Source: Desulfosarcina widdelii
GTDB taxonomy: Bacteria > Desulfobacterota > Desulfobacteria > Desulfobacterales > Desulfosarcinaceae
Reading direction: 5' to 3'
Length of the DNA: 64,000 nucleotides
NCBI RefSeq assembly: GCF_009688965.1
Contig: NZ_AP021875.1
Location: 4,154,001 to 4,218,000, forward strand
In this document: piece by piece, positions 1 through 64,000 of the stretch
How positions within the stretch are numbered: the first letter of the stretch is position 1
How the letters are laid out: each line of letters begins with the position of its first letter
Made by a program: the position numbers and the translations under genes
The notes under the pieces: generated by a model
The model's input: the letters and a program-made list of their open reading frames with translations, nothing else
Told to the model about the DNA's origin: nothing
Databases searched by the model: none

Positions 1-773
1 ATGGTCAAAGCTTCACGCAAAGGGGTGCGGGCCATCTCGACCACCCGCTCGACCAGCACCGGATCCTTTTCCGGCGGAGTGAAAGGCCGCTTTGGGCGGC
101 CGATGGCGGCCTTGAGTTCTTCCTGGATGTCGATCAGGGGCTGGATGGCCTGGTGGCCGAAGAAAATGGCTTCCAGCATGTCCGTTTCGCTGACCACATC
201 ACCGCCGCCTTCCACCATGACCACGCCGGTTCGGGAACCGGCCACAATGATGTTGATGTCGCTTTCCGCCCACTGCGCCAGGGTGGGGTTGGCCACAAAC
301 TGACCGTCGATGCGCCCCACGCGGACATTGGCGATCGGTCCGGCAAAGGGGATGTCCGAAATTTCAAGGGCCGCCGAAGCACCGACCATGGCCAGCATGT
401 CCGGATCGTTTTCCTGATCCATGGACAATACCGTAGCGATGACCTGGGTCTCGTAGCGATAGTCTTTGGGAAACAAAGGACGGATCGGCCGATCGATCAG
501 ACGGGCGGTGAGCGTCTCTTTTTCGCTGGGCCGACCGATCTCCCGGCGGAAGTAATTGCCCGGGATCCGTCCGGCGGCATATACTTTTTCCTGGTACTCT
601 ACGGAAAGCGGCAGGAAATTGGTGTCTCTTACGTCATTGGCGGAAACCACCGTTACCAGAACCACCGTTTCGCCGTATTGAACCACGACCGATCCGGAAG
701 CCTGTTTGGCGACTTTGCCCGCCTGGATGCTCAGGGGTTTGCCCCCGACATCCGCTTTGAATGTATATTCCAT
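1..773 (-). CDS. pnp: Polynucleotide phosphorylase, N-terminal part (cut by window edge)
   Basis: PNPase degrades RNA phosphorolytically from the 3' end and is a degradosome component. The reading frame runs leftward from an ATG at 773 and is still open at base 1, so only about 257 residues of a usual ~700 are present. The visible part is the first RNase PH domain: it starts [20 protein letters not shown] and contains the family segments [15 protein letters not shown] and [11 protein letters not shown]. An AGGAG ribosome site precedes the start. It is the last visible gene of the nusA operon, downstream of rpsO, an order found in many bacteria. Identity is secure; the C-terminal KH and S1 domains lie outside the window. 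Confidence 0.96.
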
Positions 774-914
774 TAGAAGTCTTTCTCCTGATTGAGATTG
801 CGGCAGGGACACCATGGATAGGTGCCGCTGCCTGGCGTCTGCCGATCATGGGCTTGCCAAACGCAGGATGCAGCCCACCGGCACGACCCATGTGTCGTCG
901 GCAGCCGCATCCGC

Positions 915-957
915 AAAAAAACCGGCAGGTAAGATCCGGCAGCGCAACGGCTGCCGG
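915..957 (-). terminator. rpsO-pnp intergenic attenuator with two competing hairpins
   Basis: Read on the minus strand, one CCGGCAG (957-951) is followed by two copies of CTGCCGG (942-936 and 928-922). The second copy is immediately followed by seven T (921-915). Pairing with the near copy gives a compact 8-bp hairpin with no U-tract. Pairing with the far copy gives a terminator-like hairpin ending in U7. The two structures exclude each other. A terminator/processing site between rpsO and pnp is known in Escherichia coli; function here is inferred. Confidence 0.6.
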
Positions 958-968
958 TTGCAATGGCC

Positions 969-1238
969 CTATCGTCGCAGGCCAAGGGTTTCGATGATTG
1001 AACGATACCGCTGGACATCGTTGCGTTTGACGTAGTTGAGCAGTCGACGACGCTTGCCTACCAGCATCAACAGCCCTCGTCGGGAGTGGTGATCTTTTTT
1101 ATGCACCTTCAGATGTTCGGTCAGATAGGTAATTCTATGGGTGAGTAAACCGATCTGAACTTCCGGGGAACCGGTATCGGAATCGTGCTTTTTGTATTTT
1201 TCAATCAATCCTTTTTTGGTTTCTGCTGTATAGGCCAA
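969..1238 (-). CDS. rpsO: 30S ribosomal protein S15
   Basis: An 89-residue protein of exactly the usual S15 length. It has the family segments [27 protein letters not shown] and [12 protein letters not shown]15 binds the central domain of 16S rRNA and often represses its own translation. The start is TTG at 1238, placed 8 nt after a perfect AGGAGG; no ATG gives a better N-terminus. It lies between truB and pnp in the nusA operon. Confidence 0.98.
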
Positions 1239-1330
1239 TGTTCCGTCCTCCTTGATTCGTTTGCTGACTATACAAAAACAAATTATCGATTAACTGCTTT
1301 AAATTGATTTACAATTTTTGTTTATTACCT

Positions 1331-2242
1331 TTACGCGGCAAAAACACAACAATAATTATAACTGTCCGGATACCCGGAGTCTCCCAGAACCGCAATCAAA
1401 CGGCCGCTTCGGTCGACGATCTTGAAAAACCCTTCCCGAGATCGTGCGGGGCTCGACGGAAAATCTTCTTTTGAGAGCTTCATGCCATTTGCCACCTTGC
1501 CGGCAAGTCCGTCATCGGCAACCACAGCGGGAATGAAGGGCAAGGCATCGTTCATGCCGATAACCGCCTTTTCCAGCATCCCCCGATCCTTTAGAGCCGC
1601 CAGCGCTTCCGGATTCAAGGCGTCCTCGATGGAGAACCCGCAACTAACTGTCCGCCGCAAGCGTTTCAGATGCCCGCCGCACCCCAATGCATCTCCCATG
1701 TCTGCACAAAGGGTGCGAATGTAGGTCCCCGATGAACAGCTTACCCTGAACCGAACCTCCGGCAGATTCACCTCCAGGATATCCAGGCGGTCGATGCGAA
1801 CCATCCGGGCCGGCTTCTCGATGGCTTCTCCCCGGCGAGCCAGTTTGTAAAGCGGGGTGCCTTCATGTTTCAGCGCCGAATAGACCGGAGGGACCTGAGC
1901 GATCTCGCCGATGAAACGCCCGGCGATTCGGGTGATCGTCGTATCGGTGATTCCCTCCACCGGCTGCTCGGCAACCACTGCTCCGGTCGGATCCTGGGTA
2001 TCTGTCTGTATGCCCAGCCGGAGTACCGCCTCGTAGGTTTTATCCCCTTTTAGAAAGAACCGCGAAAGCCGAGTTGCCCGGTTAAGGCAGCAAACGAGAA
2101 CCCCGGTAGCGAAGGGATCCAACGTTCCCGTATGGCCGGTTTTCCTGGCACCGAACAGCGCCTTGATCCGTGAAACGACCCGGGCCGAGGAGAGGCCATC
2201 CGGCTTGTCCACCACGACGATGCCGTTCAGTTCAGATGGCAT
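1331..2242 (-). CDS. truB: tRNA pseudouridine(55) synthase
   Basis: A 303-residue TruB, which makes pseudouridine 55 in the T-loop of tRNAs. The N-terminus reads NGIVVVDKPDGLSSARVV. The catalytic-loop motif GHTGTLDPFATGVL carries the aspartate nucleophile, and YSALKHEGTPLYKLARRGE follows. The start overlaps the end of nrnA by 16 bases, so the two are probably translationally coupled. About 90 bases with no gene separate it from rpsO. Confidence 0.97.
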   Translation of the reverse strand: MPSELNGIVVVDKPDGLSSARVVSRIKALFGARKTGHTGTLDPFATGVLVCCLNRATRLSRFFLKGDKTYEAVLRLGIQTDTQDPTGAVVAEQPVEGITDTTITRIAGRFIGEIAQVPPVYSALKHEGTPLYKLARRGEAIEKPARMVRIDRLDILEVNLPEVRFRVSCSSGTYIRTLCADMGDALGCGGHLKRLRRTVSCGFSIEDALNPEALAALKDRGMLEKAVIGMNDALPFIPAVVADDGLAGKVANGMKLSKEDFPSSPARSREGFFKIVDRSGRLIAVLGDSGYPDSYNYCCVFAA

Positions 2243-3222
2243 TTCTCGCTGATACCGTCAGACAGGCCGTAAATAATACGCTTCAACTCAGGCAGACTGG
2301 ACTCCATGGAAAACCCGGCCGCCCCGGCGTGCCCCCCGCCTCCGAAACCCGATGCAATTCGGGCGACATCTACACTGCCGTCCGAACGCAGGCTCACATG
2401 GAATCGTTTTCGGGAATCTTGAGAATTAACGCCATTTTCCAGTTCGTGAATCAGGGCGGCAACTTTCACATCCTGAATTCGACGGGCATAGTTGATCAGA
2501 CCGTCGGCATCTTCGGACTGTGTGCCTGTCTCGGCAAACATCTCACGGGTCACCGTCATGATCGACAAATAACCGTTGTTGGATATCTCGATGGAATCCA
2601 AGGCCAGGTTGAGAAGTTTAATCCGTCCCAGCGAATAGGTACCGTAAACGTGCCGGGCCACCGATGAGGGGTCCACGCCCCTGGCCACCATGGCCTCGCA
2701 AATGGCAAAGGCCGTCCGGTTGGTATTCGAGAACCGGAAGGATCCCGTGTCACTTAAAATACCGGTATAGATGGCCGTGGCCATGGCGGTGTCCACGTCA
2801 AGACCCATGGCCTGAACCAGCCGGTAAATGATTTCACAGGTGGCACAGGCATTGACGTCCACCAGTTGATGCTGCCCGAATCGGGTATTGGTAATGTGAT
2901 GGTCGATGTTGATCACCACTGGTATCGCACCGACCCGCTTCGCCTCGACCCCGACCCGGCTCAGGTCGCCGCAGTCCAGCACGACGGCCGTATCGAAACG
3001 TTCAGGGTCGCAAAGCTGCTTTTGAATACGATCCACCGAGGGCAGAAAGCGATAGACAGCAGGGATGGAACTTTCGTTGTAAAGATTGACTTCGCAGCCT
3101 AAGCTTTCCAACACGATCCCCATGGCCAGCAGGGAACCGATGGCATCGCCGTCCGGATTGACGTGGGATGCCAAAAGTGCGCGTCTACTGTTTTTCAGGT
3201 GTTGGATAATGTTTTTCATCAT
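2227..3222 (-). CDS. nrnA: DHH-family phosphoesterase, NrnA-like (nanoRNase / pAp phosphatase)
   Basis: A 331-residue DHH/DHHA1 protein. It shows NPDGDAIGS near residue 22, the eponymous INIDHHITN near residue 106 and the C-terminal substrate loop GFGGGGHAGAAGF. Members of this family hydrolyse 2-5 nt RNAs, 3'-phosphoadenosine 5'-phosphate, or in some groups cyclic dinucleotides; the sequence does not say which. It overlaps both rbfA (upstream, 38 nt) and truB (downstream). This position between rbfA and truB is common in Firmicutes and deltaproteobacterial groups. Confidence 0.93.
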   Translation of the reverse strand: MMKNIIQHLKNSRRALLASHVNPDGDAIGSLLAMGIVLESLGCEVNLYNESSIPAVYRFLPSVDRIQKQLCDPERFDTAVVLDCGDLSRVGVEAKRVGAIPVVINIDHHITNTRFGQHQLVDVNACATCEIIYRLVQAMGLDVDTAMATAIYTGILSDTGSFRFSNTNRTAFAICEAMVARGVDPSSVARHVYGTYSLGRIKLLNLALDSIEISNNGYLSIMTVTREMFAETGTQSEDADGLINYARRIQDVKVAALIHELENGVNSQDSRKRFHVSLRSDGSVDVARIASGFGGGGHAGAAGFSMESSLPELKRIIYGLSDGISEKCHLN

Positions 3223-3571
3223 CGCTTCTTAAGGTTTTCAGTACCCGTTCGATGTGGGCGCCATAGTCAAAAGAGGCGTCGTAGAAAAACTTCAACTCCG
3301 GCATGTACCGAAGGCCCAGTTCTCTTGCCAGCTCCCGCTTGATAAATCCCTTGGCACTTTCGAATCCTGCCGTCAAATCCCGCTGGTCATGTTTGCCGTC
3401 ATGGGCGGCAAAATAAACCTTGGCGATCCTAAGATCCTTGCTCATGGTCACCCCGGTAATGGTGGCCTGGGCCAGCCGCGGGTCGCTAACCCCTTTCAGG
3501 ATCAGATCGGAAAGAACCTTTTTGACCTGGCCGCCGACTCGTTCGGCTCGATTGAATGATCTTGCTACCAC
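3185..3571 (-). CDS. rbfA: 30S ribosome-binding factor A
   Basis: A 128-residue RbfA, a KH-like assembly factor of the small subunit. It begins VARSFNRAERVGGQVKKVLS and keeps DPRLAQATITGVTMSKDLRIAKVYF and the closing stretch MPELKFFYDASFDYGAHIE. The start is GTG at 3571. The 3' end overlaps nrnA by 38 nt. The tail after residue 115 (rich in D, E, K, P) is not conserved in the family. Confidence 0.96.
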   Translation of the reverse strand: MVARSFNRAERVGGQVKKVLSDLILKGVSDPRLAQATITGVTMSKDLRIAKVYFAAHDGKHDQRDLTAGFESAKGFIKRELARELGLRYMPELKFFYDASFDYGAHIERVLKTLRSDDEKHYPTPEKQ

Positions 3572-3635
3572 GGTTGTACCACCATCGACCCGCGAACCGG
3601 ATCGTCACTTTCGTTGGGTTGCCGAAACTTTCGGT

Positions 3636-3923
3636 TCACAGCGAAATGATCTCCATCTGGGTGTCGATCATTTCCGCCAATCCGAGATCCTCGGCGAAAT
3701 TAAACAATTTGTCCAGTTTGGCATTGATCGTCCGGCGGTCGCTGCCCACGAGGCCGACACCGATTACGGCCCGCTGGTAAATGTCGTTGTCATCCACTTC
3801 GGCAACCGATGCGTTGAAATGGTTGCGAATGCGGGCGACGATTGCTTTGACCACCTTGCGTTTGCCTTTCAGGGACCTGCAATCGTGAATCCTGAAGATC
3901 ATGCACCCGACGCCGACAACCAT
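3636..3923 (-). CDS. DUF503 (YlxP-like) protein
   Basis: A 95-residue protein of the DUF503 family: MVVGVGCMIFRIHDCRSLKG at the start, then KGKRKVVKAIVARIRNHFNASVAEV, QRAVIGVG and a short C-terminal helix. The family is usually encoded between infB and rbfA, as here, which suggests a role in translation or ribosome assembly, but the biochemical function is unknown. It starts 8 nt after the infB stop codon. Family assignment is confident. Confidence 0.9.
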   Translation of the reverse strand: MVVGVGCMIFRIHDCRSLKGKRKVVKAIVARIRNHFNASVAEVDDNDIYQRAVIGVGLVGSDRRTINAKLDKLFNFAEDLGLAEMIDTQMEIISL

Positions 3924-3931
3924 CGGAGCGC

Positions 3932-6691
3932 CTACTCCACTTCGGGTCGGATTTCTTCGACATAGTAACTTTCGATTACGTCTCCGACCTTGATGTCATT
4001 GTAATTTTCGATGCCGATGCCGCATTCGTAACCGGATTGAACCTCCTTTACGTCGTCCTTGAAGCGCCGGAGGCTGCCGTTCTTGCCTTCATAGGTAACG
4101 ATGCCGTCCCTGAGAAGCCGCATCTGGTGGCCGCGTTGAATCTTTCCATCGGTTACATAACAGCCGGCGATGGTGCCCACCTTGGGCACATGGAAGGTCT
4201 GGCGCACCTCTGCGCGGCCAGTCACCCGCTCTTCGTAGATCGATTCCATCATGCCGACGATGGCATCCTTGACCTCTTTGATGACATTGTAGATCACGTT
4301 GTGGAACCGCATGTCCACGTTTTCCTCGGCGGCCAGTTCCTGCACCTTGGCATTGGGCCGCACATTGAATCCAATGATAATGGCATTGGATACTGCGGCC
4401 AGAGAAATGTCCGACTCGGTAATGGTACCGGTGGCGGCGTGAACCACATTGATGCTGACCTCGTCATTGGAAAGCTTGACCAGCGAATCCCGCAGGGCCT
4501 CGATGGAGCCGTCCACATCGGCGCGGATAATAAGGTTGAGGTCTTTGACCTCTCCTTTTTGCATCTTTTCGAACAGCCCCTCCAGGCTGAGCCGGTTGGT
4601 TTTGGCCAGTTCCTTGGAACGCTGCTTCTGGATGCGGTGCTGGCTCACCTGGCGGGCGTCCTTCTCGTCGGCCAGGGCCACCAGTTCGTCACCGGCCATG
4701 GGCACACCGGACAGTCCCACGATCTCCACCGGCATGGAGGGACCGGCGGATTCCACCGTACGACCCAAGTCATCCTGAAGTACGCGGATCTTGCCGTAGT
4801 GCATACCGCAGACAACCGAATCGCCGGCTCGCAGGGTGCCTTCCTGAACCAGTACCGTGGCCACGGGGCCACGCCCCGAATCCAGCTTGGCTTCGACGAC
4901 ATGCCCGCTGGCCAGTTTGTCCGGGTTGGCCTTGAGTTCCAGAATTTCCGCCTGCAGCAGAATCATCTCGAGCAGTTCGTCGATGCCTGTATTTTGTTTG
5001 GCCGACACCATGACGAAAATGGCATCGCCGCCCCAGGCTTCTGGAACCAGGCCGTGTTCACTGAGTTCGCGCTGAACCCGGTCCGGATCGGCATCGGGCT
5101 TGTCCATTTTGTTGACGGCCACGATGATCGGCACGCCGGACGCTTTGGAGTGATTGATCGCCTCCACGGTCTGGGGCATCACCCCGTCGTCGGCGGCAAC
5201 CACGAGAACGACGATGTCGGTCACTTTGGCGCCGCGGGAACGCATAGCCGAAAAGGCCTCGTGGCCGGGGGTGTCCAGAAAGGCGATTACGCCCTTATCG
5301 GTTTGGACATGATAGGCCCCGATATGCTGGGTGATGCCGCCGGCTTCGCCCTCGGTCACGCGGGTCTTGCGAATCACGTCCAAAAGGGATGTCTTGCCGT
5401 GATCGACATGGCCCATGATGGTCACCACGGGGGGACGGGCAGCCAGCTTTTCAGGGTCGTCTTCCGTCGTTTTCTTGAGGATCACCTCTTCTTCGAAGGA
5501 GGCCTTTTCCACTTCGTATCCAAACTCGCCGGCCACCAGCACCGCGGTATCGTAGTCAATGGTCTGGTTGACCGTCGCCATGACACCCATGCCCATCAGC
5601 TTGACGATCATTTCGTTGGCCTTGATACCCATACGTTTGGCCAGCTCCGACAATACGATGGTTTCATCGACCTTCACCCGCCGTTTGATGGCTTTGGCGG
5701 TGGTGATCTGGGTCTTCTGGCCCGGAGGCATGGACTTCAGCTTGCTTCCCTTGCGGCCCTTGCGCCCGCGTTTACCGCTGTAAAGCGCGGCTCCCTCAAC
5801 AATCTCCCGCTTGCGGAAACCACCTTTTTTACCATAGCGCGGGGCTTCGCCGTCTTTTTTCCGCCAACCTTTCTTTTTCTTCTCTTTTGCGGAAGCCGGG
5901 GGTTGATCAGGCTCAGGCTTCGTGGGGTGTAGCTGCGAAGGGAGCCCGGTCGGTACAACGCGCGGCGACGGTTTCGTGGGCGGCGGCACCGGATGGGTCG
6001 GCAGTTTGATAATCTTGGCCGCCGCTTCCTTCTTGGCCTTCTTGGTTTTGACCGACGGGGCTTTCGGCTCCTTGACCTCGGGCGGCGGCTCGGCAACCGG
6101 CTGTTCCTCCGTCGGCTCGGCCGGGAAGGCTTTTGTTTCCTCGACCGGCGGTTCTTCGGCAGCAGGAGCCTCCGGTTTCGGCGGTCCGGCAACTTCCGGC
6201 TCGGCGGCAGTCTCGGAAGACTCTTCCGGCGCGACCTCCTGCACCTCGGGTTCGACAGCCTCAGGTGGCGCCTCGGGAGTCTCCACTTTGGGTTTGGATA
6301 TAATTTTGGCGGATTCCGCAGGCTTCCGCTTCTTGATCACCGGTTTTTTCTCGGTCGGAGCCTTGGCTGTTTCCGGTTCCGGAGCCATCTCTTTCTGTTC
6401 CACCGGGGGGGATTCCGGCACTTCGGCAGAAACGGTCTCGGGTTCGGGGGTCTCCGGTTCTTGGGGCACAACAACCTTGCGCCGGCGAATCACAGTGGGT
6501 CGTACACGCTTTTCCTCAAGCTGATCGTCCTTGGCGCCGAAAAGAACCGACTTGATTTTGGCCACCACATCTTCGTCCAGAGAACTCATATGACTGTTCA
6601 CTTCGATATCAAGGTCCCTGATCTTGTCCAGGAGTTCCCTGTTCGTCATGTTCAGTTCTCTGGCAAATTCATATACTCTGATTTTTGCCAT
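3932..6691 (-). CDS. infB: Translation initiation factor IF-2
   Basis: A 919-residue IF-2, the GTPase that brings fMet-tRNA to the 30S subunit. It begins with an IF2_N segment ([20 protein letters not shown]). Residues ~75-330 form a long low-complexity Pro/Glu/Lys/Ala linker. A second IF2_N segment follows near 350, then the G domain with [12 protein letters not shown] near residue 425, DTPGHEAF and NKMDKPDAD, and domains II-IV. The start ATG at 6691 follows a G-rich ribosome site. Long antisense open frames here arise from the linker's composition. Confidence 0.98.
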
Positions 6692-6757
6692 CCATTCCCC
6701 CCAAACTCTTAATTACGCCGTTTTCGCTCTGTTGCAATCTCCGCACACCCTGATCCG

Positions 6758-8161
6758 TTACGGGGTATCTTCCGAAGCAGTCTTGTCGGAATCGGAGGCT
6801 TCATTGGATTCATCCGCAGGCGTTTCCGCCTGAACCTCGTCGCCCCCTTCCTCTTCGGGTTGTTCCGATTCTTCCGCTACGCGGGCTTCGTCTTCCAGGC
6901 GCTGTTTTTCGGCCGCTTCAGCCGCTTCGATAACGTACTGCCTCGCACTTTCCAGCAGCACCGGCGCTTTCTCCTGTCCGATGCCGCGGATTTCAACCAA
7001 CTCCTCAACGCTGGATTCGGCCAGCTCTTCCGCCGAATAGATCCCCTTGTCAAAAAATGCATCGGCCAGACCGGCACCGACTCCGGGGATGTTGACCAGA
7101 GATTCGTAGCCGAGCTTCATCATTTCGTCATATTTGGATTCGGAATTGACATCCAGATGCCATCCGGTGAGTTTCGAAGCCAATCGCACATTCTGGCCCC
7201 GCTTGCCGATGGCAACCGAAAGAAACTCGTCCGGGACGATCACTTCCATGGCATTATTTTGTTCGTCGATGATCACCCTGGATATTTCCGCAGGAGCCAA
7301 GGCATTGCAAACATACTTGGCCGCATCCACATGCCAGGTGATGATATCGATCTTCTCTCCACGAAGTTCCTGAACGACATTTTGCACACGGCTGCCTTTC
7401 ATGCCGACGCAGGCGCCGACCGGGTCGATATCGGAATCGTGGGAAGATACGGCAAACTTGGCCCTGCTTCCCGGCTCCCTGGCGGCCCCCTTGACTTCCA
7501 CGATCCCCTCGCTGATTTCGGGAACTTCCGTCTTGAACAGGTTGATCAACAACTCGGGATGCGTCCGCGAAAGAACGATCTGAGGACCGCGGGTATCGTA
7601 AAGCACATCCAGAATCAGGGCCCGAATCCGGTCTCCCCGCCGGTAATTTTCGCGGGGGATCTGCTCCCGCGTGGGTAAAATGGCCTCGGTCGTACCCAGA
7701 TTGACGATAATGTTGCCACGGTCCACCCGCTGAACAATACCGTTGATGACTTCGCCCTTGCGGTCGATGTAGCTGGAGTAAACCGCATCCCGCTCCGCAT
7801 CTTTCATCTTCTGGATAATCACCTGTTTGGCCGACTGTGCGGCAATGCGTCCAAAGGTGGAGGTGTCCATCTTGGTGCCGAGGCTGTCGCCGACCTCGCA
7901 GTCGGGATCGAGCTTGCGCCCTTCCTCGAGGCCGATCTGCAGATCCGGCTCGGTCACTTCCTGTACCACCTCTTTAAACTGGAAAACCTCGATCTCACCC
8001 GTGTCGGGGCTGTACTGGGCCTCGATATCGACCTTGCTGCCGAATTTTTTCCTGGCAGCTGAACGTAGCGCCTCTTCCAGGGCACGGATCAAAATCTCCA
8101 CATCGATGCCCTTGTCCCGGCTTACCTGCTCCACCACGCGTTTGATATCTGCTATAAACAT
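6758..8161 (-). CDS. nusA: Transcription termination/antitermination factor NusA
   Basis: A 467-residue NusA that binds RNA polymerase and modulates pausing, termination and antitermination. It has the N-terminal polymerase-binding domain (to ~125), an S1 domain (GIVQRVDRGNIIVNLG), two KH domains (DPVGACVGMKGSRVQNVVQE and VAIGKRGQNVRLASKLTGW) and a helix-hairpin-helix region (LVNIPGVGAGLADAFF). An acidic tail follows. The ATG overlaps the rimP stop as TGATG. Confidence 0.98.
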   Translation of the reverse strand: MFIADIKRVVEQVSRDKGIDVEILIRALEEALRSAARKKFGSKVDIEAQYSPDTGEIEVFQFKEVVQEVTEPDLQIGLEEGRKLDPDCEVGDSLGTKMDTSTFGRIAAQSAKQVIIQKMKDAERDAVYSSYIDRKGEVINGIVQRVDRGNIIVNLGTTEAILPTREQIPRENYRRGDRIRALILDVLYDTRGPQIVLSRTHPELLINLFKTEVPEISEGIVEVKGAAREPGSRAKFAVSSHDSDIDPVGACVGMKGSRVQNVVQELRGEKIDIITWHVDAAKYVCNALAPAEISRVIIDEQNNAMEVIVPDEFLSVAIGKRGQNVRLASKLTGWHLDVNSESKYDEMMKLGYESLVNIPGVGAGLADAFFDKGIYSAEELAESSVEELVEIRGIGQEKAPVLLESARQYVIEAAEAAEKQRLEDEARVAEESEQPEEEGGDEVQAETPADESNEASDSDKTASEDTP

Positions 8162-8712
8162 CAGTGTTCTCCGTTAAAATTAATCAGCCGCGCCCTTAGA
8201 ATATCGTTGAAATCAAGATGGACAATCCCGTCATCCATCTTTAATTGAATCTTGCCTTCGACAACACCTTCCAGCACGCCGGTAAAATTTTTGCGGCCGT
8301 CAACGGGCGTCGACACACGAATCCTGGCCCGCTGGCCCGAGAACCTTCGATAATCCTCGAGTTTGCCCATCGGGCGGTCAACTCCCGGCGAAGAAACCTC
8401 CAGGCGATAGGGAGGAAGATCGTCGGCATGCACGTCCAACAAGTCGTCCAACTGGCGGCTGATATCGACGCAGTCGTCCAGGGTGACCCCTGTCGGCTTG
8501 TCCAGGTAGATGCGCAGGGTAACCCCTCCCGGCTCCCGCTGATATTCCACGTGGACCAGCTCCAGTCCTTCGCTTTGGCACAATGGCTCCGCCAGGCGGG
8601 TGACCGTGTCTACAACCCCCTGCCGGCGCTTGCGCGCTTCGGTGTCCAAAGGAAAATGGGCCGCCTTCTTCTCCCGGAACTTCGATTTTCGCTTGTGGCC
8701 ACGCTTGGCCAT
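8161..8712 (-). CDS. rimP: Ribosome maturation factor RimP
   Basis: A 183-residue RimP, needed for 30S maturation. The N-terminus is an unusually basic extension (MAKRGHKRKSKFREKKAAHF) of about 25 residues before the family core begins. The core has LVHVEYQREPGGVTLRIYLD, VTLDDCVDISRQLDDLLD and YRLEVSSPGVDRP. Its ribosome site is weak (GGTGG), and a strong terminator hairpin ends only 12 nt upstream. It is the first protein gene of the nusA operon. Confidence 0.95.
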   Translation of the reverse strand: MAKRGHKRKSKFREKKAAHFPLDTEARKRRQGVVDTVTRLAEPLCQSEGLELVHVEYQREPGGVTLRIYLDKPTGVTLDDCVDISRQLDDLLDVHADDLPPYRLEVSSPGVDRPMGKLEDYRRFSGQRARIRVSTPVDGRKNFTGVLEGVVEGKIQLKMDDGIVHLDFNDILRARLINFNGEH

Positions 8713-8723
8713 TTCGCCACCAA

Positions 8724-8755
8724 CAAAAAAACAAAAACGGGCGAACAGCCCGTTT
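8724..8755 (-). terminator. Intrinsic terminator between tRNA-Gly and rimP
   Basis: On the minus strand AAACGGGC (8755-8748) pairs with GCCCGTTT (8742-8735) across a 5-nt loop. T-rich sequence follows, including seven T at 8730-8724. It would end the tRNA transcript, but it lies 12 nt before the rimP start, so it may also act as a read-through control point for the whole nusA operon. Confidence 0.85.
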
Positions 8756-8871
8756 CCAAGTTACCACCGAATTATGGATACCGTTACTTACCAGTCCATA
8801 AAACCACGCCAGGCGGAAAATCCGCTTTTCTTCCAGCAACAGCCCTGGAAAAGACGAAACCGGACTTGAAA

Positions 8872-8947
8872 TGGAGCGGGCAACGAGATTCGAACTCGCG
8901 ACACCAAGCTTGGGAAGCTTGTACTCTACCAACTGAGCTATGCCCGC
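8872..8947 (-). tRNA. tRNA-Gly, anticodon CCC
   Basis: A complete 76-nt cloverleaf on the minus strand. The acceptor stem is GCGGGCA/TGCCCGC. The D-arm GCTCAGTTGGTAGAGT is normal. The anticodon stem CAAGC/GCTTG encloses the loop TTCCCAA, giving anticodon CCC (codon GGG). The T-arm is GAGTTCGAATCTC. The discriminator is U, usual for glycine, and CCA is encoded. It lies before rimP-nusA, the place held by an initiator tRNA gene (metY) in Escherichia coli. Confidence 0.96.
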
Positions 8948-8961
8948 TCACCAAAATATTG

Positions 8962-8990
8962 TCATTAAGGCAAATAAATGCCTCTGTCAA
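8962..8990 (-). promoter_or_regulatory. Sigma-70-type promoter for tRNA-Gly
   Basis: On the minus strand TTGACA (8990-8985), a 17-nt spacer and TAATGA (8967-8962) form a near-consensus promoter. Transcription would begin about 7-8 nt before the tRNA 5' end. Because I see no comparably good promoter directly before rimP, this may also drive the nusA operon by read-through. Confidence 0.75.
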
Positions 8991-9018
8991 TCTTTTTCTA
9001 CAAGCAAGGGAACCGTTT

Positions 9019-9387
9019 TTAACGACTCGACGCGTCGATCATCTTCCGAATACGAATTAATTCTTCCCTGATTTCGGAAATTGCCGGAGGCGCTTTTGCC
9101 GTCGGCTTTCCTTTCGGACTACCGGTCTTGCGCTTTAAATGCTGCCGGGCCCCTTCGATGGTGAATTTTCTCTCGTAGAGCAGGTGTTTGATCCGTAATA
9201 CCAGCGCCACATCCTGCTTGCGGTACATCCGCTGACCCGCCCGGGTCCGCTTGGGTTTGATCTGCTTGAACTCCGTTTCCCAAAACCGCAGCACATAGGG
9301 AGGGACATCGACGATGTCGCTTACTTCGCCGATCCTGAAGTAAAATTTGTCAGGTATTTGGGGTACACCGTGAGCATCTTCTTGCAT
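9019..9387 (-). CDS. MerR-family DNA-binding protein
   Basis: A small MerR-type regulator of about 122 residues. The helix-turn-helix is FYFRIGEVSDIVDVPPYVLR, followed by the MerR wing FWETEFKQIKPKRTRAGQRMYRKQDV. There is no long effector domain and no metal-binding cysteines. Such genes commonly follow pheT, often with an ihfA gene between; no ihfA is present here. The ATG at 9387 is preferred over a TTG at 9402, though neither has a strong ribosome site. Target unknown. Confidence 0.85.
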   Translation of the reverse strand: MQEDAHGVPQIPDKFYFRIGEVSDIVDVPPYVLRFWETEFKQIKPKRTRAGQRMYRKQDVALVLRIKHLLYERKFTIEGARQHLKRKTGSPKGKPTAKAPPAISEIREELIRIRKMIDASSR

Positions 9388-9434
9388 CGGTATTGTCCAC
9401 AATGGTCGAAGCGCTGCCGGTGGTACACGCCGGG

Positions 9435-11849
9435 TCAGGCCGGTAGCGTCGCGCGGAATTCGGTAATCAATTGTTGGGTGAGCCGATGATGAATCTCGTT
9501 TACGGTTTCGTCCTCCAGGGTCCTTTCGGCAGACCGGTAAACGATCCGGAAGGAAACGCTCTTTTTCCCAACCGGAATGGGGTCGCCGGCAAACACGTCG
9601 AAAAGATACAGATCTTCGACCAGGGCTTCGCCAAAGCCGACCACCGTATCCATCAGACTGCTGGATTCAACCGCCTGATCCACAATAACGGTGATATCCC
9701 TGGATGTCGAGGGAAAACGGGGAATCGGCACCATCTGCTTGGAATCGGGGACCCGTTGACTCAACAGCTCCAGATCCAATTCGAAAACGAAACAACGTTG
9801 TTTGAGGTTGTAATGCTCCACAACCGCCGTATCCAATTCGCCGACAATGCCGAGCATCTCTCCATCGAGAAGCACTTTGGCTGTATGGCCGGCGCGGGTG
9901 TAGCGGCACACTTCGTCCGGCTGCGCCGTAAACGCCGGTTGACCGACGCCCAGGCAGAGCGCCAACCCTTGCACGGCCCCTTTGATGTCGTAAAAGTCGC
10001 AGGCGGTTTCACGGGTATGCCAGGCAGTATTGGATCGGGCACCGGTCCAAAGCCCCACCAGCATCTCCTTTTCCAAGGGAAGGGTCATGTCCGGTTGGGG
10101 GAGAAAAACCTTGCCGACTTCGAACAGACGTAAATCGTTCTGCTGTCGAGCGATATTACGCTGGGCCGTTTCCAGCATACCGGGAACCAGGGTGGTCCGC
10201 ATCACCGACTGCTCCTCGGAGATCGGGTTGAGCAAATCCACATGACTGCGGCGCGGATCTTCGGCATCCAGTTGAATGCGGTCGGCGGATTCAGCGCTGA
10301 TGAAACTGTAATTGATGGTCTCGGAAAAACCGAAAGCACAAAGAATTTCCCGGACCCGGTTGCGGTGGTCCCTCAGGGCAGTGACGCTGGCTCCCCGGGC
10401 CGGGATCTGGGGGAAAGTGACCGGAATCCGGTTGTAACCGGAAAGCCGGGCCACTTCTTCCATTAAATCCTGCGGCCGAAAGACGTCCACGCGAAACGAC
10501 GGCACCTGGACGCGCAGTATCTGGTCTCCATCCGGGCGAACCTGGAAAGCAACGCTCTCCAGCAGTTTGGCCATGACATCACGGTCCAGATCGGTGCCTA
10601 GAAGATCGTTGGTTGCCGGTACACTTAAGGAGAGTTCCAACGGTTCGGCACTTCTGAAGTCTTCATCAATAAAGCCGGCAACCATCCGCCCGAGGCCCAA
10701 TTCGGCCATCAGGCCGGCCGCCCGGTCGAGCGCGAAAAGAGTGCCGTCCGGATCCACCCCCCTTTCGAAGCGGTGGGAGGCATCGGTGTTCAATCCTAAG
10801 GATTTGGATGTCTTTCGAATGCTGATCGGATCGAAACAGGCGCTTTCGATGAGCACACGGGTGGTGGTGTCCTCGATTTCCGAGTTCAACCCGCCCATGA
10901 CACCACCGACGGCAACCGGCTTTTCGCCATCGCAAATCATAAGCATCTGATCGGATAGCAGACGATCCTTATTGTCCAGGGTAGTAAATGGTTCGCCCTC
11001 GGCGGCCGTTCGCACCACGATACGGTGTCCGGCCAGATTGTCGAAGTCGAAGGCGTGCAGCGGTTGCCCGGTTTCCAGCATGACGAAATTGGTCACATCG
11101 ACCAGGTTGTTAATAGGCCGCACCCCCACGCTGCGCAGGCGCTCCTGAAGCCAGTAAGGCGACGGGGCCACGCTGACACCTTCCAGCAGCCTCGCCGCGT
11201 ATCGGGGGCAGTGGTCCGTAGCCTCGATGGTTACAGAGGTTAAGTCGTTGATGTTTCCATGGGAATCGGGAAGCGAAAATTCAGGGACATTCAAGGCCAC
11301 GCCCAGAATGGCGGCAATCTCGCGGGCCACACCGATCAAGCTCAGACAGTCGGGGCGGTTGGGTGTCAAACCGATCTCCAGGGTAAAGTCGGAAAGGTTG
11401 AGCGCATCTTTCAGACAAAGGCCCGGCTGCAAATCCGGATCCAGCACCATCAGGCCTGAGCCGTCGGAGCCCAGTTCCAATTCCCTTTCGCTGCACAGCA
11501 TTCCTGCGGACGTTTCGCCGCGAATCACCGTCTCTTGCAGTACCGCCCCGTTGGGCAGCCGGGTACCGACATGCGCCAGCGGGGCTTTGATTCCCACCGC
11601 CACATTGGGAGCGCCGCAAACCACCGTTGCGGCTTTGCCTCCACTGTCCACCCGACAAAGCTTCAAGCGGTCGGCATTGGGATGGGGCAGCACCTCTGTG
11701 ACCTTGCCCACCACCACCGTTTCCAGGAAGGCATAGCGATCTTCCACGGCTTCCACCTCAAGCCCTGCCATGGTCAACGCATCGGCAAGTTCGGAGACCT
11801 CCATCGTGATGGGCACATATTCGTTCAGCCAGCTCAAACTTACTTTCAT
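9435..11849 (-). CDS. pheT: Phenylalanine-tRNA ligase beta subunit
   Basis: An 804-residue PheT, the large subunit of the alpha2beta2 synthetase. It opens MKVSLSWLNEYVPITMEVSE, has a tRNA-binding domain (PHPNADRLKLCRVD near residue 57), the B3/B4 editing region, B5, and a C-terminal FDX-ACB domain (PRFPSTSRDITVIVDQ). Length and order are normal. It starts 18 nt after pheS ends, so the two subunits are co-expressed. Confidence 0.98.
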   Translation of the reverse strand: MKVSLSWLNEYVPITMEVSELADALTMAGLEVEAVEDRYAFLETVVVGKVTEVLPHPNADRLKLCRVDSGGKAATVVCGAPNVAVGIKAPLAHVGTRLPNGAVLQETVIRGETSAGMLCSERELELGSDGSGLMVLDPDLQPGLCLKDALNLSDFTLEIGLTPNRPDCLSLIGVAREIAAILGVALNVPEFSLPDSHGNINDLTSVTIEATDHCPRYAARLLEGVSVAPSPYWLQERLRSVGVRPINNLVDVTNFVMLETGQPLHAFDFDNLAGHRIVVRTAAEGEPFTTLDNKDRLLSDQMLMICDGEKPVAVGGVMGGLNSEIEDTTTRVLIESACFDPISIRKTSKSLGLNTDASHRFERGVDPDGTLFALDRAAGLMAELGLGRMVAGFIDEDFRSAEPLELSLSVPATNDLLGTDLDRDVMAKLLESVAFQVRPDGDQILRVQVPSFRVDVFRPQDLMEEVARLSGYNRIPVTFPQIPARGASVTALRDHRNRVREILCAFGFSETINYSFISAESADRIQLDAEDPRRSHVDLLNPISEEQSVMRTTLVPGMLETAQRNIARQQNDLRLFEVGKVFLPQPDMTLPLEKEMLVGLWTGARSNTAWHTRETACDFYDIKGAVQGLALCLGVGQPAFTAQPDEVCRYTRAGHTAKVLLDGEMLGIVGELDTAVVEHYNLKQRCFVFELDLELLSQRVPDSKQMVPIPRFPSTSRDITVIVDQAVESSSLMDTVVGFGEALVEDLYLFDVFAGDPIPVGKKSVSFRIVYRSAERTLEDETVNEIHHRLTQQLITEFRATLPA

Positions 11850-11867
11850 CGGTTCAGGAACACTCCC

Positions 11868-12875
11868 TTAGAATTGACTCAGAAATCGGTAGTCGTTGTC
11901 GAAATAGCGCCGGATATCGTCGATACCGTACTTCAGCATAGCGATGCGCTCCACGCCCATACCGAAAGCGAATCCCGTGTATCGGCTGGTGTCATACCCC
12001 ACGTTTTCGAACACCGCCGGATGGACCATGCCGGAACCCAGCACCTCGAGCCAGCCGGTGTGCGAGCAGACCCGGCAGCCTTTTCCACGGCAGATCACGC
12101 AGCGGATATCCACTTCGGCACTGGGTTCGGTAAAGGGAAAAAAACTGGGCCGAAACCGCAAGGTGGTCTGATCGTCGAACATTCGATGGATGAAAGCGGT
12201 CAGGGTCCCCTTGAGGTCGGAAAAAGAAACCTTGCGGTCCACCAGCAACCCCTCCACCTGATGAAACATGGGGGTGTGGGTCAAATCGGAATCGCAGCGG
12301 TACACCTTGCCGGGAGCGATGATGCGCACCGGTGGCTGCTGCTTTTCCATCACCCGCGGCTGGGTGGGAGAGGTGTGGGTACGCAAAACCACATTGTCGG
12401 ACACGTAAAAGGTGTCCTGCATGTCCCGGGCAGGATGGTTCTTGGGGATGTTAAGGGCCTCGAAATTGTAGTAATCGGATTCCACTTCCGGACCTTCAAC
12501 CACGTCGAATCCCATTTGGGAGAAAATATCGCAGATGCGGTTGGTGATCTGGGTAATGGGGTGCAAAGAACCCCTTGCCGGCATTCGGCCCGGCAGGGAG
12601 ACGTCGATGCGGTCCGTCACTGCTTTGGACGCCTCTTTGGAACACGCCTGCGCCTTTTGGAAGGCTTCTTCCAGCGAACGCTTGATTTCGTTGGCCCTTT
12701 TACCGGCTTGGGGACGCTCCGCGGCGGGAAGCTTCGAAATATTTCTCAAAAATTGCGTGATGCTGCCCTTCCTGCCGAGGTATTGGGTGGCAAGCCGGTC
12801 GATCGCTTCGGAATCGGTCGCCGAAGCCAGGTCCTTCATGGCATCCGCATATATCCGTTCTATGATGTTTTCCAC
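11868..12875 (-). CDS. pheS: Phenylalanine-tRNA ligase alpha subunit
   Basis: PheS, the catalytic subunit that charges tRNA-Phe. I start it at GTG 12875 (VENIIERIYADAMKDLAS), giving 335 residues, the normal length; the frame extends upstream but that part does not resemble PheS. Class II motifs are visible: HPITQITNRICDIFSQMGFD, LRTHTSPTQPRVM, and the motif 3 region GFAFGMGVERIAMLKYG. Gene order rplT-pheS-pheT matches many bacteria. Confidence 0.96.
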   Translation of the reverse strand: MENIIERIYADAMKDLASATDSEAIDRLATQYLGRKGSITQFLRNISKLPAAERPQAGKRANEIKRSLEEAFQKAQACSKEASKAVTDRIDVSLPGRMPARGSLHPITQITNRICDIFSQMGFDVVEGPEVESDYYNFEALNIPKNHPARDMQDTFYVSDNVVLRTHTSPTQPRVMEKQQPPVRIIAPGKVYRCDSDLTHTPMFHQVEGLLVDRKVSFSDLKGTLTAFIHRMFDDQTTLRFRPSFFPFTEPSAEVDIRCVICRGKGCRVCSHTGWLEVLGSGMVHPAVFENVGYDTSRYTGFAFGMGVERIAMLKYGIDDIRRYFDNDYRFLSQF

Positions 12876-13024
12876 AATCGTCGCTCTGTATGGTAATGGA
12901 TTTTCGCTTTTTCCCCATCCCACCGAAGGGGCGGGACGGGGAATGCGGTCGTCTTCACGGTTGCAAAGGGGGAAAACAGCGGGAGGTATCGAAGGGCGGC
13001 ATGGCCGCGACAGGAAAACCCGGC

Positions 13025-13375
13025 CTACCCCTGCTGAGATGCCAGCGCGGCAATCTGGGCAAACCCGGAGGGGTCGGATACTGCCAGATCGGCAAGCACC
13101 TTGCGATCCAGATTCACATCGGCTTTTTTCAGACCGCTGATAAAGCGGCTGTAGGACAGATCGTTCATACGCGCTGCGGCGTTGATGCGGGCGATCCACA
13201 GCCGACGGAACTGGCGTTTGCGCTGCTTGCGGTCCCGGTAAGCATACTGCAGCGCCTTATCCACGGAATCCGCCGCCGTCCGAAACAGCTTGCTGCGGCC
13301 ACCGCGAAATCCCTTGGCCAGTTTCAATACTTTTTTGCGACGTCTTCTCGCTTTGAATCCTCTTTTAATTCGCAT
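13025..13375 (-). CDS. rplT: 50S ribosomal protein L20
   Basis: A 116-residue L20 starting [20 protein letters not shown], with the basic N-terminal arm and [20 protein letters not shown]. The ATG at 13375 follows AAGGAG with good spacing; a longer upstream reading frame is not part of the protein. L20 is an early assembly protein of the large subunit and in several bacteria represses its own operon. The 149 bases between it and pheS hold a GC-rich inverted repeat near 12911-12942 but no gene. Confidence 0.98.
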
Positions 13376-13508
13376 AATTTCATCTCCTTGAACGCCGGCT
13401 TCGCTGCCGTGCGGCCCCGATATCGTCAATCCGATGCCAAAACCATGAAGCCTGCTGATGTTATTCTTTTTCCGTATTTATTCACGAAAAGGCACTGCCA
13501 AAACAGGC

Positions 13509-13706
13509 TCACCCGTTGGGCAGCAACAGCCGGATCTCTCGCATATCGCTTTTCTTGACCAGTTGCATCTTCTTCAACGACCGTTTCCGTTTTCGGGTCT
13601 TGCTGGTCAGGATATGGCTGTGGTGAGACTTTGAAAACGTGTATCGGCCGGAGCCGGTTTTTTTGAAGCGCTTGGCAGCCGCCCGGTTGGTTTTGATTTT
13701 CGGCAT
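13509..13706 (-). CDS. rpmI: 50S ribosomal protein L35
   Basis: A 65-residue L35: [20 protein letters not shown], then [16 protein letters not shown] and a C-terminal [11 protein letters not shown]. Length and motifs are those of the family. It sits between infC and rplT, the standard infC-rpmI-rplT order. A putative attenuator hairpin lies about 100 nt upstream. Confidence 0.98.
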
Positions 13707-13804
13707 GATCTCTCTCCTAAAACAAAAAGTGTTTCCTAAACGGTATCGAAACGGCCAACCCCTTGAACCGTTCGAGTCAATTAACGATCCTCATCCGTAT
13801 CTTA

Positions 13805-13842
13805 AAAATGGATGGCGTGAACGAAAAACCTGCGTTCACGCC
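13805..13842 (-). terminator. Putative attenuator between infC and rpmI
   Basis: On the minus strand GGCGTGAAC (13842-13834) can pair with GTTCACGCC (13822-13814) over an 11-nt loop. ATCCATTTTT follows, with five T at 13809-13805. This is terminator-like and sits in the leader of rpmI-rplT, where autoregulation by L20 is known in other bacteria. The U-tract is short and displaced by four bases, so termination may be partial. Confidence 0.5.
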
Positions 13843-13928
13843 AGCTCGTACGACAGCATGTTTCTTATTGCGCGGGCTACCGACCCCGGGATGCCGGGGG
13901 GCCACAATTCCCTTGCGGGTTGCCGGCT

Positions 13929-14471
13929 TTATCTGGGCGCCAGCACCATCATCATCGTCCGCCCCTCGAATTTGGGGTATTGTTCAACAACGGCAATTTC
14001 TTCCAGTTCTTCGGCGATGTATTGCAGCAGTTCTCTGCCGCGGTCTGAAAGCGTGATTTCCCGCCCCCGAAACATCACAGTGACCTTGACCTTGTCTTTA
14101 CGGTCAATGAATTTGCGGATATGTCCCATCTTTGTCTCGAGATCATGCTCGCCGGTTTTAGGCCGGACCTTGATCTCTTTGATCTGAAAGGTCGTCTGCT
14201 TTTTCTTGGCCTCTTGCTGTTTTTTGGTCTGCTCGTATTTGAACCGCCCGTAATCCATGATTTTGCATACCGGCGGTTTCGCGTTGGGCGAAATCTCAAC
14301 AAGATCCAAACCGTAGTCGTTTGCTTGGGCCAATGCCTGATGAATCGGAAGAATACCAACCTGGTTGCCTTCGGGATCGATCAGGCGGACTTCCCTCACC
14401 CGGATGCCCTGGTTGATACGCGTGGTATCGGGACGCCTCCTATCCATGTTTCTATATCTGGGACCAGCTAT
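13929..14471 (-). CDS. infC: Translation initiation factor IF-3 (AUA start)
   Basis: IF-3, which proofreads initiator tRNA and start codons. The family core is unmistakable: RINQGIRVREVRLIDPEG, DLVEISPNAKPPVCKIMDYG, FQIKEIKVRP and the C-terminal domain ending EGRTMMMVLAPR. I place the start at ATA 14471-14469 because a perfect AGGAGG (14484-14479) lies 7 nt before it. This gives 180 residues with an N-terminal extension similar in length to other IF-3s. The next ATG (14447) is 31 nt from that ribosome site. Non-canonical infC starts (AUU in Escherichia coli) mediate autoregulation by IF-3. Confidence 0.95.
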   Translation of the reverse strand: MAGPRYRNMDRRRPDTTRINQGIRVREVRLIDPEGNQVGILPIHQALAQANDYGLDLVEISPNAKPPVCKIMDYGRFKYEQTKKQQEAKKKQTTFQIKEIKVRPKTGEHDLETKMGHIRKFIDRKDKVKVTVMFRGREITLSDRGRELLQYIAEELEEIAVVEQYPKFEGRTMMMVLAPR

Positions 14472-14679
14472 GCTTTCACCTCCTGAAGACCTGTACGTTA
14501 ACCCCCCTTCGGCCCGAAATTCCGGTGGGTGCCGGCGTGTACTCGACAATGTTTCACCGGGCCGATTCGCAAACAGCAATCCAATACTAAACTTTTTTCA
14601 AATATAGGACGCGGCCGTCAAATGCAAGAAAAAAATGGGGAAACCGCATGAAAACCATAGATTGAAACCGGTATTGCGT

Positions 14680-15210
14680 TTACCCGGGCAGTTGATCCAA
14701 CGTGTAGCGGCACAACAGGCTGTCCGCCCAGTAAGGGTTCCCGGAATCGGCAAAAAAAAGGCGAAAAAGCGCCAGGCTTTGTTCTCTGAGCACACCAGCG
14801 GTTATTGTCAGCCGGGCATCGCGGTACAGGGGCGCAAGACCGGATCGGTCACAACCGGTTCCCCCGCCCATAACATCCTCATAGGCATAAACGATTCTGT
14901 CGATACCGCTGAGCAATATGGCCGAAAAACACATCAGGCAGGGTTCCATGGTACTGTAGAGCGCCAGGGTGGAACGGTCAAGGTCCGGATGGCATCGATT
15001 CAGCTGCCGGATGGCGTTGATTTCGGCATGGTCGATTTCGTTGCCCTGCCCCGTCGAAGTTCCCAAGCGGTGCCCCTCGGCCACGACCGTGTCGCCGACG
15101 GCGATCACGCATCCGACGGGAAACTCGCCGTTCGAAAGGGCCTGACGGGCAAGCGCAAGTGCCCGAGTCATCATTCGCGTATCCGTATCCGATGGGGGTT
15201 GCCTGGTCAT
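14680..15210 (-). CDS. Nucleoside deaminase (CMP/dCMP/TadA-like fold)
   Basis: A 176-residue zinc deaminase. The zinc ligands are in DHAEINAIRQ (His, with catalytic Glu) and EPCLMCFSAIL (two Cys). The segment NGEFPVGCVI is typical of the guanine/adenosine deaminase branch. It is not a clear TadA: the C-terminal tRNA-recognition region differs and is longer. The ATG overlaps the stop of the upstream HsdR_N-like gene by 4 nt, so the two are co-translated. The substrate cannot be told from the sequence. Confidence 0.85.
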   Translation of the reverse strand: MTRQPPSDTDTRMMTRALALARQALSNGEFPVGCVIAVGDTVVAEGHRLGTSTGQGNEIDHAEINAIRQLNRCHPDLDRSTLALYSTMEPCLMCFSAILLSGIDRIVYAYEDVMGGGTGCDRSGLAPLYRDARLTITAGVLREQSLALFRLFFADSGNPYWADSLLCRYTLDQLPG

Positions 15211-15761
15211 GCGATCCTGCAGGTACTGTCGTCACAGGGACAACTGCCCTCGATTTCAAATGCGTAAACGATTCTTGCCTCCATCTCACGCCGGTGGTCA
15301 GACACAGGCTCGAACTCTATCCCGTCCAGTTGTTGCGCCAGGATCTTACGGGATGGAATCCCATCGAACCCCGTTGCGGTCAGTGCGCCGCTGACACCGT
15401 CGAGGATGTCCGCCGATTCGCCATTGGTCACCACGACCACGGGCACCTGATGCGGTGCAACCAATCGGGATATGGCCAACGTCGGCCGGTGGCGGGTCAC
15501 CAGGGAACCGGGTGCATATTTAATCACCATGGTCGTGCGACCGTCAACTGCAATCGTAAAATCCACCGTCAGCTTCCCTTTCCGGTCGCCGGCGGTCACC
15601 ACCAGTGACTTGCGTGGCGCGATATCCGCCTTGGCATAGCCTTTTTCCTCCACAAGAAAACGGGCGATTTTCTGGCGGTAGCGCTCATCGTGCGTATCCG
15701 CCAGCACCTTACCGGTGACATAGTCCTCAAGCTCGCCCAGTATCAAATGATGTCCTGCCAT
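15207..15761 (-). CDS. Stand-alone HsdR N-terminal-domain-like protein
   Basis: A 184-residue protein resembling the N-terminal nuclease-fold domain of type I restriction subunit R: DERYRQKIARFLVEEKGYAK, then PRKSLVVTAGDRKGKLTVDF and VIKYAPGSLVTRHRPTLAIS. No helicase domain and no hsdM or hsdS lie nearby, so it is not part of a restriction system here. The C-terminus has a cysteine cluster (CPCDDSTC). The ATG at 15761 follows AAAGGA. Similar free-standing proteins are familiar in sulfate reducers; function unknown. Confidence 0.75.
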   Translation of the reverse strand: MAGHHLILGELEDYVTGKVLADTHDERYRQKIARFLVEEKGYAKADIAPRKSLVVTAGDRKGKLTVDFTIAVDGRTTMVIKYAPGSLVTRHRPTLAISRLVAPHQVPVVVVTNGESADILDGVSGALTATGFDGIPSRKILAQQLDGIEFEPVSDHRREMEARIVYAFEIEGSCPCDDSTCRIA

Positions 15762-15951
15762 GGGATCGGTCCTTTCATGCAAAGGCTCTGCTTGCAGGCC
15801 AACCTTCCTTGTCGCCTTGTAAAAAGATACCGCTTTACAAAGCGTTATGTCTATGAATAGATACGCTGAAGCCCCAACAGCATTGCCCGAAATGGAGCTT
15901 TTATGACCGATTAACATAATACCGCGATGCTGAAATCACAAGCCAGGCGCC

Positions 15952-17007
15952 ATGAACATCCGGGAACAGTTCGAAAAACGAGAGGCCAACTTCTTGTCCC
16001 CCTTTGGCTGCCAGAGTGCCCATAGCCGCGGCCGAATGAACCCTGAGGAACCGTGCCCCATCCGCACCGCCTTCCAGGTGGACCGCGACCGCATCGTTTA
16101 CTGCAACGCCTTCAGGAGATTGAAGCACAAGACCCAGGTATTTCTCAATCCGCTGGGAGACGAATACCGTACGCGGCTGACTCACACGCTGGAGGTCTCC
16201 CAGATCGCCCGCACCATTACCCGGGCCATGTTTTTAAACGAAGATCTGGCCGAGGCCATCGCCTTGGGGCACGATCTGGGGCATACGCCTTTTGGGCACG
16301 GCGGCGAAGCCGTGCTTCAGGAAATTCACTCCCCGGAATTCAGGCACCACAAACAAAGCCTTCGGGTGGTGGACGCCATCGAGAACAACGGCCGGGGATT
16401 GAACCTGACCCACGAGGTTCGCGACGGCATTCTCAAACACTCCAAGGGATACGGCAAGATCCTTCCCGACAATCCCGATGAACTGGCCTGCACCATGGAA
16501 GGACGCATCGTACGGATATCAGACATCATGGCCTACCTGAATCACGATCTGGACGACGCCGTGCGCAGCGGCGTTGTCCGGGAAAGCCAGGTGCCTGAAG
16601 TCTGCGTGCGGGTCATCGGTCGGACCCACCAGGAGCGGGCCACGACCATGATCCGGGACCTGATCTTTTCCAGTCGGCCGGCCGGAGGCGAATTGAAGCT
16701 GGCCATGAGCAACGAGGTGTTCGGGGCCATGACCACCCTGCGGACCTTTCTATACGAAAATGTGTATCGATCGGCTCGCGTCCACCGCGAATTCATCAAG
16801 GCCAAAAAAATACTGTCCGAACTTTACGCCTATCTGCTGGAAAACGAAGCGGTCTTCGAAAAGGAACTCACCCGCATGGGCATTGCTGGCTGCATGGACA
16901 ACGGCCAACCCCGGGAACAGGTGGTTTGTGACTTTATCGCCAGCATCACCGACCGTTATGCCCTCAACCTCTACGAAAAGATCTTCTTCCCTTCTCCCAC
17001 GGTCTGA
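15952..17007 (+). CDS. dgt: Deoxyguanosinetriphosphate triphosphohydrolase-like protein
   Basis: A 351-residue HD-domain dNTPase that removes triphosphate from deoxynucleotides. It shows RTAFQVDRDRIVYCNAFRRL, KTQVF, the metal-binding RLTHTLEVSQIART and GHDLGHTPFGHGGE, and further HD residues in EVRDGILKHSKG. Length fits the short (type 2) dGTPase-like group. It is divergent from the HsdR_N-like gene across 190 bases and is followed closely by two YkgJ genes on the same strand. Confidence 0.95.
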   Translation: MNIREQFEKREANFLSPFGCQSAHSRGRMNPEEPCPIRTAFQVDRDRIVYCNAFRRLKHKTQVFLNPLGDEYRTRLTHTLEVSQIARTITRAMFLNEDLAEAIALGHDLGHTPFGHGGEAVLQEIHSPEFRHHKQSLRVVDAIENNGRGLNLTHEVRDGILKHSKGYGKILPDNPDELACTMEGRIVRISDIMAYLNHDLDDAVRSGVVRESQVPEVCVRVIGRTHQERATTMIRDLIFSSRPAGGELKLAMSNEVFGAMTTLRTFLYENVYRSARVHREFIKAKKILSELYAYLLENEAVFEKELTRMGIAGCMDNGQPREQVVCDFIASITDRYALNLYEKIFFPSPTV

Positions 17008-17027
17008 CAGCCTGGCAAGGAAAACCA

Positions 17028-17666
17028 ATGGCCACAAACCTGAATCCCGACCGTTTTGCAGCCGCCAGAGACCGCTATCTCCCCTTGCTCGACCGATTGG
17101 CCTCGCTTTTTGAACAGATGGACGCCGCCTATGCCGCCGTTGCCGGGCAGTATGGATTTCAATGCAATGGATGCGCTGACAACTGCTGCCGGACCCGATT
17201 CTATCACCACACACTGATCGAGTATCTTTACCTGATGGAAGGCATAAACGCTTTGGACGCAGACACGGCAGGGGAAACTCATCTGCGGGCCCGGCAGGTT
17301 TGCGAAAAGATGGCCGACGCAGATCGTCAGGGAAAAAGCTTTTTCATGATGTGTCCGCTGAACCGGGATGAACAGTGCATCCTTTATTCCTGCCGCCCCA
17401 TGATCTGCCGGCTCCACGGCATTCCCCATGAATTACGGCGCGCCGATGGCAGCGTGGTGAAAATGCCGGGTTGCGATGCCTTTTTCTCGCAATGCCGGGA
17501 TCGCGGCAAAACCGACTATATTCGATTCGACCGCACCCCCCTTTACCGGCAGATGGCCATGCTGGAAAGAGAACTTCGCCTGGCAACGGGAGTGGACGAC
17601 CCGATCAAGCTTACCGTTGCCCAGATGCTGGCGACCCCAACCGGAGGACCCTGTGAAATCGATTGA
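17028..17666 (+). CDS. YkgJ-family cysteine-cluster protein
   Basis: A 212-residue protein with the CxxCxxxCC pattern (CNGCADNCC near residue 45), further cysteines in MMCPLNRDEQCILYSCRPMICRLHG, and a C-terminal helical part. The family is thought to bind an Fe-S cluster or zinc; its reaction is unknown. It begins 20 nt after dgt and its end overlaps the next YkgJ gene by 14 nt. The pair is therefore co-translated. Confidence 0.88.
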   Translation: MATNLNPDRFAAARDRYLPLLDRLASLFEQMDAAYAAVAGQYGFQCNGCADNCCRTRFYHHTLIEYLYLMEGINALDADTAGETHLRARQVCEKMADADRQGKSFFMMCPLNRDEQCILYSCRPMICRLHGIPHELRRADGSVVKMPGCDAFFSQCRDRGKTDYIRFDRTPLYRQMAMLERELRLATGVDDPIKLTVAQMLATPTGGPCEID

Positions 17667-18432
17667 TCCGAAAGACATGAATCGGCTGCCCGGAAAACCG
17701 CTGGCTTCATCCGACCGCTTTCGTTTCCGATGCCACGAGGGCCTGGAATGCTTCAACCGGTGCTGCCGGAACCTCAACCTCTTTCTCTATCCCTATGACG
17801 TCATCCGCCTGAGAAAACATCTCGATCTGGATTCCGACCGGTTTCTCGACCGGCATGTGGATGTGGTGCTGCGTGAAGGCAATTTTTTTCCGGACGTGCT
17901 GCTGCGCATGGCCGACAACGCGTCCAAAACCTGCCCCTTTCTCAGCGAGAAGGGGTGTACGGTATACCCGGATCGTCCCGATACCTGTCGCACATTTCCG
18001 GTGGAGCAGGGCCTTTTGTTCCAAGAGCAGCCCGGTAGTGAGGAAATTGTCAGCTTTTTTCGGCCGCCGGATTTCTGTCTGGGGCAGCACGAAGACCAGG
18101 AACTGACGCTGGACCAATGGGCCGAAGATCAGCAGGCCGTGACATACAACCGCATGACCGCCAGGTGGGCGGCCGTCAAGGCCTTGTTCCACAACGATCC
18201 CTGGGGCCCGGAAGGGATCGACGGCCCCAAAGGGAAAATGGCCTTTATGGCCGCCTACAATATCGACCGGTTCCGCGATTTTGTGTTCCAGAGCAGCTTT
18301 TTAAAACGCTATCGCATCAAAAAGGCACTGGCCCAAAAGCTCCGGGTCAGCGATCGGGAACTGATGCTTTTCGGCTTCGACTGGATTCGATACTTCGTCT
18401 GGGGGATTGCTTCCAAAAACATCCGGGCGTGA
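17653..18432 (+). CDS. YkgJ-family cysteine-cluster protein (second copy)
   Basis: A 259-residue YkgJ-type protein: CHEGLECFNRCCRNLNLFLY, then CPFLSEKGCTVYPDRPDTC and a downstream Cys in PPDFCLG. I choose the GTG at 17653, which follows GGAGG at 5 nt and overlaps the preceding gene by 14 nt; a longer upstream frame is just the overlap with that gene. Sequence similarity to its neighbour is limited to the cysteine pattern. Confidence 0.87.
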   Translation: MKSIDPKDMNRLPGKPLASSDRFRFRCHEGLECFNRCCRNLNLFLYPYDVIRLRKHLDLDSDRFLDRHVDVVLREGNFFPDVLLRMADNASKTCPFLSEKGCTVYPDRPDTCRTFPVEQGLLFQEQPGSEEIVSFFRPPDFCLGQHEDQELTLDQWAEDQQAVTYNRMTARWAAVKALFHNDPWGPEGIDGPKGKMAFMAAYNIDRFRDFVFQSSFLKRYRIKKALAQKLRVSDRELMLFGFDWIRYFVWGIASKNIRA

Positions 18433-18474
18433 AAACGACTCTTTCGCTACCAAATATCAGCTTTGAGCTTTCAG

Positions 18475-20142
18475 CTATTTTTTGCCCGCTACCGCTTCGG
18501 CAATATTAAAGCAATAATCGCCGATTTTCTCCAGGTTGGTCAGCAGATTGACGTAAATGAGCCCCTGGTCGAGACCGCATTCGCAGGAACGCAAGCGCTG
18601 AATATGGTCGTCGCGGAATTTCTCGCGCATGGCGTCGATGGTATTTTCAATGATGTCGGCCTGGGTCATGAAGTTGGACGGGAGCTGGCGCATGGCCGAG
18701 GTGACCAGATCCACGAACGCACCCACTTTTTCCACAAGCTGATTCAAATCGTTTTGGGCGCTTTCCGTGAAAGTCAGATCGCTTTCAAGCATGTCCTCGA
18801 GGGCCTGGGCGATGTTTTCCACGGAGTCGCCGACGCGTTCGATGTTGTTGGTCATGCGCATCAGGCTGGAAATCTCCTTGGCTTCGGATTCGCTCACATC
18901 GCTCTGGTAAATCCGGGTAAGATAGGCCATGATCTCCCGCTGCATGTCGTCCAGATGATTCTCTATCTGCCGCCATTTGGCCAGCTTCTTGTAATCCCTG
19001 TCCGTCAGTCGCTTTACCGTTTTTCGGAACATGTATCGGGCTGTTTCAGACATGCGCAGGATCTCGCTGCGGGTTTCCACGATGGCGGCAATGGGGGTGT
19101 CGATAAGTCGGTCGCCGAAGTTGGGTAGTCGGTAGTAATCGATCTCTTCCGACTCTTTGGGCGACAGCAAAATGGCCACCTTGATCAGCCAGGGCAGCAC
19201 CAGCAGAAAAAACGAGGCGTTGATCACATTGAACATGGTGTGCCCGTTGGCAATATAGCGGGCGATGTTGACCACGTCGTCTCCAACCACCTGGTCCACG
19301 GGCCCGGCTCCCATCCCAAGAGTCACGGTCTCCACAAGTTTGACGAACAGAGGGAAGATACAAAGCATGAGCGTCACACCGAGCACATTGAACATGGTGT
19401 GAGCCCGGGCTGCCCGGTGGGCATTGATATTGTTGGAACCGATGGTGGCCAGCTCGGCTGTGATGGTGGTGCCGATGTTTTCCCCCAGCACCAGGGCCAT
19501 GGCGCCGGGGAAGGTCAGCAGCCCCTGGCCGGCCAGGGTCATGGTCAGCCCGATGGTGGCCGAGGAAGACTGTACCATGATGGTCAGTGCGGCCCCGACG
19601 ACCACGCACAGCAGCAGCCCGCCAACGGAACTGGGGTCGAACTTGGTAAAAAAGTCCAGAAAGGCCGGGTCGCTTTTGATGGGGGAAAGGCCGTGTTTCA
19701 TGACCGTCATGCCGTAGAAGAGCATGCCGAAACCCAGGATGACTTCACCGATATAGCGAGTCTTTTTCTGCTGTGTGAAATACTTGAGCACCACCCCCAG
19801 GGCGATGGCGGGAAGAGCCAGGCTGGTGAGTTTGAAGGCAATCAGTTGGGCGGTGACGGTGGTGCCGATGTTGGCGCCCAGAATCATGCCCACGGCCTGC
19901 TGCAGGGTCATCAGGCCGGCGGTTACGAAACCGATCAGCATGACCGTGGTGGCGGAAGAGGACTGCACCATGGCCGTGACCACTGTGCCGGTCAAACAGC
20001 CGATCACCCGGTTCGAGGACACCGCACTCAAAATAGCCTTGATCCGTTTTCCGGCGGTCATCTGAAGGCCTTCGGTCATCATCTTCATGCCGAGGATAAA
20101 CATGCCCAACCCGCCGAAAGTGGTGAGTAACACCTTGACCAT
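18475..20142 (-). CDS. Na+/phosphate cotransporter with PhoU-like tail
   Basis: A 555-residue NptA/PNaS-family protein. Two inverted Na/Pi repeats are visible, each with a QSSSAT signature (TAMVQSSSATTVMLIGF and TIMVQSSSATIGLTMTL) and paired GANIGTT/GENIGTT loops. About eight or more membrane helices are followed (from ~residue 340) by a soluble PhoU-like helical bundle. The ATG at 20142 follows GGAG at 6 nt; the TTG at 20154 is less likely. It runs convergent to the YkgJ genes. Confidence 0.93.
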   Translation of the reverse strand: MVKVLLTTFGGLGMFILGMKMMTEGLQMTAGKRIKAILSAVSSNRVIGCLTGTVVTAMVQSSSATTVMLIGFVTAGLMTLQQAVGMILGANIGTTVTAQLIAFKLTSLALPAIALGVVLKYFTQQKKTRYIGEVILGFGMLFYGMTVMKHGLSPIKSDPAFLDFFTKFDPSSVGGLLLCVVVGAALTIMVQSSSATIGLTMTLAGQGLLTFPGAMALVLGENIGTTITAELATIGSNNINAHRAARAHTMFNVLGVTLMLCIFPLFVKLVETVTLGMGAGPVDQVVGDDVVNIARYIANGHTMFNVINASFFLLVLPWLIKVAILLSPKESEEIDYYRLPNFGDRLIDTPIAAIVETRSEILRMSETARYMFRKTVKRLTDRDYKKLAKWRQIENHLDDMQREIMAYLTRIYQSDVSESEAKEISSLMRMTNNIERVGDSVENIAQALEDMLESDLTFTESAQNDLNQLVEKVGAFVDLVTSAMRQLPSNFMTQADIIENTIDAMREKFRDDHIQRLRSCECGLDQGLIYVNLLTNLEKIGDYCFNIAEAVAGKK

Positions 20143-20357
20143 CGCATGCTCCAATCGCGGCCGCCCCGGAAAAAGCCGCCGGCTGTTTCTTTCCCGCTCA
20201 CGCGGGAAGCGGTAACCCGCTGTTAATGCGTATTAATTTATTTTTCAAATAGTTAATCTACGCGAAATGTTGGCCTGTTCTTACCATATACTCACTTGAT
20301 GTCAAGCCTTGCGCGCCATGGAATTATGTATAAAAACTGATACTGCCTGGTAACGAT

Positions 20358-20831
20358 TCAAATCCGGTATCCGATGGCATAATAACCCACATCCTCCGGA
20401 TGGACATTCTCCTCGGAGATTGCCTTGTCCCGAACCGATATGCCGGCCCGATGAACCGATTCCGGGTCACCGGACACCAGCGGATGCCAGGGGGCCAGAT
20501 CCTTGCCTTCGGCCAATCGCCGGTAGGTACAAGTTTTTGGAAGCCATCGCAATTTTGGAATCTGCTGCGGGGTCAGAACGAGACATTCGGGCACCAGGAT
20601 GGTTCGATGGTCGTAGTCGGTGCATTGGCACGTCCGGGTATCCAACAGGTAACAGGAGACCCAGGTATACGTGACTTTACCGGTTTTGCCATCTTGGAAC
20701 TTTTGGAGACAGCATCGACCGCAGCCGTCGCACAACGCTTCCCACTGCCGGCGGGTCATCTGTGCCAAGGATAGCGTTTTCCAGAAGGGTTGGGCAACGG
20801 GCGTTTCTTTTGGGTTATTTTCCATTCGCAT
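20358..20831 (-). CDS. YcgN-family cysteine-cluster protein
   Basis: A 157-residue UPF0260/YcgN protein: MTRRQWEALCDGCGRCCLQK, then CQCTDYDHRT, VPECLVLTPQQIPKLRWLP and TCTYRRLAEGKDLAPWHPLVSG. This is a third cysteine-cluster protein within 4 kb. Function unknown; the cysteines suggest metal or Fe-S binding. It overlaps the end of the upstream 4Fe-4S gene by 17 nt. The start could also be the ATG at 20825. Confidence 0.92.
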   Translation of the reverse strand: MRMENNPKETPVAQPFWKTLSLAQMTRRQWEALCDGCGRCCLQKFQDGKTGKVTYTWVSCYLLDTRTCQCTDYDHRTILVPECLVLTPQQIPKLRWLPKTCTYRRLAEGKDLAPWHPLVSGDPESVHRAGISVRDKAISEENVHPEDVGYYAIGYRI

Positions 20832-21975
20832 TCGATTCTTTTTTGAACTTCCTGCCGGCGATATAACGGTCCCGCTGGGATCTTCCGATTAGGGCCGCAA
20901 AGGAAAGCGGGGTCAGCGTTTTGCGTTTCCAGGCTGTTCGCAGCAAAGCGACGGCCATGTTGGCAGGCACCGGGGACTGTTTTTCGCGGGGTTTGCGCTC
21001 CAACTTCAGGGCTCCGGCAGGACAGGTGGAGACACACAACCCGCAGCCAATGCAGCGCCGACCATCCAGCCGAACCCGGTTTCCCACCAAGCTGAGGGCG
21101 GCCATCTGACAGCGCTGGACACAGATCCCGCAGCCGGTGCATGCAGCGGCATCCAGTTGTACCGAGAAGGCGGCGGCCATCAGTTCGGCAGGCCTGGGAT
21201 AGGTTTTCACGGTACGCAGCACCCCGCAGCAGCAGCCGCAACAGCAACAGATCCAGGCGGGATCACGGCTGTTGCTGGGTTGCAGGACCAGTCCGGCCCG
21301 GTCGGCCGTTTCAAGAAGGTCCAGGACGGTCTGTCGGTCCACCGGACGACCGATACCGGCTTGGATGAAATAGCTGCCAGCATCGCCAAAGGAAATACAG
21401 GTCTCCAGAGGACGGTCGCACCCTTGGCCGGCCAAGCGCCGCTCCTGGCGGCAGATGCAGGGGGCGACGACAAAATGCTCTTTCTTTTCAATTAATCGGG
21501 CGGCGGCCTCATGGGGCAGGATTGGCAATTGCGGGTCGATGCTGCGATTCACCGGGATGGTGCGCATCTGCGGCGCCCGCTGCCACGCTTTTGCATTAAA
21601 GAGGACCGGGATATAGGCCTCCATTTCGGCCACGAGTTCCGGATCCAGTCGATTGACCTGAAATTCCCAGATCCCCACCACAAACTGGGACGCCATGTAG
21701 CAGTCGGGTTTTCCCAGGCCGCTGTTTTTGAGAAGCAATCCCTTGCGCCACATGGCCTCAAGTATCGCTACTGCGGTATCGCTGTCCAGCCCGCACCGAT
21801 AGGCGATCACATGAGCCGCTTCGGGGATCAGGGTCAATCGACAGGCCACCCTGGCCTCGGATTCGGTAAAGAGCCGTTTGAGGATGCGAAGCTCCACGCC
21901 GTCCGGGGTGGCCGGAAAGCCTCCGGGAAGCCTGTCCAGATGGCTGGCCAGCTCATGATATACCGTGTGCGCCAT
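20815..21975 (-). CDS. 4Fe-4S protein with winged-helix-like N-terminus, copy A
   Basis: A 386-residue protein. Residues ~1-90 look like a winged helix (VELRILKRLFTESEARVACR). A cysteine region CICRQERRLAGQGCDRPLETC is followed by an extraordinary run (ICCCCGCCCGV). Two ferredoxin-type 4Fe-4S motifs follow (CTGCGICVQRCQ and CIGCGLCVSTCP). It is a paralogue of the protein at 31483-32541 along its whole length. It lacks the TetR-type operator that precedes the other copy. Probably an electron-transfer or redox-sensing protein; partner unknown. Confidence 0.8.
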   Translation of the reverse strand: MAHTVYHELASHLDRLPGGFPATPDGVELRILKRLFTESEARVACRLTLIPEAAHVIAYRCGLDSDTAVAILEAMWRKGLLLKNSGLGKPDCYMASQFVVGIWEFQVNRLDPELVAEMEAYIPVLFNAKAWQRAPQMRTIPVNRSIDPQLPILPHEAAARLIEKKEHFVVAPCICRQERRLAGQGCDRPLETCISFGDAGSYFIQAGIGRPVDRQTVLDLLETADRAGLVLQPSNSRDPAWICCCCGCCCGVLRTVKTYPRPAELMAAAFSVQLDAAACTGCGICVQRCQMAALSLVGNRVRLDGRRCIGCGLCVSTCPAGALKLERKPREKQSPVPANMAVALLRTAWKRKTLTPLSFAALIGRSQRDRYIAGRKFKKESNANGK

Positions 21976-21993
21976 GCTTCGTTTTTTTTTACC

Positions 21994-23847
21994 CTACATC
22001 AAGTGCGCGTTGATGAACAGATGACAGACGATACTGGCCGCATACCCTAAAATAATGATCGGCGTCCATTTCAAATGGGTACCGAAGGTGTAGGTTCCCC
22101 GGGCCGTTCCCATCAGGGCCACGCCTGCCGCAGAACCGATCGAGAGCATGCTGCCACCCACCCCGGCCGTCAGGGTCACCAGCAGCCATTGGCCGTGGGA
22201 CATGGCCGGGTCCATGGTGAGAACGGCAAACATCACCGGGATGTTGTCCACGATGGCCGAGAGGAATCCCACGATGACATTGGCCCAGGTGGCTCCCAAA
22301 TCGTGGTACATATACTGGGAGATGGCGCCCAAGTAGCCGAACTGCGCCAGGCCGCCCACGCACAGAATGACCCCGTAAAAGAAGAGCAAGGTGTCCCATT
22401 CGGCCCGGGCGATCTTTTTCATCAAGTCGAAATGCTTGGCGGCCGCTTTTTTTTCGGTGAAATCCTCAAGCACCTCTACGGCACCCAGCACATTGCCGCT
22501 CTCATCTTTTACAGGTGCGCCGGTAAACGAGACCCATCGCCCCGAGTCTCCCAGGGTGGACACAAACCGCGAGGCTTCGTAGGCGCCGCTGATGTATTCG
22601 TTGCGAGTGAAGTTGCCCTCGTACTGCCGGTCGATCATTTTTTCAGGCATGTAGTTGAGCACCAGATCGGCCATTACCGGTTGCTGATCCTCATAAAACG
22701 GCTTCCACTGGTCACGGGTGCCCACCATCTCCCGGGCATTGCGGCCGGTAAAGCGCTCGCAGGCCTTGTTCCAGTGGGTAATGGTATGATCGATATCAAT
22801 GGCAAAGGCCGGCAGATCGATCTTTTCGATAATCTGGGACAAATCCAACTTGCTTTTGGTAATTGTGGTAATCGGGTAGAGCGATTCGGCGCCCCGGGCA
22901 CCCAGAATGTAATCGTAGCGTTCGGCGCGGCCTTCGTGCATTTTGATGTGGTAGGAAAGCGGTCCCAGAAAGCCCAGGCCCAGCATCATGCCGGCCACTG
23001 GCGGCAGATGCAGAAAATTGTGAAAACAGACCGCTGTAGCAATGGTCATCAGAAAAAAGGCCATGATGGCCTTGGCGCCGTATTTCATCTGTATGGATTC
23101 ATCCAGGGTTTTGGGTGTCGCCTTTTCGATTGCCAGGCTCATAACCACCGCCGGAACCATCCAGTTCACCAAAGAGGGGATAAAAATTCGGAAAAATTCG
23201 GAAAACTGCACCTTGGCTTTCTGCCAGACCATGAGGGTGGTGATGTCGCCGAAAGGAGAAAAGGCACCCCCGGCGTTGGCGGCGACCACCACGTTGATGC
23301 AGGCCAGCGCCACGAATTTCTTATTGTCTCCGCCCACGGCCATGACCACGGCACCCATCAGCAACGCGGTGGTCAGGTTGTCGGCAATCGGGGAAATAAA
23401 GAAGGCCAGCAGGCCGGTCACCCAGAAAATCATCCGCAGCGAAAACCCCCTAGATACCAGGTAGGCCCGCAGCGCCTGAAACACGTTCCGTTCTTCCATG
23501 GCGTTGATATAGGTCATGGCGGCCAGTAAAAAAAGGAACAGTTCGGCATATTCCAGCAGACTGTGCTTGATGGCCTCGTGGGCCGTATGGGTATCGCCGA
23601 TGCGAATATAGGCAACTGACAATAGCACCCAGATAATCCCGGCAGCCAGCAGCACCGGTTTGCTCTTGCGCAGGTGGATGTTATTTTCCAGAGGCACCAG
23701 CGAATAGGCCAGTACAAAAACAATGATGCCCAGGTAACCGTAAATCGTTCCAGTTAAATGGCTTTCTGCCGCCGCCGCGGGTCCTCCGCCGGCCCAGGCC
23801 AGCACGGGCGTCAACAACAGTAGTAAAAACCAACCGATTCGCTTCAT
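21994..23847 (-). CDS. nhaD: NhaD-type Na+/H+ antiporter with an inserted PAS domain
   Basis: A 617-residue membrane protein. A signal-like N-terminus ends in AWA. NhaD motifs are clear: SPIADNLTTALLMGAVVMAV, NAGGAFSPFGDITTLM, and at the C-terminus FLSAIVDNIPVMFAVL and TAGVGGSMLSIGSAAGVALM. Between membrane segments, residues ~335-470 form a PAS domain (IEKIDLPAFAIDIDHTITHW, ending GAVEVLEDFTEKKAAAKHFD). Ordinary NhaD lacks this insert. The ATG at 23847 follows GAGG. It ends 18 nt before the 4Fe-4S gene. Confidence 0.92.
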   Translation of the reverse strand: MKRIGWFLLLLLTPVLAWAGGGPAAAAESHLTGTIYGYLGIIVFVLAYSLVPLENNIHLRKSKPVLLAAGIIWVLLSVAYIRIGDTHTAHEAIKHSLLEYAELFLFLLAAMTYINAMEERNVFQALRAYLVSRGFSLRMIFWVTGLLAFFISPIADNLTTALLMGAVVMAVGGDNKKFVALACINVVVAANAGGAFSPFGDITTLMVWQKAKVQFSEFFRIFIPSLVNWMVPAVVMSLAIEKATPKTLDESIQMKYGAKAIMAFFLMTIATAVCFHNFLHLPPVAGMMLGLGFLGPLSYHIKMHEGRAERYDYILGARGAESLYPITTITKSKLDLSQIIEKIDLPAFAIDIDHTITHWNKACERFTGRNAREMVGTRDQWKPFYEDQQPVMADLVLNYMPEKMIDRQYEGNFTRNEYISGAYEASRFVSTLGDSGRWVSFTGAPVKDESGNVLGAVEVLEDFTEKKAAAKHFDLMKKIARAEWDTLLFFYGVILCVGGLAQFGYLGAISQYMYHDLGATWANVIVGFLSAIVDNIPVMFAVLTMDPAMSHGQWLLVTLTAGVGGSMLSIGSAAGVALMGTARGTYTFGTHLKWTPIIILGYAASIVCHLFINAHLM

Positions 23848-24063
23848 GTCAACCTCGTAACTATTTTTAATTAAATACAATCGAAACAAAAGTCGCCAGG
23901 CTTTCAAATCGGCAGAACTGCGACCCGCTTGAAAACCGTCTCACAATCGTTATCCGTTAACCGGCTGAAAACTTGAGCCTGTTCATAGGCCAGGAAATCA
24001 ACAAAAAAGGGCTACATATAAGTTATTGTTCTGGATATGACAACACTTTTCCGCAGGCATAAC

Positions 24064-24100
24064 AAAAACCCGGGCCTGCCTGTCGTTGGCGGGTCCGGGT
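24064..24100 (-). terminator. Intrinsic terminator after the lytic transglycosylase gene
   Basis: On the minus strand ACCCGGACCCGCC (24100-24088) pairs with GGCAGGCCCGGGT (24080-24068) through a long GC-rich stem with two G-U pairs, followed by five T (24068-24064). It lies 33 nt beyond the end of the transglycosylase gene and separates it from nhaD. The remaining ~200 bases up to nhaD hold nothing I recognise. Confidence 0.8.
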
Positions 24101-24133
24101 CTTGATGATCGATGGGATCGGGGGTGTCGAACG

Positions 24134-24901
24134 TCAGGCCAAACGACGAAATCCAGACTTGGCCTGCATCTTGAATTTTTCCTGGAACTTGAGCACCTTC
24201 TTGATGTAGTGCCGGGTCGCCTTGAAAGGAGGCACGCCCTCATAGTTGCGGACGTGCCGGGAGCCGGCATTATATGCGGCCAGGGCCAACTGCACATCGC
24301 CGTCGAAGCGGTCCAGCAACAATCTGAAATATCGCACGCCGCCATCGATATTTTCCTTGGGATCGTAAATATTGCGCACACCGAGGGCTTTGGCCGTCGA
24401 CGGCATCAACTGCATCAATCCCCGGGCGCCTTTTTTCGACTTCGCCCTGGGATTGAACCCGGATTCCGCAAAAATAATGGCCCGTACCAGGTTGGGGTCC
24501 ACTTCGTACCGCCCGGATACCTGCATGATAATCCCTTGAAAAGGAACGGTTTTCTCCGGCACTGCGCTATCCGCAGCCGATGATATCATGGCAACTGTTG
24601 CAGCTTTCCCGGGTGCCGAACCGATATCGGGCATCGCCAGTGCCGGATCACACCCGAAAGCGCCCGCACGGGAGGCAACCGCTGCCGGTTCAGGCAGAGG
24701 CACTAGAGATGACGGCGGCTGCGGCAGGATCAACTCGGGCAAGGGCGAGGTTGCCACCAAGGCTGCCGGTTTGCCTGCTGTGCAGGCAACCGCCAGCAAA
24801 ACGGTGCAGGCGGCCACGGTTACCGAAAAAACGACTGCATCCTTTATCAAGGATACTTTTTTGAAAAAATATACATTTAAAGACATAAGGCGGCACATCA
24901 T
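24134..24901 (-). CDS. Lytic transglycosylase, SLT domain (putative lipoprotein)
   Basis: A 255-residue cell-wall lytic enzyme. The N-terminal hydrophobic segment ends LLAVACTAG, a plausible lipobox with Cys near residue 40. Residues ~45-120 are a Pro/Ala-rich linker. The SLT catalytic domain has the glutamate in AIIFAESGFNPRAKSKKGARG, then LMQLMPSTAKALG, NIDGGVRYFRLLLDRF and ALAAYNAGSRHVRNY. Several in-frame ATGs (24901, 24898, 24886) could be the start. Confidence 0.9.
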   Translation of the reverse strand: MMCRLMSLNVYFFKKVSLIKDAVVFSVTVAACTVLLAVACTAGKPAALVATSPLPELILPQPPSSLVPLPEPAAVASRAGAFGCDPALAMPDIGSAPGKAATVAMISSAADSAVPEKTVPFQGIIMQVSGRYEVDPNLVRAIIFAESGFNPRAKSKKGARGLMQLMPSTAKALGVRNIYDPKENIDGGVRYFRLLLDRFDGDVQLALAAYNAGSRHVRNYEGVPPFKATRHYIKKVLKFQEKFKMQAKSGFRRLA

Positions 24902-25104
24902 TAAAAGTTAAACACAAGAGGCGGCAATTCGCACCCACATTTACGGCAGCCTTAAAGCAAAAAGAATACCGCATTTGAAACGATACGTTTAATTAACCCT
25001 AAATAACAAAAGGTTATACCATTTTTAAAACGATTAATTTTTTTAAATGGGAAAAGCGGTCACCAAAAACAATGGCATTAAGACCACATTGAGAAGTATA
25101 TTTC

Positions 25105-25812
25105 CTAAATTCCCAAATAGGCCTTTTTCACGTCCTCGTTGACCAGCAGACTTTCGGCGGCATCGGAAAGGGAAATCCGGCCGTTTTCCATTACGTAACC
25201 TCGATGGGCGACTTTCAGGGCCAAATTGGCATTCTGTTCCACAAGAAAAATGGTGGTGTTGTTTTCGCTGTTAATCTTACGAATGATCTCGAATATCTGC
25301 TTTACGACCAGCGGCGCCAGGCCCAGGGAGGGCTCGTCCATCAGAAGCAGCCGCGGGCGGGCCATCAGCGCCCTGGAAATGGCCAGCATCTGCTGCTCGC
25401 CGCCGCTCAGGGTGCCGCCGGCCTGGTTGCGCCGTTCGGCCAGAATGGGGAAAAGCTCGAAGACATAGTCGAGGTCCGACTTGACACCGTCCTTGTCTTC
25501 CCTCAAAAAGGCGCCCATATCCAGATTTTCCAATACGGACAGATAAGGAAAAATTCGACGGCCTTCCGGAACCTGGCTGATGCCCAAAGAGACGATCTTG
25601 TCCGGGTTCATACGGGCAATGGACTTTCCCATGAACCGCACCTCTCCCGAACGCGGCGGGACAATGCCGGAGATAGACATCAAGGTAGTGGTCTTGCCGG
25701 CGCCATTGGCACCGATCAGGGTGATGATTTCCCCTTCTTTGACCTCCAGACTGACCCCCTTTAGTGCCTGAATATTTCCGTAATAGGTATGGATATCAAC
25801 GAGGCTAAGCAT
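25105..25812 (-). CDS. livF: Branched-chain amino-acid ABC transporter ATPase
   Basis: A 235-residue LivF: GANGAGKTTTL (Walker A), QVPEGRRIFPYLSV (LivF hallmark), TLSGGEQQMLAISRALM (signature) and RLLLMDEPSLGLAP (Walker B). The ATG at 25812 overlaps the livG stop by 8 nt; a longer frame upstream is within livG. Last gene of the liv operon. Substrates (leucine-type amino acids, amides or urea) cannot be told from this subunit. Confidence 0.96.
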   Translation of the reverse strand: MLSLVDIHTYYGNIQALKGVSLEVKEGEIITLIGANGAGKTTTLMSISGIVPPRSGEVRFMGKSIARMNPDKIVSLGISQVPEGRRIFPYLSVLENLDMGAFLREDKDGVKSDLDYVFELFPILAERRNQAGGTLSGGEQQMLAISRALMARPRLLLMDEPSLGLAPLVVKQIFEIIRKINSENNTTIFLVEQNANLALKVAHRGYVMENGRISLSDAAESLLVNEDVKKAYLGI

Positions 25813-26596
25813 CGATTTCTTCTCCCAGGTAGGCTTTGATAACGGCTGGATTTTTTCGGATCTCAACAGGTGTGCCCTGGGCGATCTTTTTTCCGTAGTC
25901 CATGACAAAAATCCGGTCCGACAGGCTCATGACCAGCTTCATGTCGTGTTCGATGAGCAGGATCGAAATCCCCTCCGTTTCGCGGATTTTCAAAATCAGT
26001 TCATCCAGTTGGTGCGTCTCTTGAGGGTTCATTCCCGCGGCCGGCTCGTCCAGCAGCAGCATGAAGGGATCGGTGGCCATGGCGCGGGCGATTTCCAGAC
26101 GCCGCTGGGCGCCGTAAGGCAAATTCTTGGCAAACTCGTTGACGTACTTTTCCAGTCCGATTTTCTTGAGGATCGCATAGCTTTTCTGAACCACCGCCTC
26201 CTCTTCCCGGCGCGTGGAGATCCCCCGCAGCACCGCCCCAAGGATGCCGGATTTCATGCGGCAATGGCAGCCGATCATCACATTTTCCAGCACGGTCATA
26301 TTCTGAAAAAGACGGATGTTCTGAAAGGTCCTGGCCAGCCCACGTTCCGTTACCAGGTTGGGTTTGAGGCCATTGATGCGTTCGGTTTTTCCATCTTTTG
26401 CGGCAGTGATCAGGATATCTCCGGCACTGGGCTTGTAAATCCCGGTAATGCAATTGAAAAATGTCGTCTTGCCCGCACCGTTGGGGCCGATCAAAGCCAC
26501 GATTTCACCCTGGCGGACATCCAGATCGATCTTGTCCAGTGCCCGCAGGCCGCCGAAATCCATTGTCAGTTGTTTTACGTCGAGTATCGGTTCCAT
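25805..26596 (-). CDS. livG: Branched-chain amino-acid ABC transporter ATPase
   Basis: A 263-residue LivG: GPNGAGKTTFFNCITG (Walker A), the LivG-type RTFQNIRLFQNMTVLENVMI, YGAQRRLEIARAMA in place of a perfect signature, and FMLLLDEPAAGMNPQET (Walker B). Pairs with LivF at the inner face of the membrane. It follows livM by 8 nt. Confidence 0.96.
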   Translation of the reverse strand: MEPILDVKQLTMDFGGLRALDKIDLDVRQGEIVALIGPNGAGKTTFFNCITGIYKPSAGDILITAAKDGKTERINGLKPNLVTERGLARTFQNIRLFQNMTVLENVMIGCHCRMKSGILGAVLRGISTRREEEAVVQKSYAILKKIGLEKYVNEFAKNLPYGAQRRLEIARAMATDPFMLLLDEPAAGMNPQETHQLDELILKIRETEGISILLIEHDMKLVMSLSDRIFVMDYGKKIAQGTPVEIRKNPAVIKAYLGEEIDA

Positions 26597-26604
26597 ATGC
26601 CTGT

Positions 26605-27837
26605 CTATTCTGTCGGGCTCAACAATGCCCCTTCAGGTTCAATCTCTCTGTATTGATATGTCCGCCTTGTCGTTTCCACGATGCCTCCGGGCCGGAACAC
26701 CATCATCACCACCAGAACGGCACCGTATACCAGAATGCGGTATTCCGAAAGAAAACGCAGGTATTCGGGCAAAAGGACAAGAATGAAGGCGCCGACGATG
26801 ACCCCGACGATGGACCCCATTCCACCCAGCACCACCACACAGAGGATGTTGATGGATTCCCACAGGGTGAAACTGGCCGGGTTGATGAAGGTGGTTTTGG
26901 CGGCGAACACTACCCCGGCGAATCCGGCCCATGTGGCTCCCAGGGCGAAGGCCATGAGTTTGGTCTTGCGCTTGTCGATGCCCATGGCCTGGCAGGCCAC
27001 CTCGTCCTCGCGCAGGGCGATCCAGGCCCTTCCGATCCGAGAATTCTGCAACCGGTTGACGACGAAGATGGTAAACAGGCTCAAGCCGATCATGAGGAAA
27101 TAGATGTAAATCGTGGCCTGTTCGATATTCATCTCCATGCCGAAGAATCCCGGTCGCGGAATATTGGCGATACCGCTGGGACCGAAAGAGAACTCATTCC
27201 AGTTTTCCATGATCAGGCGGATGATTTCGCCGAATCCCAGGGTAACGATGGCCAGGTAATCTCCCCGCAGCCGCAGCACGGGAAAGCCCAGAATGATGCC
27301 GAACATGGCCGCCAGCCCGGCACCGATGGCCAATACGGTCCAGAAGCCGAGCCCGAAATGGTAGTTGAGCAGGGCGTAAGAGTAGGCACCGACGCAGTAA
27401 AAAGCGGCATATCCCAAGTCCAGCAGCCCGGCGACGCCGACCACGATGTTGAGTCCCAGCCCCAGCAGGATATATATCATGGCCGTGATCATGATGTTGG
27501 TCTGGTAGATGGAAAAAACAAAGGGAAACGCCAGGGCTACACTGCAGATGACGATCAGGGCAGGCATGGTGAACCGACGGTCTTTGAGCAGCCGCTGGCT
27601 CAGGGTAACCCGGTCTATGCCGCTCTCAGATTTTTGGACGCCCTCTTCCTTGCGGCGGATCATGTACCGCCAGAGGGCACTGAGCAAAAAACTGCCCAGG
27701 CCGACGAGCAACAGATTGGCCCAGCGCCACTCGACAATGTTTTCGACCGTATTGACCCGAATAACCATGATGGGAAAGGTCAAAAACATGAACCACAGCG
27801 AGGCCAGGAAAGATTTTTTCAATTCGTTTGAAAGCAT
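26605..27837 (-). CDS. livM: Branched-chain amino-acid ABC transporter permease
   Basis: A 410-residue LivM with roughly ten membrane helices. Landmarks are LGLNIVVGVAGLLDLGYAAF, the EAA-type loop GRAWIALREDEVACQAMGID, and GGMGSIVGVIVGAF. The first ~120 residues are an extension with extra hydrophobic segments compared with short LivM proteins. It forms the channel with LivH. Confidence 0.95.
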   Translation of the reverse strand: MLSNELKKSFLASLWFMFLTFPIMVIRVNTVENIVEWRWANLLLVGLGSFLLSALWRYMIRRKEEGVQKSESGIDRVTLSQRLLKDRRFTMPALIVICSVALAFPFVFSIYQTNIMITAMIYILLGLGLNIVVGVAGLLDLGYAAFYCVGAYSYALLNYHFGLGFWTVLAIGAGLAAMFGIILGFPVLRLRGDYLAIVTLGFGEIIRLIMENWNEFSFGPSGIANIPRPGFFGMEMNIEQATIYIYFLMIGLSLFTIFVVNRLQNSRIGRAWIALREDEVACQAMGIDKRKTKLMAFALGATWAGFAGVVFAAKTTFINPASFTLWESINILCVVVLGGMGSIVGVIVGAFILVLLPEYLRFLSEYRILVYGAVLVVMMVFRPGGIVETTRRTYQYREIEPEGALLSPTE

Positions 27838-27892
27838 GGCGGTTACTGTTTCATTCTAAAATTCATATTTGAGAAGTTCGCCATAAGGCCGA

Positions 27893-28795
27893 TCAGACCT
27901 TCTCCGTGGTCGAACGGCCCAGAATGCCGGCCGGCCGGAAGATCAGAATCAATACCAAAAAAACGAAGGCGAAGACATCCTCGTAATCGCTGGAAATGTA
28001 TCCGGTGAAAAAAGACTCGGTCCAGCCAAGCACCAGCGAGCCCAGCACCGCTCCGGGAATGGAGCCGATGCCACCCAGCACCGCCGCCACAAAGGCTTTG
28101 ATGCCCGCGATGAAACCGATGTAGAAATTGATTTGGCCGATGTGCGAGGCGATCAGCACCCCGCCGATGGCCGCGGTGGCCGAACCGATGATAAAGGTCA
28201 TCGATATCACCCGGTTGACATCCACCCCCACCAGCATGGCCATCTCGCGATCCTGGGCCGTGGCCCGCATGGCCTTGCCGATCTTAGAGAACTTGATCAG
28301 AAAAGTCAGCAGGATCATGACGATGGTGGTGGTAATCAAAATCACAAGCTCCGGCGATCCGATGATGTGGGCCACGGGCTCCATAAAGGCAAAGTCGGGG
28401 ATCAGCGCCGGGAAAGGCATAAAATCCGAGGTCTGGGCCAGAAGCACGTAGTTCTGCAGAAACAGCGACATGCCGATGGCGCTGATCAGCGCCGACAGGC
28501 GCGGGGCCTTGCGAAGCGGCTTGTAGGCAATTTTCTCCATGGTGTAGCCGTAGGCCGAGGAGTAGATTACCGCCGCCAGCGCAGCGATAAGCAAAATGGC
28601 GATCTGGTTCCATCCCAGCAAGGTAAGTACGCCGACCACGATCAGTGCGGTAAAGGCGCCGATCATGTAGATCTCGCCGTGCGCAAAGTTGATCAGCTCC
28701 ACGATGCCATAAACCATGGTGTAACCCAGAGCGATCAGGGCGTAAATGCTTCCCCGGGTGAGCCCGCCCAGAAAAAGTTCGAAAAAGTATTCCAT
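27893..28795 (-). CDS. livH: Branched-chain amino-acid ABC transporter permease
   Basis: A 300-residue LivH with about eight membrane helices. It has the typical GLTRGSIYALIALGYTMVYG start, LINFAHGEIYMIGAF, the cytoplasmic loop KAMRATAQDREMAMLVGVDV and AVLGGIGSIPGAVLGS. It lies 55 nt before livM. The ribosome site is poor, so translation may depend on upstream coupling. Confidence 0.96.
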   Translation of the reverse strand: MEYFFELFLGGLTRGSIYALIALGYTMVYGIVELINFAHGEIYMIGAFTALIVVGVLTLLGWNQIAILLIAALAAVIYSSAYGYTMEKIAYKPLRKAPRLSALISAIGMSLFLQNYVLLAQTSDFMPFPALIPDFAFMEPVAHIIGSPELVILITTTIVMILLTFLIKFSKIGKAMRATAQDREMAMLVGVDVNRVISMTFIIGSATAAIGGVLIASHIGQINFYIGFIAGIKAFVAAVLGGIGSIPGAVLGSLVLGWTESFFTGYISSDYEDVFAFVFLVLILIFRPAGILGRSTTEKV

Positions 28796-28884
28796 AATAG
28801 TTAACCGTCGTCAGGTAACCCATAAAAATTCAGGGGGTCAGACACCATCCGTCTGCCCCCTGAATCGTTGGTTCAAAACAACCC

Positions 28885-30012
28885 TTACTTCAATTCTACG
28901 TATACACCCTTTTGGACCTGATACATGGAAAATCCCACGCCGATGGCATCGCCTCGATCATCGAATCGAATTTTACCCAAGGGCGTTTCAACGTCCTTGG
29001 TCCGCAGCGCGTTGGTGACTGCCGCGTAATCCGTGCTGCCGGCTTGTTCGATGGCGTTCAGCAGGGCAATGGCGGCCGAGTAGGCGTTCAGGTAGAACGC
29101 ACCCGGATCGGCGCCGTAGGTTTTCTTATGGGCTTCATTGGCGGCGATGGCCATGGGGTTTTGGGAGACATCCTTGGGACCGGTGGCATAGACGCCTTCC
29201 GCGTATTTCTGAGCGACTTTGATAAAGGTGTCGTCCTTCACGCCATCGTCGGAAATAAAAATGGTGTCCATTCTCTTTTTACGCATCTGGGTTACGATTT
29301 TCGAGGCTTCCGGATGGTAGCCGCCGAAAATCACGGCCTCGGCCTTGCTTCTTTTAATCTTCTGAACGACGGCACTGTAGTCCACGGCACCGGGGGTAAT
29401 GCCTTCGTACAGAACCACTTCTGCCCGCGGATCCTTTTCGAGAAAGGCCTTGGCGAACTCGGCCAGGCCCTTGCCGTAATCGCCTTTGTCATGCAGAACG
29501 GCAATTTTTTTCAATTTCAAAACGTCCAGGGCAAAGTCTACTTCCAGACGCGCCTGGGCATCGTCGGATGCGATGGTACGGAAAAAGTTGGGATAGTCGC
29601 CGCTCTGGGTCAGCGCGGGGTTGGTTGCCGAGGGGGACATGACCGGAATATTGGAGTCTTTATAGATTCCCAAGGCCGCTTTGGTCGCACCTGAGCAGAT
29701 GTGCCCCAATACGACATGCACCCCTTCGGATACCAGTTTGGTGGCTGTATTGGTGGCCACTTCCGGCTTGCAAACGTCGTCCTCCACCAACAGTTCCACC
29801 TGTTTGCCGAGCACGCCGCCCTTGGCATTGATATCTTTGACCACCAGTTCGGCGGCCTTGATGGTCGGGATGCCGTAAGAGGCCAGGTCACCGCTGTGAG
29901 GGCCGGCAACACCGAGTTTGATGGTGTCGGCCGCAATGGCGGTACCAGTGGCGAGCATGAAAACACCGACAACTGCGACAACAAGGAATTTACCTAAACG
30001 ATTTTTCATCAT
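28885..30012 (-). CDS. livK: Branched-chain amino-acid ABC transporter substrate-binding protein
   Basis: A 375-residue periplasmic type I binding protein. A signal peptide (ATGTAIAADTIKLG, cleavage near residue 27) precedes GVAGPHSGDLASYG, LVEDDVCKPEVATNTATKLV and HICSGATKAALGIYKDSNIP. The ATG at 30012 or the adjacent one at 30009 both follow AGGAG. First gene of the liv operon; a ~90-nt gap follows it. Confidence 0.95.
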   Translation of the reverse strand: MMKNRLGKFLVVAVVGVFMLATGTAIAADTIKLGVAGPHSGDLASYGIPTIKAAELVVKDINAKGGVLGKQVELLVEDDVCKPEVATNTATKLVSEGVHVVLGHICSGATKAALGIYKDSNIPVMSPSATNPALTQSGDYPNFFRTIASDDAQARLEVDFALDVLKLKKIAVLHDKGDYGKGLAEFAKAFLEKDPRAEVVLYEGITPGAVDYSAVVQKIKRSKAEAVIFGGYHPEASKIVTQMRKKRMDTIFISDDGVKDDTFIKVAQKYAEGVYATGPKDVSQNPMAIAANEAHKKTYGADPGAFYLNAYSAAIALLNAIEQAGSTDYAAVTNALRTKDVETPLGKIRFDDRGDAIGVGFSMYQVQKGVYVELK

Positions 30013-30426
30013 GCCTCTCCTTCAATTGTGTTTTGGTGAATGATCCCCTCCAAAGAAAACGTTCTTTTTATAGCCTTCTCATGGGTCAGTCAAGCATTGA
30101 CCCCCATACAATATGCGAAAACACCCCCCATTGCGTCCAAGCATCGGCAAGGATCCATTGGTATCAAATGGTTATGCCATCGCTTGATAATTCTATGAAA
30201 AATGCCTGTCTGGTGTCATCCCCGGGGGGGCGGGGATCCGGCCGCTCCATGCATTGTAGGCGGCGCTGAAGTGTTTTTGTTGAATCCAATTCATTTTTTT
30301 ACACAACAAAAACAAATATATGTTCTCCGATGGGACGATGTCAACAGCATTCCATCCCGACCTGCGTATGCCCACCCCTGACCGTTGAAACTTGCTCTGG
30401 CAATCAAACCCATGTATGAGAGAATC
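30013..30426. other. Intergenic region between livK and nadK (divergent)
   Basis: 414 bases between two divergent genes. It must hold both promoters, but I see no strong consensus pair. A small inverted repeat GGGTCA/TGACCC at about 30083-30103 and a G-rich tract near 30223-30235 are the only visible structures. No coding frame is convincing. Confidence 0.6.
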
Positions 30427-31284
30427 ATGAAAAAGCAAATCGGCCTGGTCATTAAAGATGAGGACAACGCCCGGCAGCAGGCGGATCGGTTCGAGCAGTG
30501 GCTGACCGACAGAGGCGTGGGTGTCATCCGAAAAGAGAGCCGCCTTCCCAAAGAAGGATCGGGGAACGATTCACCGCCCTCACCTGAAGTGGCGCTGTTG
30601 TGTGTATTCGTTCTGGGCGGGGATGGCACTTTTTTGAGCGCCGTCCGCTGGATCGGCGATCGGCAGGTTCCCATCATCGGTGTAAAATTCGGTGAGGTCG
30701 GCTTTCTGGCGGAAACGACCGAGGACCGCCTTTACGCTGTGGCCGAAACAATCCTGGACAAGCCCTTTGCCACCCGACCGCAAATGCGGCTTCAGGTGGC
30801 GGTGCTGCGCGAAGGCGTTGAGATTGCCAGGGAATCGGCCTTCAACGATGTTGTCATCAACAAGGGGGCCCTGGCTCGCCTGGCTCGCATCCGTACCCAC
30901 ATCGACGACCAATTTCTCACCGACTACCGTGCCGACGGCCTCATCGTGGCCACCCCCACCGGTTCGACGGCCTACTCCCTGGCCGCCGGCGGACCCATCA
31001 TCCATCCAAGCGTTCCGGGGATTCTCATCACGCCGATCTGCCCCTTTACCTTGACCAATCGGCCGCTGATCGTTCCCGATGCCGCCACGATCAAGATCCA
31101 GTTGGCCGAAGACACCTCGGACATCATGCTTACCTGTGACGGTCAGGTAGGGTTGAAAATCGACGAAAGGGACACGATCATCATTGCCCAAAGCCCTACA
31201 CCAGTGCAGATGATCACCCTTCCCGGGCAGAACTATTTCGATGTTCTCAAAGCCAAACTCAAGTGGAGCGGCAGCCGCGTATAG
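30427..31284 (+). CDS. nadK: NAD kinase
   Basis: A 285-residue NAD kinase that makes NADP. The catalytic GGDGTFL (residues ~64-70), [28 protein letters not shown] and LTCDGQVG motifs are all present. I use the ATG at 30427 ([20 protein letters not shown]), preceded by GAGAG; an ATG at 30385 would add 14 residues unlike the family. It stands alone. Confidence 0.96.
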
Positions 31285-31378
31285 TCGAGGATCGTGTATG
31301 GAAGTGCGAGTCGGCTGTTAAAAACGCAGAAACTGCCGGTCTTGTAAAAAGGTACATGGTTTTCAGCACCACTGGGTA

Positions 31379-31400
31379 GGGGCGAAAAATTTTTCGCCCC
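31379..31400. terminator. Perfect 22-bp palindrome, probable bidirectional terminator
   Basis: GGGGCGAAAAA is followed directly by its exact complement TTTTTCGCCCC. As RNA it forms a hairpin with a U-rich top and an A/T centre on both strands. It lies between the convergent ends of nadK and the 4Fe-4S gene. A near-identical palindrome occurs at 37313-37332. Confidence 0.6.
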
Positions 31401-31482
31401 CACGATCTATATGAATAGCGGCAACGCTTGCACCAGCCAGGTAATAACAGGTATCGTGACTTTTTAGCAAAACAATCAAAGT

Positions 31483-32541
31483 CTACATCAGCCCCCTCTC
31501 CTGGGCGATATTCATATAAGTTTCAAAGACACTTTTCGGCGGAGTATAACGATCCTCCTCGGCTTTCTGTTTCAGCATCATGGCTTCGGTAGGGCAGTCG
31601 GTGACGCACAGCCCGCATCCGATGCAGCGGTCCAGCTCGACACGGGCGACCTCGTTCACCGTAATGGCATCCATCTGGCAGCGATCCACGCAAGCCTCGC
31701 AGCCGATGCAGGCTTCTTCGTCCACTTCGGCGTAGTAGTTCGTATGGACTACCCGAGCCGGCTTGTCTATTTTTTTCAGGTTCTTAAGCACCCCACAACA
31801 GCAACCACAACACATGCAGATATTCAATGATTTCTGCTGGTTGCCCGGCTGAAGCACCAGTCCGGCCTCGACGCCCTTTTTGAGAATCGCCAACGCCTCG
31901 GCCTTGTCGATCTCGCGCCCCAGTCCGTTTTGCTCGTAATAATATGCGCCGGCACCAAAAGATAGGCAGACCTCTTTGGGTTTGTCGCAACCCTTGCCGA
32001 TCATTTTCTGCTCCTTGCGACAGATGCAGTCCGACACCACGATCTTAGACTGCTTGTTGATGATCTCCTCGGCGGCCTCAAAAGGCATGATCGCCATCTC
32101 GGCCGATACGCTCTTGGCCACCGGAACAACGCGCAACTGCTGGGTTTTGGTGGCCAGCAATCCTTTCTTCAGCAGGGTAGGCATGTATTCGTTGACATCC
32201 CGGATCAGGTCTTCATCCAGATCGTTGAGGTGGTATTCCCAGATACCAATAACAAACTGGGCCGCGCTGTATAAAAGAATCTCGCCCCTGGAGACCCGGA
32301 AAACCAGGCCCTTTTTGGCCATGTCGGCCAGCCTGTCGGCCAGGATGGTCTCATCCATCCCGGTGCGCTGGGCAATACCCGCCACCGGTTCAGGCATCAT
32401 GGTCAGCAGGGTGGCCACTTCGGCCTCTTCCGGCGAAAAGAGCCGTTTTAGGATGCGCATTTCGACGCCCGATTCCGTCCGCGGGAAACCTGCGGGCAAA
32501 TTGTCCAGATGCCGGGCCAGTTTTTCGTAGAGATCGGTCAT
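31483..32541 (-). CDS. 4Fe-4S protein with winged-helix-like N-terminus, copy B
   Basis: A 352-residue paralogue of the protein at 20815-21975. It has the same layout: YEKLARHLDNLPAGFPRTES, winged-helix-like VEMRILKRLFSPEEAEVATL, CICRKEQKMIGKGCDKPKEVC, a cysteine run (ICMCCGCCCGV), and two 4Fe-4S motifs (CIGCEACVDRCQ, CIGCGLCVTDCP). AAGGAG lies 6 nt before the ATG. A palindrome 22-39 bp upstream matches that before the neighbouring TetR gene, so TetR probably represses it. Likely a redox protein; partner unknown. Confidence 0.82.
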   Translation of the reverse strand: MTDLYEKLARHLDNLPAGFPRTESGVEMRILKRLFSPEEAEVATLLTMMPEPVAGIAQRTGMDETILADRLADMAKKGLVFRVSRGEILLYSAAQFVIGIWEYHLNDLDEDLIRDVNEYMPTLLKKGLLATKTQQLRVVPVAKSVSAEMAIMPFEAAEEIINKQSKIVVSDCICRKEQKMIGKGCDKPKEVCLSFGAGAYYYEQNGLGREIDKAEALAILKKGVEAGLVLQPGNQQKSLNICMCCGCCCGVLKNLKKIDKPARVVHTNYYAEVDEEACIGCEACVDRCQMDAITVNEVARVELDRCIGCGLCVTDCPTEAMMLKQKAEEDRYTPPKSVFETYMNIAQERGLM

Positions 32542-32560
32542 GGAGTTCTCCTTGTGGTGT

Positions 32561-33193
32561 TTATATACCGTCCGGTATATTTTCGTGATGGGAGCATATT
32601 TCCTGAATCATCGCCTCCGCCGTGTCGATGGCATTAAGCATATAGGATGTTTCGCCGGTGACCTTGGCCAGCACGCTGCCGCCCTCGATCAGGGAAATGA
32701 GGATTTCGGCGGTATCGCGGACCTTAACGTCCGAGCGGAACATGCCTTCGGACTGACCCTTTTCGATCAAAGATACGATGCTCTGCTTCCATCTGGCCAG
32801 CACGCCCGTGGCCATTTTGCGCAGCACGGCATGGGTGTCGTCGGCTTCCACGCCGGTATTGAGGATGGGGCAGCCGCCGTAGGAAATGATCATGGGATAG
32901 ATCTTAAGGAATCCCCGGGGGTAGGCCAGCAGTTTGTCCAGGGTTGAATCGGCGGCTTTCAGTTCCTTGGAAAAGAAATCGAAGATCAAATCGATGTTGT
33001 GCTGGAAGGCGTGCACGGCCACATCGTTCTTGTCCTTGAAGTTGCCGTAGATGCTTCCCTTGGTCAGGCCCGTAGCGGCGGTCAGGTCGGACATGGAAGT
33101 GCCGGCATACCCTTTTTTGTTGAAAATGGGGGCTGCGGTTTCGATGATGAACTGCCGGGTTTTCTCGGATCGTGGAGTAACGATTGATTTCAT
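32561..33193 (-). CDS. TetR/AcrR-family transcriptional regulator
   Basis: A 210-residue TetR repressor. The N-terminal HTH is AAPIFNKKGYAGTSMSDLTA followed by TGLTKGSIYGNFKDKND; the C-terminal ligand domain is of the YcdC/TetR_C type. The ATG at 33193 starts MKSIVTPRSEKTRQFIIETA. Two copies of ATATACC-N4-GGTATAT flank the gene: one just upstream (autoregulation) and one overlapping its stop codon, just before the 4Fe-4S gene. Confidence 0.92.
   Translation of the reverse strand: MKSIVTPRSEKTRQFIIETAAPIFNKKGYAGTSMSDLTAATGLTKGSIYGNFKDKNDVAVHAFQHNIDLIFDFFSKELKAADSTLDKLLAYPRGFLKIYPMIISYGGCPILNTGVEADDTHAVLRKMATGVLARWKQSIVSLIEKGQSEGMFRSDVKVRDTAEILISLIEGGSVLAKVTGETSYMLNAIDTAEAMIQEICSHHENIPDGI
32563..32580. 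promoter_or_regulatory. TetR operator before the 4Fe-4S gene
   Basis: ATATACCG-TC-CGGTATAT, a perfect 8-bp inverted repeat. It lies 22 nt upstream of the 4Fe-4S start and its first base belongs to the TetR stop codon. It shares ATATACC-N4-GGTATAT with the site at 33203-33222. Confidence 0.8.
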
Positions 33194-33202
33194 GAAGAGA
33201 CA

Positions 33203-33222
33203 AATATACCACTCGGTATATT
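33203..33222. promoter_or_regulatory. TetR operator before the TetR gene
   Basis: AATATACC-ACTC-GGTATATT, an 8-bp perfect inverted repeat 10 bp upstream of the regulator's ATG. Binding would block its promoter, the usual autoregulation of TetR proteins. Confidence 0.8.
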
Positions 33223-33403
33223 TTGTCAAACTTTAGCTGTGCGATTACGAATAGAAAGTAATCTTCTTGCGCTATAAACCCTGCTTTAAGGGTGTAGATT
33301 TCGACCCAGGACAAGGCCGCAGCGAGGTTGAAACCGCAGGCATAGTGGAACTACGTTGAGGATTTCGGCCGAGCACGCTCAGTGAAAAAAGGAAATCCAT
33401 CTC

Positions 33404-33545
33404 AGTGTCCATCCAGAAATCGGCAAATTTGTTCGAGATCAAGGCTTGCGAGAAATTTACCCGCAGGCATATGGTTGATATTCTGAGGAGTATATTTTGA
33501 GCGTATCGCAGATATCGGGCAAATTTGCCATTTCTGGATGACACT
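33404..33545. repeat. MITE-like inverted-repeat element, copy 1
   Basis: The left end (33404-33430, starting AGTGTCCATCCAGAAAT) and right end (33521-33545) are inverted copies with two single-base gaps. Inside the left end is CGAGATCAAGGCTTGCG; inside the right end is GCGTATCGCAGATATCG. Both internal motifs recur in the element at 63481-63674. The right end coincides with the stop codon of the PurF-like gene. The rest of the 33230-33543 gap holds no gene. Confidence 0.65.
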
Positions 33546-34947
33546 AGGGATAGCTGCTGCCATCCCAACAGTGCGTGCACAACTTCCCCTTGGGCAACCC
33601 GATGGCCGCAATCAGATCATCCAGGTCCTGGTATTTCAACGATGTCAGATGAAGCTGCTCGCGAATGCGATCGATCATGGCCAAATTTTTTTCCGAACCG
33701 TGGCGGGCGTATTCATCAAGGTCGCGATCCTCGACCCCCTCCAGATCCGCAATCGCCTTGCGGCCCGCCAGATCCAATGTAGATCGGGAAGTGGAGAAAT
33801 TGAGAAATTCGCAAGGATGGATCAGGCAGGGGCAGGCCGGCCGCATGTGCACCTCTTTCGCTCCGTATTGGAACAGGATCTGGACGTTGTCGCGCAGTTG
33901 GGTACCGCGTACGATGGAGTCTTCACAAAAAAGGATACGCTGTCCGTCGATGATCTGGCGGACGGGAATGAGCTTCATCCGTGCCACCAGATCACGCATG
34001 GACTGGTTCTGGGGCATAAAGCTGCGCGGCCAGGTGGGGGTGTATTTGACGAAAGGCCGACGATAGGGAAGTCGGCGCCGATTGGCGTAGCCGATGCCGT
34101 GGCCGATGCCCGAGTCGGGAATCCCCCCCACGAAATCCACTGGAATATCGTCGTTTTCGGCCAGGGCCGCACCGCAGCGGTTGCGCACCTCTTCAACGTT
34201 GATGCCCTCGTACTCCGACGCCGGATAACCATAGTAAACCCACAAAAAGGCGCAAACCTGCATGTCCTCTCCAGGGACCGCCTTCTGCTCCCATCCATCA
34301 GGGGAGATTTGAACCACCTCGCCGGGTCCCAGGCAATGGTCTACCTCGTAACCCAGATTGGGGAAAGCGCTGGTCTCCGAACTGACGGCATAGGCGCCCT
34401 CGCGACATCCGATGGTCAGCGGGGTGCGTCCCAGCCGGTCGCGGGCGGCAAACAGCCCCCGATCGGTAAGCAGCAGCATGGTGCAGGAGCCCTGGATGGC
34501 GGCTTGGGCGTTCTTGATTCCGTCCACGAGATTATCGGCTTCGCAAATCAGCATAGCCACCACTTCGGTGGGGTGGACCTGCCCGGCGGCGGTGTCTGAA
34601 AAAAAACTTTTACGGGCAAAGGCGCGCCGGACGAGATCCTCCTGGTTGTTGATTTTCCCAACGGTGACGATGCCGAAAGTGCCCAGGTGAGCGCCTACGA
34701 TGAGGGGCTGCGGGTCGGTGTCGCTGATGACGCCGATCCCCAATCCGCCGTCGAAGCGGTTCAAATCCGGTTCGAATTTTGTGCGGAAATAGCTGTTTTC
34801 GATATTGTGAATGGCCCGCTGAATCTTCGTGCCGTTGCGCACGGCCATACCACCGCGGCGGGTGCCCAAATGGGAATGGTAATCCGTGCCGTAAAAAAGA
34901 TCCGAAACGCAATCCGATGCCGAGGCAACGCCAAACACTCCTCCCAT
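33544..34947 (-). CDS. Amidophosphoribosyltransferase homologue lacking the N-terminal cysteine
   Basis: A 467-residue PurF-like protein. The glutaminase-like domain begins MGGVFGVASASDC, where true PurF has a processed Cys before GVFG; here that position is Gly. Then come YHSHLGTRRGGMAV and AIQGSCTMLLLTDRGLFAARD. The phosphoribosyltransferase domain keeps the PRPP loop ILFCEDSIVRGTQLRDN and VGGIPDSGIGHGIGYA. ATG 34947 follows AAGGG. It probably cannot use glutamine; its real role is unknown. No pur genes lie nearby. Confidence 0.85.
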   Translation of the reverse strand: MGGVFGVASASDCVSDLFYGTDYHSHLGTRRGGMAVRNGTKIQRAIHNIENSYFRTKFEPDLNRFDGGLGIGVISDTDPQPLIVGAHLGTFGIVTVGKINNQEDLVRRAFARKSFFSDTAAGQVHPTEVVAMLICEADNLVDGIKNAQAAIQGSCTMLLLTDRGLFAARDRLGRTPLTIGCREGAYAVSSETSAFPNLGYEVDHCLGPGEVVQISPDGWEQKAVPGEDMQVCAFLWVYYGYPASEYEGINVEEVRNRCGAALAENDDIPVDFVGGIPDSGIGHGIGYANRRRLPYRRPFVKYTPTWPRSFMPQNQSMRDLVARMKLIPVRQIIDGQRILFCEDSIVRGTQLRDNVQILFQYGAKEVHMRPACPCLIHPCEFLNFSTSRSTLDLAGRKAIADLEGVEDRDLDEYARHGSEKNLAMIDRIREQLHLTSLKYQDLDDLIAAIGLPKGKLCTHCWDGSSYP

Positions 34948-35110
34948 GCGATTCCCTTTCCGTTGGCAGCGGCTTTTTGCCTTGCCGCGAATTGGTTGCT
35001 TTTTTGAAACGAACCCGTCTGTTTTCCAAACAGGCATGGAACAAGATGGATTAATATGACTTACTATTTTGAGGTAATTGAAGTCGGACTGAAAAACAAT
35101 AGGCAATCTA

Positions 35111-37105
35111 TCAGACGAATCTAACCTTGCCATTGGCTTTGTTACCGAAGGCGCCCCATTTCTGCATGACAAACACAGCGATGAAAGCGGCCAACCCCAA
35201 TCCGTCGGCCCAATATTCGGGCCAGAAAAATCCGGCGGCGGCGACCCAGAACAGGATGGTCTCCAACCAGGTGGTCCGGCGGATGAAGAAACGTTCGAGG
35301 GCCGAGGCAAATGCGATCAGCCCCAGCAGGGTGGTGATCATGGTCAGGCCCACCTGCCAGTGAAGCAGTTCGTAGCCGTCCCCCATGCCCAGCATGGGGC
35401 GATAGGCCATGATGATGGGAATGATATACAGCCCCTTGGCCAGCTTCCAGGAGGTAAACGCCGTGCGCATGGGATTGGCGCCGGCCACGCCGGCACCGGC
35501 AAAGCTGGCCAGACTGACCGGCGGCGTTACGTTGGCGTCCTGCGAATACCAGAAAACGATCATGTGGCTGACCATCATGGGTACGCCCATGTCCAGCAGA
35601 GCCGGACCGGCCAGGGTGGCCAGAACGATATAGCTGGCTGTCACCGGCAGCCCCATGCCCAGCACCAGGGAGGCCGCACCGATAAGCAGGATGGCCAGGG
35701 CTTTGATGCCGTAGCTCAGCTCCAGCACCAGACTGGAGAATTTCAGCCCCATGCCGGTAAGGGTCACCATGCCCACGATGATTCCGGCGGCGGCACAGGC
35801 CACCGATACCATGATGGCATTTTTGGCCCCTTTCTCAAGGGCGGACAGGATGCTTTTGGCTTCCCCGCCGGCAAACACTGCTGCCGACTGTCGCGGCCGA
35901 CTGCCCGGCGCCGCTGGAAGACGCCATCTGATCGTATTGGCCGCCAAACTGGCAGCCACCGTGCTGACCACGGCTACGAAACCGGCCATCATGGGCGAAT
36001 AGTTGTTGACGAGCACATAAATCAGAATCGCCACGGGAATGATGAAATGCAGTCCTTCGCGCACCACCTGGGCCACTTTGGGCAGGCTTTCCTTGGGCTG
36101 GCCTTCCAGACCGAACTTCTTGGCCTCGTAATGGACGAAAAAAAGAACGGTCACATAATACAAAAGGGCCGGTACCAGGGCGACCTTGATGATGGTCAGA
36201 TAGCTGGTGTTGGTGAATTCGGCCATTAAAAAAGCACCGGCCCCCATGATGGGCGGCATAAGCTGCCCGCCGGTGGAGGCGGCTGCCTCGATGGCCCCGG
36301 CCACGTGAGGCCGGTAACCGACCTTTTTCATCATGGGAATGGTAAAGGACCCCGTGGCCACCACATTGCCCACCGCCGATCCGGATACCGAGCCCATGAA
36401 TCCAGAGGCCACCACCGAGGTTTTGGCCGGGCCGCCGGAAAAACGGCCGGTAAGCGCGTAAGCCAGTTCGATGAAAAAGTTGCCCCCGCCCGTCGATTCC
36501 AGAAAGGCACCGAAAAGAACAAATACGAAAACAAAAGTGGCCGCCACACCGATGGGCAGGCCGAAGATCCCCTCGGTGGTCAGCCACAGGGTCGTTGCGA
36601 TGCGTTCGACGGAGTAGCCTTTGTGGATGATCAATTCAGGCATCCAGGGGCCGAAATGGGCGTAAAGCATGGCCACCACGCAGATGCCGGTCATGATCAC
36701 GCCGATGACGCGCCGGCAGGCCTCCAGGACCAGCAAGGTACCGATAATGCTCACCACCCGGTCGGCAGGCAGCCAATCCCCCTGGCGTTCGAAAATGGCG
36801 GTCAGGTTAAAGCAGATGTAGGCCGTGCAATAAATCGCAATCGCCACCAGCAGCCAGTCAAAGATCACCCATCCGTTCAAACGATCCTTGCGCGCCCATG
36901 CAAAGGGGGGCTTGAGCAGAAAAGTCAGCACCAAAATGGCCCCCAGATGGATGGATCGCTGGACTAGGGCTGTGAGTGGGGCGATTCCGGCGGTATAGAG
37001 CTGGTAGAGGCTAAGTCCGACGGCCACCACCATGACGATTCGGGCGGTGGCGGAAACGAGCATTGGGTGACTCCCGGGGGCGGGGGATAAATCGTTGTTG
37101 GACAT
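35111..37105 (-). CDS. TRAP transporter fused permease (TAXI type, 4TM/12TM)
   Basis: A 664-residue membrane protein joining the small (DctQ-like) and large (DctM-like) TRAP permease parts. Motifs include GGNFFIELAYALTGRFSGGP, GSVSGSAVGNVVATGSFTIP, EAAASTGGQLMPPIMGAGAF and AFTSWKLAKGLYIIPIIMAY. It works with a TAXI binding protein (37893) to import small organic acids or amino acids using an ion gradient. The gap to DUF1850 holds a terminator-like palindrome, so it may have its own promoter. Confidence 0.93.
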   Translation of the reverse strand: MSNNDLSPAPGSHPMLVSATARIVMVVAVGLSLYQLYTAGIAPLTALVQRSIHLGAILVLTFLLKPPFAWARKDRLNGWVIFDWLLVAIAIYCTAYICFNLTAIFERQGDWLPADRVVSIIGTLLVLEACRRVIGVIMTGICVVAMLYAHFGPWMPELIIHKGYSVERIATTLWLTTEGIFGLPIGVAATFVFVFVLFGAFLESTGGGNFFIELAYALTGRFSGGPAKTSVVASGFMGSVSGSAVGNVVATGSFTIPMMKKVGYRPHVAGAIEAAASTGGQLMPPIMGAGAFLMAEFTNTSYLTIIKVALVPALLYYVTVLFFVHYEAKKFGLEGQPKESLPKVAQVVREGLHFIIPVAILIYVLVNNYSPMMAGFVAVVSTVAASLAANTIRWRLPAAPGSRPRQSAAVFAGGEAKSILSALEKGAKNAIMVSVACAAAGIIVGMVTLTGMGLKFSSLVLELSYGIKALAILLIGAASLVLGMGLPVTASYIVLATLAGPALLDMGVPMMVSHMIVFWYSQDANVTPPVSLASFAGAGVAGANPMRTAFTSWKLAKGLYIIPIIMAYRPMLGMGDGYELLHWQVGLTMITTLLGLIAFASALERFFIRRTTWLETILFWVAAAGFFWPEYWADGLGLAAFIAVFVMQKWGAFGNKANGKVRFV

Positions 37106-37134
37106 AAGTACCTTTGTCGGTGATCATTGAATAA

Positions 37135-37357
37135 TAAACGGTGAACAGTCGAGTCGGTTTTTTGCTCACGGTTCACCGGTCAAGGCCAACCATTTTCATT
37201 TTATGCATCAGCGTTAAACACGTTTCGATCCCTGATAACGTTGCAAATCCGATAAACTCAAAGAAATCGTTTGGCATGTCCTTTTCAGGACATAAACCCG
37301 TCTGCGCCGCAGGGGCGAAAAATTTTTCGCCCTTACCCTGCCTTGACCGTTCACCGT
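37135..37357. repeat. Intergenic repeats between DUF1850 and the TRAP permease
   Basis: The stretch holds a 20-bp perfect palindrome at 37313-37332 (GGGCGAAAAA plus complement), nearly the same as at 31379-31400. It also holds inverted copies of GGTGAAC/GTTCACC around 37140 and 37177, and a related CCTTGACCGTTCACC at 37341. These would fold into hairpins in the transcript. No coding frame is convincing. Confidence 0.5.
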
Positions 37358-37891
37358 TCACTGACCCCCCGGCGTCGCTTCGTGGGGAACCCACCTCCGC
37401 CATTTTCGATACAGCCGGGACACCGGTTCGGCCGAAAACTGCACGGCCATATGCGGCGCCATGGCGCTCAAATTGGTGCGGGTGCCCCGCCAGATGACGG
37501 TGTGGTCCACACCGGGACTGCCGATGCGCAGGACGAAATCGCCGGTGGCCATGTGCATGCCTTCGATGACTTCATAGGGGCCCCGTCGCACCATGTGCCC
37601 CACGCCGGGCATCTTGCCCATGCCGGCGCCGAATTTCAGGTAGCGTTCCTCTTCAATGAAAATACGCCCCGACGCATCCAGGCTGTGGACCTCCCAGATC
37701 GGGGCGTTTTCCACGGAGTGATAATAATGAATGGTAAAGGTTTCGCCGACTTCCATAGGCAGCACCAGCAGCGGCGCGCCTCCCTGGACCGGCACAACGC
37801 GAAGCTCGAGCCCGCCGGGGAAAAACCAGGCGCCGGCAAGGATCGCAAGCGTTGCAATTCCGGCCGTGATGGAGACGACGGTCCTGATAAT
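37358..37891 (-). CDS. DUF1850 protein, probable AUU start
   Basis: A DUF1850 protein, a family tied to TAXI TRAP transporters. The conserved part reads FTIHYYHSVENAPIWEVHSL, then a FIEEERYLKFGAGMGKMPGV stretch. From a GTG at 37795 it would have 145 residues and lack a membrane anchor. The frame continues upstream to a hydrophobic segment (RTVVSITAGIATLAILAGAW) with no ATG, GTG or TTG before the preceding in-frame stop. An ATT at 37891 lies 8 nt after GAGG and two bases past the binding-protein stop, giving 177 residues. Confidence 0.8.
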   Translation of the reverse strand: MIRTVVSITAGIATLAILAGAWFFPGGLELRVVPVQGGAPLLVLPMEVGETFTIHYYHSVENAPIWEVHSLDASGRIFIEEERYLKFGAGMGKMPGVGHMVRRGPYEVIEGMHMATGDFVLRIGSPGVDHTVIWRGTRTNLSAMAPHMAVQFSAEPVSRLYRKWRRWVPHEATPGGQ

Positions 37892-37892
37892 G

Positions 37893-38861
37893 CTACGGCC
37901 TCAGCTTGTCCGGCACAGCGATACCCTTTTCCTCCAGGTATTTGATAGTTCCCGGATGCAGGGGAATCGGTGAGTACTTGACTGCGTTTTCCGGCGTGGT
38001 GTAAGCCGCCGATGGATGAATCTTTTTCAGGTAGTCGTTATTCTCGAAAAGGGCCTTGGCCAGTTTGTAGACCATATCGGTGTCCAGCGATGCCTGGCAG
38101 ATCATCACGTTCCAGACGCCGATGGTGGACACCGGCTGATCGATGCCGCGGTAAACGCCGCCAGCCAGCTCCACTCCCGAATAGGTCTTGTTGGCTGCCA
38201 GGATTTTCTCGGTCTGCTCGGGGGTAAATGCGATCATCTCAATTTCGTGGGTCGTGGCCAAGTCCAGAATGGAGCTGGTGCCGGGGCCCACCGACCAGAT
38301 CCCAACATCGATGGTGCCGTCGCGCAAGGCGTTGGCGCTTTCGGTAAAGGAAAGCCGGCTGTCCTTGTAGCTGTCTTTGGCGATCCCCAGGGCAGAAAGA
38401 ACCGCTTCGGCCATGAAGTTGGTGCCGCTTCCCGGGCTTCCGGTGCTGATGCTGCGGCCCTTTACCTGCTCGATGTCGGTGATTCCGGTTTTTTTCAGGG
38501 CAACGATCTGAAGCAGGTTCGGATACATGATGGCCATGGACAAAATGTTGTGTTTCTTGCCCTTGAACTTGCTCAGGCCCTGGTAGCCGGCCACGGCCAC
38601 ATCACCCATGACCTCGCCGATGACCGTTTCACCCTTGTGGGCCAGCTTGACGTTTTCGACACTGGCGCCGGTAACCTCGGCCACCGCCTTGACCCCTTTG
38701 ACGTGCTTGGACCAAATTTCGGCCACACCGCCGCCATAGGGATAGTAAATGCCGCCGGTGCCGCCGGTGCCGATGCCGATGAAAGTGGTTCTGGCCAGGG
38801 CCGGCGAAGCCATCAGGCCGGCAACGAAAACCAACAGTACGATAATGCTGACGCGTTTCAT
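37893..38861 (-). CDS. TAXI-family TRAP transporter substrate-binding protein
   Basis: A 322-residue periplasmic receptor. The signal peptide ends near ASPALA (residue ~23). TAXI motifs follow: FIGIGTGGTGGIYYPYGGGV, KGRSISTGSPGSGTNFMAEA, and DGTIDVGIWSVGPGTSSILD. It delivers substrate to the fused permease downstream. Ligand unknown; glutamate or dicarboxylates are typical of the family. A 29-nt gap separates it from the upstream lipoprotein gene. Confidence 0.95.
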   Translation of the reverse strand: MKRVSIIVLLVFVAGLMASPALARTTFIGIGTGGTGGIYYPYGGGVAEIWSKHVKGVKAVAEVTGASVENVKLAHKGETVIGEVMGDVAVAGYQGLSKFKGKKHNILSMAIMYPNLLQIVALKKTGITDIEQVKGRSISTGSPGSGTNFMAEAVLSALGIAKDSYKDSRLSFTESANALRDGTIDVGIWSVGPGTSSILDLATTHEIEMIAFTPEQTEKILAANKTYSGVELAGGVYRGIDQPVSTIGVWNVMICQASLDTDMVYKLAKALFENNDYLKKIHPSAAYTTPENAVKYSPIPLHPGTIKYLEEKGIAVPDKLRP

Positions 38862-38890
38862 GTCAGAGACCTCCTGATTAATTTCGAATC

Positions 38891-39319
38891 CTATTGGCTC
38901 ATGGTTTTAACCAGCACTGTGACCGATCCCGGGCCGCAGTCCATGCCTTTAACCGGGTAAACGAAAGAAGCCGTTTCTCCGGGTTTCACCAGGCCTTCTT
39001 TGGTTTTGCGGGGAATCAGACCACCGACGGCTTTGCCGTTGTCCAGGAAAATGTTCACCCGGTACCGCTGAGGCTGGTCGCTGATATTCTTGACGGTTAC
39101 GTTGAAATGCAGGGTGTCGCTGCCCTCCCACTTTTTGAGAACGCATGAGAAATCCGTCAATTCGGCTTCTGGTGCGATGGATTTTTCGATCTTGCTGTCG
39201 GCCGCGCAGGGAAACACCTCTCCAGGTTTGGGTTTTGGGCCGGCACAACCCAAGCATACCAGGCATGCCAAAACCGTCACGATCCCCACCCCCCTTGCCA
39301 CATGCTGAAATCGCCTCAT
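38891..39319 (-). CDS. Small lipoprotein of unknown function
   Basis: A 142-residue exported protein. The lipobox LVCLGC places the acylated Cys near residue 25. The mature part has an Ig-like/DUF-type beta pattern (LHFNVTVKNISDQPQRYRVN, ETASFVYPVKGMDCGPGSVT). AAGGAGG precedes ATG 39319 by 8 nt. It is the first gene of the TAXI operon and may assist substrate capture, but I do not recognise a family. Confidence 0.7.
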   Translation of the reverse strand: MRRFQHVARGVGIVTVLACLVCLGCAGPKPKPGEVFPCAADSKIEKSIAPEAELTDFSCVLKKWEGSDTLHFNVTVKNISDQPQRYRVNIFLDNGKAVGGLIPRKTKEGLVKPGETASFVYPVKGMDCGPGSVTVLVKTMSQ

Positions 39320-39578
39320 GGTTCGCTCCTCCTTGAAGGTATCGGGTAATAATAAAACTGTATTTTCAATGCCCCTGCGGGCATATTGCATGATGCCGGC
39401 AACTGAGAATTCCGGGAAAGAAAGGTTAATGCCCGTCGTGCAGTGGAAGCGGCAGCTTACGTGCATGAACAGTGTTCAGAAAAAAACACAGACAATATTT
39501 TTTGTCAACATTAACAATAACCGTAAAGGTATTAATCGAGACAGATTGGAACCTGATCCGCGGCATTGAAAAAGACTT

Positions 39579-39636
39579 GACAAGCATGAATCGAATCGTT
39601 TATTAGCAAATTCAATAAGAGTTATAATCTTCTAAC
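39579..39636 (+). promoter_or_regulatory. dtxR promoter with DtxR-type operator
   Basis: TTGACA (39579-39584), 16 nt and TATTAG (39601-39606) form a weak-to-moderate promoter. GTTATAATCTTCTAAC (39621-39636) follows, an inverted repeat with one mismatch, 15 bp before the ATG. The same palindrome recurs before feoA and at 56933. It suggests the regulator controls itself. The rest of the 39320-39651 gap holds nothing recognisable. Confidence 0.65.
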
Positions 39637-39651
39637 AATGAAAGAAGAAAA

Positions 39652-40203
39652 ATGACACCAGCACTCCGCAAAAACATGGCCGAAAAGCCCCTTACAGCTG
39701 TCATGGAGGACTATCTGGAGGCCATTTTCGATCTCAGCCAGGACAAAAAGGTCGTTCGCGTTAAGGATATCGCCAAGCGCATGGACGTCAAGATGCCTAC
39801 GGTATCCAGCATGCTGAAAACACTGAACGACAGGGGCCTCGTCCATTACGAGAAGTACGAATATATCGAACTGACCAAAACCGGGGGTAACGTCGGCAAG
39901 GAAATGCGGCGTCGCCACGGGGTGTTAAACAAGTTCCTGACGGAAATTCTGAAAATCGAGGCAACAGTCGCCGACGACGAGGCCTGCAAGATGGAACACA
40001 CCCTCAGTTCGGATACCCTGGACAGCCTGGTCGACTTCATGGAGTTCATTCAGACCTGTCCCCGGACGGGGGAGAGTTGGCTCAACAATTTCGAAGAGTA
40101 CCGGAAAAACGGGTCCAACCCGGAAAAATGCCGACTGCGGGGGGACGAATTCTCCTGTTCTTTTCAGGAGAAAATCGGAACCATGCAGTGCAAAAAGTCG
40201 TGA
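39652..40203 (+). CDS. DtxR/MntR-family metal-dependent regulator
   Basis: A 183-residue DtxR-type repressor. The winged helix is AVMEDYLEAIFDLSQDKKVV followed by RVKDIAKRMDVKMPTVSSML and LNDRGLVHYEKYEYIELTKT. The dimerisation/metal domain has EMRRRHGVLNKFLTEIL and DEACKMEHTLSSDTLDSL, which contain the usual Glu/His/Cys ligands. The C-terminus is cysteine-bearing and lacks an SH3 domain. It sits at the edge of the iron region and likely binds the nearby GTTAGAAT-type palindromes. Iron versus manganese specificity is not certain. Confidence 0.9.
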   Translation: MTPALRKNMAEKPLTAVMEDYLEAIFDLSQDKKVVRVKDIAKRMDVKMPTVSSMLKTLNDRGLVHYEKYEYIELTKTGGNVGKEMRRRHGVLNKFLTEILKIEATVADDEACKMEHTLSSDTLDSLVDFMEFIQTCPRTGESWLNNFEEYRKNGSNPEKCRLRGDEFSCSFQEKIGTMQCKKS

Positions 40204-40256
40204 TGGTTGACGGAATGTTTGACGCAAAAAAGAAGTAGAATCGTAATAGCGGAGCA

Positions 40257-40291
40257 GCCGCCTGTTGTCCTTTAAATAAGGCGGTTTTTTT
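40257..40291 (+). terminator. Intrinsic terminator after dtxR
   Basis: CCGCC (40258-40262) pairs with GGCGG (40280-40284) around a 17-nt loop, followed by seven T (40285-40291). It ends the dtxR transcript 54 nt after the stop codon. Confidence 0.65.
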
Positions 40292-40331
40292 GTGAGCTTA
40301 CTGTTAGAGAGATCAAACATCAAGAGGAATT

Positions 40332-40634
40332 ATGAACAAGATGGAAAGGGGTAAGAACGAACTGCTCAATGCAATCAACACCAGTATGAAAGAGTTGCAG
40401 GAGGGGCTCAGCATGCACTGCTGCCTGATGAACTCCCTGCTGGAAGGGGAGATTGACGAACGCCGCCTTCAGCCGTTGGTCGACCGCTGCCCCAAACGGT
40501 CGCGGGAACGCAAGCTGGAAAAGGCGCTCACCGAGGCCATCGGTGTGTTGGATGAAAGCAGGAAAGCATTTAAATCCAAAAGATTGGAAGTGCTGCGAAA
40601 AAAATTGACCCAGGTATTGATCGAGGCCGAATAA
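40332..40634 (+). CDS. Small helical protein of unknown function
   Basis: A 100-residue protein I do not recognise. It looks all-helical and charged (ELLNAINTSMKELQEGLSMH, then RSRERKLEKALTEAIGVLDE), with two adjacent Cys. GAGG precedes the ATG. Half of a DtxR-type site (GTTAGAGAG) lies near 40307. It is followed by the first TCTTACG/AGTGAAGGCG leader and then DUF2325, so transcription from here must pass that terminator. Confidence 0.7.
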   Translation: MNKMERGKNELLNAINTSMKELQEGLSMHCCLMNSLLEGEIDERRLQPLVDRCPKRSRERKLEKALTEAIGVLDESRKAFKSKRLEVLRKKLTQVLIEAE

Positions 40635-40649
40635 CGAAAGTCAGGAATG

Positions 40650-40731
40650 TCTTACGGGTTCCATGCCGGTTGAACGGCATGGAAAAAGTGAAGGCGTAAC
40701 TCGAAGGAAAATCGTTCGAGATACGCCTTTT
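40650..40731 (+). promoter_or_regulatory. Structured leader with terminator, copy 1 (before DUF2325)
   Basis: TCTTACG (40650-40656) is followed by the hairpin CCATGCC/GGCATGG (40661-40682), then AGTGAAGGCG (40687-40696). The last bases open a terminator: GGCGTA and CTCGAA pair with TTCGAG and TACGCC (40693-40727), followed by a T-rich stretch. The next gene starts 42 nt later. I see no promoter between the preceding gene and this element, so it should act in cis on read-through transcription. Confidence 0.75.
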
Positions 40732-40772
40732 CTATTTTCGGGACAAAGCCACGCCATCGGAATGGAGGAAAT

Positions 40773-42020
40773 ATGTCAATCCAAACGCACGACGCCGCCG
40801 TTGAGGATAATTCCAGACAACTGGCCGAATTGATTGCAGCCGGTCCGTCCCGGTTGCCCATTTGGGAAGTCAACCACTGTTTCAAGTGCCCGGTCGTCGG
40901 CATGTGTATCACCCATGCCGAGCAAAAGCGCCTGCTGAAAAAAATGGGCTTGCTCGGAAAATCGGACGGCCCATTTGAAATGCACGAAACCCTTGTGGCA
41001 TCGCTGGACAAAGAAAACCGTTTGTCGCGCAGGATCGACAACCTGCTGGAGCGCAAATTCGGCAAGCAGGCGGTAGCGCTGTTCCAACTGGAAGACCAAC
41101 CCTTTCTGGCCACCTTCAGAGAAGCGCTGGAATCTGGAGAGGTCGAGGCCAACCTGTGGGCCACGGCGGTCAGCCCGGACCTGTCGCTAACCTGCCGCCG
41201 GGCCGTCTTCGGGGACATCCACATGACCATGCACTGGAACGGCGAACAGTTGATGCAATTCAAGCGCAAATTGTCCCGGCAGCGACAGGACATGGAAAAG
41301 ATGCAGCAGCGAATCGCGGAATTTTCCAGGCAGCGGCGGGATCTGAAAAGAGAAGCCAATGGCCATAAGCGCGAGACAAACGAGCTGAGAGTGGTCCTTG
41401 CCGCCGAGCGGAGAGAAAAGTTGCTACTGCAACAGGCCATGTCCCACGCGCAATGCCCCGGGTGTGCAAAGGATCGGGAGCAAAGCGATCACGCGATGCA
41501 ATGCGAGACCGATTCGCTACGCCGACAGTTGGGCCGTGCAAGGGGCCAAATCGTCTCCCTTGAAGAGAAAAACCTTCGATTGTCATCGCGTCTCAAACAG
41601 CAGCATAAGCTCAACCGGCACGTCCGGGAGGAGACGCGCAACATCATCACCGAAATAACCGCTATGAACCGCTGCGACAAAAACTGTCCCTCGTTCGATC
41701 TTTGCAAAAAACGAATCCTGATCGTCGGCGGCGTCACTCGTATGGAAACCCTTTACCGCGACCTGATCGAAAGCAGTAATGGCGTTTTCGAGTACCATGA
41801 CGGCTACGTCAACAAAGGGGCCAAGGGATTGGAAACCCGCCTGAAGCGAGCGGATATGGTTCTGTGCCCGGTGAACTGCAACAGCCATGCGGCCTGCTCC
41901 ATCGTCAAGAATCTGGGCAAGAAGCATAACAAAACCGTTCATATCCTGACCAACGCAAGTTTGAGCGCCGTATCCCAGGTAATCTGGGGAGAAAACTGCA
42001 ACGCCTGCACCCTCAACTGA
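40773..42020 (+). CDS. DUF2325 protein with coiled coil and cysteine motifs
   Basis: A 415-residue protein. The N-terminus has CFKCPVVGMC. Residues ~150-290 are a long, basic coiled coil with a central CPGC. The C-terminal ~100 residues are a DUF2325 domain (KRILIVGGVTRMETLYRDLI, then MVLCPVNCNSHAACSIVKNL). Two more Cys precede that domain (RCDKNCPSFDLC). DUF2325 function is not known. GGAGG precedes the ATG. It follows leader copy 1 and is followed by a small STAS-like gene. Confidence 0.85.
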   Translation: MSIQTHDAAVEDNSRQLAELIAAGPSRLPIWEVNHCFKCPVVGMCITHAEQKRLLKKMGLLGKSDGPFEMHETLVASLDKENRLSRRIDNLLERKFGKQAVALFQLEDQPFLATFREALESGEVEANLWATAVSPDLSLTCRRAVFGDIHMTMHWNGEQLMQFKRKLSRQRQDMEKMQQRIAEFSRQRRDLKREANGHKRETNELRVVLAAERREKLLLQQAMSHAQCPGCAKDREQSDHAMQCETDSLRRQLGRARGQIVSLEEKNLRLSSRLKQQHKLNRHVREETRNIITEITAMNRCDKNCPSFDLCKKRILIVGGVTRMETLYRDLIESSNGVFEYHDGYVNKGAKGLETRLKRADMVLCPVNCNSHAACSIVKNLGKKHNKTVHILTNASLSAVSQVIWGENCNACTLN

Positions 42021-42049
42021 AAATCTTCTAAGGAAATGGAGGCATTTTC

Positions 42050-42412
42050 ATGAGCAGCAATTTTCATGTCGAATTCGAGAAAAGCAACGGCAACCTGCAT
42101 GTCCGTCCCAGCGGCGATTTTGACGGCAGCTCCGCATGGGAGCTGGTCAATCTGCTCCATGAGCAATACGACGGCCACGGACAGGTCTATATCGACACCG
42201 CCAACCTGACGGCGTTGCGCCCTTTCGGATGCAGCACCTTCCAGTGCCGTCTGAACCGACGGCATCTGCCCTTCGAACGCCTCCATTTCAAAGGAGACAA
42301 GGGCGCCGAAATCGCCCCCAAGGGCAGCACCGTTATCGCTCATTCTCCAAAATGCCGCTGCGGGGGCGATTGCGCCAACTGCAAGTGCAATCGGTCCAAG
42401 GAGAAGCAATAG
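42050..42412 (+). CDS. Small STAS-like protein with cysteine tail, paralogue 1
   Basis: A 120-residue protein. Residues ~5-75 resemble a STAS/anti-sigma-antagonist fold (NLHVRPSGDFDGSSAWELVN, then VYIDTANLTALRPFG). A conserved FKGDKGAEIAPKGSTVI follows, then a cysteine tail (CRCGGDCANCKC). It is homologous to the protein at 52355-52768. GGAGG lies 7 nt before the ATG and DUF2325 ends 29 nt upstream, so they form an operon. Function unknown. Confidence 0.75.
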   Translation: MSSNFHVEFEKSNGNLHVRPSGDFDGSSAWELVNLLHEQYDGHGQVYIDTANLTALRPFGCSTFQCRLNRRHLPFERLHFKGDKGAEIAPKGSTVIAHSPKCRCGGDCANCKCNRSKEKQ

Positions 42413-42436
42413 GCCGCGGGGCTTGATTCAAGGCAA

Positions 42437-42655
42437 ATGCGAAACAACAGCTCAACCAAGGTTTGCATGCAAACGTCAAGGGACAACCATATCCGTGTCG
42501 AAATCGCCGAAGAGACGCTGCTGCGCCTTCTGGCCCGCGGTCAGGTCTGTGCGGCGGATTTTCGATGCCTGGACTGCAAATCCAAACAGTGCTTGTGGCG
42601 CTTGTGTTTGCGAAGCTGCTCCGGCTGCGGAAGGAACACAGCAATGGTTAGCTGA
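42437..42655 (+). CDS. Small cysteine-rich protein (putative)
   Basis: A 72-residue frame starting at ATG 42437, or 62 residues from ATG 42467, which has AAGG at better spacing. It reads VEIAEETLLRLLARGQVCAA, then DFRCLDCKSKQC and LCLRSCSGCG, with eight Cys in 33 residues. The spaced cysteines suggest a metal- or Fe-S-binding peptide. Two overlapping frames look like shadows. It sits between the STAS-like gene and the feo promoter. Moderately supported only. Confidence 0.5.
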   Translation: MRNNSSTKVCMQTSRDNHIRVEIAEETLLRLLARGQVCAADFRCLDCKSKQCLWRLCLRSCSGCGRNTAMVS

Positions 42656-42717
42656 AATCCAAAACGGGTGCCGAGAAGTCTATTTCAACTGGTTTTCTCA
42701 AGAGAAATAAATTTTCC

Positions 42718-42785
42718 TTGACATCCCCCATGCGATGTGAAATTAAAGTTTCCTCGTTAAGTTAGAATCTTCTATCTTAACGAGG
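42718..42785 (+). promoter_or_regulatory. feoAB promoter with long nested DtxR-type palindrome
   Basis: TTGACA (42718-42723), 17 nt and AATTAA (42741-42746) form a promoter. At 42752-42785 lies a 34-bp near-perfect inverted repeat: outer arms CCTCGTTAAG and CTTAACGAGG, inner core TTAGAATCTTCTA. Fifteen of 16 possible base pairs match. The core is the palindrome found before dtxR and at 56933. It sits at the expected start of transcription. Confidence 0.7.
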
Positions 42786-42789
42786 TGTG

Positions 42790-42876
42790 TCTTACGGCCT
42801 TCGGCCATTCAATGGTGCGGAGGAAGTGAAGGCGTGACGCGAAGCATGTTTCTGCATGCCCGGTTGCGCCTTTTTT
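42790..42876 (+). promoter_or_regulatory. Structured leader with terminator, copy 2 (before feoA)
   Basis: TCTTACG (42790-42796), then a hairpin CCTTCG-CCAT-TCA-ATGG-CGGAGG with small bulges (42798-42823), then AGTGAAGGCG (42825-42834). The terminator uses GGCG/CGCC (42831-42834 with 42867-42870) and an inner GCATG/CATGC, followed by six T. feoA starts 29 nt beyond. Iron uptake would be switched by whether RNA polymerase passes this site. Confidence 0.78.
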
Positions 42877-42904
42877 GTTTTTTGGCTGGAAAGGAGATCG
42901 AGCC

Positions 42905-43123
42905 ATGACCCTGGATCAATTGAAGCCGGGAAGCGAGGGAAGGATTAAGAAGTTGTCGGTGCGGGACAAGTTGGGACAACGGCTGATGGACATGGGGGTC
43001 TATCCCGGATTGAAGCTGAAGGTGCTTCGCAACGCCCCCCTGGAAGATCCCATGGAGGTCGAACTGGACGGCTACTTCGTCAGCCTGCGGCATGACGAAG
43101 CCCGTTTTGTAGAGGTGGAATAA
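42905..43123 (+). CDS. feoA: Ferrous iron transport protein A
   Basis: A 72-residue FeoA, an SH3-like cytoplasmic partner of FeoB: MTLDQLKPGSEGRIKKLSVR, LGQRLMDMGVYPGLKLKVLR and a closing DGYFVSLRHDEARFVEVE. AAGGAG precedes ATG 42905 by 8 nt. The feoB start lies one base after its stop. Preceded by leader copy 2 and a DtxR-type palindrome. Confidence 0.95.
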   Translation: MTLDQLKPGSEGRIKKLSVRDKLGQRLMDMGVYPGLKLKVLRNAPLEDPMEVELDGYFVSLRHDEARFVEVE

Positions 43124-43124
43124 G

Positions 43125-45602
43125 GTGAAGAACGAGAAAATCCTGGTGGCCCTTGCCGGCCAGCCCAATTGCGGGAAATCCACGGTATTCAATGCCCTTT
43201 CCGGGGCCAGCCAGCATGTGGCCAACTACCCCGGCGTAACCGTGGACAAGATGACCGGCTGGTACCGCCACAACGGTTATCGGGTGGAGCTGGTGGACCT
43301 GCCGGGAACCTACAGCCTGAGTTCCTATTCTCCCGAGGAACGGGTTTCCCGGGACTTCATTCTGCACGAAAAACCGTCAGTGACGGTCAACATCATGGAT
43401 GCGTCCAATCTCAAGCGCTGCCTCTATCTGACCTTTCAGCTGCTGGAAATGGAAATTCCGGTTGTCCTGAACCTCAACATGATGGATGTGGTCGAAAAAC
43501 GCGGCATGACCATCGACATGGAAACGCTGTCCGGCCGACTGGGCGTTTCCGTGGTGCCCACCACCATGAAAAACGGTCGGGGGAAAAAGGAGCTGCAGGA
43601 TGTGATCGACGTCGTGGCCGCCGCAGAAAAAACGGCAGAACCACTGCACATCGACTACCAGGAGATGGAGCCGGTTCTTCGGGAAATCATCGACCGGCTG
43701 GCCACGGAAACCACCTTTTCGGTGCAATACCCGCTGCGCTGGCTGGCCATCAAGCTGATGGAAGGCGATGAGGCCGTTCAGGGTATGATCCGCGATCAGC
43801 ACCCGCAAGCCGATATATTCATGGCCATGGTGGACCAGGTCCGAACGGACTTTGAAAAAGAAGTTGGCGACGCTCCCGAAGTCCACATCGCCACGTGTCG
43901 CTACAAAGCGGCAGACACCATTTCCAAAGCGTGCCTTCAGTTGCCCAAAGGCACGCGGCGCCCGCTTTCGGATAGAGTTGACGACCTCGTTTGCCATCGA
44001 TTTCTCGGGCCGGCCATTCTGGTGGGTATCATCTGGCTGCTTTACTACCTGGCCATCGTCCAGGGCTACAACATCACCAATTACACCTGGCCGCTTCTGG
44101 CCAAACTGCGCAGCCTGACCGAGGCCGTGACCCCTCAGCCCGGTTTCATCGACATTCCGCTGATCCGCGAATTTTCCTTGTGGATCGTGGACAGCGTCAA
44201 TGCTCTGCTCAACTATATCCCCATTTTCTTCATTTTGTTCGCGTTCATCGCCATCCTTGAAGACAGCGGTTATATGCCCCGCATGGCGTTTATCATGGAT
44301 CGGCTTTTCAGCCGCTTCGGTCTTCACGGCCAGTCCACCCTGCCCATGGTGCTGGGCGGCATCTATGTGGGCGGCTGCGCCGTTCCTGGGGTGATGTCCT
44401 GCAAGGGCATTCCGGACGAACGGTCTCGCCTGGCCACCATCTTGATCATCCCGTTGCTCAACTGCCTGGCCAAGGTCCCCCTGTATGTGCTGCTGATTAA
44501 TATCTACTTCGCGGCCCACAAGGCCTGGGCCATGTTTTTCATCTCCACCATCAGTTTGCTGATGGTGCTGCCTGTGGCCAAAATTCTCACCCTCACCGTT
44601 CTCAAGGACAAAGATACGGCGCCCTTTGTGATGGAAATGCCGCCCTATCATTTGCCCACCTGGCGGGGCGTGCTTAGCCGGGCCGTGGAACGGGTGTGGC
44701 TGTTCATGCGCAAAATTTCCACCATTGTGGTCGCCGTAGCCGTGGTCGTTTTCGTGCTGCTGCAATTCCCCGGGATTGGCAAAGAACGCATGGATTACTA
44801 CCAGACCCGAAAAGACAAGGCGATCGCCGCCTTCAATAAAAAAATCAAGGGGACTCCTTTTCATGAGGGCCTCCAGGTCGATCGAATCATGGCGATGATG
44901 CTCTACTGGGAAGCCTACAAGGATGCCAAGATGGGCGCCGGAGGGCAAGACGGCGTCGCGGCGGTGAACGCCGATTTCGAGGCCCGGGACGCGCTTTTCT
45001 TCAAAATCGTCCAGCCGGGAAAGGACATGATCGCCAAAAAAGTCGGCCGGGAATTCAAAAAGCTGGTCAAAAAGCGCAAGGGCCTCTTGCGGGAGATGCG
45101 CAAGGAGCGCATCGACAATAGCTTTCTGGGCACAGCGGGGCGTTGGCTGGAGCCGGTGACCCGATGGGCCGGTTTCAACTGGCGGGTCAACGTGGCCCTG
45201 CTCAGCGCCCTTGCGGCCAAGGAGAGCAGCGTGGCCACCTTGGGGGCGCTTTACGAACAGGAGGAAGAGGGCGAAGCCCTGGAAGACCGCATGGCCCGTG
45301 GAGAGGCGGATTTGACGCCCCTGCATGCCCTGGCCCTGATGCTCTTCATGGTGCTTTATCCGCCGTGCATGGCAACTACTATGGCGGTCAAGGTGCAGTC
45401 GGGTTCGGTCAAGTGGATGCTGTTTTCCATCGGCTACCCCATGTTCCTGGGCCTGTCCGTAGCCAGCCTGGTGTTCACGTTGGGAAGCATTTTCGGGCTT
45501 TCCGGCCTGCAGGCCATGTTCGCCTTTTACCTGCTGGCCCTGGGATTCACCGTTTTTATGGGTTTGATTAAAAACCAACCCGAATACATCAAACTTACTT
45601 AA
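43125..45602 (+). CDS. feoB: Ferrous iron transporter B
   Basis: An 825-residue FeoB, the Fe2+ permease with an N-terminal G domain. G motifs: AGQPNCGKSTVFN (from residue 11), VDLPGTYSLSSYSPEE, and LNMMDVVEKRGM. Nucleoside gate regions include GGIYVGGCAVPGVMSCKGIP and the C-terminal LSALAAKESSVATLGALYEQ. A Lys/Arg-rich insert of over 100 residues (about 560-670) separates two membrane regions, longer than in Escherichia coli FeoB. GTG start. First of a long co-directional metal cluster. Confidence 0.97.
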   Translation: MKNEKILVALAGQPNCGKSTVFNALSGASQHVANYPGVTVDKMTGWYRHNGYRVELVDLPGTYSLSSYSPEERVSRDFILHEKPSVTVNIMDASNLKRCLYLTFQLLEMEIPVVLNLNMMDVVEKRGMTIDMETLSGRLGVSVVPTTMKNGRGKKELQDVIDVVAAAEKTAEPLHIDYQEMEPVLREIIDRLATETTFSVQYPLRWLAIKLMEGDEAVQGMIRDQHPQADIFMAMVDQVRTDFEKEVGDAPEVHIATCRYKAADTISKACLQLPKGTRRPLSDRVDDLVCHRFLGPAILVGIIWLLYYLAIVQGYNITNYTWPLLAKLRSLTEAVTPQPGFIDIPLIREFSLWIVDSVNALLNYIPIFFILFAFIAILEDSGYMPRMAFIMDRLFSRFGLHGQSTLPMVLGGIYVGGCAVPGVMSCKGIPDERSRLATILIIPLLNCLAKVPLYVLLINIYFAAHKAWAMFFISTISLLMVLPVAKILTLTVLKDKDTAPFVMEMPPYHLPTWRGVLSRAVERVWLFMRKISTIVVAVAVVVFVLLQFPGIGKERMDYYQTRKDKAIAAFNKKIKGTPFHEGLQVDRIMAMMLYWEAYKDAKMGAGGQDGVAAVNADFEARDALFFKIVQPGKDMIAKKVGREFKKLVKKRKGLLREMRKERIDNSFLGTAGRWLEPVTRWAGFNWRVNVALLSALAAKESSVATLGALYEQEEEGEALEDRMARGEADLTPLHALALMLFMVLYPPCMATTMAVKVQSGSVKWMLFSIGYPMFLGLSVASLVFTLGSIFGLSGLQAMFAFYLLALGFTVFMGLIKNQPEYIKLT

Positions 45603-45615
45603 GGAGGAATGGTTC

Positions 45616-45942
45616 ATGTTCAAACGCAGCGTTTTACCCATTTGTCTGCTGGTTTCGGGAACGATCATTTTCGCCGGGCAGGCCCTGGCCCATACGCCCT
45701 TGTGTTCCTGCTACGACAACGGAGACGGCACGATAACCTGCGAAGGCGGGTTTTCCGACGGTTCTTCGGCTTCCGGCGTGCAAATGCGCGTGGAGAAAAA
45801 GGGCGGCAGAGTACTGCTGAATGGCAAGATGGACGAAGACAGCGAATTCACTTTCGATAAACCGGGCGACGCTTACAAAGTCGTGTTCGACGCCGGCGAG
45901 GGTCATGAGATCGAAATCGACGGCAAGGAGATTGTGGAGTGA
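45616..45942 (+). CDS. Small exported protein of unknown function
   Basis: A 108-residue exported protein. A signal peptide ends at ALA (residue ~25), followed by HTPLCSCYDNGDGTITCEGG and a beta-rich remainder. The body resembles a carboxypeptidase-regulatory-like/Ig-type beta domain. AAGGAGG precedes the ATG. It lies 13 nt after feoB and before a DUF4198 gene, so a periplasmic metal-related role is plausible but not shown. Confidence 0.72.
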   Translation: MFKRSVLPICLLVSGTIIFAGQALAHTPLCSCYDNGDGTITCEGGFSDGSSASGVQMRVEKKGGRVLLNGKMDEDSEFTFDKPGDAYKVVFDAGEGHEIEIDGKEIVE

Positions 45943-46051
45943 ATCATTGTTTTCGCTCGAAAGACAATACGTGAAATAAGAAGCGAGAATTTGGTCGAAT
46001 CGTGACCGTTAGGTATTACAACCGCAATTGATAACGGAAAGGACGCTTTCA

Positions 46052-46852
46052 ATGAAAAAAGCAGTTGTTGTTTTGACAGGTTTACTGGTATTGGCCCTGA
46101 CCGTGCCGGCCATGGCGCATTTCCAGATGATCTACACCCCGGAATCGGCCCTGGAAAAGGCGAAAACCATCGAGTTGAAGCTGGTCTTCACCCATCCCTT
46201 CGAAGCCGGCCATACCATGGACATGGGCCAGCCCGAGCAGTTTTTCGTGGTCCGCAAGGAGAAGAAAAACGACCTGCTTTCCACCCTGAGCCCCATCACC
46301 TGGACCAGCCTGACCAACAGTGGGGCCGCCTATGAAACCACCTACAAGCTGCGGGGCATGGGGGACAATGTCTTCTGCCTGGTGCCCGCCCCCTACCACG
46401 AAGAAGAGGAAGGCTGCTATATCCAGCAGATCACCAAAATGATCGTCAACACCGGCGGTTTTCCCACGGACTGGGATGCCGAGATCGGCCTGAAGGCCGA
46501 GATCGTTCCCCTGGACAAACCCTACGCCCTGTGGACGGGAAACGTGTTCCGCGGTGTCGTCAAGAGCGCCGGCAAGCCGGTCTCCTATGCCGAAATCGAG
46601 GTGGAATACCTGAACCATCAGCCCGAGACGGACAAAAATGCGTTTGCAAAAAAAGCCGAGGTTGAAGCGCCCCAGGATGCTTTCGTAACCATGACGATCA
46701 AGGCCAATGTCAACGGCGAGTTCTCCTTCGGCATACCCAAGGCCGGCTGGTGGGGGTTCTGCGCCCTGGGCGCCGGGCCCGATACGGAGTACAAGGGCAA
46801 GGAGCTGTCCCAGGACGCCGTGATATGGGTCCAGGCCCGCGACATGAAATAG
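46052..46852 (+). CDS. DUF4198 periplasmic protein
   Basis: A 266-residue exported protein. The signal peptide ends AMA (residue ~23), then HFQMIYTPESALEKAKTIEL and KLVFTHPFEAGHTMDMGQPE, typical of DUF4198. Some relatives are linked with nickel or cobalt uptake (NikK/CbiK-like). Histidines and methionines near the N-terminus could bind metal. The C-terminal part (NGEFSFGIPKAGWWGFCALG) is conserved in the family. Codon use and spacing fit the feo operon. Confidence 0.85.
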   Translation: MKKAVVVLTGLLVLALTVPAMAHFQMIYTPESALEKAKTIELKLVFTHPFEAGHTMDMGQPEQFFVVRKEKKNDLLSTLSPITWTSLTNSGAAYETTYKLRGMGDNVFCLVPAPYHEEEEGCYIQQITKMIVNTGGFPTDWDAEIGLKAEIVPLDKPYALWTGNVFRGVVKSAGKPVSYAEIEVEYLNHQPETDKNAFAKKAEVEAPQDAFVTMTIKANVNGEFSFGIPKAGWWGFCALGAGPDTEYKGKELSQDAVIWVQARDMK

Positions 46853-47183
46853 TGTGATTCAACCAACAGCTCCTGTTTCTGGACGGACAAAAATGCATCC
46901 ATGCTTCACCATGTCGCCTCCTTCTCCTGCGACGTCGGTCACCGGGCGGGTCCGCACCTCCTCCAAATCTTGCTCCTGCCCCGTCCGGTGATCTTTTCTC
47001 CCCTCATAGCCCTGCGTCCGCTAAGAGACGGGACATTGGGGCAGTGGATGCCGGGCGCGATGTTTCTTGAAGACTCGCGTCCGGCATCCGCTGCCACTCA
47101 CAAGGATTGGCAACAGATACGATTTTCATAGCTGTTGCGCAACGCGCCGGAATCAGGGCCATACAAAAAACAAAGAAAATACG
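46853..47183. other. Intergenic region with a 20-bp hairpin (47041-47094)
   Basis: 331 bases without a convincing gene. GCAGTGGATGCCGGGCGCGA (47041-47060) pairs with TCGCGTCCGGCATCCGCTGC (47075-47094) over a 14-nt loop, with two G-U pairs. No U-tract follows, so it is not an ordinary terminator. It may stabilise mRNA ends or be a REP-like element. Confidence 0.6.
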
Positions 47184-48920
47184 ATGTCTGCAAAAATATT
47201 TGCCATACGAATGGTGGTCGCGCTGATCGCCGTTCTGGGGTTCGCCCTTCATCGCTGGACCGGTGCCGCACCGCTATTGTGGCTGGGTTCGGTATCTTAT
47301 TTTATTTGCCTGGCGATGTACGCGCGGTCCCTGTTCACGGCCCTGGTGCAGACCCGCAGGGTGACGGCGGATCTTCTGGTGGTGACCGTCATGGTGGTCT
47401 CCTTTCTCGCCAAAACGCCCTTGAGCGGTGCGCTGGTGGCCTGGTTTATCAGTCTGGGACTGGCCATCTCCTTTTTCATTATCGAAAGGACGCAACGCAG
47501 GATCGAAGCCCTGACCCGGCAGAAGGATAAGGATGTCCGCGTCATGCGGGACGGAACCTTTCTGGAAGTGCCCGTCGAAGCGGTTCGTCCGGGCGATGTG
47601 GCCATTGTCCCCCAGGGAGAAATGATACCGGTGGATGGCCAGATTGTGGAAGGCGCCTCTTCCGTCGACGAATCGGTCATTACCGGCGAGCCGTTCTCCG
47701 TTTACCGGCAGGCAGGCGACCGGGTGACATCGGGATCCATCTGCCTCGCATCACAGTTGAAGGTCCGGGCCGACAAGGCCGGCGACAAGGGGTTTCTTTA
47801 TGTGATGTCCCGGGATATTGCGGCCTCGCTGAAAGCAAAACCGGGCATCCACCAGCGGGCCGACAAAATCGTCCAGTTCTTTATTTGCGGAGTGGTCCTG
47901 TATGCCATCGGCGCCTTTCTTTTCACCGGCGGCCTGGGCGCACGCGGTATTTTGGTGCGGGGCGGCATTCCGTTGGAGATGGTGGGCCGTGCGGTCCATT
48001 TCATCCTGGACAAGACCGGCACGATTACCCGGGGTAAGCCCCGCGTGACGGATGTACTGTCTTTCGGTCCCCCGAAAATGGAACTGCTGCGTCTGGCCGC
48101 TTCGGTCGAGTCCGCGTTCAACCACCCGGTGGCCGGCGCCGTCCTGGCTTATGCTGCTGCCAATGGCGTTTTTCCGCTGACGGCCCGGGAAACCGAATAT
48201 CTTCCCGGCATCGGCGTCAAGGCCGTTGCGGAAAGCCGCGAGGTGATTCTGGGCAGCGCCGAATCCATAGCGGCGCAGGGCATGACGCTTCCGGCGGATG
48301 TGTCCATGGACGGCCGGGCCGTCTGGATCGCCGTCGACGGAAAAACCGTTGGGGCCGTTGTGATCCAGGACGTGTTGACAGATTCGGCTCAAGGACTGGC
48401 CGATGCGCTACGCGACCTCGGCGCTAAAAGCGTCGTGTTGGCCACCGGAGACAACGACGAGGTCGAGGCCCGCCGGGTGGCCCGGCGCATTGGTGCGAAT
48501 CGGTGCCAATGGGGCCTGAAGCCCGAAGACAAGGTCTGCCTGGTAAGGGAATTGACCCGCCGGGGCACCACGGTCATGGTGGGCGACGGCGTCAATGACG
48601 CCCTTTCGTTGTCCCAAGCCGATGTGGGCATTTCCATCGGGAGCAACAAGGCCGACCTGGCAATCAAATCCTCGGACATCGTCATCATGCGGGAGGACGC
48701 ATCGAGCCTGTTGGCCGTCGTCCGGTCCGGCAGGCGGTTGATTCGCGTCATCCGGCAGAATTATGCCTGGGCCATCGGCTTCAATCTGGCGGGAATCGCG
48801 CTGGCCACGGCAGGGGTGTTGAGTCCGTGGCTGGCCGCATTGTTTCACCATGCGAGTTCGGTGCTCGTGGTGGCCAATTCGGCCCGTCTTGTGAAAATAC
48901 CCGCGAACGGTGATTTGTGA
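47184..48920 (+). CDS. P1B-type ATPase lacking the M4 metal-binding helix
   Basis: A 578-residue heavy-metal P-type ATPase without an N-terminal metal-binding domain. Catalytic parts are intact: TGEP (residues ~168-171), DKTGTITRGKP (from 276), AFNHPVAGAV, and GDGVNDA (~467). Between the third-helix region (FFICGVVLYAIGAFLFTGG, ~232-250) and LGARGILVRGG there is nothing. The whole M4 helix with its CPC/SPC-type motif, about 45-55 residues, is missing in frame. The usual length is ~620-640. It may be a non-transporting derivative or a deletion. Family certain, function doubtful. Confidence 0.85.
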   Translation: MSAKIFAIRMVVALIAVLGFALHRWTGAAPLLWLGSVSYFICLAMYARSLFTALVQTRRVTADLLVVTVMVVSFLAKTPLSGALVAWFISLGLAISFFIIERTQRRIEALTRQKDKDVRVMRDGTFLEVPVEAVRPGDVAIVPQGEMIPVDGQIVEGASSVDESVITGEPFSVYRQAGDRVTSGSICLASQLKVRADKAGDKGFLYVMSRDIAASLKAKPGIHQRADKIVQFFICGVVLYAIGAFLFTGGLGARGILVRGGIPLEMVGRAVHFILDKTGTITRGKPRVTDVLSFGPPKMELLRLAASVESAFNHPVAGAVLAYAAANGVFPLTARETEYLPGIGVKAVAESREVILGSAESIAAQGMTLPADVSMDGRAVWIAVDGKTVGAVVIQDVLTDSAQGLADALRDLGAKSVVLATGDNDEVEARRVARRIGANRCQWGLKPEDKVCLVRELTRRGTTVMVGDGVNDALSLSQADVGISIGSNKADLAIKSSDIVIMREDASSLLAVVRSGRRLIRVIRQNYAWAIGFNLAGIALATAGVLSPWLAALFHHASSVLVVANSARLVKIPANGDL

Positions 48921-48978
48921 ACTGTGCAATGTGATCGGTGAACCACAAATCAGAGACCGGGAACAACAACCAGGGACT

Positions 48979-49890
48979 ATGGAACAACCAAACGTCATCG
49001 AGGTCGAACATCTTGCCCACCGCTACGGGCGGCGGACCATCTACACGGATCTGAACTTCGCCATCCCGCCGGGGAAGGTGTACGGCCTGCTGGGCAAAAA
49101 CGGGGTGGGCAAGACCACGCTGATCAAGATCCTCATGGGATTCCTGCGCCCGGAATCGGGCCGCTGCCGGATTTTCGGAGAAGACTCCCACACCCTGTCG
49201 CCGTCCACCCGCGCACGCATCGGCCTGCTTTTCGAAGGCCATGTGGCCTACGAGTTCATGTCCATTGCCCAGGTTGAACGGTTCTATGCAGCTTTTTATC
49301 CCCGTTGGGATCGGGATCTTTACTATAATATGGTTTCCAAACTGAAGCTTCCCGACGATCACCCGATCCGCAACCTGTCCTGCGGACAGCGATCCCAGGT
49401 GGTTCTTGGGCTGATCATGGCCCAGCAGCCCGACCTGCTGATCCTGGACGACTACTCCATCGGCCTGGACGCCGGCTATCGCCGCCTGTTTATGGACCAT
49501 TTGCGCGAATACCTGGCCGGCGGCCAGCGGACGGTTCTTTTAACTTCCCACGTGATCCAGGATATGACCCGGTTTGTCGATGAGGTGATTTTCCTCGAGC
49601 GGGGTGGCCGCCTGCTGACCACGTCGCTGAACGATTTCATGGATACCTTTCGCTGCTACCGCACCCCGCGGCCCCGGGAGAAACAGCCCCGGCTGGGGAA
49701 ATCGACGTTCATCGGCAACAGTATCATCAAGAATGTGGAAGAGTTTTCCGGCCATCTGGACCTGTTCAGCTTTGCAGAAAAAGAAAAGGTGTTGAAAGCA
49801 ATTCGTGAACAGGGCTCCAATGTGAATGACCTGGAAGAGGTTTTCATGAGCCTTGAGGATGCCTTCATCGGCTATACGGGCAGGTATTGA
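48979..49890 (+). CDS. ABC transporter ATPase with altered catalytic motifs
   Basis: A 303-residue ABC ATPase of the DrrA/CcmA-like group. Walker A is GLLGKNGVGKTTL. The signature reads NLSCGQRSQV (usually LSGGQ). Walker B reads LLILDDYSIGLD, with Asp where the catalytic Glu normally is. The C-terminal ~90 residues are unique. ATG 48979 is used. The permease starts two bases after its stop. With the permease and DUF4857 it forms an uncharacterised transporter in the metal cluster. Confidence 0.85.
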   Translation: MEQPNVIEVEHLAHRYGRRTIYTDLNFAIPPGKVYGLLGKNGVGKTTLIKILMGFLRPESGRCRIFGEDSHTLSPSTRARIGLLFEGHVAYEFMSIAQVERFYAAFYPRWDRDLYYNMVSKLKLPDDHPIRNLSCGQRSQVVLGLIMAQQPDLLILDDYSIGLDAGYRRLFMDHLREYLAGGQRTVLLTSHVIQDMTRFVDEVIFLERGGRLLTTSLNDFMDTFRCYRTPRPREKQPRLGKSTFIGNSIIKNVEEFSGHLDLFSFAEKEKVLKAIREQGSNVNDLEEVFMSLEDAFIGYTGRY

Positions 49891-49891
49891 T

Positions 49892-50566
49892 ATGATTCTC
49901 AAACCGATCTCTTTAAAAGAATACCTCAAAATTCGATGGCTGTGGCTCTCCCTGCTGGCCCTCAACGGTCTGCTCATGGCCTATGTCTATGTGGAAACCC
50001 GCCGCCTCTTCATATTCGATCATGCCGAGATCGTATGGTACCGGGTCATGCAACTCGGCCAGGTTCACTACCATCATCTTAAATGCGCCCCTTTGATCAC
50101 CGGACTGCTCCTGGCCGCCATCCAGTACCTGCCGGAGATGATCGGCGAACGGCTGCGGCTCTCCCTGCATCTGCCCGTTTCTCCCCACCGGCTGGTCATG
50201 GCCCACGTGCTTGTCGGCCTGACGGCACTGGGGCTGGTCATCGCCCTGGATTTATCCGCTCTTTCCCTGATCACGGCCCGGTTCTTTCCGGCCGAGGCTG
50301 TTGCCACGGCTTTGCTGACCGCTCTTCCCTGGTGCCTGGCCGGTATGGCGGCTTATTTGGGGGCTACCCTGGCGCTGCTGGAGCCCGGCTACCGCCTGAA
50401 GTTGTTCAACCTGGCCGTCGCCGCCGGTGTGGCCGGCCTGTTTTTCCGACCGGCTGAACCGGGCGGTTATCTCTTGCAATGGTGCAACCTGGCCGCTTTT
50501 CTGTTGCTGCTGATTCCGGCGGTACTGCTCCCGGCCTATCGATTTCGCTACCGGAGGGTTTCCTGA
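49892..50566 (+). CDS. ABC transporter permease-like membrane protein
   Basis: A 224-residue protein with about six membrane helices (WLWLSLLALNGLLMAYVYVE, APLITGLLLAAIQYLPEMIG, and further segments to the C-terminus). It has no family signature I know, but its position between the ABC ATPase and DUF4857 implies it is the membrane subunit. Its stop overlaps the DUF4857 start (TGATG). Confidence 0.75.
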   Translation: MILKPISLKEYLKIRWLWLSLLALNGLLMAYVYVETRRLFIFDHAEIVWYRVMQLGQVHYHHLKCAPLITGLLLAAIQYLPEMIGERLRLSLHLPVSPHRLVMAHVLVGLTALGLVIALDLSALSLITARFFPAEAVATALLTALPWCLAGMAAYLGATLALLEPGYRLKLFNLAVAAGVAGLFFRPAEPGGYLLQWCNLAAFLLLLIPAVLLPAYRFRYRRVS

Positions 50567-51846
50567 TGAGAAAACTGGCCACCCTCTCCCTGGTTGCGCT
50601 GACACTTCTGGTTTCCGCCGTTTATCTGCCCCGACTGTACGAGAAAATCTTTTTCGAGCGGGTCGAGAAAACCCATCTGTTGTATAGTCCGGTGACCCGG
50701 CGCTTCATCTACAAAGAGAAAATCATCGGTCCCGTTCCGGCTGCCGCGGTCATAAAAGCCGAAGACCACCATTCCGAAATCGCTTACCGTGATACCGACG
50801 GCACCTACTACACCAGGGTGGAATTCGAAAAGAACCTGCCCTTCATCTACTACAAGAACATGGAGCTGTGGGGATTGATGCCCCTGGCCTTGAGCGGCCG
50901 AACCTTCGACAAGGCGGCCATCAAGAAAAACCGCCAGGTGCTGGAACTCAAGCCCGGCGAGATCGATGACCGTCATCCCCAGACCCGAATGTGGCCGCTG
51001 CTGGAATCCAACCCCGGCCAGGCCCGGCTGGTGTTTCCCGAGGATCGCTTCCGCATGACAGCCGACGCCATGCAGTTCGTTAATGCCGACACCAACACGG
51101 TCGACACGGATCTGACCGCGGTGTTCACCCGGGCACTGAAGGAAAAGGGATTTGCCTTTCCGGCCCGGTCGGTCAACGGCAAGTTCACGATTCTCAAGCC
51201 CTTCGACGAAGGAGTGTTCATGGTGGATGCCGACTACCGGGTATTTCACCTCAAACGACGCGACGGCCGGCCCATTGTTGTACGCACGCCCATCGACCCT
51301 GCCCTGAAAACCCGGCACATCAAGATCGTCGAAAACCGCCGGCGGGAGTACTACGGCCTGCTGCTGGCCGACGACGATTCGCTGTACCTGCTGCCCTGCG
51401 ACAACTACCGACCGATTCGCCTTCCCCTGGAAGACTACGATCCGGACCGAATGGATTTCAAACTGCTGGTCAACCCGTTGTATCGCACGGCGGTCTGGTC
51501 GGACGATGCCGTCATCCGGGCCGTGGCCATGGACAGCAATTATCACCCCCTGGACCGCTACAGCCATCGCATGTCAAGGGCGATTATCACTCCAGCGAAA
51601 CGATTACACGAAGTGTTGTTTCCCTTCAGCCTGCGCCTGGAGGCAGAAAACGGCGGCTATCTGCGTCTTTCCCTGCATATGGGCGGCCGGCTCTCTTTGA
51701 TCGGCCTGTTGGCCAGCCTGGTTTTTTTCACGCTGGGCTTCAGAATGCACAAGGGACGATTTCCCGATATCGCCGGAATCTGCCTGGTCGCCGTCACCGG
51801 CGTTTACGGCTGGCTCGCGATGAGCTTTCTGGGACCGGAGAGTTGA
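50566..51846 (+). CDS. DUF4857 membrane-anchored protein
   Basis: A 426-residue protein. One N-terminal helix anchors a large extracytoplasmic domain (residues ~25-380, with beta-propeller-like repeats). Two helices follow at the C-terminus (LSLIGLLASLVFFTLGF and IAGICLVAVTGVYGWLAMSF). Relatives are encoded beside ABC transporter genes in Bacteroidota and deltaproteobacterial groups. Its ATG overlaps the permease stop. Probable accessory subunit; substrate unknown. Confidence 0.75.
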   Translation: MRKLATLSLVALTLLVSAVYLPRLYEKIFFERVEKTHLLYSPVTRRFIYKEKIIGPVPAAAVIKAEDHHSEIAYRDTDGTYYTRVEFEKNLPFIYYKNMELWGLMPLALSGRTFDKAAIKKNRQVLELKPGEIDDRHPQTRMWPLLESNPGQARLVFPEDRFRMTADAMQFVNADTNTVDTDLTAVFTRALKEKGFAFPARSVNGKFTILKPFDEGVFMVDADYRVFHLKRRDGRPIVVRTPIDPALKTRHIKIVENRRREYYGLLLADDDSLYLLPCDNYRPIRLPLEDYDPDRMDFKLLVNPLYRTAVWSDDAVIRAVAMDSNYHPLDRYSHRMSRAIITPAKRLHEVLFPFSLRLEAENGGYLRLSLHMGGRLSLIGLLASLVFFTLGFRMHKGRFPDIAGICLVAVTGVYGWLAMSFLGPES

Positions 51847-51922
51847 GAATTGAGCACGGATAGCAACTCAACCCATTTAGCCGGAAACCCGGAACCATAA
51901 ACCAATAAAACCAGGATGCCTC

Positions 51923-52105
51923 ATGGAAACCATTGCTGTCATTTTCTTTTTCGCCCTGGCTGTCTGGTACCTCTACCGGAGGCTATTGAAAAATCTCAAA
52001 GGTGGACCATTATCTTGCGGTTGCAGTGGATGCGATACCTGTCCGTCAGGATCGAAAACCGGGATGAAGATTGAACAGTCCGATGAAAAAAAGCTTGACA
52101 AGTGA
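51923..52105 (+). CDS. FeoB-associated cysteine-rich membrane protein
   Basis: A 60-residue protein: a single N-terminal helix (ETIAVIFFFALAVWYLYRRL) followed by a cysteine cluster (CGCSGCDTC). This is the pattern of the FeoB-associated Cys-rich family, usually encoded next to feoB. Here it is 6 kb from feoB, at the end of the same co-directional cluster, supporting the cluster's link to iron. AGGA precedes the ATG. Confidence 0.88.
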   Translation: METIAVIFFFALAVWYLYRRLLKNLKGGPLSCGCSGCDTCPSGSKTGMKIEQSDEKKLDK

Positions 52106-52156
52106 TGTCAGTATAATCAGTACGGACTAACTTACAAAGAAATATAAAACACAGGC

Positions 52157-52243
52157 TCTTAGGACTGTCGGGCAACATTGCTCGCGACCAGTAGTGAAGG
52201 CGCTTAGGAACCGAGAGTTTCGGTTATCCAATGCGCCTTTTTT
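52157..52243 (+). promoter_or_regulatory. Structured leader with terminator, copy 3
   Basis: TCTTAGG (52157-52163, one base unlike the others), then a hairpin ACTG-TCG...CGA-c-CAGT (52164-52192), then AGTGAAGGCG (52193-52202). The terminator pairs GGCGC with GCGCC and AACCGA with TCGGTT, ending in six T (52238-52243). A TATAAT at 52112-52117 could start transcription. It precedes the second STAS-like gene and flavodoxin by 111 nt. Confidence 0.75.
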
Positions 52244-52354
52244 ATTGGCCCTGCGACGGCTTTTACCAAACAACAGACAGTGATCGCTGATACCTGTGAT
52301 ATCGGTTGGATAATCATCAACTCATTAAAGTAAGAACAGAAAAGGAGAATAATT

Positions 52355-52768
52355 TTGCATCCTGAATTTAAAATCGAATGCCGCAACAGTAGAGGAAATC
52401 TTCACATCCGGCTGCGCGGGGCGTTCAATGGCATGTGCGCTTGGGAACTGCTTAAAATACTCAGGCAGCACGATGGAACGGGAAGGGTGTTCGTCAACAC
52501 GGCTGGAATCGGCCCGGTGGCCGGTGAAGGGGTGGAACTGTTCCGAATGCACATGAAACGCCGACGAATCCCCCGGGACTGGCTCTATTTCAAGGGAACC
52601 AAGGGATTTAAAATCGCCCCCGACGGCAGCCGGGTGCTGATCTGCAAAAAGGGTAAGCAACCGATGCACGTTCAAGATCGCTTCAGACGGATGAAGCCGA
52701 CCATAAAAATGGTGAAAAACGGAAACAAAGTATGGCCATCCATTGAAAACGAAAGGAAACCGCAATGA
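52355..52768 (+). CDS. Small STAS-like protein, paralogue 2
   Basis: A 137-residue protein homologous to the one at 42050-42412: FKIECRNSRGNLHIRLRGAF, CAWELLKILRQ, VFVNTAGIGPVAGEG and FKGTKGFKIAPDGSRVL. It lacks the cysteine tail of paralogue 1 and ends in a basic stretch. The start is TTG at 52355, 7 nt after AAGGAG; no ATG is available. Its end overlaps the flavodoxin start by 4 nt, so the two are co-translated. Function unknown. Confidence 0.75.
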   Translation: MHPEFKIECRNSRGNLHIRLRGAFNGMCAWELLKILRQHDGTGRVFVNTAGIGPVAGEGVELFRMHMKRRRIPRDWLYFKGTKGFKIAPDGSRVLICKKGKQPMHVQDRFRRMKPTIKMVKNGNKVWPSIENERKPQ

Positions 52769-53214
52769 AAAAGGCATTGATCATCTTTGGATCAGCCACG
52801 GGCAACACGGAAGAAATGGCCGGCATGGTCAAAACAATATTGGAGCAAGCGGATTTCGAGGTCGAGGTCAAAGAGGTCACCGACGCTTCCACGGCGGATC
52901 TTACCGCCGATCACGATCTGCTGCTGCTCGACTGCCCAGCTTACGGGGATGACGAGATCGAACTTCAGGAGGATTTTGCCGATTTTACCGAACAACTAGA
53001 CGGTGTTCGGTTGGACGGCAAGCCTTTCGCCGTCTTCGCCCCGGGTGACAGTTCCTACGAACATTTCTGCGGATCGGTGGACATGCTCGAAGACAAGATG
53101 AACGATCTCGGCGGCAAGATGGTCAACGACGGACTCAAGATCGACGGCGACCCAGGCGACGCCGAAGGAGAAATCGAAGCCTGGGTTGAATCGACCGCCG
53201 CTTCCGTAGTTTGA
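52765..53214 (+). CDS. Flavodoxin
   Basis: A 149-residue short-chain flavodoxin that binds FMN and can replace ferredoxin when iron is scarce. The phosphate loop is GSATGNTEEM; FMN-contact regions are DCPAYGDDE and APGDSSYEHFCGSVD. The order behind an RNA leader of the same kind as that before feoA supports expression under iron limitation. Its ATG overlaps the STAS-like stop. Confidence 0.95.
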   Translation: MKKALIIFGSATGNTEEMAGMVKTILEQADFEVEVKEVTDASTADLTADHDLLLLDCPAYGDDEIELQEDFADFTEQLDGVRLDGKPFAVFAPGDSSYEHFCGSVDMLEDKMNDLGGKMVNDGLKIDGDPGDAEGEIEAWVESTAASVV

Positions 53215-53670
53215 CATTGCCATGATTGAATCGATCCATTCCGTGGCACAAGACCGGCCGGACATTAATCCTTTTCGCCTGAATCCGTCGGCGTTCCGGC
53301 GTTAGTCGAGGCAATTCGGAGCCTGTGTTTCGGATCCGGGTTGCCCCGGCACCATGTTTTCACGGTATCGAATGACAACAAAAACAAGAAGGCACAAGGT
53401 CCTGATCGGAGGTTGGCAGCTCACCAGCAATTGAATTTCCTTCCCGGTATCCACCCGCGTTTCTGAACGGTAATCTTCCCACCTTGCATCTATATGCCAC
53501 GTTCGCACCTGGACCGAAAACGCCTTTTCAATCATCGCGGCAGGTTTTCTCAACGAAGCCTGCCGCGATGCATTTTGAGGCTAAAAAATCCGATGCCGCA
53601 TCAGGGACCCGGCGTTTCACGATAAATGATAAAGCTTGACATATTCGTTTAGGTACTATACATTCATGTT
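53215..53670. other. Intergenic region with a perfect 12-bp hairpin (53533-53570)
   Basis: 456 bases without a convincing gene; a weak minus-strand frame at 53302-53553 lacks any recognisable feature. CATCGCGGCAGG pairs perfectly with CCTGCCGCGATG over a 14-nt loop, followed by only four T. It may end the flavodoxin transcript or be a REP-type repeat. Confidence 0.55.
53636..53664 (+). promoter_or_regulatory. marR promoter and operator
   Basis: TTGACA (53636-53641), 17 nt and TACATT (53659-53664) form a promoter. GTTTAGGTACTATACATT (53647-53664) overlaps the -10 and matches, in inverted orientation at 17 of 18 bases, a motif at 54134-54151. The ATG lies only 7 nt after the -10 and has no ribosome site, so the mRNA may be leaderless. 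Confidence 0.65.
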
Positions 53671-54120
53671 ATGAAAAAAAGAGTCATCAAACTGTCGAGA
53701 ATGCTCCTGCGGGTCTTTAACAAATTCGCCCAAAACGAAAAAAAGCCGCGTCGCTTTGGTGTTGACGAACTGTTGCATCCGTCCGAGATTCACATGGTCA
53801 TGTTGATTGGAGACAATCCCGGGGGCCATGGGGCCGAGTTGGCCCGGATTGCCGGCGTCACCCGGGGCGCAGTCTCCCAAATCATTGCCAAGTTAGAAAA
53901 AAAGGGGATCGTTGAAAAAATCGATGATCCCGAAAACAGTTTAAAAAAGGTGCCAATCCTGACCAACAAGGGCAAGGTGGCCTACTACGCTCACGAGCAA
54001 TTCCATGAGGAGATGGACAAGGACCTCTATGATTATGTGGCCCGGTTGACGGAGGAGCAGGTGGCGGTCATCGAAAATTTTTTAAGGGGGCTGGAAAAAA
54101 TGGCGGATCGACACCGTTGA
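53671..54120 (+). CDS. MarR-family transcriptional regulator
   Basis: A 149-residue MarR regulator. The winged helix is GAELARIAGVTRGAVSQIIA followed by KLEKKGIVEKIDDPENSLKK. N- and C-terminal helices form the dimer interface. There are no cysteines or obvious metal ligands. Matched operator motifs flank the gene, one before itself and one before the methyltransferase, so these two are its likely targets. Inducer unknown. Confidence 0.92.
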   Translation: MKKRVIKLSRMLLRVFNKFAQNEKKPRRFGVDELLHPSEIHMVMLIGDNPGGHGAELARIAGVTRGAVSQIIAKLEKKGIVEKIDDPENSLKKVPILTNKGKVAYYAHEQFHEEMDKDLYDYVARLTEEQVAVIENFLRGLEKMADRHR

Positions 54121-54133
54121 TTTTTTTGCTCAT

Positions 54134-54151
54134 AATGTATAGTAACTAAAC
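54134..54151 (+). promoter_or_regulatory. MarR operator before the methyltransferase gene
   Basis: AATGTATAGTAACTAAAC, the inverted counterpart of the motif in the marR promoter (17 of 18 bases). Its centre TAGTAACTA is itself palindromic. It lies 19 bp before the methyltransferase ATG and just after the marR stop codon. Confidence 0.65.
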
Positions 54152-54170
54152 ATCAAAAAGGGATGAAAAA

Positions 54171-54713
54171 ATGAAGAGACTGTTTAACCCCCAATCGAAA
54201 ACCGGCTATCGCCTCATGGTCTGGACCTTTAGAATCATGGATCTTTTCGGAAAACCCGACCGGCGGTTGGAGGATTTCCGCCTTCAAACGGGAAACGTGG
54301 TGGTAGACTTTGGCTGTGGACCGGGCCGCTATATCCGCAAGGCAGCAGACCAGGTTGGGCCGAATGGCCACGTCTATGCGGCGGATATCCACCCCATGGC
54401 CATCGATCTGGTCAGGCAAAAAATCGACAAGTATCGCCTGGCCAATGTGACGCCGGTGCTGTTGGGCGACAAGCCGGGAACCATTCCGGATCGCAGCGCG
54501 GATGTCGTCTATGCCCTGGACATGTTCCACCAGGTCGATGATCCGGTAACCTTTTTGGAGGGAATTCATCGCATCGTTAAACCAAAAGGCGTGCTTTACC
54601 TGGAAGACGGACATCAGCCACGCAGCCAGAGTCTGGATAAAGTCCAACGCTCAAAACATTGGCGGGTCGCGCGGGAAAATGAACAGTGGATGGAATTAAG
54701 ACCCGCTGCTTAA
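54171..54713 (+). CDS. Class I SAM-dependent methyltransferase
   Basis: A 180-residue methyltransferase. The SAM loop is VVDFGCGPGRYIRKAADQVG; the acidic motif II is VYAADIHPMAIDLV; DVVYALDMFHQVDDPVTFLE is motif IV. It is of the UbiE/Methyltransf_11 type; the substrate (small molecule, lipid or arsenic-type) is unknown. A MarR-type operator precedes it. Its end overlaps the start of the next gene's frame by 28 nt. Confidence 0.88.
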   Translation: MKRLFNPQSKTGYRLMVWTFRIMDLFGKPDRRLEDFRLQTGNVVVDFGCGPGRYIRKAADQVGPNGHVYAADIHPMAIDLVRQKIDKYRLANVTPVLLGDKPGTIPDRSADVVYALDMFHQVDDPVTFLEGIHRIVKPKGVLYLEDGHQPRSQSLDKVQRSKHWRVARENEQWMELRPAA

Positions 54714-55990
54714 AAAACGTGACTATTGATGATGCGGAATTTAAAATTTCAAATATATACGTCGATAGAATACTAACGGATAAGTTATACACAATAGCGG
54801 CGTCTTTTCCCGCCGTTGTGATCAGCAGCGCACGTCAAGTCGGCAAGAGTAAACTGCTCCAGAACACGCTGGGAAAAAACGCTGAAATCGTTGTTTTCGA
54901 TCCTGCTATCGATATTGAGAATGCCCGCCAGGATCCAGAGCTTTTCCTGAACAACCATCCACCGCCACTCATTCTGGATGAAATTCAATATGCGCCGGAG
55001 TTGGTTGCCTCCATAAAGCGCCGTATTGATCGCGACCGTTCTCCCGGCCAGTATATCCTGACCGGTTCCCAGCAATGCGGCGTCATGAAATCCATGTCGG
55101 AAAGCCTGGCCGGACGGGCTGTTTTTTTGGATTTACACAGCTTCAGCCTTCCTGAAATCAACCGCCAAGGCCCCATAACGCCCTGGATGGCAAGATGGCT
55201 TCATTCACCTGAGGCTTTCCTTGCCGAACGTCAAACGCGCCACACCATGGCCACCACACTATACGAGCAACTGTGGCGGGGATTTTTGCCCGAAGCCCAA
55301 TTCCTGCCCGCCGACGTCATCCCCGATTTCTTGAATGCATACCAGCGAACCTATATTGAACGGGATGTCCGGCTTATCGCCGACGTGGCGGACTTCCAGC
55401 TTTTCGGCCGTTTCCTTCGACTAGCATGCGCATTGACCGCCCAAGAGGTCAATTACAGCCAATTGAGCCGGGAATTGGGGCTGACCCCACAGACCGCACA
55501 ACGTTGGATTGCCATCCTGAAATCCACGTTTCAGTGGTTCGAATTTCCAGCGTATTCCGGGAATATGATAAAAAGGGTAAGCAACAAACCCAAAGGCTAT
55601 ATCGCGGATGCCGGGCTTGCCTGCCAGGCCCAGGCGATTTACGCGCCGGCGGTGATTGGCGGGCATCCTCTTTGGGGGGCCTTGTTTGAAACCGCCGTGG
55701 CCTCCGAGTTGAAAAAACAGACCGCACTGCTAACCCCCAGACCCAATTTCTACCATTGGAGGGCGTACAGTGGCGCGGAAGTGGACATCCTATTGGAGTA
55801 TAACGGCATCCTTCATCCGATTGAAATAAATGCCAAGACCAACCCTTCCCGCCGCGACACCATGGGAGTATCCGCATTTCGTAAAAAGTACTCCAAATTA
55901 AAGATCGCCCCGGGTCTCGTTATTGCGCCCTGTGAGAATATGACCCGGTTGTCTGAATCCAACTATGCCGTGCCATGGAATCTGTTATAA
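54686..55990 (+). CDS. AAA ATPase with DUF4143 domain
   Basis: A 434-residue ATP-binding protein of the AAA_14/DUF4143 group. Walker A reads SSARQVGKSKLL and Walker B reads PLILDEIQY; sensor TGSQQ follows. The C-terminal DUF4143 part has YQRTYIERDVRLIADVADFQ, HPLWGALFETAVASELKKQ and a nuclease-like SGAEVDILLEYNG. The start is uncertain: GTG at 54686 (inside the methyltransferase end) or GTG at 54719, both with poor ribosome sites. These genes are often mobile; role unknown. Confidence 0.85.
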   Translation: MDGIKTRCLKNVTIDDAEFKISNIYVDRILTDKLYTIAASFPAVVISSARQVGKSKLLQNTLGKNAEIVVFDPAIDIENARQDPELFLNNHPPPLILDEIQYAPELVASIKRRIDRDRSPGQYILTGSQQCGVMKSMSESLAGRAVFLDLHSFSLPEINRQGPITPWMARWLHSPEAFLAERQTRHTMATTLYEQLWRGFLPEAQFLPADVIPDFLNAYQRTYIERDVRLIADVADFQLFGRFLRLACALTAQEVNYSQLSRELGLTPQTAQRWIAILKSTFQWFEFPAYSGNMIKRVSNKPKGYIADAGLACQAQAIYAPAVIGGHPLWGALFETAVASELKKQTALLTPRPNFYHWRAYSGAEVDILLEYNGILHPIEINAKTNPSRRDTMGVSAFRKKYSKLKIAPGLVIAPCENMTRLSESNYAVPWNLL

Positions 55991-56151
55991 ACGGCAACCT
56001 TGTTGCGGTTTATGATATGGACGATCAGTCCGATGCATGATTAAGACGTATGTAATTTGTGTGGCGGGCGGAGCCTGGAACATTTACGAACCGCGAAAAT
56101 GAAGAACGAGCGTACTTGCCTACCTCCGATGACAAATCTTGTCGAAACGCC

Positions 56152-56676
56152 CTAATTATCGAGATCGAATCCGTTTAAATATTCATCCAGGGCCGCCTTG
56201 GATTCCCCGTCAAGATGCGGACAATCATCCGAGCCTTTGGCGCCCTCGGCCAGCCTGAGGGCAAATACCATGCAGGTCGGTTGGCGGCATTCGCGGCAGT
56301 TGGTCCGGGGCAGATGTTTTAAAATTTCCACCACCTGGGGTCGATCAACCCCTTTATAGCGAGGCGTGATCGTTTCGCGGTTTTGCCAGGCGTCGTTGAT
56401 TTCACGGCGAATCCATTTGATAATTTTTTCGGCCTGCTCGCGGTCCTGCACCGCGTTGACCGTGATCTGATCGGACCGTACGGAGATCAGACGCCCCTGG
56501 GTGCGAAATGTAGCAGTGGGTGGATCTTTTATGTATTCGATGGCACCCAGCACCGCATTTACGTAAGGCAGGGCACAGCCCACATCCTGATTCAGCCGGG
56601 CAATGCCGTTGACGCTCATGGCGCCGGGCATGCAGTGATTGTTGACGATTTCCAGGCTAAAGGTCTTGAGCAGCAT
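56152..56676 (-). CDS. Fe-S cluster protein (CxxC-x4-C FeS domain)
   Basis: A 174-residue protein. The C-terminal part has CRECRQPTCMVFALRLAEGA with a further Cys (DDCP), the four-cysteine FeS domain found in corrinoid/Fe-S proteins and RnfB. The N-terminal ~110 residues (NGIARLNQDVGCALPYVNAV, VRSDQITVNAVQDREQAEKI) are family-specific. It is the only minus-strand gene in this part of the iron region and stands alone. Function unknown, probably electron transfer or corrinoid-related. Confidence 0.8.
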   Translation of the reverse strand: MLLKTFSLEIVNNHCMPGAMSVNGIARLNQDVGCALPYVNAVLGAIEYIKDPPTATFRTQGRLISVRSDQITVNAVQDREQAEKIIKWIRREINDAWQNRETITPRYKGVDRPQVVEILKHLPRTNCRECRQPTCMVFALRLAEGAKGSDDCPHLDGESKAALDEYLNGFDLDN

Positions 56677-56896
56677 TTTTTACTTTCCCGGACGAATTGG
56701 ATAGCATTTGCTATCACCTGCGGTGATATCCAAGCATTCTAATATGGATGCTTCTTTTTAAAAAGTTAGCATCGCGTATCCCAATATAATAATCTCAACC
56801 AGAGGCATTTTCCACCCCAGGTCACACGATTTATACCCGAATAAAAAAATTGATGCGCAGCACGGGCGAAAGCACTTCGCACATCGCAAAAAATAA

Positions 56897-56948
56897 TTGA
56901 CAGTCGGTCCAATGAAAGTTACGACCGATCAAGTTAGAATTTCCTAAC
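56897..56948 (+). promoter_or_regulatory. DtxR-type operator with upstream TTGACA
   Basis: TTGACA (56897-56902) is followed at 56933-56948 by GTTAGAATTTCCTAAC, with perfect GTTAG/CTAAC arms. It differs at two bases from the consensus shared with dtxR and feoA. The palindrome lies 14 nt before leader copy 4. Confidence 0.65.
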
Positions 56949-56961
56949 ATAAATATTTGGC

Positions 56962-57032
56962 CCTTACGACTTGCGACCAATTATCGATGCGCACGGCAGT
57001 GAAGGCGCAAGCGGATTCCCGTTGGGAAGGTC
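56962..57032 (+). promoter_or_regulatory. Structured leader, copy 4 (no terminator)
   Basis: CCTTACG (56962-56968), a TGCG/CGCA hairpin, then the invariant AGTGAAGGCG (56998-57007). Unlike the other copies no CGCC-T6 hairpin follows closely: the next strong structure is GGA-TTCCC-gtt-GGGAA-GG-TCC (57012-57032), and a GCGCC occurs only at 57071. The element precedes the O-methyltransferase by 221 nt. Confidence 0.65.
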
Positions 57033-57253
57033 CATTGCAACTTTTAGTGATTTGGCCGTCTACGCCAACAGCGCCTTCGAAACCCATTGATGGCTGGAAA
57101 TGACGCCGGAAACCAACCGGCGCAGAGCTTCGGCGGTGGTCCCCCGGCGCTTTCTGGCGGCGGTCGGCCAGGTATCCTGAGAATTGAACGTCCCCCCTTT
57201 CATCCAAGCCCTATGCCTATTTCCGGATGGGTAGAAACCGAAAGGAAACGCGC

Positions 57254-58279
57254 ATGAAAAAACTGCCCTCTACCGAAAACAGTTATGCCCCGTTGCATGA
57301 GATGGCTATGGCGCCCATTCGTTCCCGGATGCTGATGGCCGGCATCGAGATGGGCATCTTCGACGAACTGACCGGCTTCCGCCCTGCCGGAGAGATTGCC
57401 GAGGCCATCGACGCCCATAAAGACAATACCGAGCGCTTTCTCAATGCCCTGGTGACCATCGGGCTGGTGGATAAAAAAAATGGCCTGTATCGCAATCGGC
57501 CGGCGTTTTCCGAATTTCTCGTGAGACGTTCTCCAACCTACCTCGGCGAACTGCTGCAAATGATCGAGCACATGTGCCTGGAACCTTTGGACGGCCTTGT
57601 CGGTCTGGTTAAAGACGGCCCCTCTTCGACAACCGGCCAAAACGACTTTGCCTCGGCGGAACTCTGGGCCAGGGCGACCCGGTACTCCGCCGCCTGGGTA
57701 ACCGGAGGAGCCGGGTCTCTAATGGCAGGGATCGTCGGCGAATTGCCTGAGTTTAAAGGTTTTCGCCGGTTGCTGGACCTGGGCGGCGGACACGGCATGT
57801 TCGCGCTCTATTTTGTCGACGCCCATCCGAGTATGACCGGCGTTATTTTCGACCGGTCTGCGGTGGTTGCCGTAGCCGAGGAATTCATCCGGGAATATGG
57901 CATGCAAGAAAGGTTGTCGGTGCTGGCCGGAGATTATCTCACCGACGATATCGGAGAAAATTACGATTTTATTTGGGCCTGTTCCACCCTGAATTTTGCC
58001 CGCCATGATCTCGACGCCCTGTTCGCCAAAGTTAAACGGGCGTTGAATCCCGGCGGCGTCTTTGCTGCTTTACAGGATGGGATGACCCATGATCAGACCC
58101 GGCCCGCTGTCATGCTGGGACATCTGGGGGACTCCATGCGAGAGGATCGGGATCTTTCCTTCGAACAGGGACAAATCGGCGATGCCATGCTGCGCTGCGG
58201 ATTCCGTTCGGTCCGGTCCCGGACGGTGCGCACCCCCATGGGAGAACTGGATCTGGATATCGCCCGTAAGGATCGGTAG
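57254..58279 (+). CDS. O-methyltransferase-family protein with N-terminal dimerisation domain
   Basis: A 341-residue SAM methyltransferase of the plant/bacterial O-methyltransferase type. An N-terminal winged-helix dimerisation domain (GIFDELTGFRPAGEIAEAID) precedes the SAM motif LLDLGGGHGMFALYFVDAHP and VIFDRSAVVAVAEEF. ATG 57254 follows AAAGGA. Such enzymes act on small aromatic or tetrapyrrole-like molecules; none can be assigned. Its promoter region carries the DtxR-type site and RNA leader of the iron region, suggesting metal-dependent expression. Confidence 0.85.
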   Translation: MKKLPSTENSYAPLHEMAMAPIRSRMLMAGIEMGIFDELTGFRPAGEIAEAIDAHKDNTERFLNALVTIGLVDKKNGLYRNRPAFSEFLVRRSPTYLGELLQMIEHMCLEPLDGLVGLVKDGPSSTTGQNDFASAELWARATRYSAAWVTGGAGSLMAGIVGELPEFKGFRRLLDLGGGHGMFALYFVDAHPSMTGVIFDRSAVVAVAEEFIREYGMQERLSVLAGDYLTDDIGENYDFIWACSTLNFARHDLDALFAKVKRALNPGGVFAALQDGMTHDQTRPAVMLGHLGDSMREDRDLSFEQGQIGDAMLRCGFRSVRSRTVRTPMGELDLDIARKDR

Positions 58280-58349
58280 CGATGCGTTGCAGGATCGCAA
58301 CCCGCCAAGCCATTTATTCTCACGGCCGGGTCTTTTATGCAAAAACAGG

Positions 58350-58508
58350 TTGACAAATAAAGAAAATCTAGTGTACGAAACTCCTAAATGAAATAGATAA
58401 CTCTATCTTAATTTAAGTGGTCTTACGACTGGCGGCCGGCAACCGGCGCGTCGAGAAGTGAAGGCGTATCAGAATTTTCCAAATGGCGAATTCGATGCGC
58501 CTTTTTTT
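58350..58508 (+). promoter_or_regulatory. Promoter and structured leader with terminator, copy 5
   Basis: TTGACA (58350-58355); a palindrome AGATA-ACTC-TATCT (58395-58408) whose right half CTATCTTAA also occurs in the feoA site. Then TCTTACG (58421-58427), a GCCGG/CCGGC hairpin, AGTGAAGGCG (58457-58466), and a terminator GGCG/CGCC with inner ATC/GAT and GAATT/AATTC, ending in seven T (58502-58508). No gene follows directly; two further terminator units come before the porin, so it could also be a free small RNA. Confidence 0.72.
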
Positions 58509-58603
58509 GTGGGTTTCAGTTGTGAACCAAAAAAGGAAACAAGAAACTGTGAATGCTTTTCTTTTTAAACGCTTTTCGCCTTGTTGCCGAAAATTGGTTT
58601 TTC

Positions 58604-58742
58604 TTGACATCAAAACCGGTATATTTTATCTGACGTTCATTATTGGCAGGACGAAACTGCCAGCATCAAAAAAATGGTCAGTATCCAAATTCAGCCAGGA
58701 AGGCCAATTGAATCGTAATTCATTGCCGACCTGGCTTTTTTT
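58604..58742 (+). promoter_or_regulatory. Second leader/small-RNA unit before the porin
   Basis: TTGACA (58604-58609) with TATCTG 17 nt on, then a GGCAG/CTGCC hairpin (58645-58661). A strong terminator follows: AGCCAGG (58693-58699) pairs with CCTGGCT (58730-58736), with inner GGCCAATTGAAT/ATTCATTGCC, then a T-run. It lacks TCTTACG and AGTGAAGGCG, so it is a different RNA from copies 1-5. No convincing gene lies inside. Confidence 0.6.
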
Positions 58743-58775
58743 GTTTGCCAAAATACAACCGCAAAAATTGTTATC

Positions 58776-58842
58776 GTTAGAAGCTTAATCGGCCACGAAG
58801 GTTCTTTGTCCCAGGCAGGGAGCGGATCTCGTGGCCTTTTTT
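58776..58842 (+). promoter_or_regulatory. Third leader/small-RNA unit before the porin
   Basis: GTTAGAAGCTTAATC (58776-58790) carries one perfect half of the DtxR-type site. GGCCACGA (58791-58798) pairs with TCGTGGCC (58829-58836) over a 30-nt loop, followed by six T. This terminator stands 119 nt before the porin ATG, so the porin needs read-through or a promoter in the gap. Confidence 0.6.
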
Positions 58843-58961
58843 GTTTAGAAAGGAGGTATCTGAACCGTACGAGTTATCAAACAGGAACCGCTGTATGCAA
58901 CAAGCCGACAGCAAAAAACACAGCTAAAATTACCCCAAAATACGTGTTACAAAGGAGAAAA

Positions 58962-60080
58962 ATGATGAAAAGAGCAATGACCGTTCTCGCCTGCCTGGCC
59001 CTGTGCTGGACATTTTTTATTACCCCAGTACATGCCGAAGAAACGCTGTCCAACCATGAGTTGTCCATGCGGATCGAACAGCTGGAAAAGAAACTGGGCA
59101 AAGAAGGCGGCATTCTCCCAGACAAATGGAGTGAACGCATCGCCCTGAGCGGCCTCATCGAGGTGGAAGCCGGCTATACCAGCGCGGACTATGCTGACGG
59201 AAGCAGCGACGACGGAAGCGACATTGCCGTATCCGCCGTGGAACTGGGCGTCAATGCCGACATCGTCAAACATGTTTTCGGACACGTCCTGTTTAAGTAC
59301 GAAGACGACGAAGATGTATTTGTTGACGAAGCTACCATTACAATCAGCGGTGAAGACGTGGTGCCCGCTTATCTGACGGCCGGAAAGATGTATGTCCCCT
59401 TCGGCAACTTCGAGACCCACATGATCTCTGATCCCCTGACGCTGGAAATCGCAGAGACCCGTGAATCCGCCATCCAGGTGGGCGTGGAGACCGGCGGATT
59501 ATACGGCTCGGCCTTCATCTTCAATGGCGATGTGGACGAAGCGGGCGAAGACGACGATCATATCGACAACTTCGGAGCCAATGCGGGCTATGCCATGGAG
59601 AGCGACACCTTCACCCTTGACGCCGGGATCAGCTACGTCAACAACCTGATCGACGCCGACGGATGGGGGGACATCATCGATGAGAGCGGCTTGGCGCTCA
59701 ACGATTATGTGGGCGGGATGGGTGTCTATGCCATCGTCGGCTTTGGTCCGTTCACCTTAATTGGCGAATATATTACCGCCCTGGACGAAATCGAGTGGCT
59801 TGACGAGAATGGTGACTTGGACCACCGCCAGGATGAAATTTCCGCCTGGAACCTGGAAGTCGGCTATGCCTTTGCCATTGCTGAAAAGGAGGCCACCGTA
59901 GCCGTAGCCCTGCAGGGAACTGACGAAGCCGAAAATATGCTGCCCGAAACTCGCTACCTGGGTTCCTTCGGCATCGGCATCTTCGAAAGCACCTCCCTGG
60001 CCTTCGAATACGCTCACGACGAATATGAAAACGATGACGAGGCAGACGCCTTCACCGCGCAATTGGCCATAGAATTCTAG
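58962..60080 (+). CDS. LbtU-like outer-membrane porin
   Basis: A 372-residue outer-membrane protein. A signal peptide ends HAE (residue ~25), followed by a short coiled coil (LSMRIEQLEKKLG) and a beta-barrel with alternating hydrophobic strands, ending in the typical terminal phenylalanine (AIEF). It is very acidic (EDDEDVF, DEAGEDDDHID). It matches the LbtU siderophore-porin family pattern. AAAGGAG precedes ATG 58962. The iron-region regulatory elements upstream support a role in metal uptake. Confidence 0.82.
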   Translation: MMKRAMTVLACLALCWTFFITPVHAEETLSNHELSMRIEQLEKKLGKEGGILPDKWSERIALSGLIEVEAGYTSADYADGSSDDGSDIAVSAVELGVNADIVKHVFGHVLFKYEDDEDVFVDEATITISGEDVVPAYLTAGKMYVPFGNFETHMISDPLTLEIAETRESAIQVGVETGGLYGSAFIFNGDVDEAGEDDDHIDNFGANAGYAMESDTFTLDAGISYVNNLIDADGWGDIIDESGLALNDYVGGMGVYAIVGFGPFTLIGEYITALDEIEWLDENGDLDHRQDEISAWNLEVGYAFAIAEKEATVAVALQGTDEAENMLPETRYLGSFGIGIFESTSLAFEYAHDEYENDDEADAFTAQLAIEF

Positions 60081-60134
60081 CCGGTTTGCGTGCGTGGACG
60101 TTCGCCCAACGTTTTACAGCAATCGGTGGTTTCC

Positions 60135-60162
60135 GGAGCCGGGGGAATTTTCTCCCGGCTCC
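60135..60162 (+). terminator. Intrinsic terminator after the porin gene
   Basis: GGAGCCGGG (60135-60143) pairs with CCCGGCTCC (60154-60162), with further weak pairing inside. The following GTCATTTCAACTTTT is T-rich but not a clean U-tract. It lies 54 nt after the porin stop. Confidence 0.6.
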
Positions 60163-60265
60163 GTCATTTCAACTTTTGACCATGGCCAGGCCCTTTGTTA
60201 TAGTGTGCGCCTGTCTTCAGCGAAGGCTAGGATTGTCTTGGATCCAATGCAGGGGCGGCAAAAGG

Positions 60266-60901
60266 GTGGGGTGGTTTTTCAACAAAGCAGCATGGCTCGG
60301 CTGGATATGCATCGCCTTCAGCATGGCGGTGGGTGTCTCGTTGCCGCTGTTGTCGAAAGCGTATGCCCATCCGCATGTCTTCATCGTCCAGCGACTGAAC
60401 CTGGTTTTCGACGAAAAAGGTCTGGCCGGAATCAAAGTCCGCTGGAAAATGGACGACATGTTCGCCAGCATGATTGCAGAAGACCACGACCAAAACCGCA
60501 ACGGCACTCTGGAGCCCGAGGAGGTTGAGTCGGTCAAGGAGAACGCCTTTATCTTTATCAAGGAATTCAATTTTTTCACCTTTATCAAAATCGACAACCG
60601 ACCGTTCCAGATCAAATTCATTCGCGATTTCAATGCCACCCTGGAAAACGGAAGACTGGTCTACGAATTTCTCATCCCCTGCCATGTGACAGCTGCGGAT
60701 TCCTATAAAAAGGTGAGTGTGGCCAGCTACGACCCGTCTTATTACACCGCTATTTTCTTCGCCAAGAAAAATCCAATTTCCCTGACAACGGCAGATGCCT
60801 TTGAACTCAAAACGGCCATTCGGGAAGACCCGGACACGAAAATTTATTTCGACCTGATCCATCCCTGGACGCTTTTCATGGAGTTTCGGAAAAAAGCATG
60901 A
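60266..60901 (+). CDS. DUF1007 family protein
   Basis: A DUF1007 protein, about 211 residues from a GTG at 60266. An N-terminal membrane/signal segment (WICIAFSMAVGVSLPLLSKA) ends in YAHPHVF, the family hallmark, followed by an Asp/Asn-rich EF-hand-like DHDQNRNGTLEPEE that may bind Ca2+. The start is uncertain; the frame runs further upstream. Its stop overlaps the next ATG by 4 nt, typical of DUF1007-NicO pairs. Role: probably periplasmic partner of the metal permease. Confidence 0.82.
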   Translation: MGWFFNKAAWLGWICIAFSMAVGVSLPLLSKAYAHPHVFIVQRLNLVFDEKGLAGIKVRWKMDDMFASMIAEDHDQNRNGTLEPEEVESVKENAFIFIKEFNFFTFIKIDNRPFQIKFIRDFNATLENGRLVYEFLIPCHVTAADSYKKVSVASYDPSYYTAIFFAKKNPISLTTADAFELKTAIREDPDTKIYFDLIHPWTLFMEFRKKA

Positions 60902-61803
60902 AACGGCTTTTACCCGTGGCAATCATTTTCATACTGCTACTGCCCTGGATCGGACCGGCCGGGGCCGGCAACCCGTTTACGTCCAAACCGGGATCCCGGT
61001 ACGTCTCACCCGAACCGCCCATACAAAGCCCCTTTGTCATGAAAATCGTTGTTTGGCAGCATCGGCTGCAACAGACCCTGTCGGACCTTATCCGCGAATT
61101 TAAAAGCGATGAGCGCTTCGTGCCACTGATCGCGTTAATAGGACTGGCCTTTGCTTACGGCGTCATCCATGCCTCCGGTCCCGGCCACGGCAAGGTGGTG
61201 GCCATGTCCTACGTGCTGTCCCATCGCCCCTCGATCTTGGGAGGCGTGATCTTTGCCCTGTGCATCGCCATGATCCATGGCGTCTCGGGCATCGTGGGCG
61301 TTATCGGACTGCGGTATGTCATCCAACGCAGTGTCGGCCAGACGCTGGGCTCGGTTACCGAAATTACCCAGATGGTCAGCTTTGGATTGATCGCCATCCT
61401 GGGGTTGAGAATTCTGGTGAAACATACCGCCGCCCTGTTTTTTAGAAAAAATTCCCCGCCGGAAAAAAAACCGCAAGCGATAGCGGGGAAAAGCGTCTGG
61501 CCCTGGGCGATTGCCGTCGGAGTGGTGCCCTGCCCGGCAGTGGTGATGGTCATGCTGTTCTGCATGTCCATGGATGGACTGCTTCTGGGCCTGCTGCTGG
61601 CGCTATGCATCGCCCTGGGAATGGGCACAACCATTTCCCTGGTGGTAACCACCGCCGTTCTTGGAAAAACCGGGGTGTTGCGTGCGGTATCCGAAAAACG
61701 GTTCGAAACGGTAGAAACCGTAATCGGCATGCTCTCGGGAGCGGCCATTGTTGTCTTCGGAGCCCTGTTCTGCATCCCCGCGATTCATCGCGTTTTTTAT
61801 TGA
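60898..61803 (+). CDS. NicO-family nickel/cobalt transporter
   Basis: A 301-residue membrane protein of the NicO/RcnA type. After a signal-like helix it has the motif GVIHASGPGHGKVVAMSYVL, a second histidine-bearing helix AMIHGVSGIVGVIGL, and WAIAVGVVPCPAVVMVMLF. About six to seven membrane segments. Members import or export Ni2+ or Co2+. Coupled to DUF1007. It ends the plus-strand metal region. Confidence 0.88.
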   Translation: MKRLLPVAIIFILLLPWIGPAGAGNPFTSKPGSRYVSPEPPIQSPFVMKIVVWQHRLQQTLSDLIREFKSDERFVPLIALIGLAFAYGVIHASGPGHGKVVAMSYVLSHRPSILGGVIFALCIAMIHGVSGIVGVIGLRYVIQRSVGQTLGSVTEITQMVSFGLIAILGLRILVKHTAALFFRKNSPPEKKPQAIAGKSVWPWAIAVGVVPCPAVVMVMLFCMSMDGLLLGLLLALCIALGMGTTISLVVTTAVLGKTGVLRAVSEKRFETVETVIGMLSGAAIVVFGALFCIPAIHRVFY

Positions 61804-61890
61804 TCGATGGAGATGGCTTTGGGTGAATCTGTCAAACAGTCGGGGGGGTAAGGTGGGTTTTGGCGACAGGCAGAATGGGAAACGACGGGG

Positions 61891-62160
61891 TTAGGCCTCC
61901 TGATCGACCTCGATCAATTTTGCCTCCGAACTGCTCAAGGTGACGCAGCAGTTGGCCACCCGGCATTGAATCGGGTCGCCGAACGGCGCCCTTCGGATGA
62001 CGTCGACTTCGGCATGGGGAACGAAACCTAGGTCGAGCAGACGCCTACGCATGGCTCCAGTTGCATGATGGCAATGGATTCTTGCCCGCTGGCCGCATTT
62101 TACGTCATTGAGCATGCAGCATCTGCAGTGTTTTCGTTTTTTGCATCCGCGTCCTCGCAT
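61891..62160 (-). CDS. FeoA-domain protein with cysteine-rich N-terminus
   Basis: An 89-residue protein. Residues ~1-20 are basic and Cys-rich (GCKKRKHCRCC). The rest is a FeoA/SH3-like domain (MRRRLLDLGFVPHAEVDVIR, RAPFGDPIQCRVANCCVTLS). I prefer ATG 62160 after GGAG over TTG at 62175. No feoB lies beside it. It could sense iron or bind a partner such as the distant FeoB. Its promoter carries a TTAGA-type palindrome. Confidence 0.85.
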   Translation of the reverse strand: MRGRGCKKRKHCRCCMLNDVKCGQRARIHCHHATGAMRRRLLDLGFVPHAEVDVIRRAPFGDPIQCRVANCCVTLSSSEAKLIEVDQEA

Positions 62161-62195
62161 GCGCTCTCCATTCAACTCTTGTATAGGGATCTCTG

Positions 62196-62242
62196 TCTAT
62201 AGCAAGCTACAAGCGATGTCAACAAATATTTTAGACATCTAA
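62196..62242 (-). promoter_or_regulatory. Promoter and palindrome before the FeoA-like gene
   Basis: On the minus strand TTGACA (62222-62217) is followed by TATAGA (15-nt spacer) or TAGACA (17). TTAGACATCTAA (62231-62242), a short inverted repeat with TTAGA/TCTAA arms, lies just upstream of the -35. It resembles the DtxR-type sites but is two bases shorter. Confidence 0.55.
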
Positions 62243-62362
62243 CATTTATAAAGCATGCTTATTCCTTTTGACACTCCTAAAACAGATTCGCTTCCCGAGA
62301 AAGATGCATTATCTCTATTTTTTCGGCAAATCAAGTAGATATTGTCATTTATTTTTCCCTTC

Positions 62363-62683
62363 TCAATAACCCGCCCACCACCGCCCTGCCGCCACAATCC
62401 CCATCCCCATAATCGCCCCGAAAAAAACGTTTCGGGTTTTCCAGACGCACAGCGCCGTGGACAGGGCGGCGAGGCCTCCGAGAGGGCCGGCGGAAACGAT
62501 GCCCGGAGCAACCAGGGACAACAGAATCGTCCCCGGCAAGGCTGCCAGAAAGCGCCCGAAACCGCCGCTTTTCGGCAGGTGCTCGGCCAGCAGCAGGCCT
62601 CCTAAACGCAGGCCGTAGGTGACCAAGGCCGCACCGGCAATGGCCAAAGCAACAAAAGGATCGATGGTAGACAGGGGGCTCAT
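62363..62683 (-). CDS. azlD: AzlD-family branched-chain amino-acid exporter subunit
   Basis: A 106-residue membrane protein with about four helices. AzlD motifs: LAIAGAALVTYGLRLGGLLL, then FGRFLAALPGTILLSLVAPG. It works with AzlC to export branched-chain amino acids or analogues. Its ATG overlaps the azlC stop (ATGA). Confidence 0.92.
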   Translation of the reverse strand: MSPLSTIDPFVALAIAGAALVTYGLRLGGLLLAEHLPKSGGFGRFLAALPGTILLSLVAPGIVSAGPLGGLAALSTALCVWKTRNVFFGAIMGMGIVAAGRWWAGY

Positions 62684-63420
62684 TCAATCTCCTTGGCAAC
62701 AAGATCGGCCCGGGAGGGATCCGACAGGGCAAACGGCGCTTTTCCGGGCAAAAGCCATTGTTGAAAAACGGGGACCAGTGCCCCGCCGATACCACCGATG
62801 ACGATGTACCATTTTCCGGGCAGCCAGCGTTCTGCGGTTACGGCAAAAATGGCAGCAGTGATCCAAGGCGCCACATCTCGCCTGCCCCGCCACATGCCGA
62901 CGGTCAGGGCGGTGAATACGGCCACAAAGGCAAAATCCAGGGCAAAGCGCTCCGGGTGGGCGATCAGCGCTCCCAGCCGATGGCCGAGCAGGGTACCGGC
63001 AGACCAGATGACGCACAGGCAGATTCCGCCGCCCAGCAGGAAACCGGTGGTGACGTGGCCGTGCCGGTGGGCTGCCATGGTCACCGCCCAGTTCTCGTCG
63101 GCCACCAGATGCATGACCCCGGCTTTGTGAAAGAATGATTTGCCCCTGAAAAGCGGTTCCAGCGAGGCACCGATGAGCAGGTAGCGCATGTTGATGATCA
63201 GCACGGCCAGGATCATCTCCGCAATGGGCAGGGGCGGCACCCACATGTCGACCATCACGAACTGGGCCGAACCGGCGAAAATCGAAAGGTTCATGGCCAG
63301 AAGCTCCAGCCAGGAAAGTCCCTTCTGGGCGGCCAGCATCCCCAGGACACTGCCGTAAGCGGCCACGCTGGCGCCTACCGGAAGGTTGGCGACCGCACCT
63401 TTGCGCATCTCTTCAATCAT
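62680..63420 (-). CDS. azlC: AzlC-family branched-chain amino-acid exporter subunit
   Basis: A 246-residue membrane protein, AzlC/YgaZ family. Motifs: NLPVGASVAAYGSVLGMLAA, SIFAGSAQFVMVDMW, NMRYLLIGASLEPLFRG and ADENWAVTMAAHRHG. About seven helices. Paired with AzlD in a two-gene operon. The gene upstream is a small putative membrane protein across a repeat element. Confidence 0.94.
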   Translation of the reverse strand: MIEEMRKGAVANLPVGASVAAYGSVLGMLAAQKGLSWLELLAMNLSIFAGSAQFVMVDMWVPPLPIAEMILAVLIINMRYLLIGASLEPLFRGKSFFHKAGVMHLVADENWAVTMAAHRHGHVTTGFLLGGGICLCVIWSAGTLLGHRLGALIAHPERFALDFAFVAVFTALTVGMWRGRRDVAPWITAAIFAVTAERWLPGKWYIVIGGIGGALVPVFQQWLLPGKAPFALSDPSRADLVAKEIE

Positions 63421-63455
63421 CGTCTTTCGTCCTGAATTGGGGATTTGTCAAAGTT

Positions 63456-63674
63456 GATGACCTCGTAAAAGTCGCATTTCCGACGGACTCGTAAAAAGGC
63501 CGAGATCAAGGCTTGCGGGCCGCGACAGCGAGCCTGAGCGAGCGAACAGCAAATCGATCGATATCCTTACGGCGAACATTTATGTTTCATCCTGAGGAAT
63601 GAGGTGTATTGCTTATACTCCGCAGTGACGAAGGATGAAGCGTAACGCCGATATCGACCTTTTTACGAGTCCGT
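63456..63674. repeat. MITE-like inverted-repeat element, copy 2
   Basis: GACGGACTCGTAAAAAGG (from 63481) recurs inverted at 63649-63674. Inside the left arm is CGAGATCAAGGCTTGCG, identical to copy 1 at 33.4 kb; inside the right arm is GCGTAACGCCGATATCG, similar to it. A partial third arm (GACCTCGTAAAAAGTCG) lies at 63459. GTCAAAGTTG occurs on both sides (63447-63456 and 63673-63682), a possible target duplication. Confidence 0.65.
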
Positions 63675-63847
63675 CAAAGTTGTCCGATCGCCACCCCTGC
63701 GAATACGCCCGCCGCGATCCACAAAACCGCCTTGGCCGACCGCCATGCAACCGGTTCAATGATCGGCAAACCTTTCGAATGCCCTGCCGAAGTATCCTCC
63801 GGAGACATAAAAAATCGAAGAATCGCTATGGTTGCAGTGAGGCTCAT
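63674..63847 (-). CDS. Putative small membrane protein
   Basis: A 57-residue frame. It begins MSLTATIAILRFF, passes through a polar middle (SPEDTSAGHSKGLPIIEPVA) and ends in one membrane helix (AKAVLWIAAGVFAGVAIGQL). GGTGG lies before ATG 63847. Its stop codon lies at the edge of the inverted-repeat element. A single C-terminal helix with Gly/Ala spacing favours a real gene, but there is no family evidence. Confidence 0.45.
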   Translation of the reverse strand: MSLTATIAILRFFMSPEDTSAGHSKGLPIIEPVAWRSAKAVLWIAAGVFAGVAIGQL

Positions 63848-63956
63848 CGTCCACCATCCGTATCTGAAATCGACCTTGATTTACCCTAACAGATCGGCTA
63901 ATTAATAACAGATACAGTTTTTTAATTTTTTTATAATAACAGTTGAAGGTATATAG

Positions 63957-64000
63957 ATGGCCCAACAAACAGTTTCGGGATTCAGATATGCCAACTTGGC
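63957..64000 (+). CDS. Possible 5' end of a gene cut by the right edge
   Basis: ATG 63957 follows GAAGG at 8 nt and opens MAQQTVSGFRYANL, still open at the window end. TATAAT at 63932-63937 could be its -10. Only 14 codons are visible, so no function can be given. Confidence 0.4.
   Translation, partial: MAQQTVSGFRYANL

Follow-up and report, generated by a model that had tools for sequence, protein, structure and literature searches.

A leader RNA of iron genes found across two phyla together with a helical protein domain of no named family, which probably binds it and allows readthrough of its stop signal

The window, that is, the whole 64,000-nt stretch of DNA analysed, carries five RNA copies among genes for an iron-dependent repressor, ferrous iron transport (feoA-feoB), a flavodoxin and a siderophore porin. 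The features are as follows.

39620..39637, no strand: operator-like palindrome AGTTATA-N4-TCTAACA upstream of dtxR, found by eye, with half-sites as before the promoter-bearing RNA copies
39652..40203, + strand: DtxR-family iron-dependent repressor (PF01325, E 2.9e-21; PF02742, E 7.2e-20)
40332..40634, + strand: ORF100, 100 aa, proposed RNA-binding antitermination factor, directly upstream of RNA copy 1 and present in most genomes with the RNA
40648..40734, + strand: RNA copy 1 (P1, P2, terminator), between orf100 and the DUF2325 gene; 62.7 bits
40773..42020, + strand: DUF2325 protein (PF10087, E 1.8e-24)
42759..42778, no strand: operator-like palindrome AAGTTAGA-N4-TCTATCTT, its start 29 nt upstream of RNA copy 2
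42788..42877, + strand: RNA copy 2, 5' of feoA-feoB; 78.0 bits
42905 (ATG) to 43123, + strand: feoA (PF04023, E 9.7e-20)
43125-45602, + strand: feoB (PF02421, E 6.9e-63)
52155..52244, + strand: RNA copy 3 (CTTAGG variant), 5' of a STAS-like gene and the flavodoxin gene; 55.0 bits
52765..53214, + strand: flavodoxin (PF00258, E 8e-30)
56931..56950, no strand: operator-like palindrome AAGTTAGA-N4-CCTAACAT, its start 29 nt upstream of RNA copy 4
56960..57048, + strand: RNA copy 4 (terminator foot mismatched), 5' of the O-methyltransferase gene; 54.6 bits
57227..58279, + strand: O-methyltransferase frame (PF00891, E 2.2e-14); start may be about 57254
58419..58508, + strand: RNA copy 5, 5' of the LbtU-family porin gene, ~450 nt to its likely start; 72.2 bits
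58806..60080, + strand: LbtU-family siderophore porin frame (NF033652, E 3.7e-86, 289.6 bits versus a cut-off of 90); likely start about 58962

Each RNA copy combines the motif YCTTASG (at 40650, 42790, 52157, 56962 and 58421) with, 35-37 nt later, the 10-mer AGTGAAGGCG, which occurs exactly five times in the window, always on the + strand (40687, 42825, 52193, 56998 and 58457). Taken alone, the 10-mer exceeds chance by a modest margin (8 sites with at most one mismatch versus a mean of 3.66 in 100 shuffles, five of which gave at least 8), so it is the structure as a whole that carries the case. A covariance model with 23 training rows, the window's five copies included, scored these copies at 78, 72, 63, 55 and 55 bits; in the whole 7.3-Mb genome they were the only matches below E 0.01, the next standing at E 0.013. 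An earlier note on this DNA had described five copies of one structured RNA, four of them with a terminator. The exact motif matches and the model confirm the former, and the terminator is indeed intact in four copies, the foot of copy 4 being mismatched. A comparable copy from a different genome (L246:12734) has an intact terminator. Copy 3, with its CTTAGG, has lost the last pair of P1. The note's remark that the sequence between the motifs is unrelated and always forms a hairpin was nearly right, in that this hairpin, P2, varies while its pairing is kept.

The RNA folds into a stem P1 (CUUAC/GUGAAG, in which a single G is bulged), an internal loop of G-R/A-A and the variable hairpin P2, whose loop sequence is not conserved, followed by an intrinsic terminator. 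Among 84 distinct rows, both sides change in 22 of 24 pairs and all three stems covary, with a covariation score of 0.493 (shuffled mean 0.191) that none of 500 shuffles reached; the covarying stems proposed as a check on the family were thus found. P1 with its bulged G, likewise drawn correctly at the outset, is near-invariant among close relatives and covaries once distant relatives are added.

The last three bases of the P1 3' strand, AAG, are at the same time the first three of the terminator stem (AAG:CUU, beside the U-run), so that formation of one precludes the other. When the triple of P1 5' base, shared base and terminator 3' base was followed through 85 rows (one a duplicate), it read U-A-U in 71, C-G-C in 7, U-G-C in 1 and otherwise, or with a gap, in 6, and none of 500 shuffles reached the covariation score of the six terminator-foot pairs. 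The bases common to P1 and the terminator foot thus change in concert (U-A-U to C-G-C), which makes the two helices alternative structures. The calculated energies agree: the full terminator lies below P1 plus a shortened terminator by a median of 5.0 kcal/mol, and the P1 state is lower in 2 of 79 copies. The suspected competition between P1 and terminator is therefore borne out by both, the terminator being, in these models, the more stable alternative by about 5 kcal/mol. With P1 formed, up to nine modelled terminator pairs remain, and competition for bases may therefore not be enough by itself to abolish termination. We also considered a different antiterminator, UUACG of the first motif pairing with CGYAA of the terminator 5' strand, and rejected it, as it shows no covariation beyond shuffles (score reached by 165 of 500, pairs by 353 of 500). 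All seven C-G-C rows in the shared-base count have one common context and may reflect a single event.

Related genomes yielded many further copies. At E <= 0.001 the covariance model found the RNA in 15 of 30 genomes of the family and in 26 of 395 sampled from the phylum; 19 of these 395 carry clear copies, a count that omits seven genomes (G129, G235, G284, G297, G355, G391 and G423) whose matches of 25-33 bits look like bare terminators and none of which has ORF100. A 32-bit match in G002, filed as lacking the RNA, has the same look. Because the gapped sequence pattern matches chance sites (its reversed control matches most genomes), pattern matches alone were not counted as RNA; a loose-pattern scan gave mostly chance matches, with the RNA in only one of 119 stretches (L090) among the matches listed. 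Rfam 15 gave no match at any copy in the whole window at gathering score, where a tRNA elsewhere was the only hit, nor at E <= 10 at any RNA copy within 40000-60000, nor down to E 10 at the RNA copies of eight further loci. These data support the view that the five copies are one leader-type RNA family, absent from Rfam where tested, and the note's term "unrecognised" has stood. Among the best literature matches listed, a set of titles and abstracts that covers few subscription papers, none concerns this RNA or ORF100.

Across genomes, most genes behind the RNA copies are linked to iron and lie on the strand of the RNA. They are an iron-starvation set, which supports the link to iron suggested earlier. 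TTGAC lies upstream of 40 of the 77 RNA copies examined, and 26 of those 40 also score for the palindrome, with a half-site picked after viewing the same sequences; we infer that these operator-like palindromes belong to DtxR. Such promoters, together with a terminator at the end of nearly every copy, would also suit stand-alone small RNAs acting in trans on iron genes, the alternative that the note had kept. However, 37 of the 77 copies have no TTGAC motif, the P2 loop is not conserved, and the genes behind are, as said, mostly iron genes in the same orientation. Moreover, copy 1 and many of its relatives lie between orf100 and the gene that follows, all in one orientation, and most of them have no separate promoter motif; this arrangement disfavours the small-RNA reading and leaves it highly improbable.

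The companion gene orf100 encodes a protein predicted to be all-helical, with a conserved basic C-terminal stretch (AFKSKRLExLRKxL) and, among ORF100 proteins, a small net charge of 0 to +6. Pfam and NCBIfam hold no family for the window's ORF100, and PF03861 (ANTAR) had no match at E <= 1 in three ORF100 proteins. Searches of the PDB gave no relatives by sequence profile (best E 0.25) or Foldseek (best E 3.4); in the structure model (pLDDT 79, pTM 0.39) the helices are credible and their packing is not.

ORF100 is present in 29 of 33 genomes with the RNA versus 1 of 34 filed as lacking it. For several order-level genomes that label came from the gapped pattern only, and the one exception, G045, had been misfiled on this account: it proved to carry the RNA, behind ORF100. 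Three genomes lie outside this comparison (G025, G026 and G029), and of these only G025 has ORF100. A profile search of the 395 genomes found the domain in 25, including 17 of the 19 with clear RNA. Genomes that carry the RNA and have no ORF100 by profile are G014, G053 and G061 (66% complete), to which come G026 and G029, where the RNA matches are weaker. At 25 of 28 stand-alone ORF100 loci (receiver-type L287 and L288 left out) the RNA follows on the same strand by model R2, although the other neighbour genes vary; these 25 include L274, cut by a contig end, and L275, with the RNA ~300 nt behind the domain match. The remaining three are L283, L285 and L276, the first two of which show a TTTTACG/AGTGAAAG form by eye. 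The distance from orf100 to the RNA is commonly 12-90 nt (exceptions are L024, at 268 nt, and L275), and in G307 feoA lies behind ORF100 with the RNA on the opposite strand. Since ORF100 adjoins the RNA, linkage alone accounts for part of the co-occurrence.

A second architecture appears in Acidobacteriota, where 15 of 396 genomes have the ORF100 domain, mostly as the C-terminus of receiver-domain proteins; these occur in 12 genomes, with the receiver domain confirmed by Pfam in 3 of the 12. A variant RNA (model R3, E <= 1e-5) was found in 10 of 14 receiver-type genomes, 7 of these 10 being the source of R3 training rows, versus 0 of 15 of the stand-alone type and 0 of 51 without the domain. 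Among the other 7 receiver-type genomes, 3 have R3 matches (G716, G718 and G833), none directly behind the gene; of all 14, 6 have the RNA in that position. Weaker R3 matches were seen in 2 of the 51 controls (E 3.3e-5 and 0.0066), and at L303 and L308 no terminator is evident behind the variant RNA. Across two phyla, then, the RNA occurs together with the helical domain, which probably binds it and allows readthrough of its stop signal.

We thus consider it likely that these genes form an iron-starvation regulon controlled by protein-dependent antitermination, with ORF100 as the factor. With the leader alone, the terminator would win and the downstream gene would be off. When iron is scarce, ORF100 would be made from the dtxR-orf100 genes, bind the leader and hold P1; the terminator would thereby be shortened and separated from its U-run, and polymerase would then read into the genes for feoAB, the LbtU porin, a TonB receptor, flavodoxin and DUF2325. 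The genomic association itself is independent of direction, and the P1 and terminator stems are directly stacked; ORF100 or another protein might instead bind the RNA and strengthen termination, or alter RNA decay or translation. Against this, changes at the shared base are matched in both helices. The terminator, moreover, is the default fold in any case, and a factor would be required for preventing it, not for making it. In addition, were dtxR-orf100 repressed by DtxR when iron is present, ORF100 would reach high levels at the very time that uptake has to be on. We therefore regard these other modes of action as quite improbable.

The note had read the leader as an aptamer plus expression platform. 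The leader family with covarying stems and a competing terminator has held up; the aptamer as sensor of a metal or small molecule was not supported, its predicted response being ON with ligand and the strongest companion of the RNA being a protein. As a riboswitch, the P1/P2 core would be the aptamer, a metal or a metabolite that rises in scarce iron would set the balance of P1 and terminator, and ORF100 would be a mere iron-operon gene. Base conservation around a short internal loop, the shared-base switching, several leaders per genome before transport genes and weak tandem second copies (L289 and L297) would all be in keeping with this. Yet the conserved part amounts to a very small core, with P2 varying freely. 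Because a stabilised P1 shortens the terminator, bound ligand should switch the genes ON, and Fe2+ would then induce its own uptake, which is backwards. Nor would a riboswitch explain why the ORF100 domain accompanies the RNA in two architectures and two phyla. We find a riboswitch unlikely, and rank a metal aptamer below an antiterminator that is bound by a protein. NiCo/czcD and other metal riboswitches resemble our RNA in being leaders linked to metal transport genes; the four-way junction of the NiCo riboswitch has no counterpart here, and Rfam had no match at the copies tested.

Bacterial iron uptake is mostly seen as the task of DNA-binding repressors such as Fur and DtxR, and few protein families are known as antiterminators that act at leader hairpins. 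If true, iron control would gain a further layer, one based on termination, from a leader RNA spread across the phylum and its candidate partner protein. Given the shared-base covariation, the use of one protein for many leaders and the receiver-domain form, the idea lends itself to direct tests with a protein of 100 residues and an RNA of 90 nt. In the LicT/SacY/BglG systems, as described in the available text of PMC3369936, bound protein shortens the terminator stem and separates it from the U-run, and the CAT domain is a beta-sheet dimer. Our leader shares with LicT/RAT an antiterminator hairpin mutually exclusive with the terminator, as seen in its shared-base covariation and energies; this is a likeness in working, not membership, since LicT combines CAT and PRD domains, neither of which Pfam finds in the window's ORF100, predicted to be all-helical, and serves sugar rather than iron genes. 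The ANTAR proteins EutV, NasR and AmiR likewise offer an output domain behind receivers and terminator-bearing leaders across a regulon. Their RNA, according to the available text of PMC3369931, has two hairpins with six-base loops bearing A1 and G4, whereas ours has a single hairpin of variable loop plus a conserved stem, and their PF03861 domain has no match at E <= 1 in ORF100 or the receiver-type proteins tested (four of these and two further proteins). Our best reading is a candidate new RNA-binding output domain with its leader, which would work like LicT/RAT or ANTAR and be a member of neither. Going further, we lean slightly towards ORF100 as founder of a new RNA-binding antitermination domain family with its own element (CUU/AAG plus bulged G, then the GR/AA loop), which would run a DtxR-linked iron regulon as a free protein in one phylum and, as a response-regulator output domain in Acidobacteriota, couple two-component signalling to readthrough, an independent counterpart of ANTAR.

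Finally, the gene set overlaps with the delta-proteobacterial Fur regulon (Rodionov 2004; PMC545781), in whose available text feoAB, porins and flavodoxin are placed under the DNA box WTGAAAATNATTTTCAW and no leader RNA is described for these genes. We rejected the idea that the RNA replaces Fur: Fur-family genes are present in 32 of 33 genomes with the RNA and 31 of 34 others, 63 of 67 in all, with and without the RNA alike.

The five paired-motif sites claimed from the sequence were borne out: AGTGAAGGCG occurs at exactly five sites in the window, all on the + strand, and each is preceded by YCTTASG at a distance of 35 to 37 nt. The sole Rfam match over the window was a tRNA elsewhere, with none at the RNA copies down to E <= 10. 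When 60 relatives were searched by pattern, 20 gave matches, some of them chance, as a reversed control pattern also matches, and many plainly the same element, with another central hairpin and a terminator behind it. An alignment of 23 copies (A1) yielded covariance model R1, which we used for genome searches. In its own genome, the R1 E values of the five window copies ranged from 3.6e-18 to 1.6e-11, against 0.013 for the next-best match; thus, all clear copies of this 7.3-Mb genome lie within 18 kb.

At E <= 0.001, the RNA is present in 15 of 30 genomes of the family and in 26 of 395 drawn evenly from the phylum (19 clear; 7 weak, resembling bare terminators). One genome, G004, has 13 matches. 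Outside the window's phylum, the RNA was seen in an Acidobacteriota MAG (L090, 46.5 bits), one named record among the matches listed.

Genes behind the copies were identified by translation and local searches, those of the window also with Pfam and NCBIfam. The window copies precede FeoA-FeoB, DUF2325, flavodoxin, O-methyltransferase and LbtU siderophore porin (NF033652, E 3.7e-86) genes; in relatives, we also recognised by eye TonB-dependent receptors and proteins resembling FecR and ExbB/ExbD. Some copies are followed by a gene without an evident iron role; taken together, the genes are an iron-starvation set. Two small STAS-like proteins (42050-42412, with a Cys-rich tail, and 52355-52768), neither with a match in Pfam, have counterparts beside RNA copies in relatives.

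The proposed stems covary. Among the 84 distinct rows of alignment A5, both partners have changed in 22 of 24 pairs, and none of 500 shuffles reached any of five covariation measures, in a test that favours the model because A5 was fitted to it. The outer stem, P1, is nearly invariant in close relatives; distant ones vary with pairing kept (UA to CG seven times, AU to GC five times, UA to GC once). Invariant in 79 rows are A56, G57, the bulged G59, G62 and G63. Column 61 pairs with column 5 in P1 and with column 139 in the terminator. Over 85 rows, which hold one place twice (L242 and L243), columns 5/61/139 read U-A-U in 71, C-G-C in 7, C-A-U and U-A-gap in 2 each, and U-G-C, U-G-U and G-A-U once each; pair 61-139 alone is A-U in 74, G-C in 8 and G-U in 1. 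All seven C-G-C rows come from one and the same setting, and a single event may account for them; the U-G-C row (L252:5815) belongs to G020, a genome in the same family as the window. The P1 and terminator helices are thus both kept and mutually exclusive. An alternative antiterminator, UUACG with CGYAA, showed no covariation and was rejected.

Compared with P1 plus a shortened terminator, the full terminator is favoured by a median of 5.0 kcal/mol, the P1 state being lower in energy in 2 of 79 rows, one of them window copy 4 with its damaged terminator foot. With the terminator as default, a factor must be present while the genes are on. A small protein encoded beside a DtxR-type repressor could be this factor, and the sign of regulation would fit; with iron itself as ligand, the sign would be wrong. 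The anatomy resembles leader antitermination of the LicT/RAT and ANTAR types, in which, according to PMC3369936, a stabilised antiterminator leaves a shorter terminator parted from its U-run. However, the defining features of ANTAR and those of LicT are absent here, and we therefore place the system under neither.

The candidate factor is ORF100 (40332-40634, + strand), a protein of 100 aa whose stop codon lies 13 nt upstream of modelled RNA copy 1. It belongs to no Pfam or NCBIfam family. Across 27 aligned relatives its N-terminal half is variable and its end conserved, with F80, S82, K83, L85, E86, L88, R89 and L92 invariant; AlphaFold predicts helices only (pLDDT 79, pTM 0.39). Among 67 chosen genomes, 29 of the 33 RNA carriers have ORF100, against 1 of 34 taken to lack the RNA, and that one (G045) has an RNA right behind ORF100 at 52.8 bits. 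A profile search of the 395 phylum genomes found 25 with the domain. Among these are 17 of the 19 clear RNA carriers; the two carriers not among them are G061, 66% complete, and G142, which keeps a C-terminal piece. The other eight domain-bearing genomes comprise four with an RNA behind ORF100 by R1 (L274, cut short, L279, L282, L284), two by eye (L283, L285) and two with receiver-type proteins (L287, L288). In G014, G053, G026 and G029, RNA matches are present and the profile did not find ORF100. By model R2, the RNA follows ORF100 on the same strand at 25 of 28 stand-alone loci. Upstream stands DtxR at some loci and FeoB at others; downstream, the gene may be FeoA, DUF2325, LbtU or another. 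ORF100 is what stays constant while the other neighbours vary. Where a genome has many RNA copies, it mostly encodes a single ORF100.

The profile also found the domain in 15 of 396 genomes of the phylum of G450, the genome of L090. Twelve encode a receiver domain with an ORF100-like C-terminus; scans of three of these, and of L287, each confirmed Pfam Response_reg. The remainder are L295, L298 and L311, the last a short C-terminal piece. Classic RNAs lie behind the L298 and L311 genes (56 and 66 bits), and no model matched behind that of L295 (G450 itself). Five of the twelve, as well as G232 from the first phylum, have a variant form of the RNA, CUUGNC-GG-P2-AA-GNC-G-AAG, immediately after the receiver-type gene. 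This variant has the CUU/AAG foot and bulged G in common with the classic form and a similar two-base loop, and is one pair longer. R2, trained on class I only, detected it at L299 (E 4.3e-9) and weakly at L287 and L301. A strict variant pattern hit three of the 396 genomes. Each of these has the domain, and the pattern itself had been taken from two of them.

Receiver-type genomes number 14 when G232 and G150 are added to the twelve. Model R3, trained on eight copies from seven genomes, matched 10 of these 14 at E <= 1e-5; seven of the ten had given training rows, which leaves 3 of 7 as independent matches. In those three, the variant RNA lies 4 to 9 kb from the gene or on another contig. At this threshold there were no matches in 15 stand-alone-type genomes or 51 controls, two controls having weaker ones (E 3.3e-5 and 0.0066). 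Covariation in R3 is thin (double change in 2 of 11 pairs, 8 rows). The C-terminal domain of the receiver-domain proteins at L299-L310 has no name and is related to ORF100; several of these proteins are encoded beside other signalling genes. R3 also matched L325 weakly (30.7 bits); its genome, G485, yielded no hit to the ORF100 profile.

The terminator foot of window copy 4 (56960-57048) is mismatched and that of a similar G004 copy (L246:12734-12822) intact. The G004 copy stands before a gene for an ATPase, judged MoxR-like by eye, and not before the methyltransferase gene; copy 4 may therefore be a remnant that is decaying or has been re-used. Weak second matches directly behind a full copy (L289:1275-1391, L297:1659-1738; 21-22 bits) possibly represent a tandem arrangement. 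Four G004 copies (L247:19405, L248:6232, L248:13207, L249:4047) have the P1 form CUUGC/GCGAAG, with next genes resembling secreted proteins, and may form a sub-family that expanded separately. Directly 5' of P1, many copies (e.g., L220, L232, L238) carry a purine-rich stretch, often AGGGAYGU.

Upstream, TTGAC is found at 40 of 77 copies examined. A palindrome like AAGTTAGA-N4-TCTAACTT (score >= 12 of 16) accompanies 26 of the 40 copies with TTGAC versus 1 of the 37 without, and in 15 of these 27 the distance from palindrome start to RNA is exactly 29 nt. Because the scored sequences were also the ones from which the half-site was chosen, and shuffles of single sequences attained the score in 0 to 10.5% of trials, we regard the palindrome as a lead. 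We infer that it is bound by DtxR. One like it precedes dtxR:

39620-39637, palindrome before dtxR
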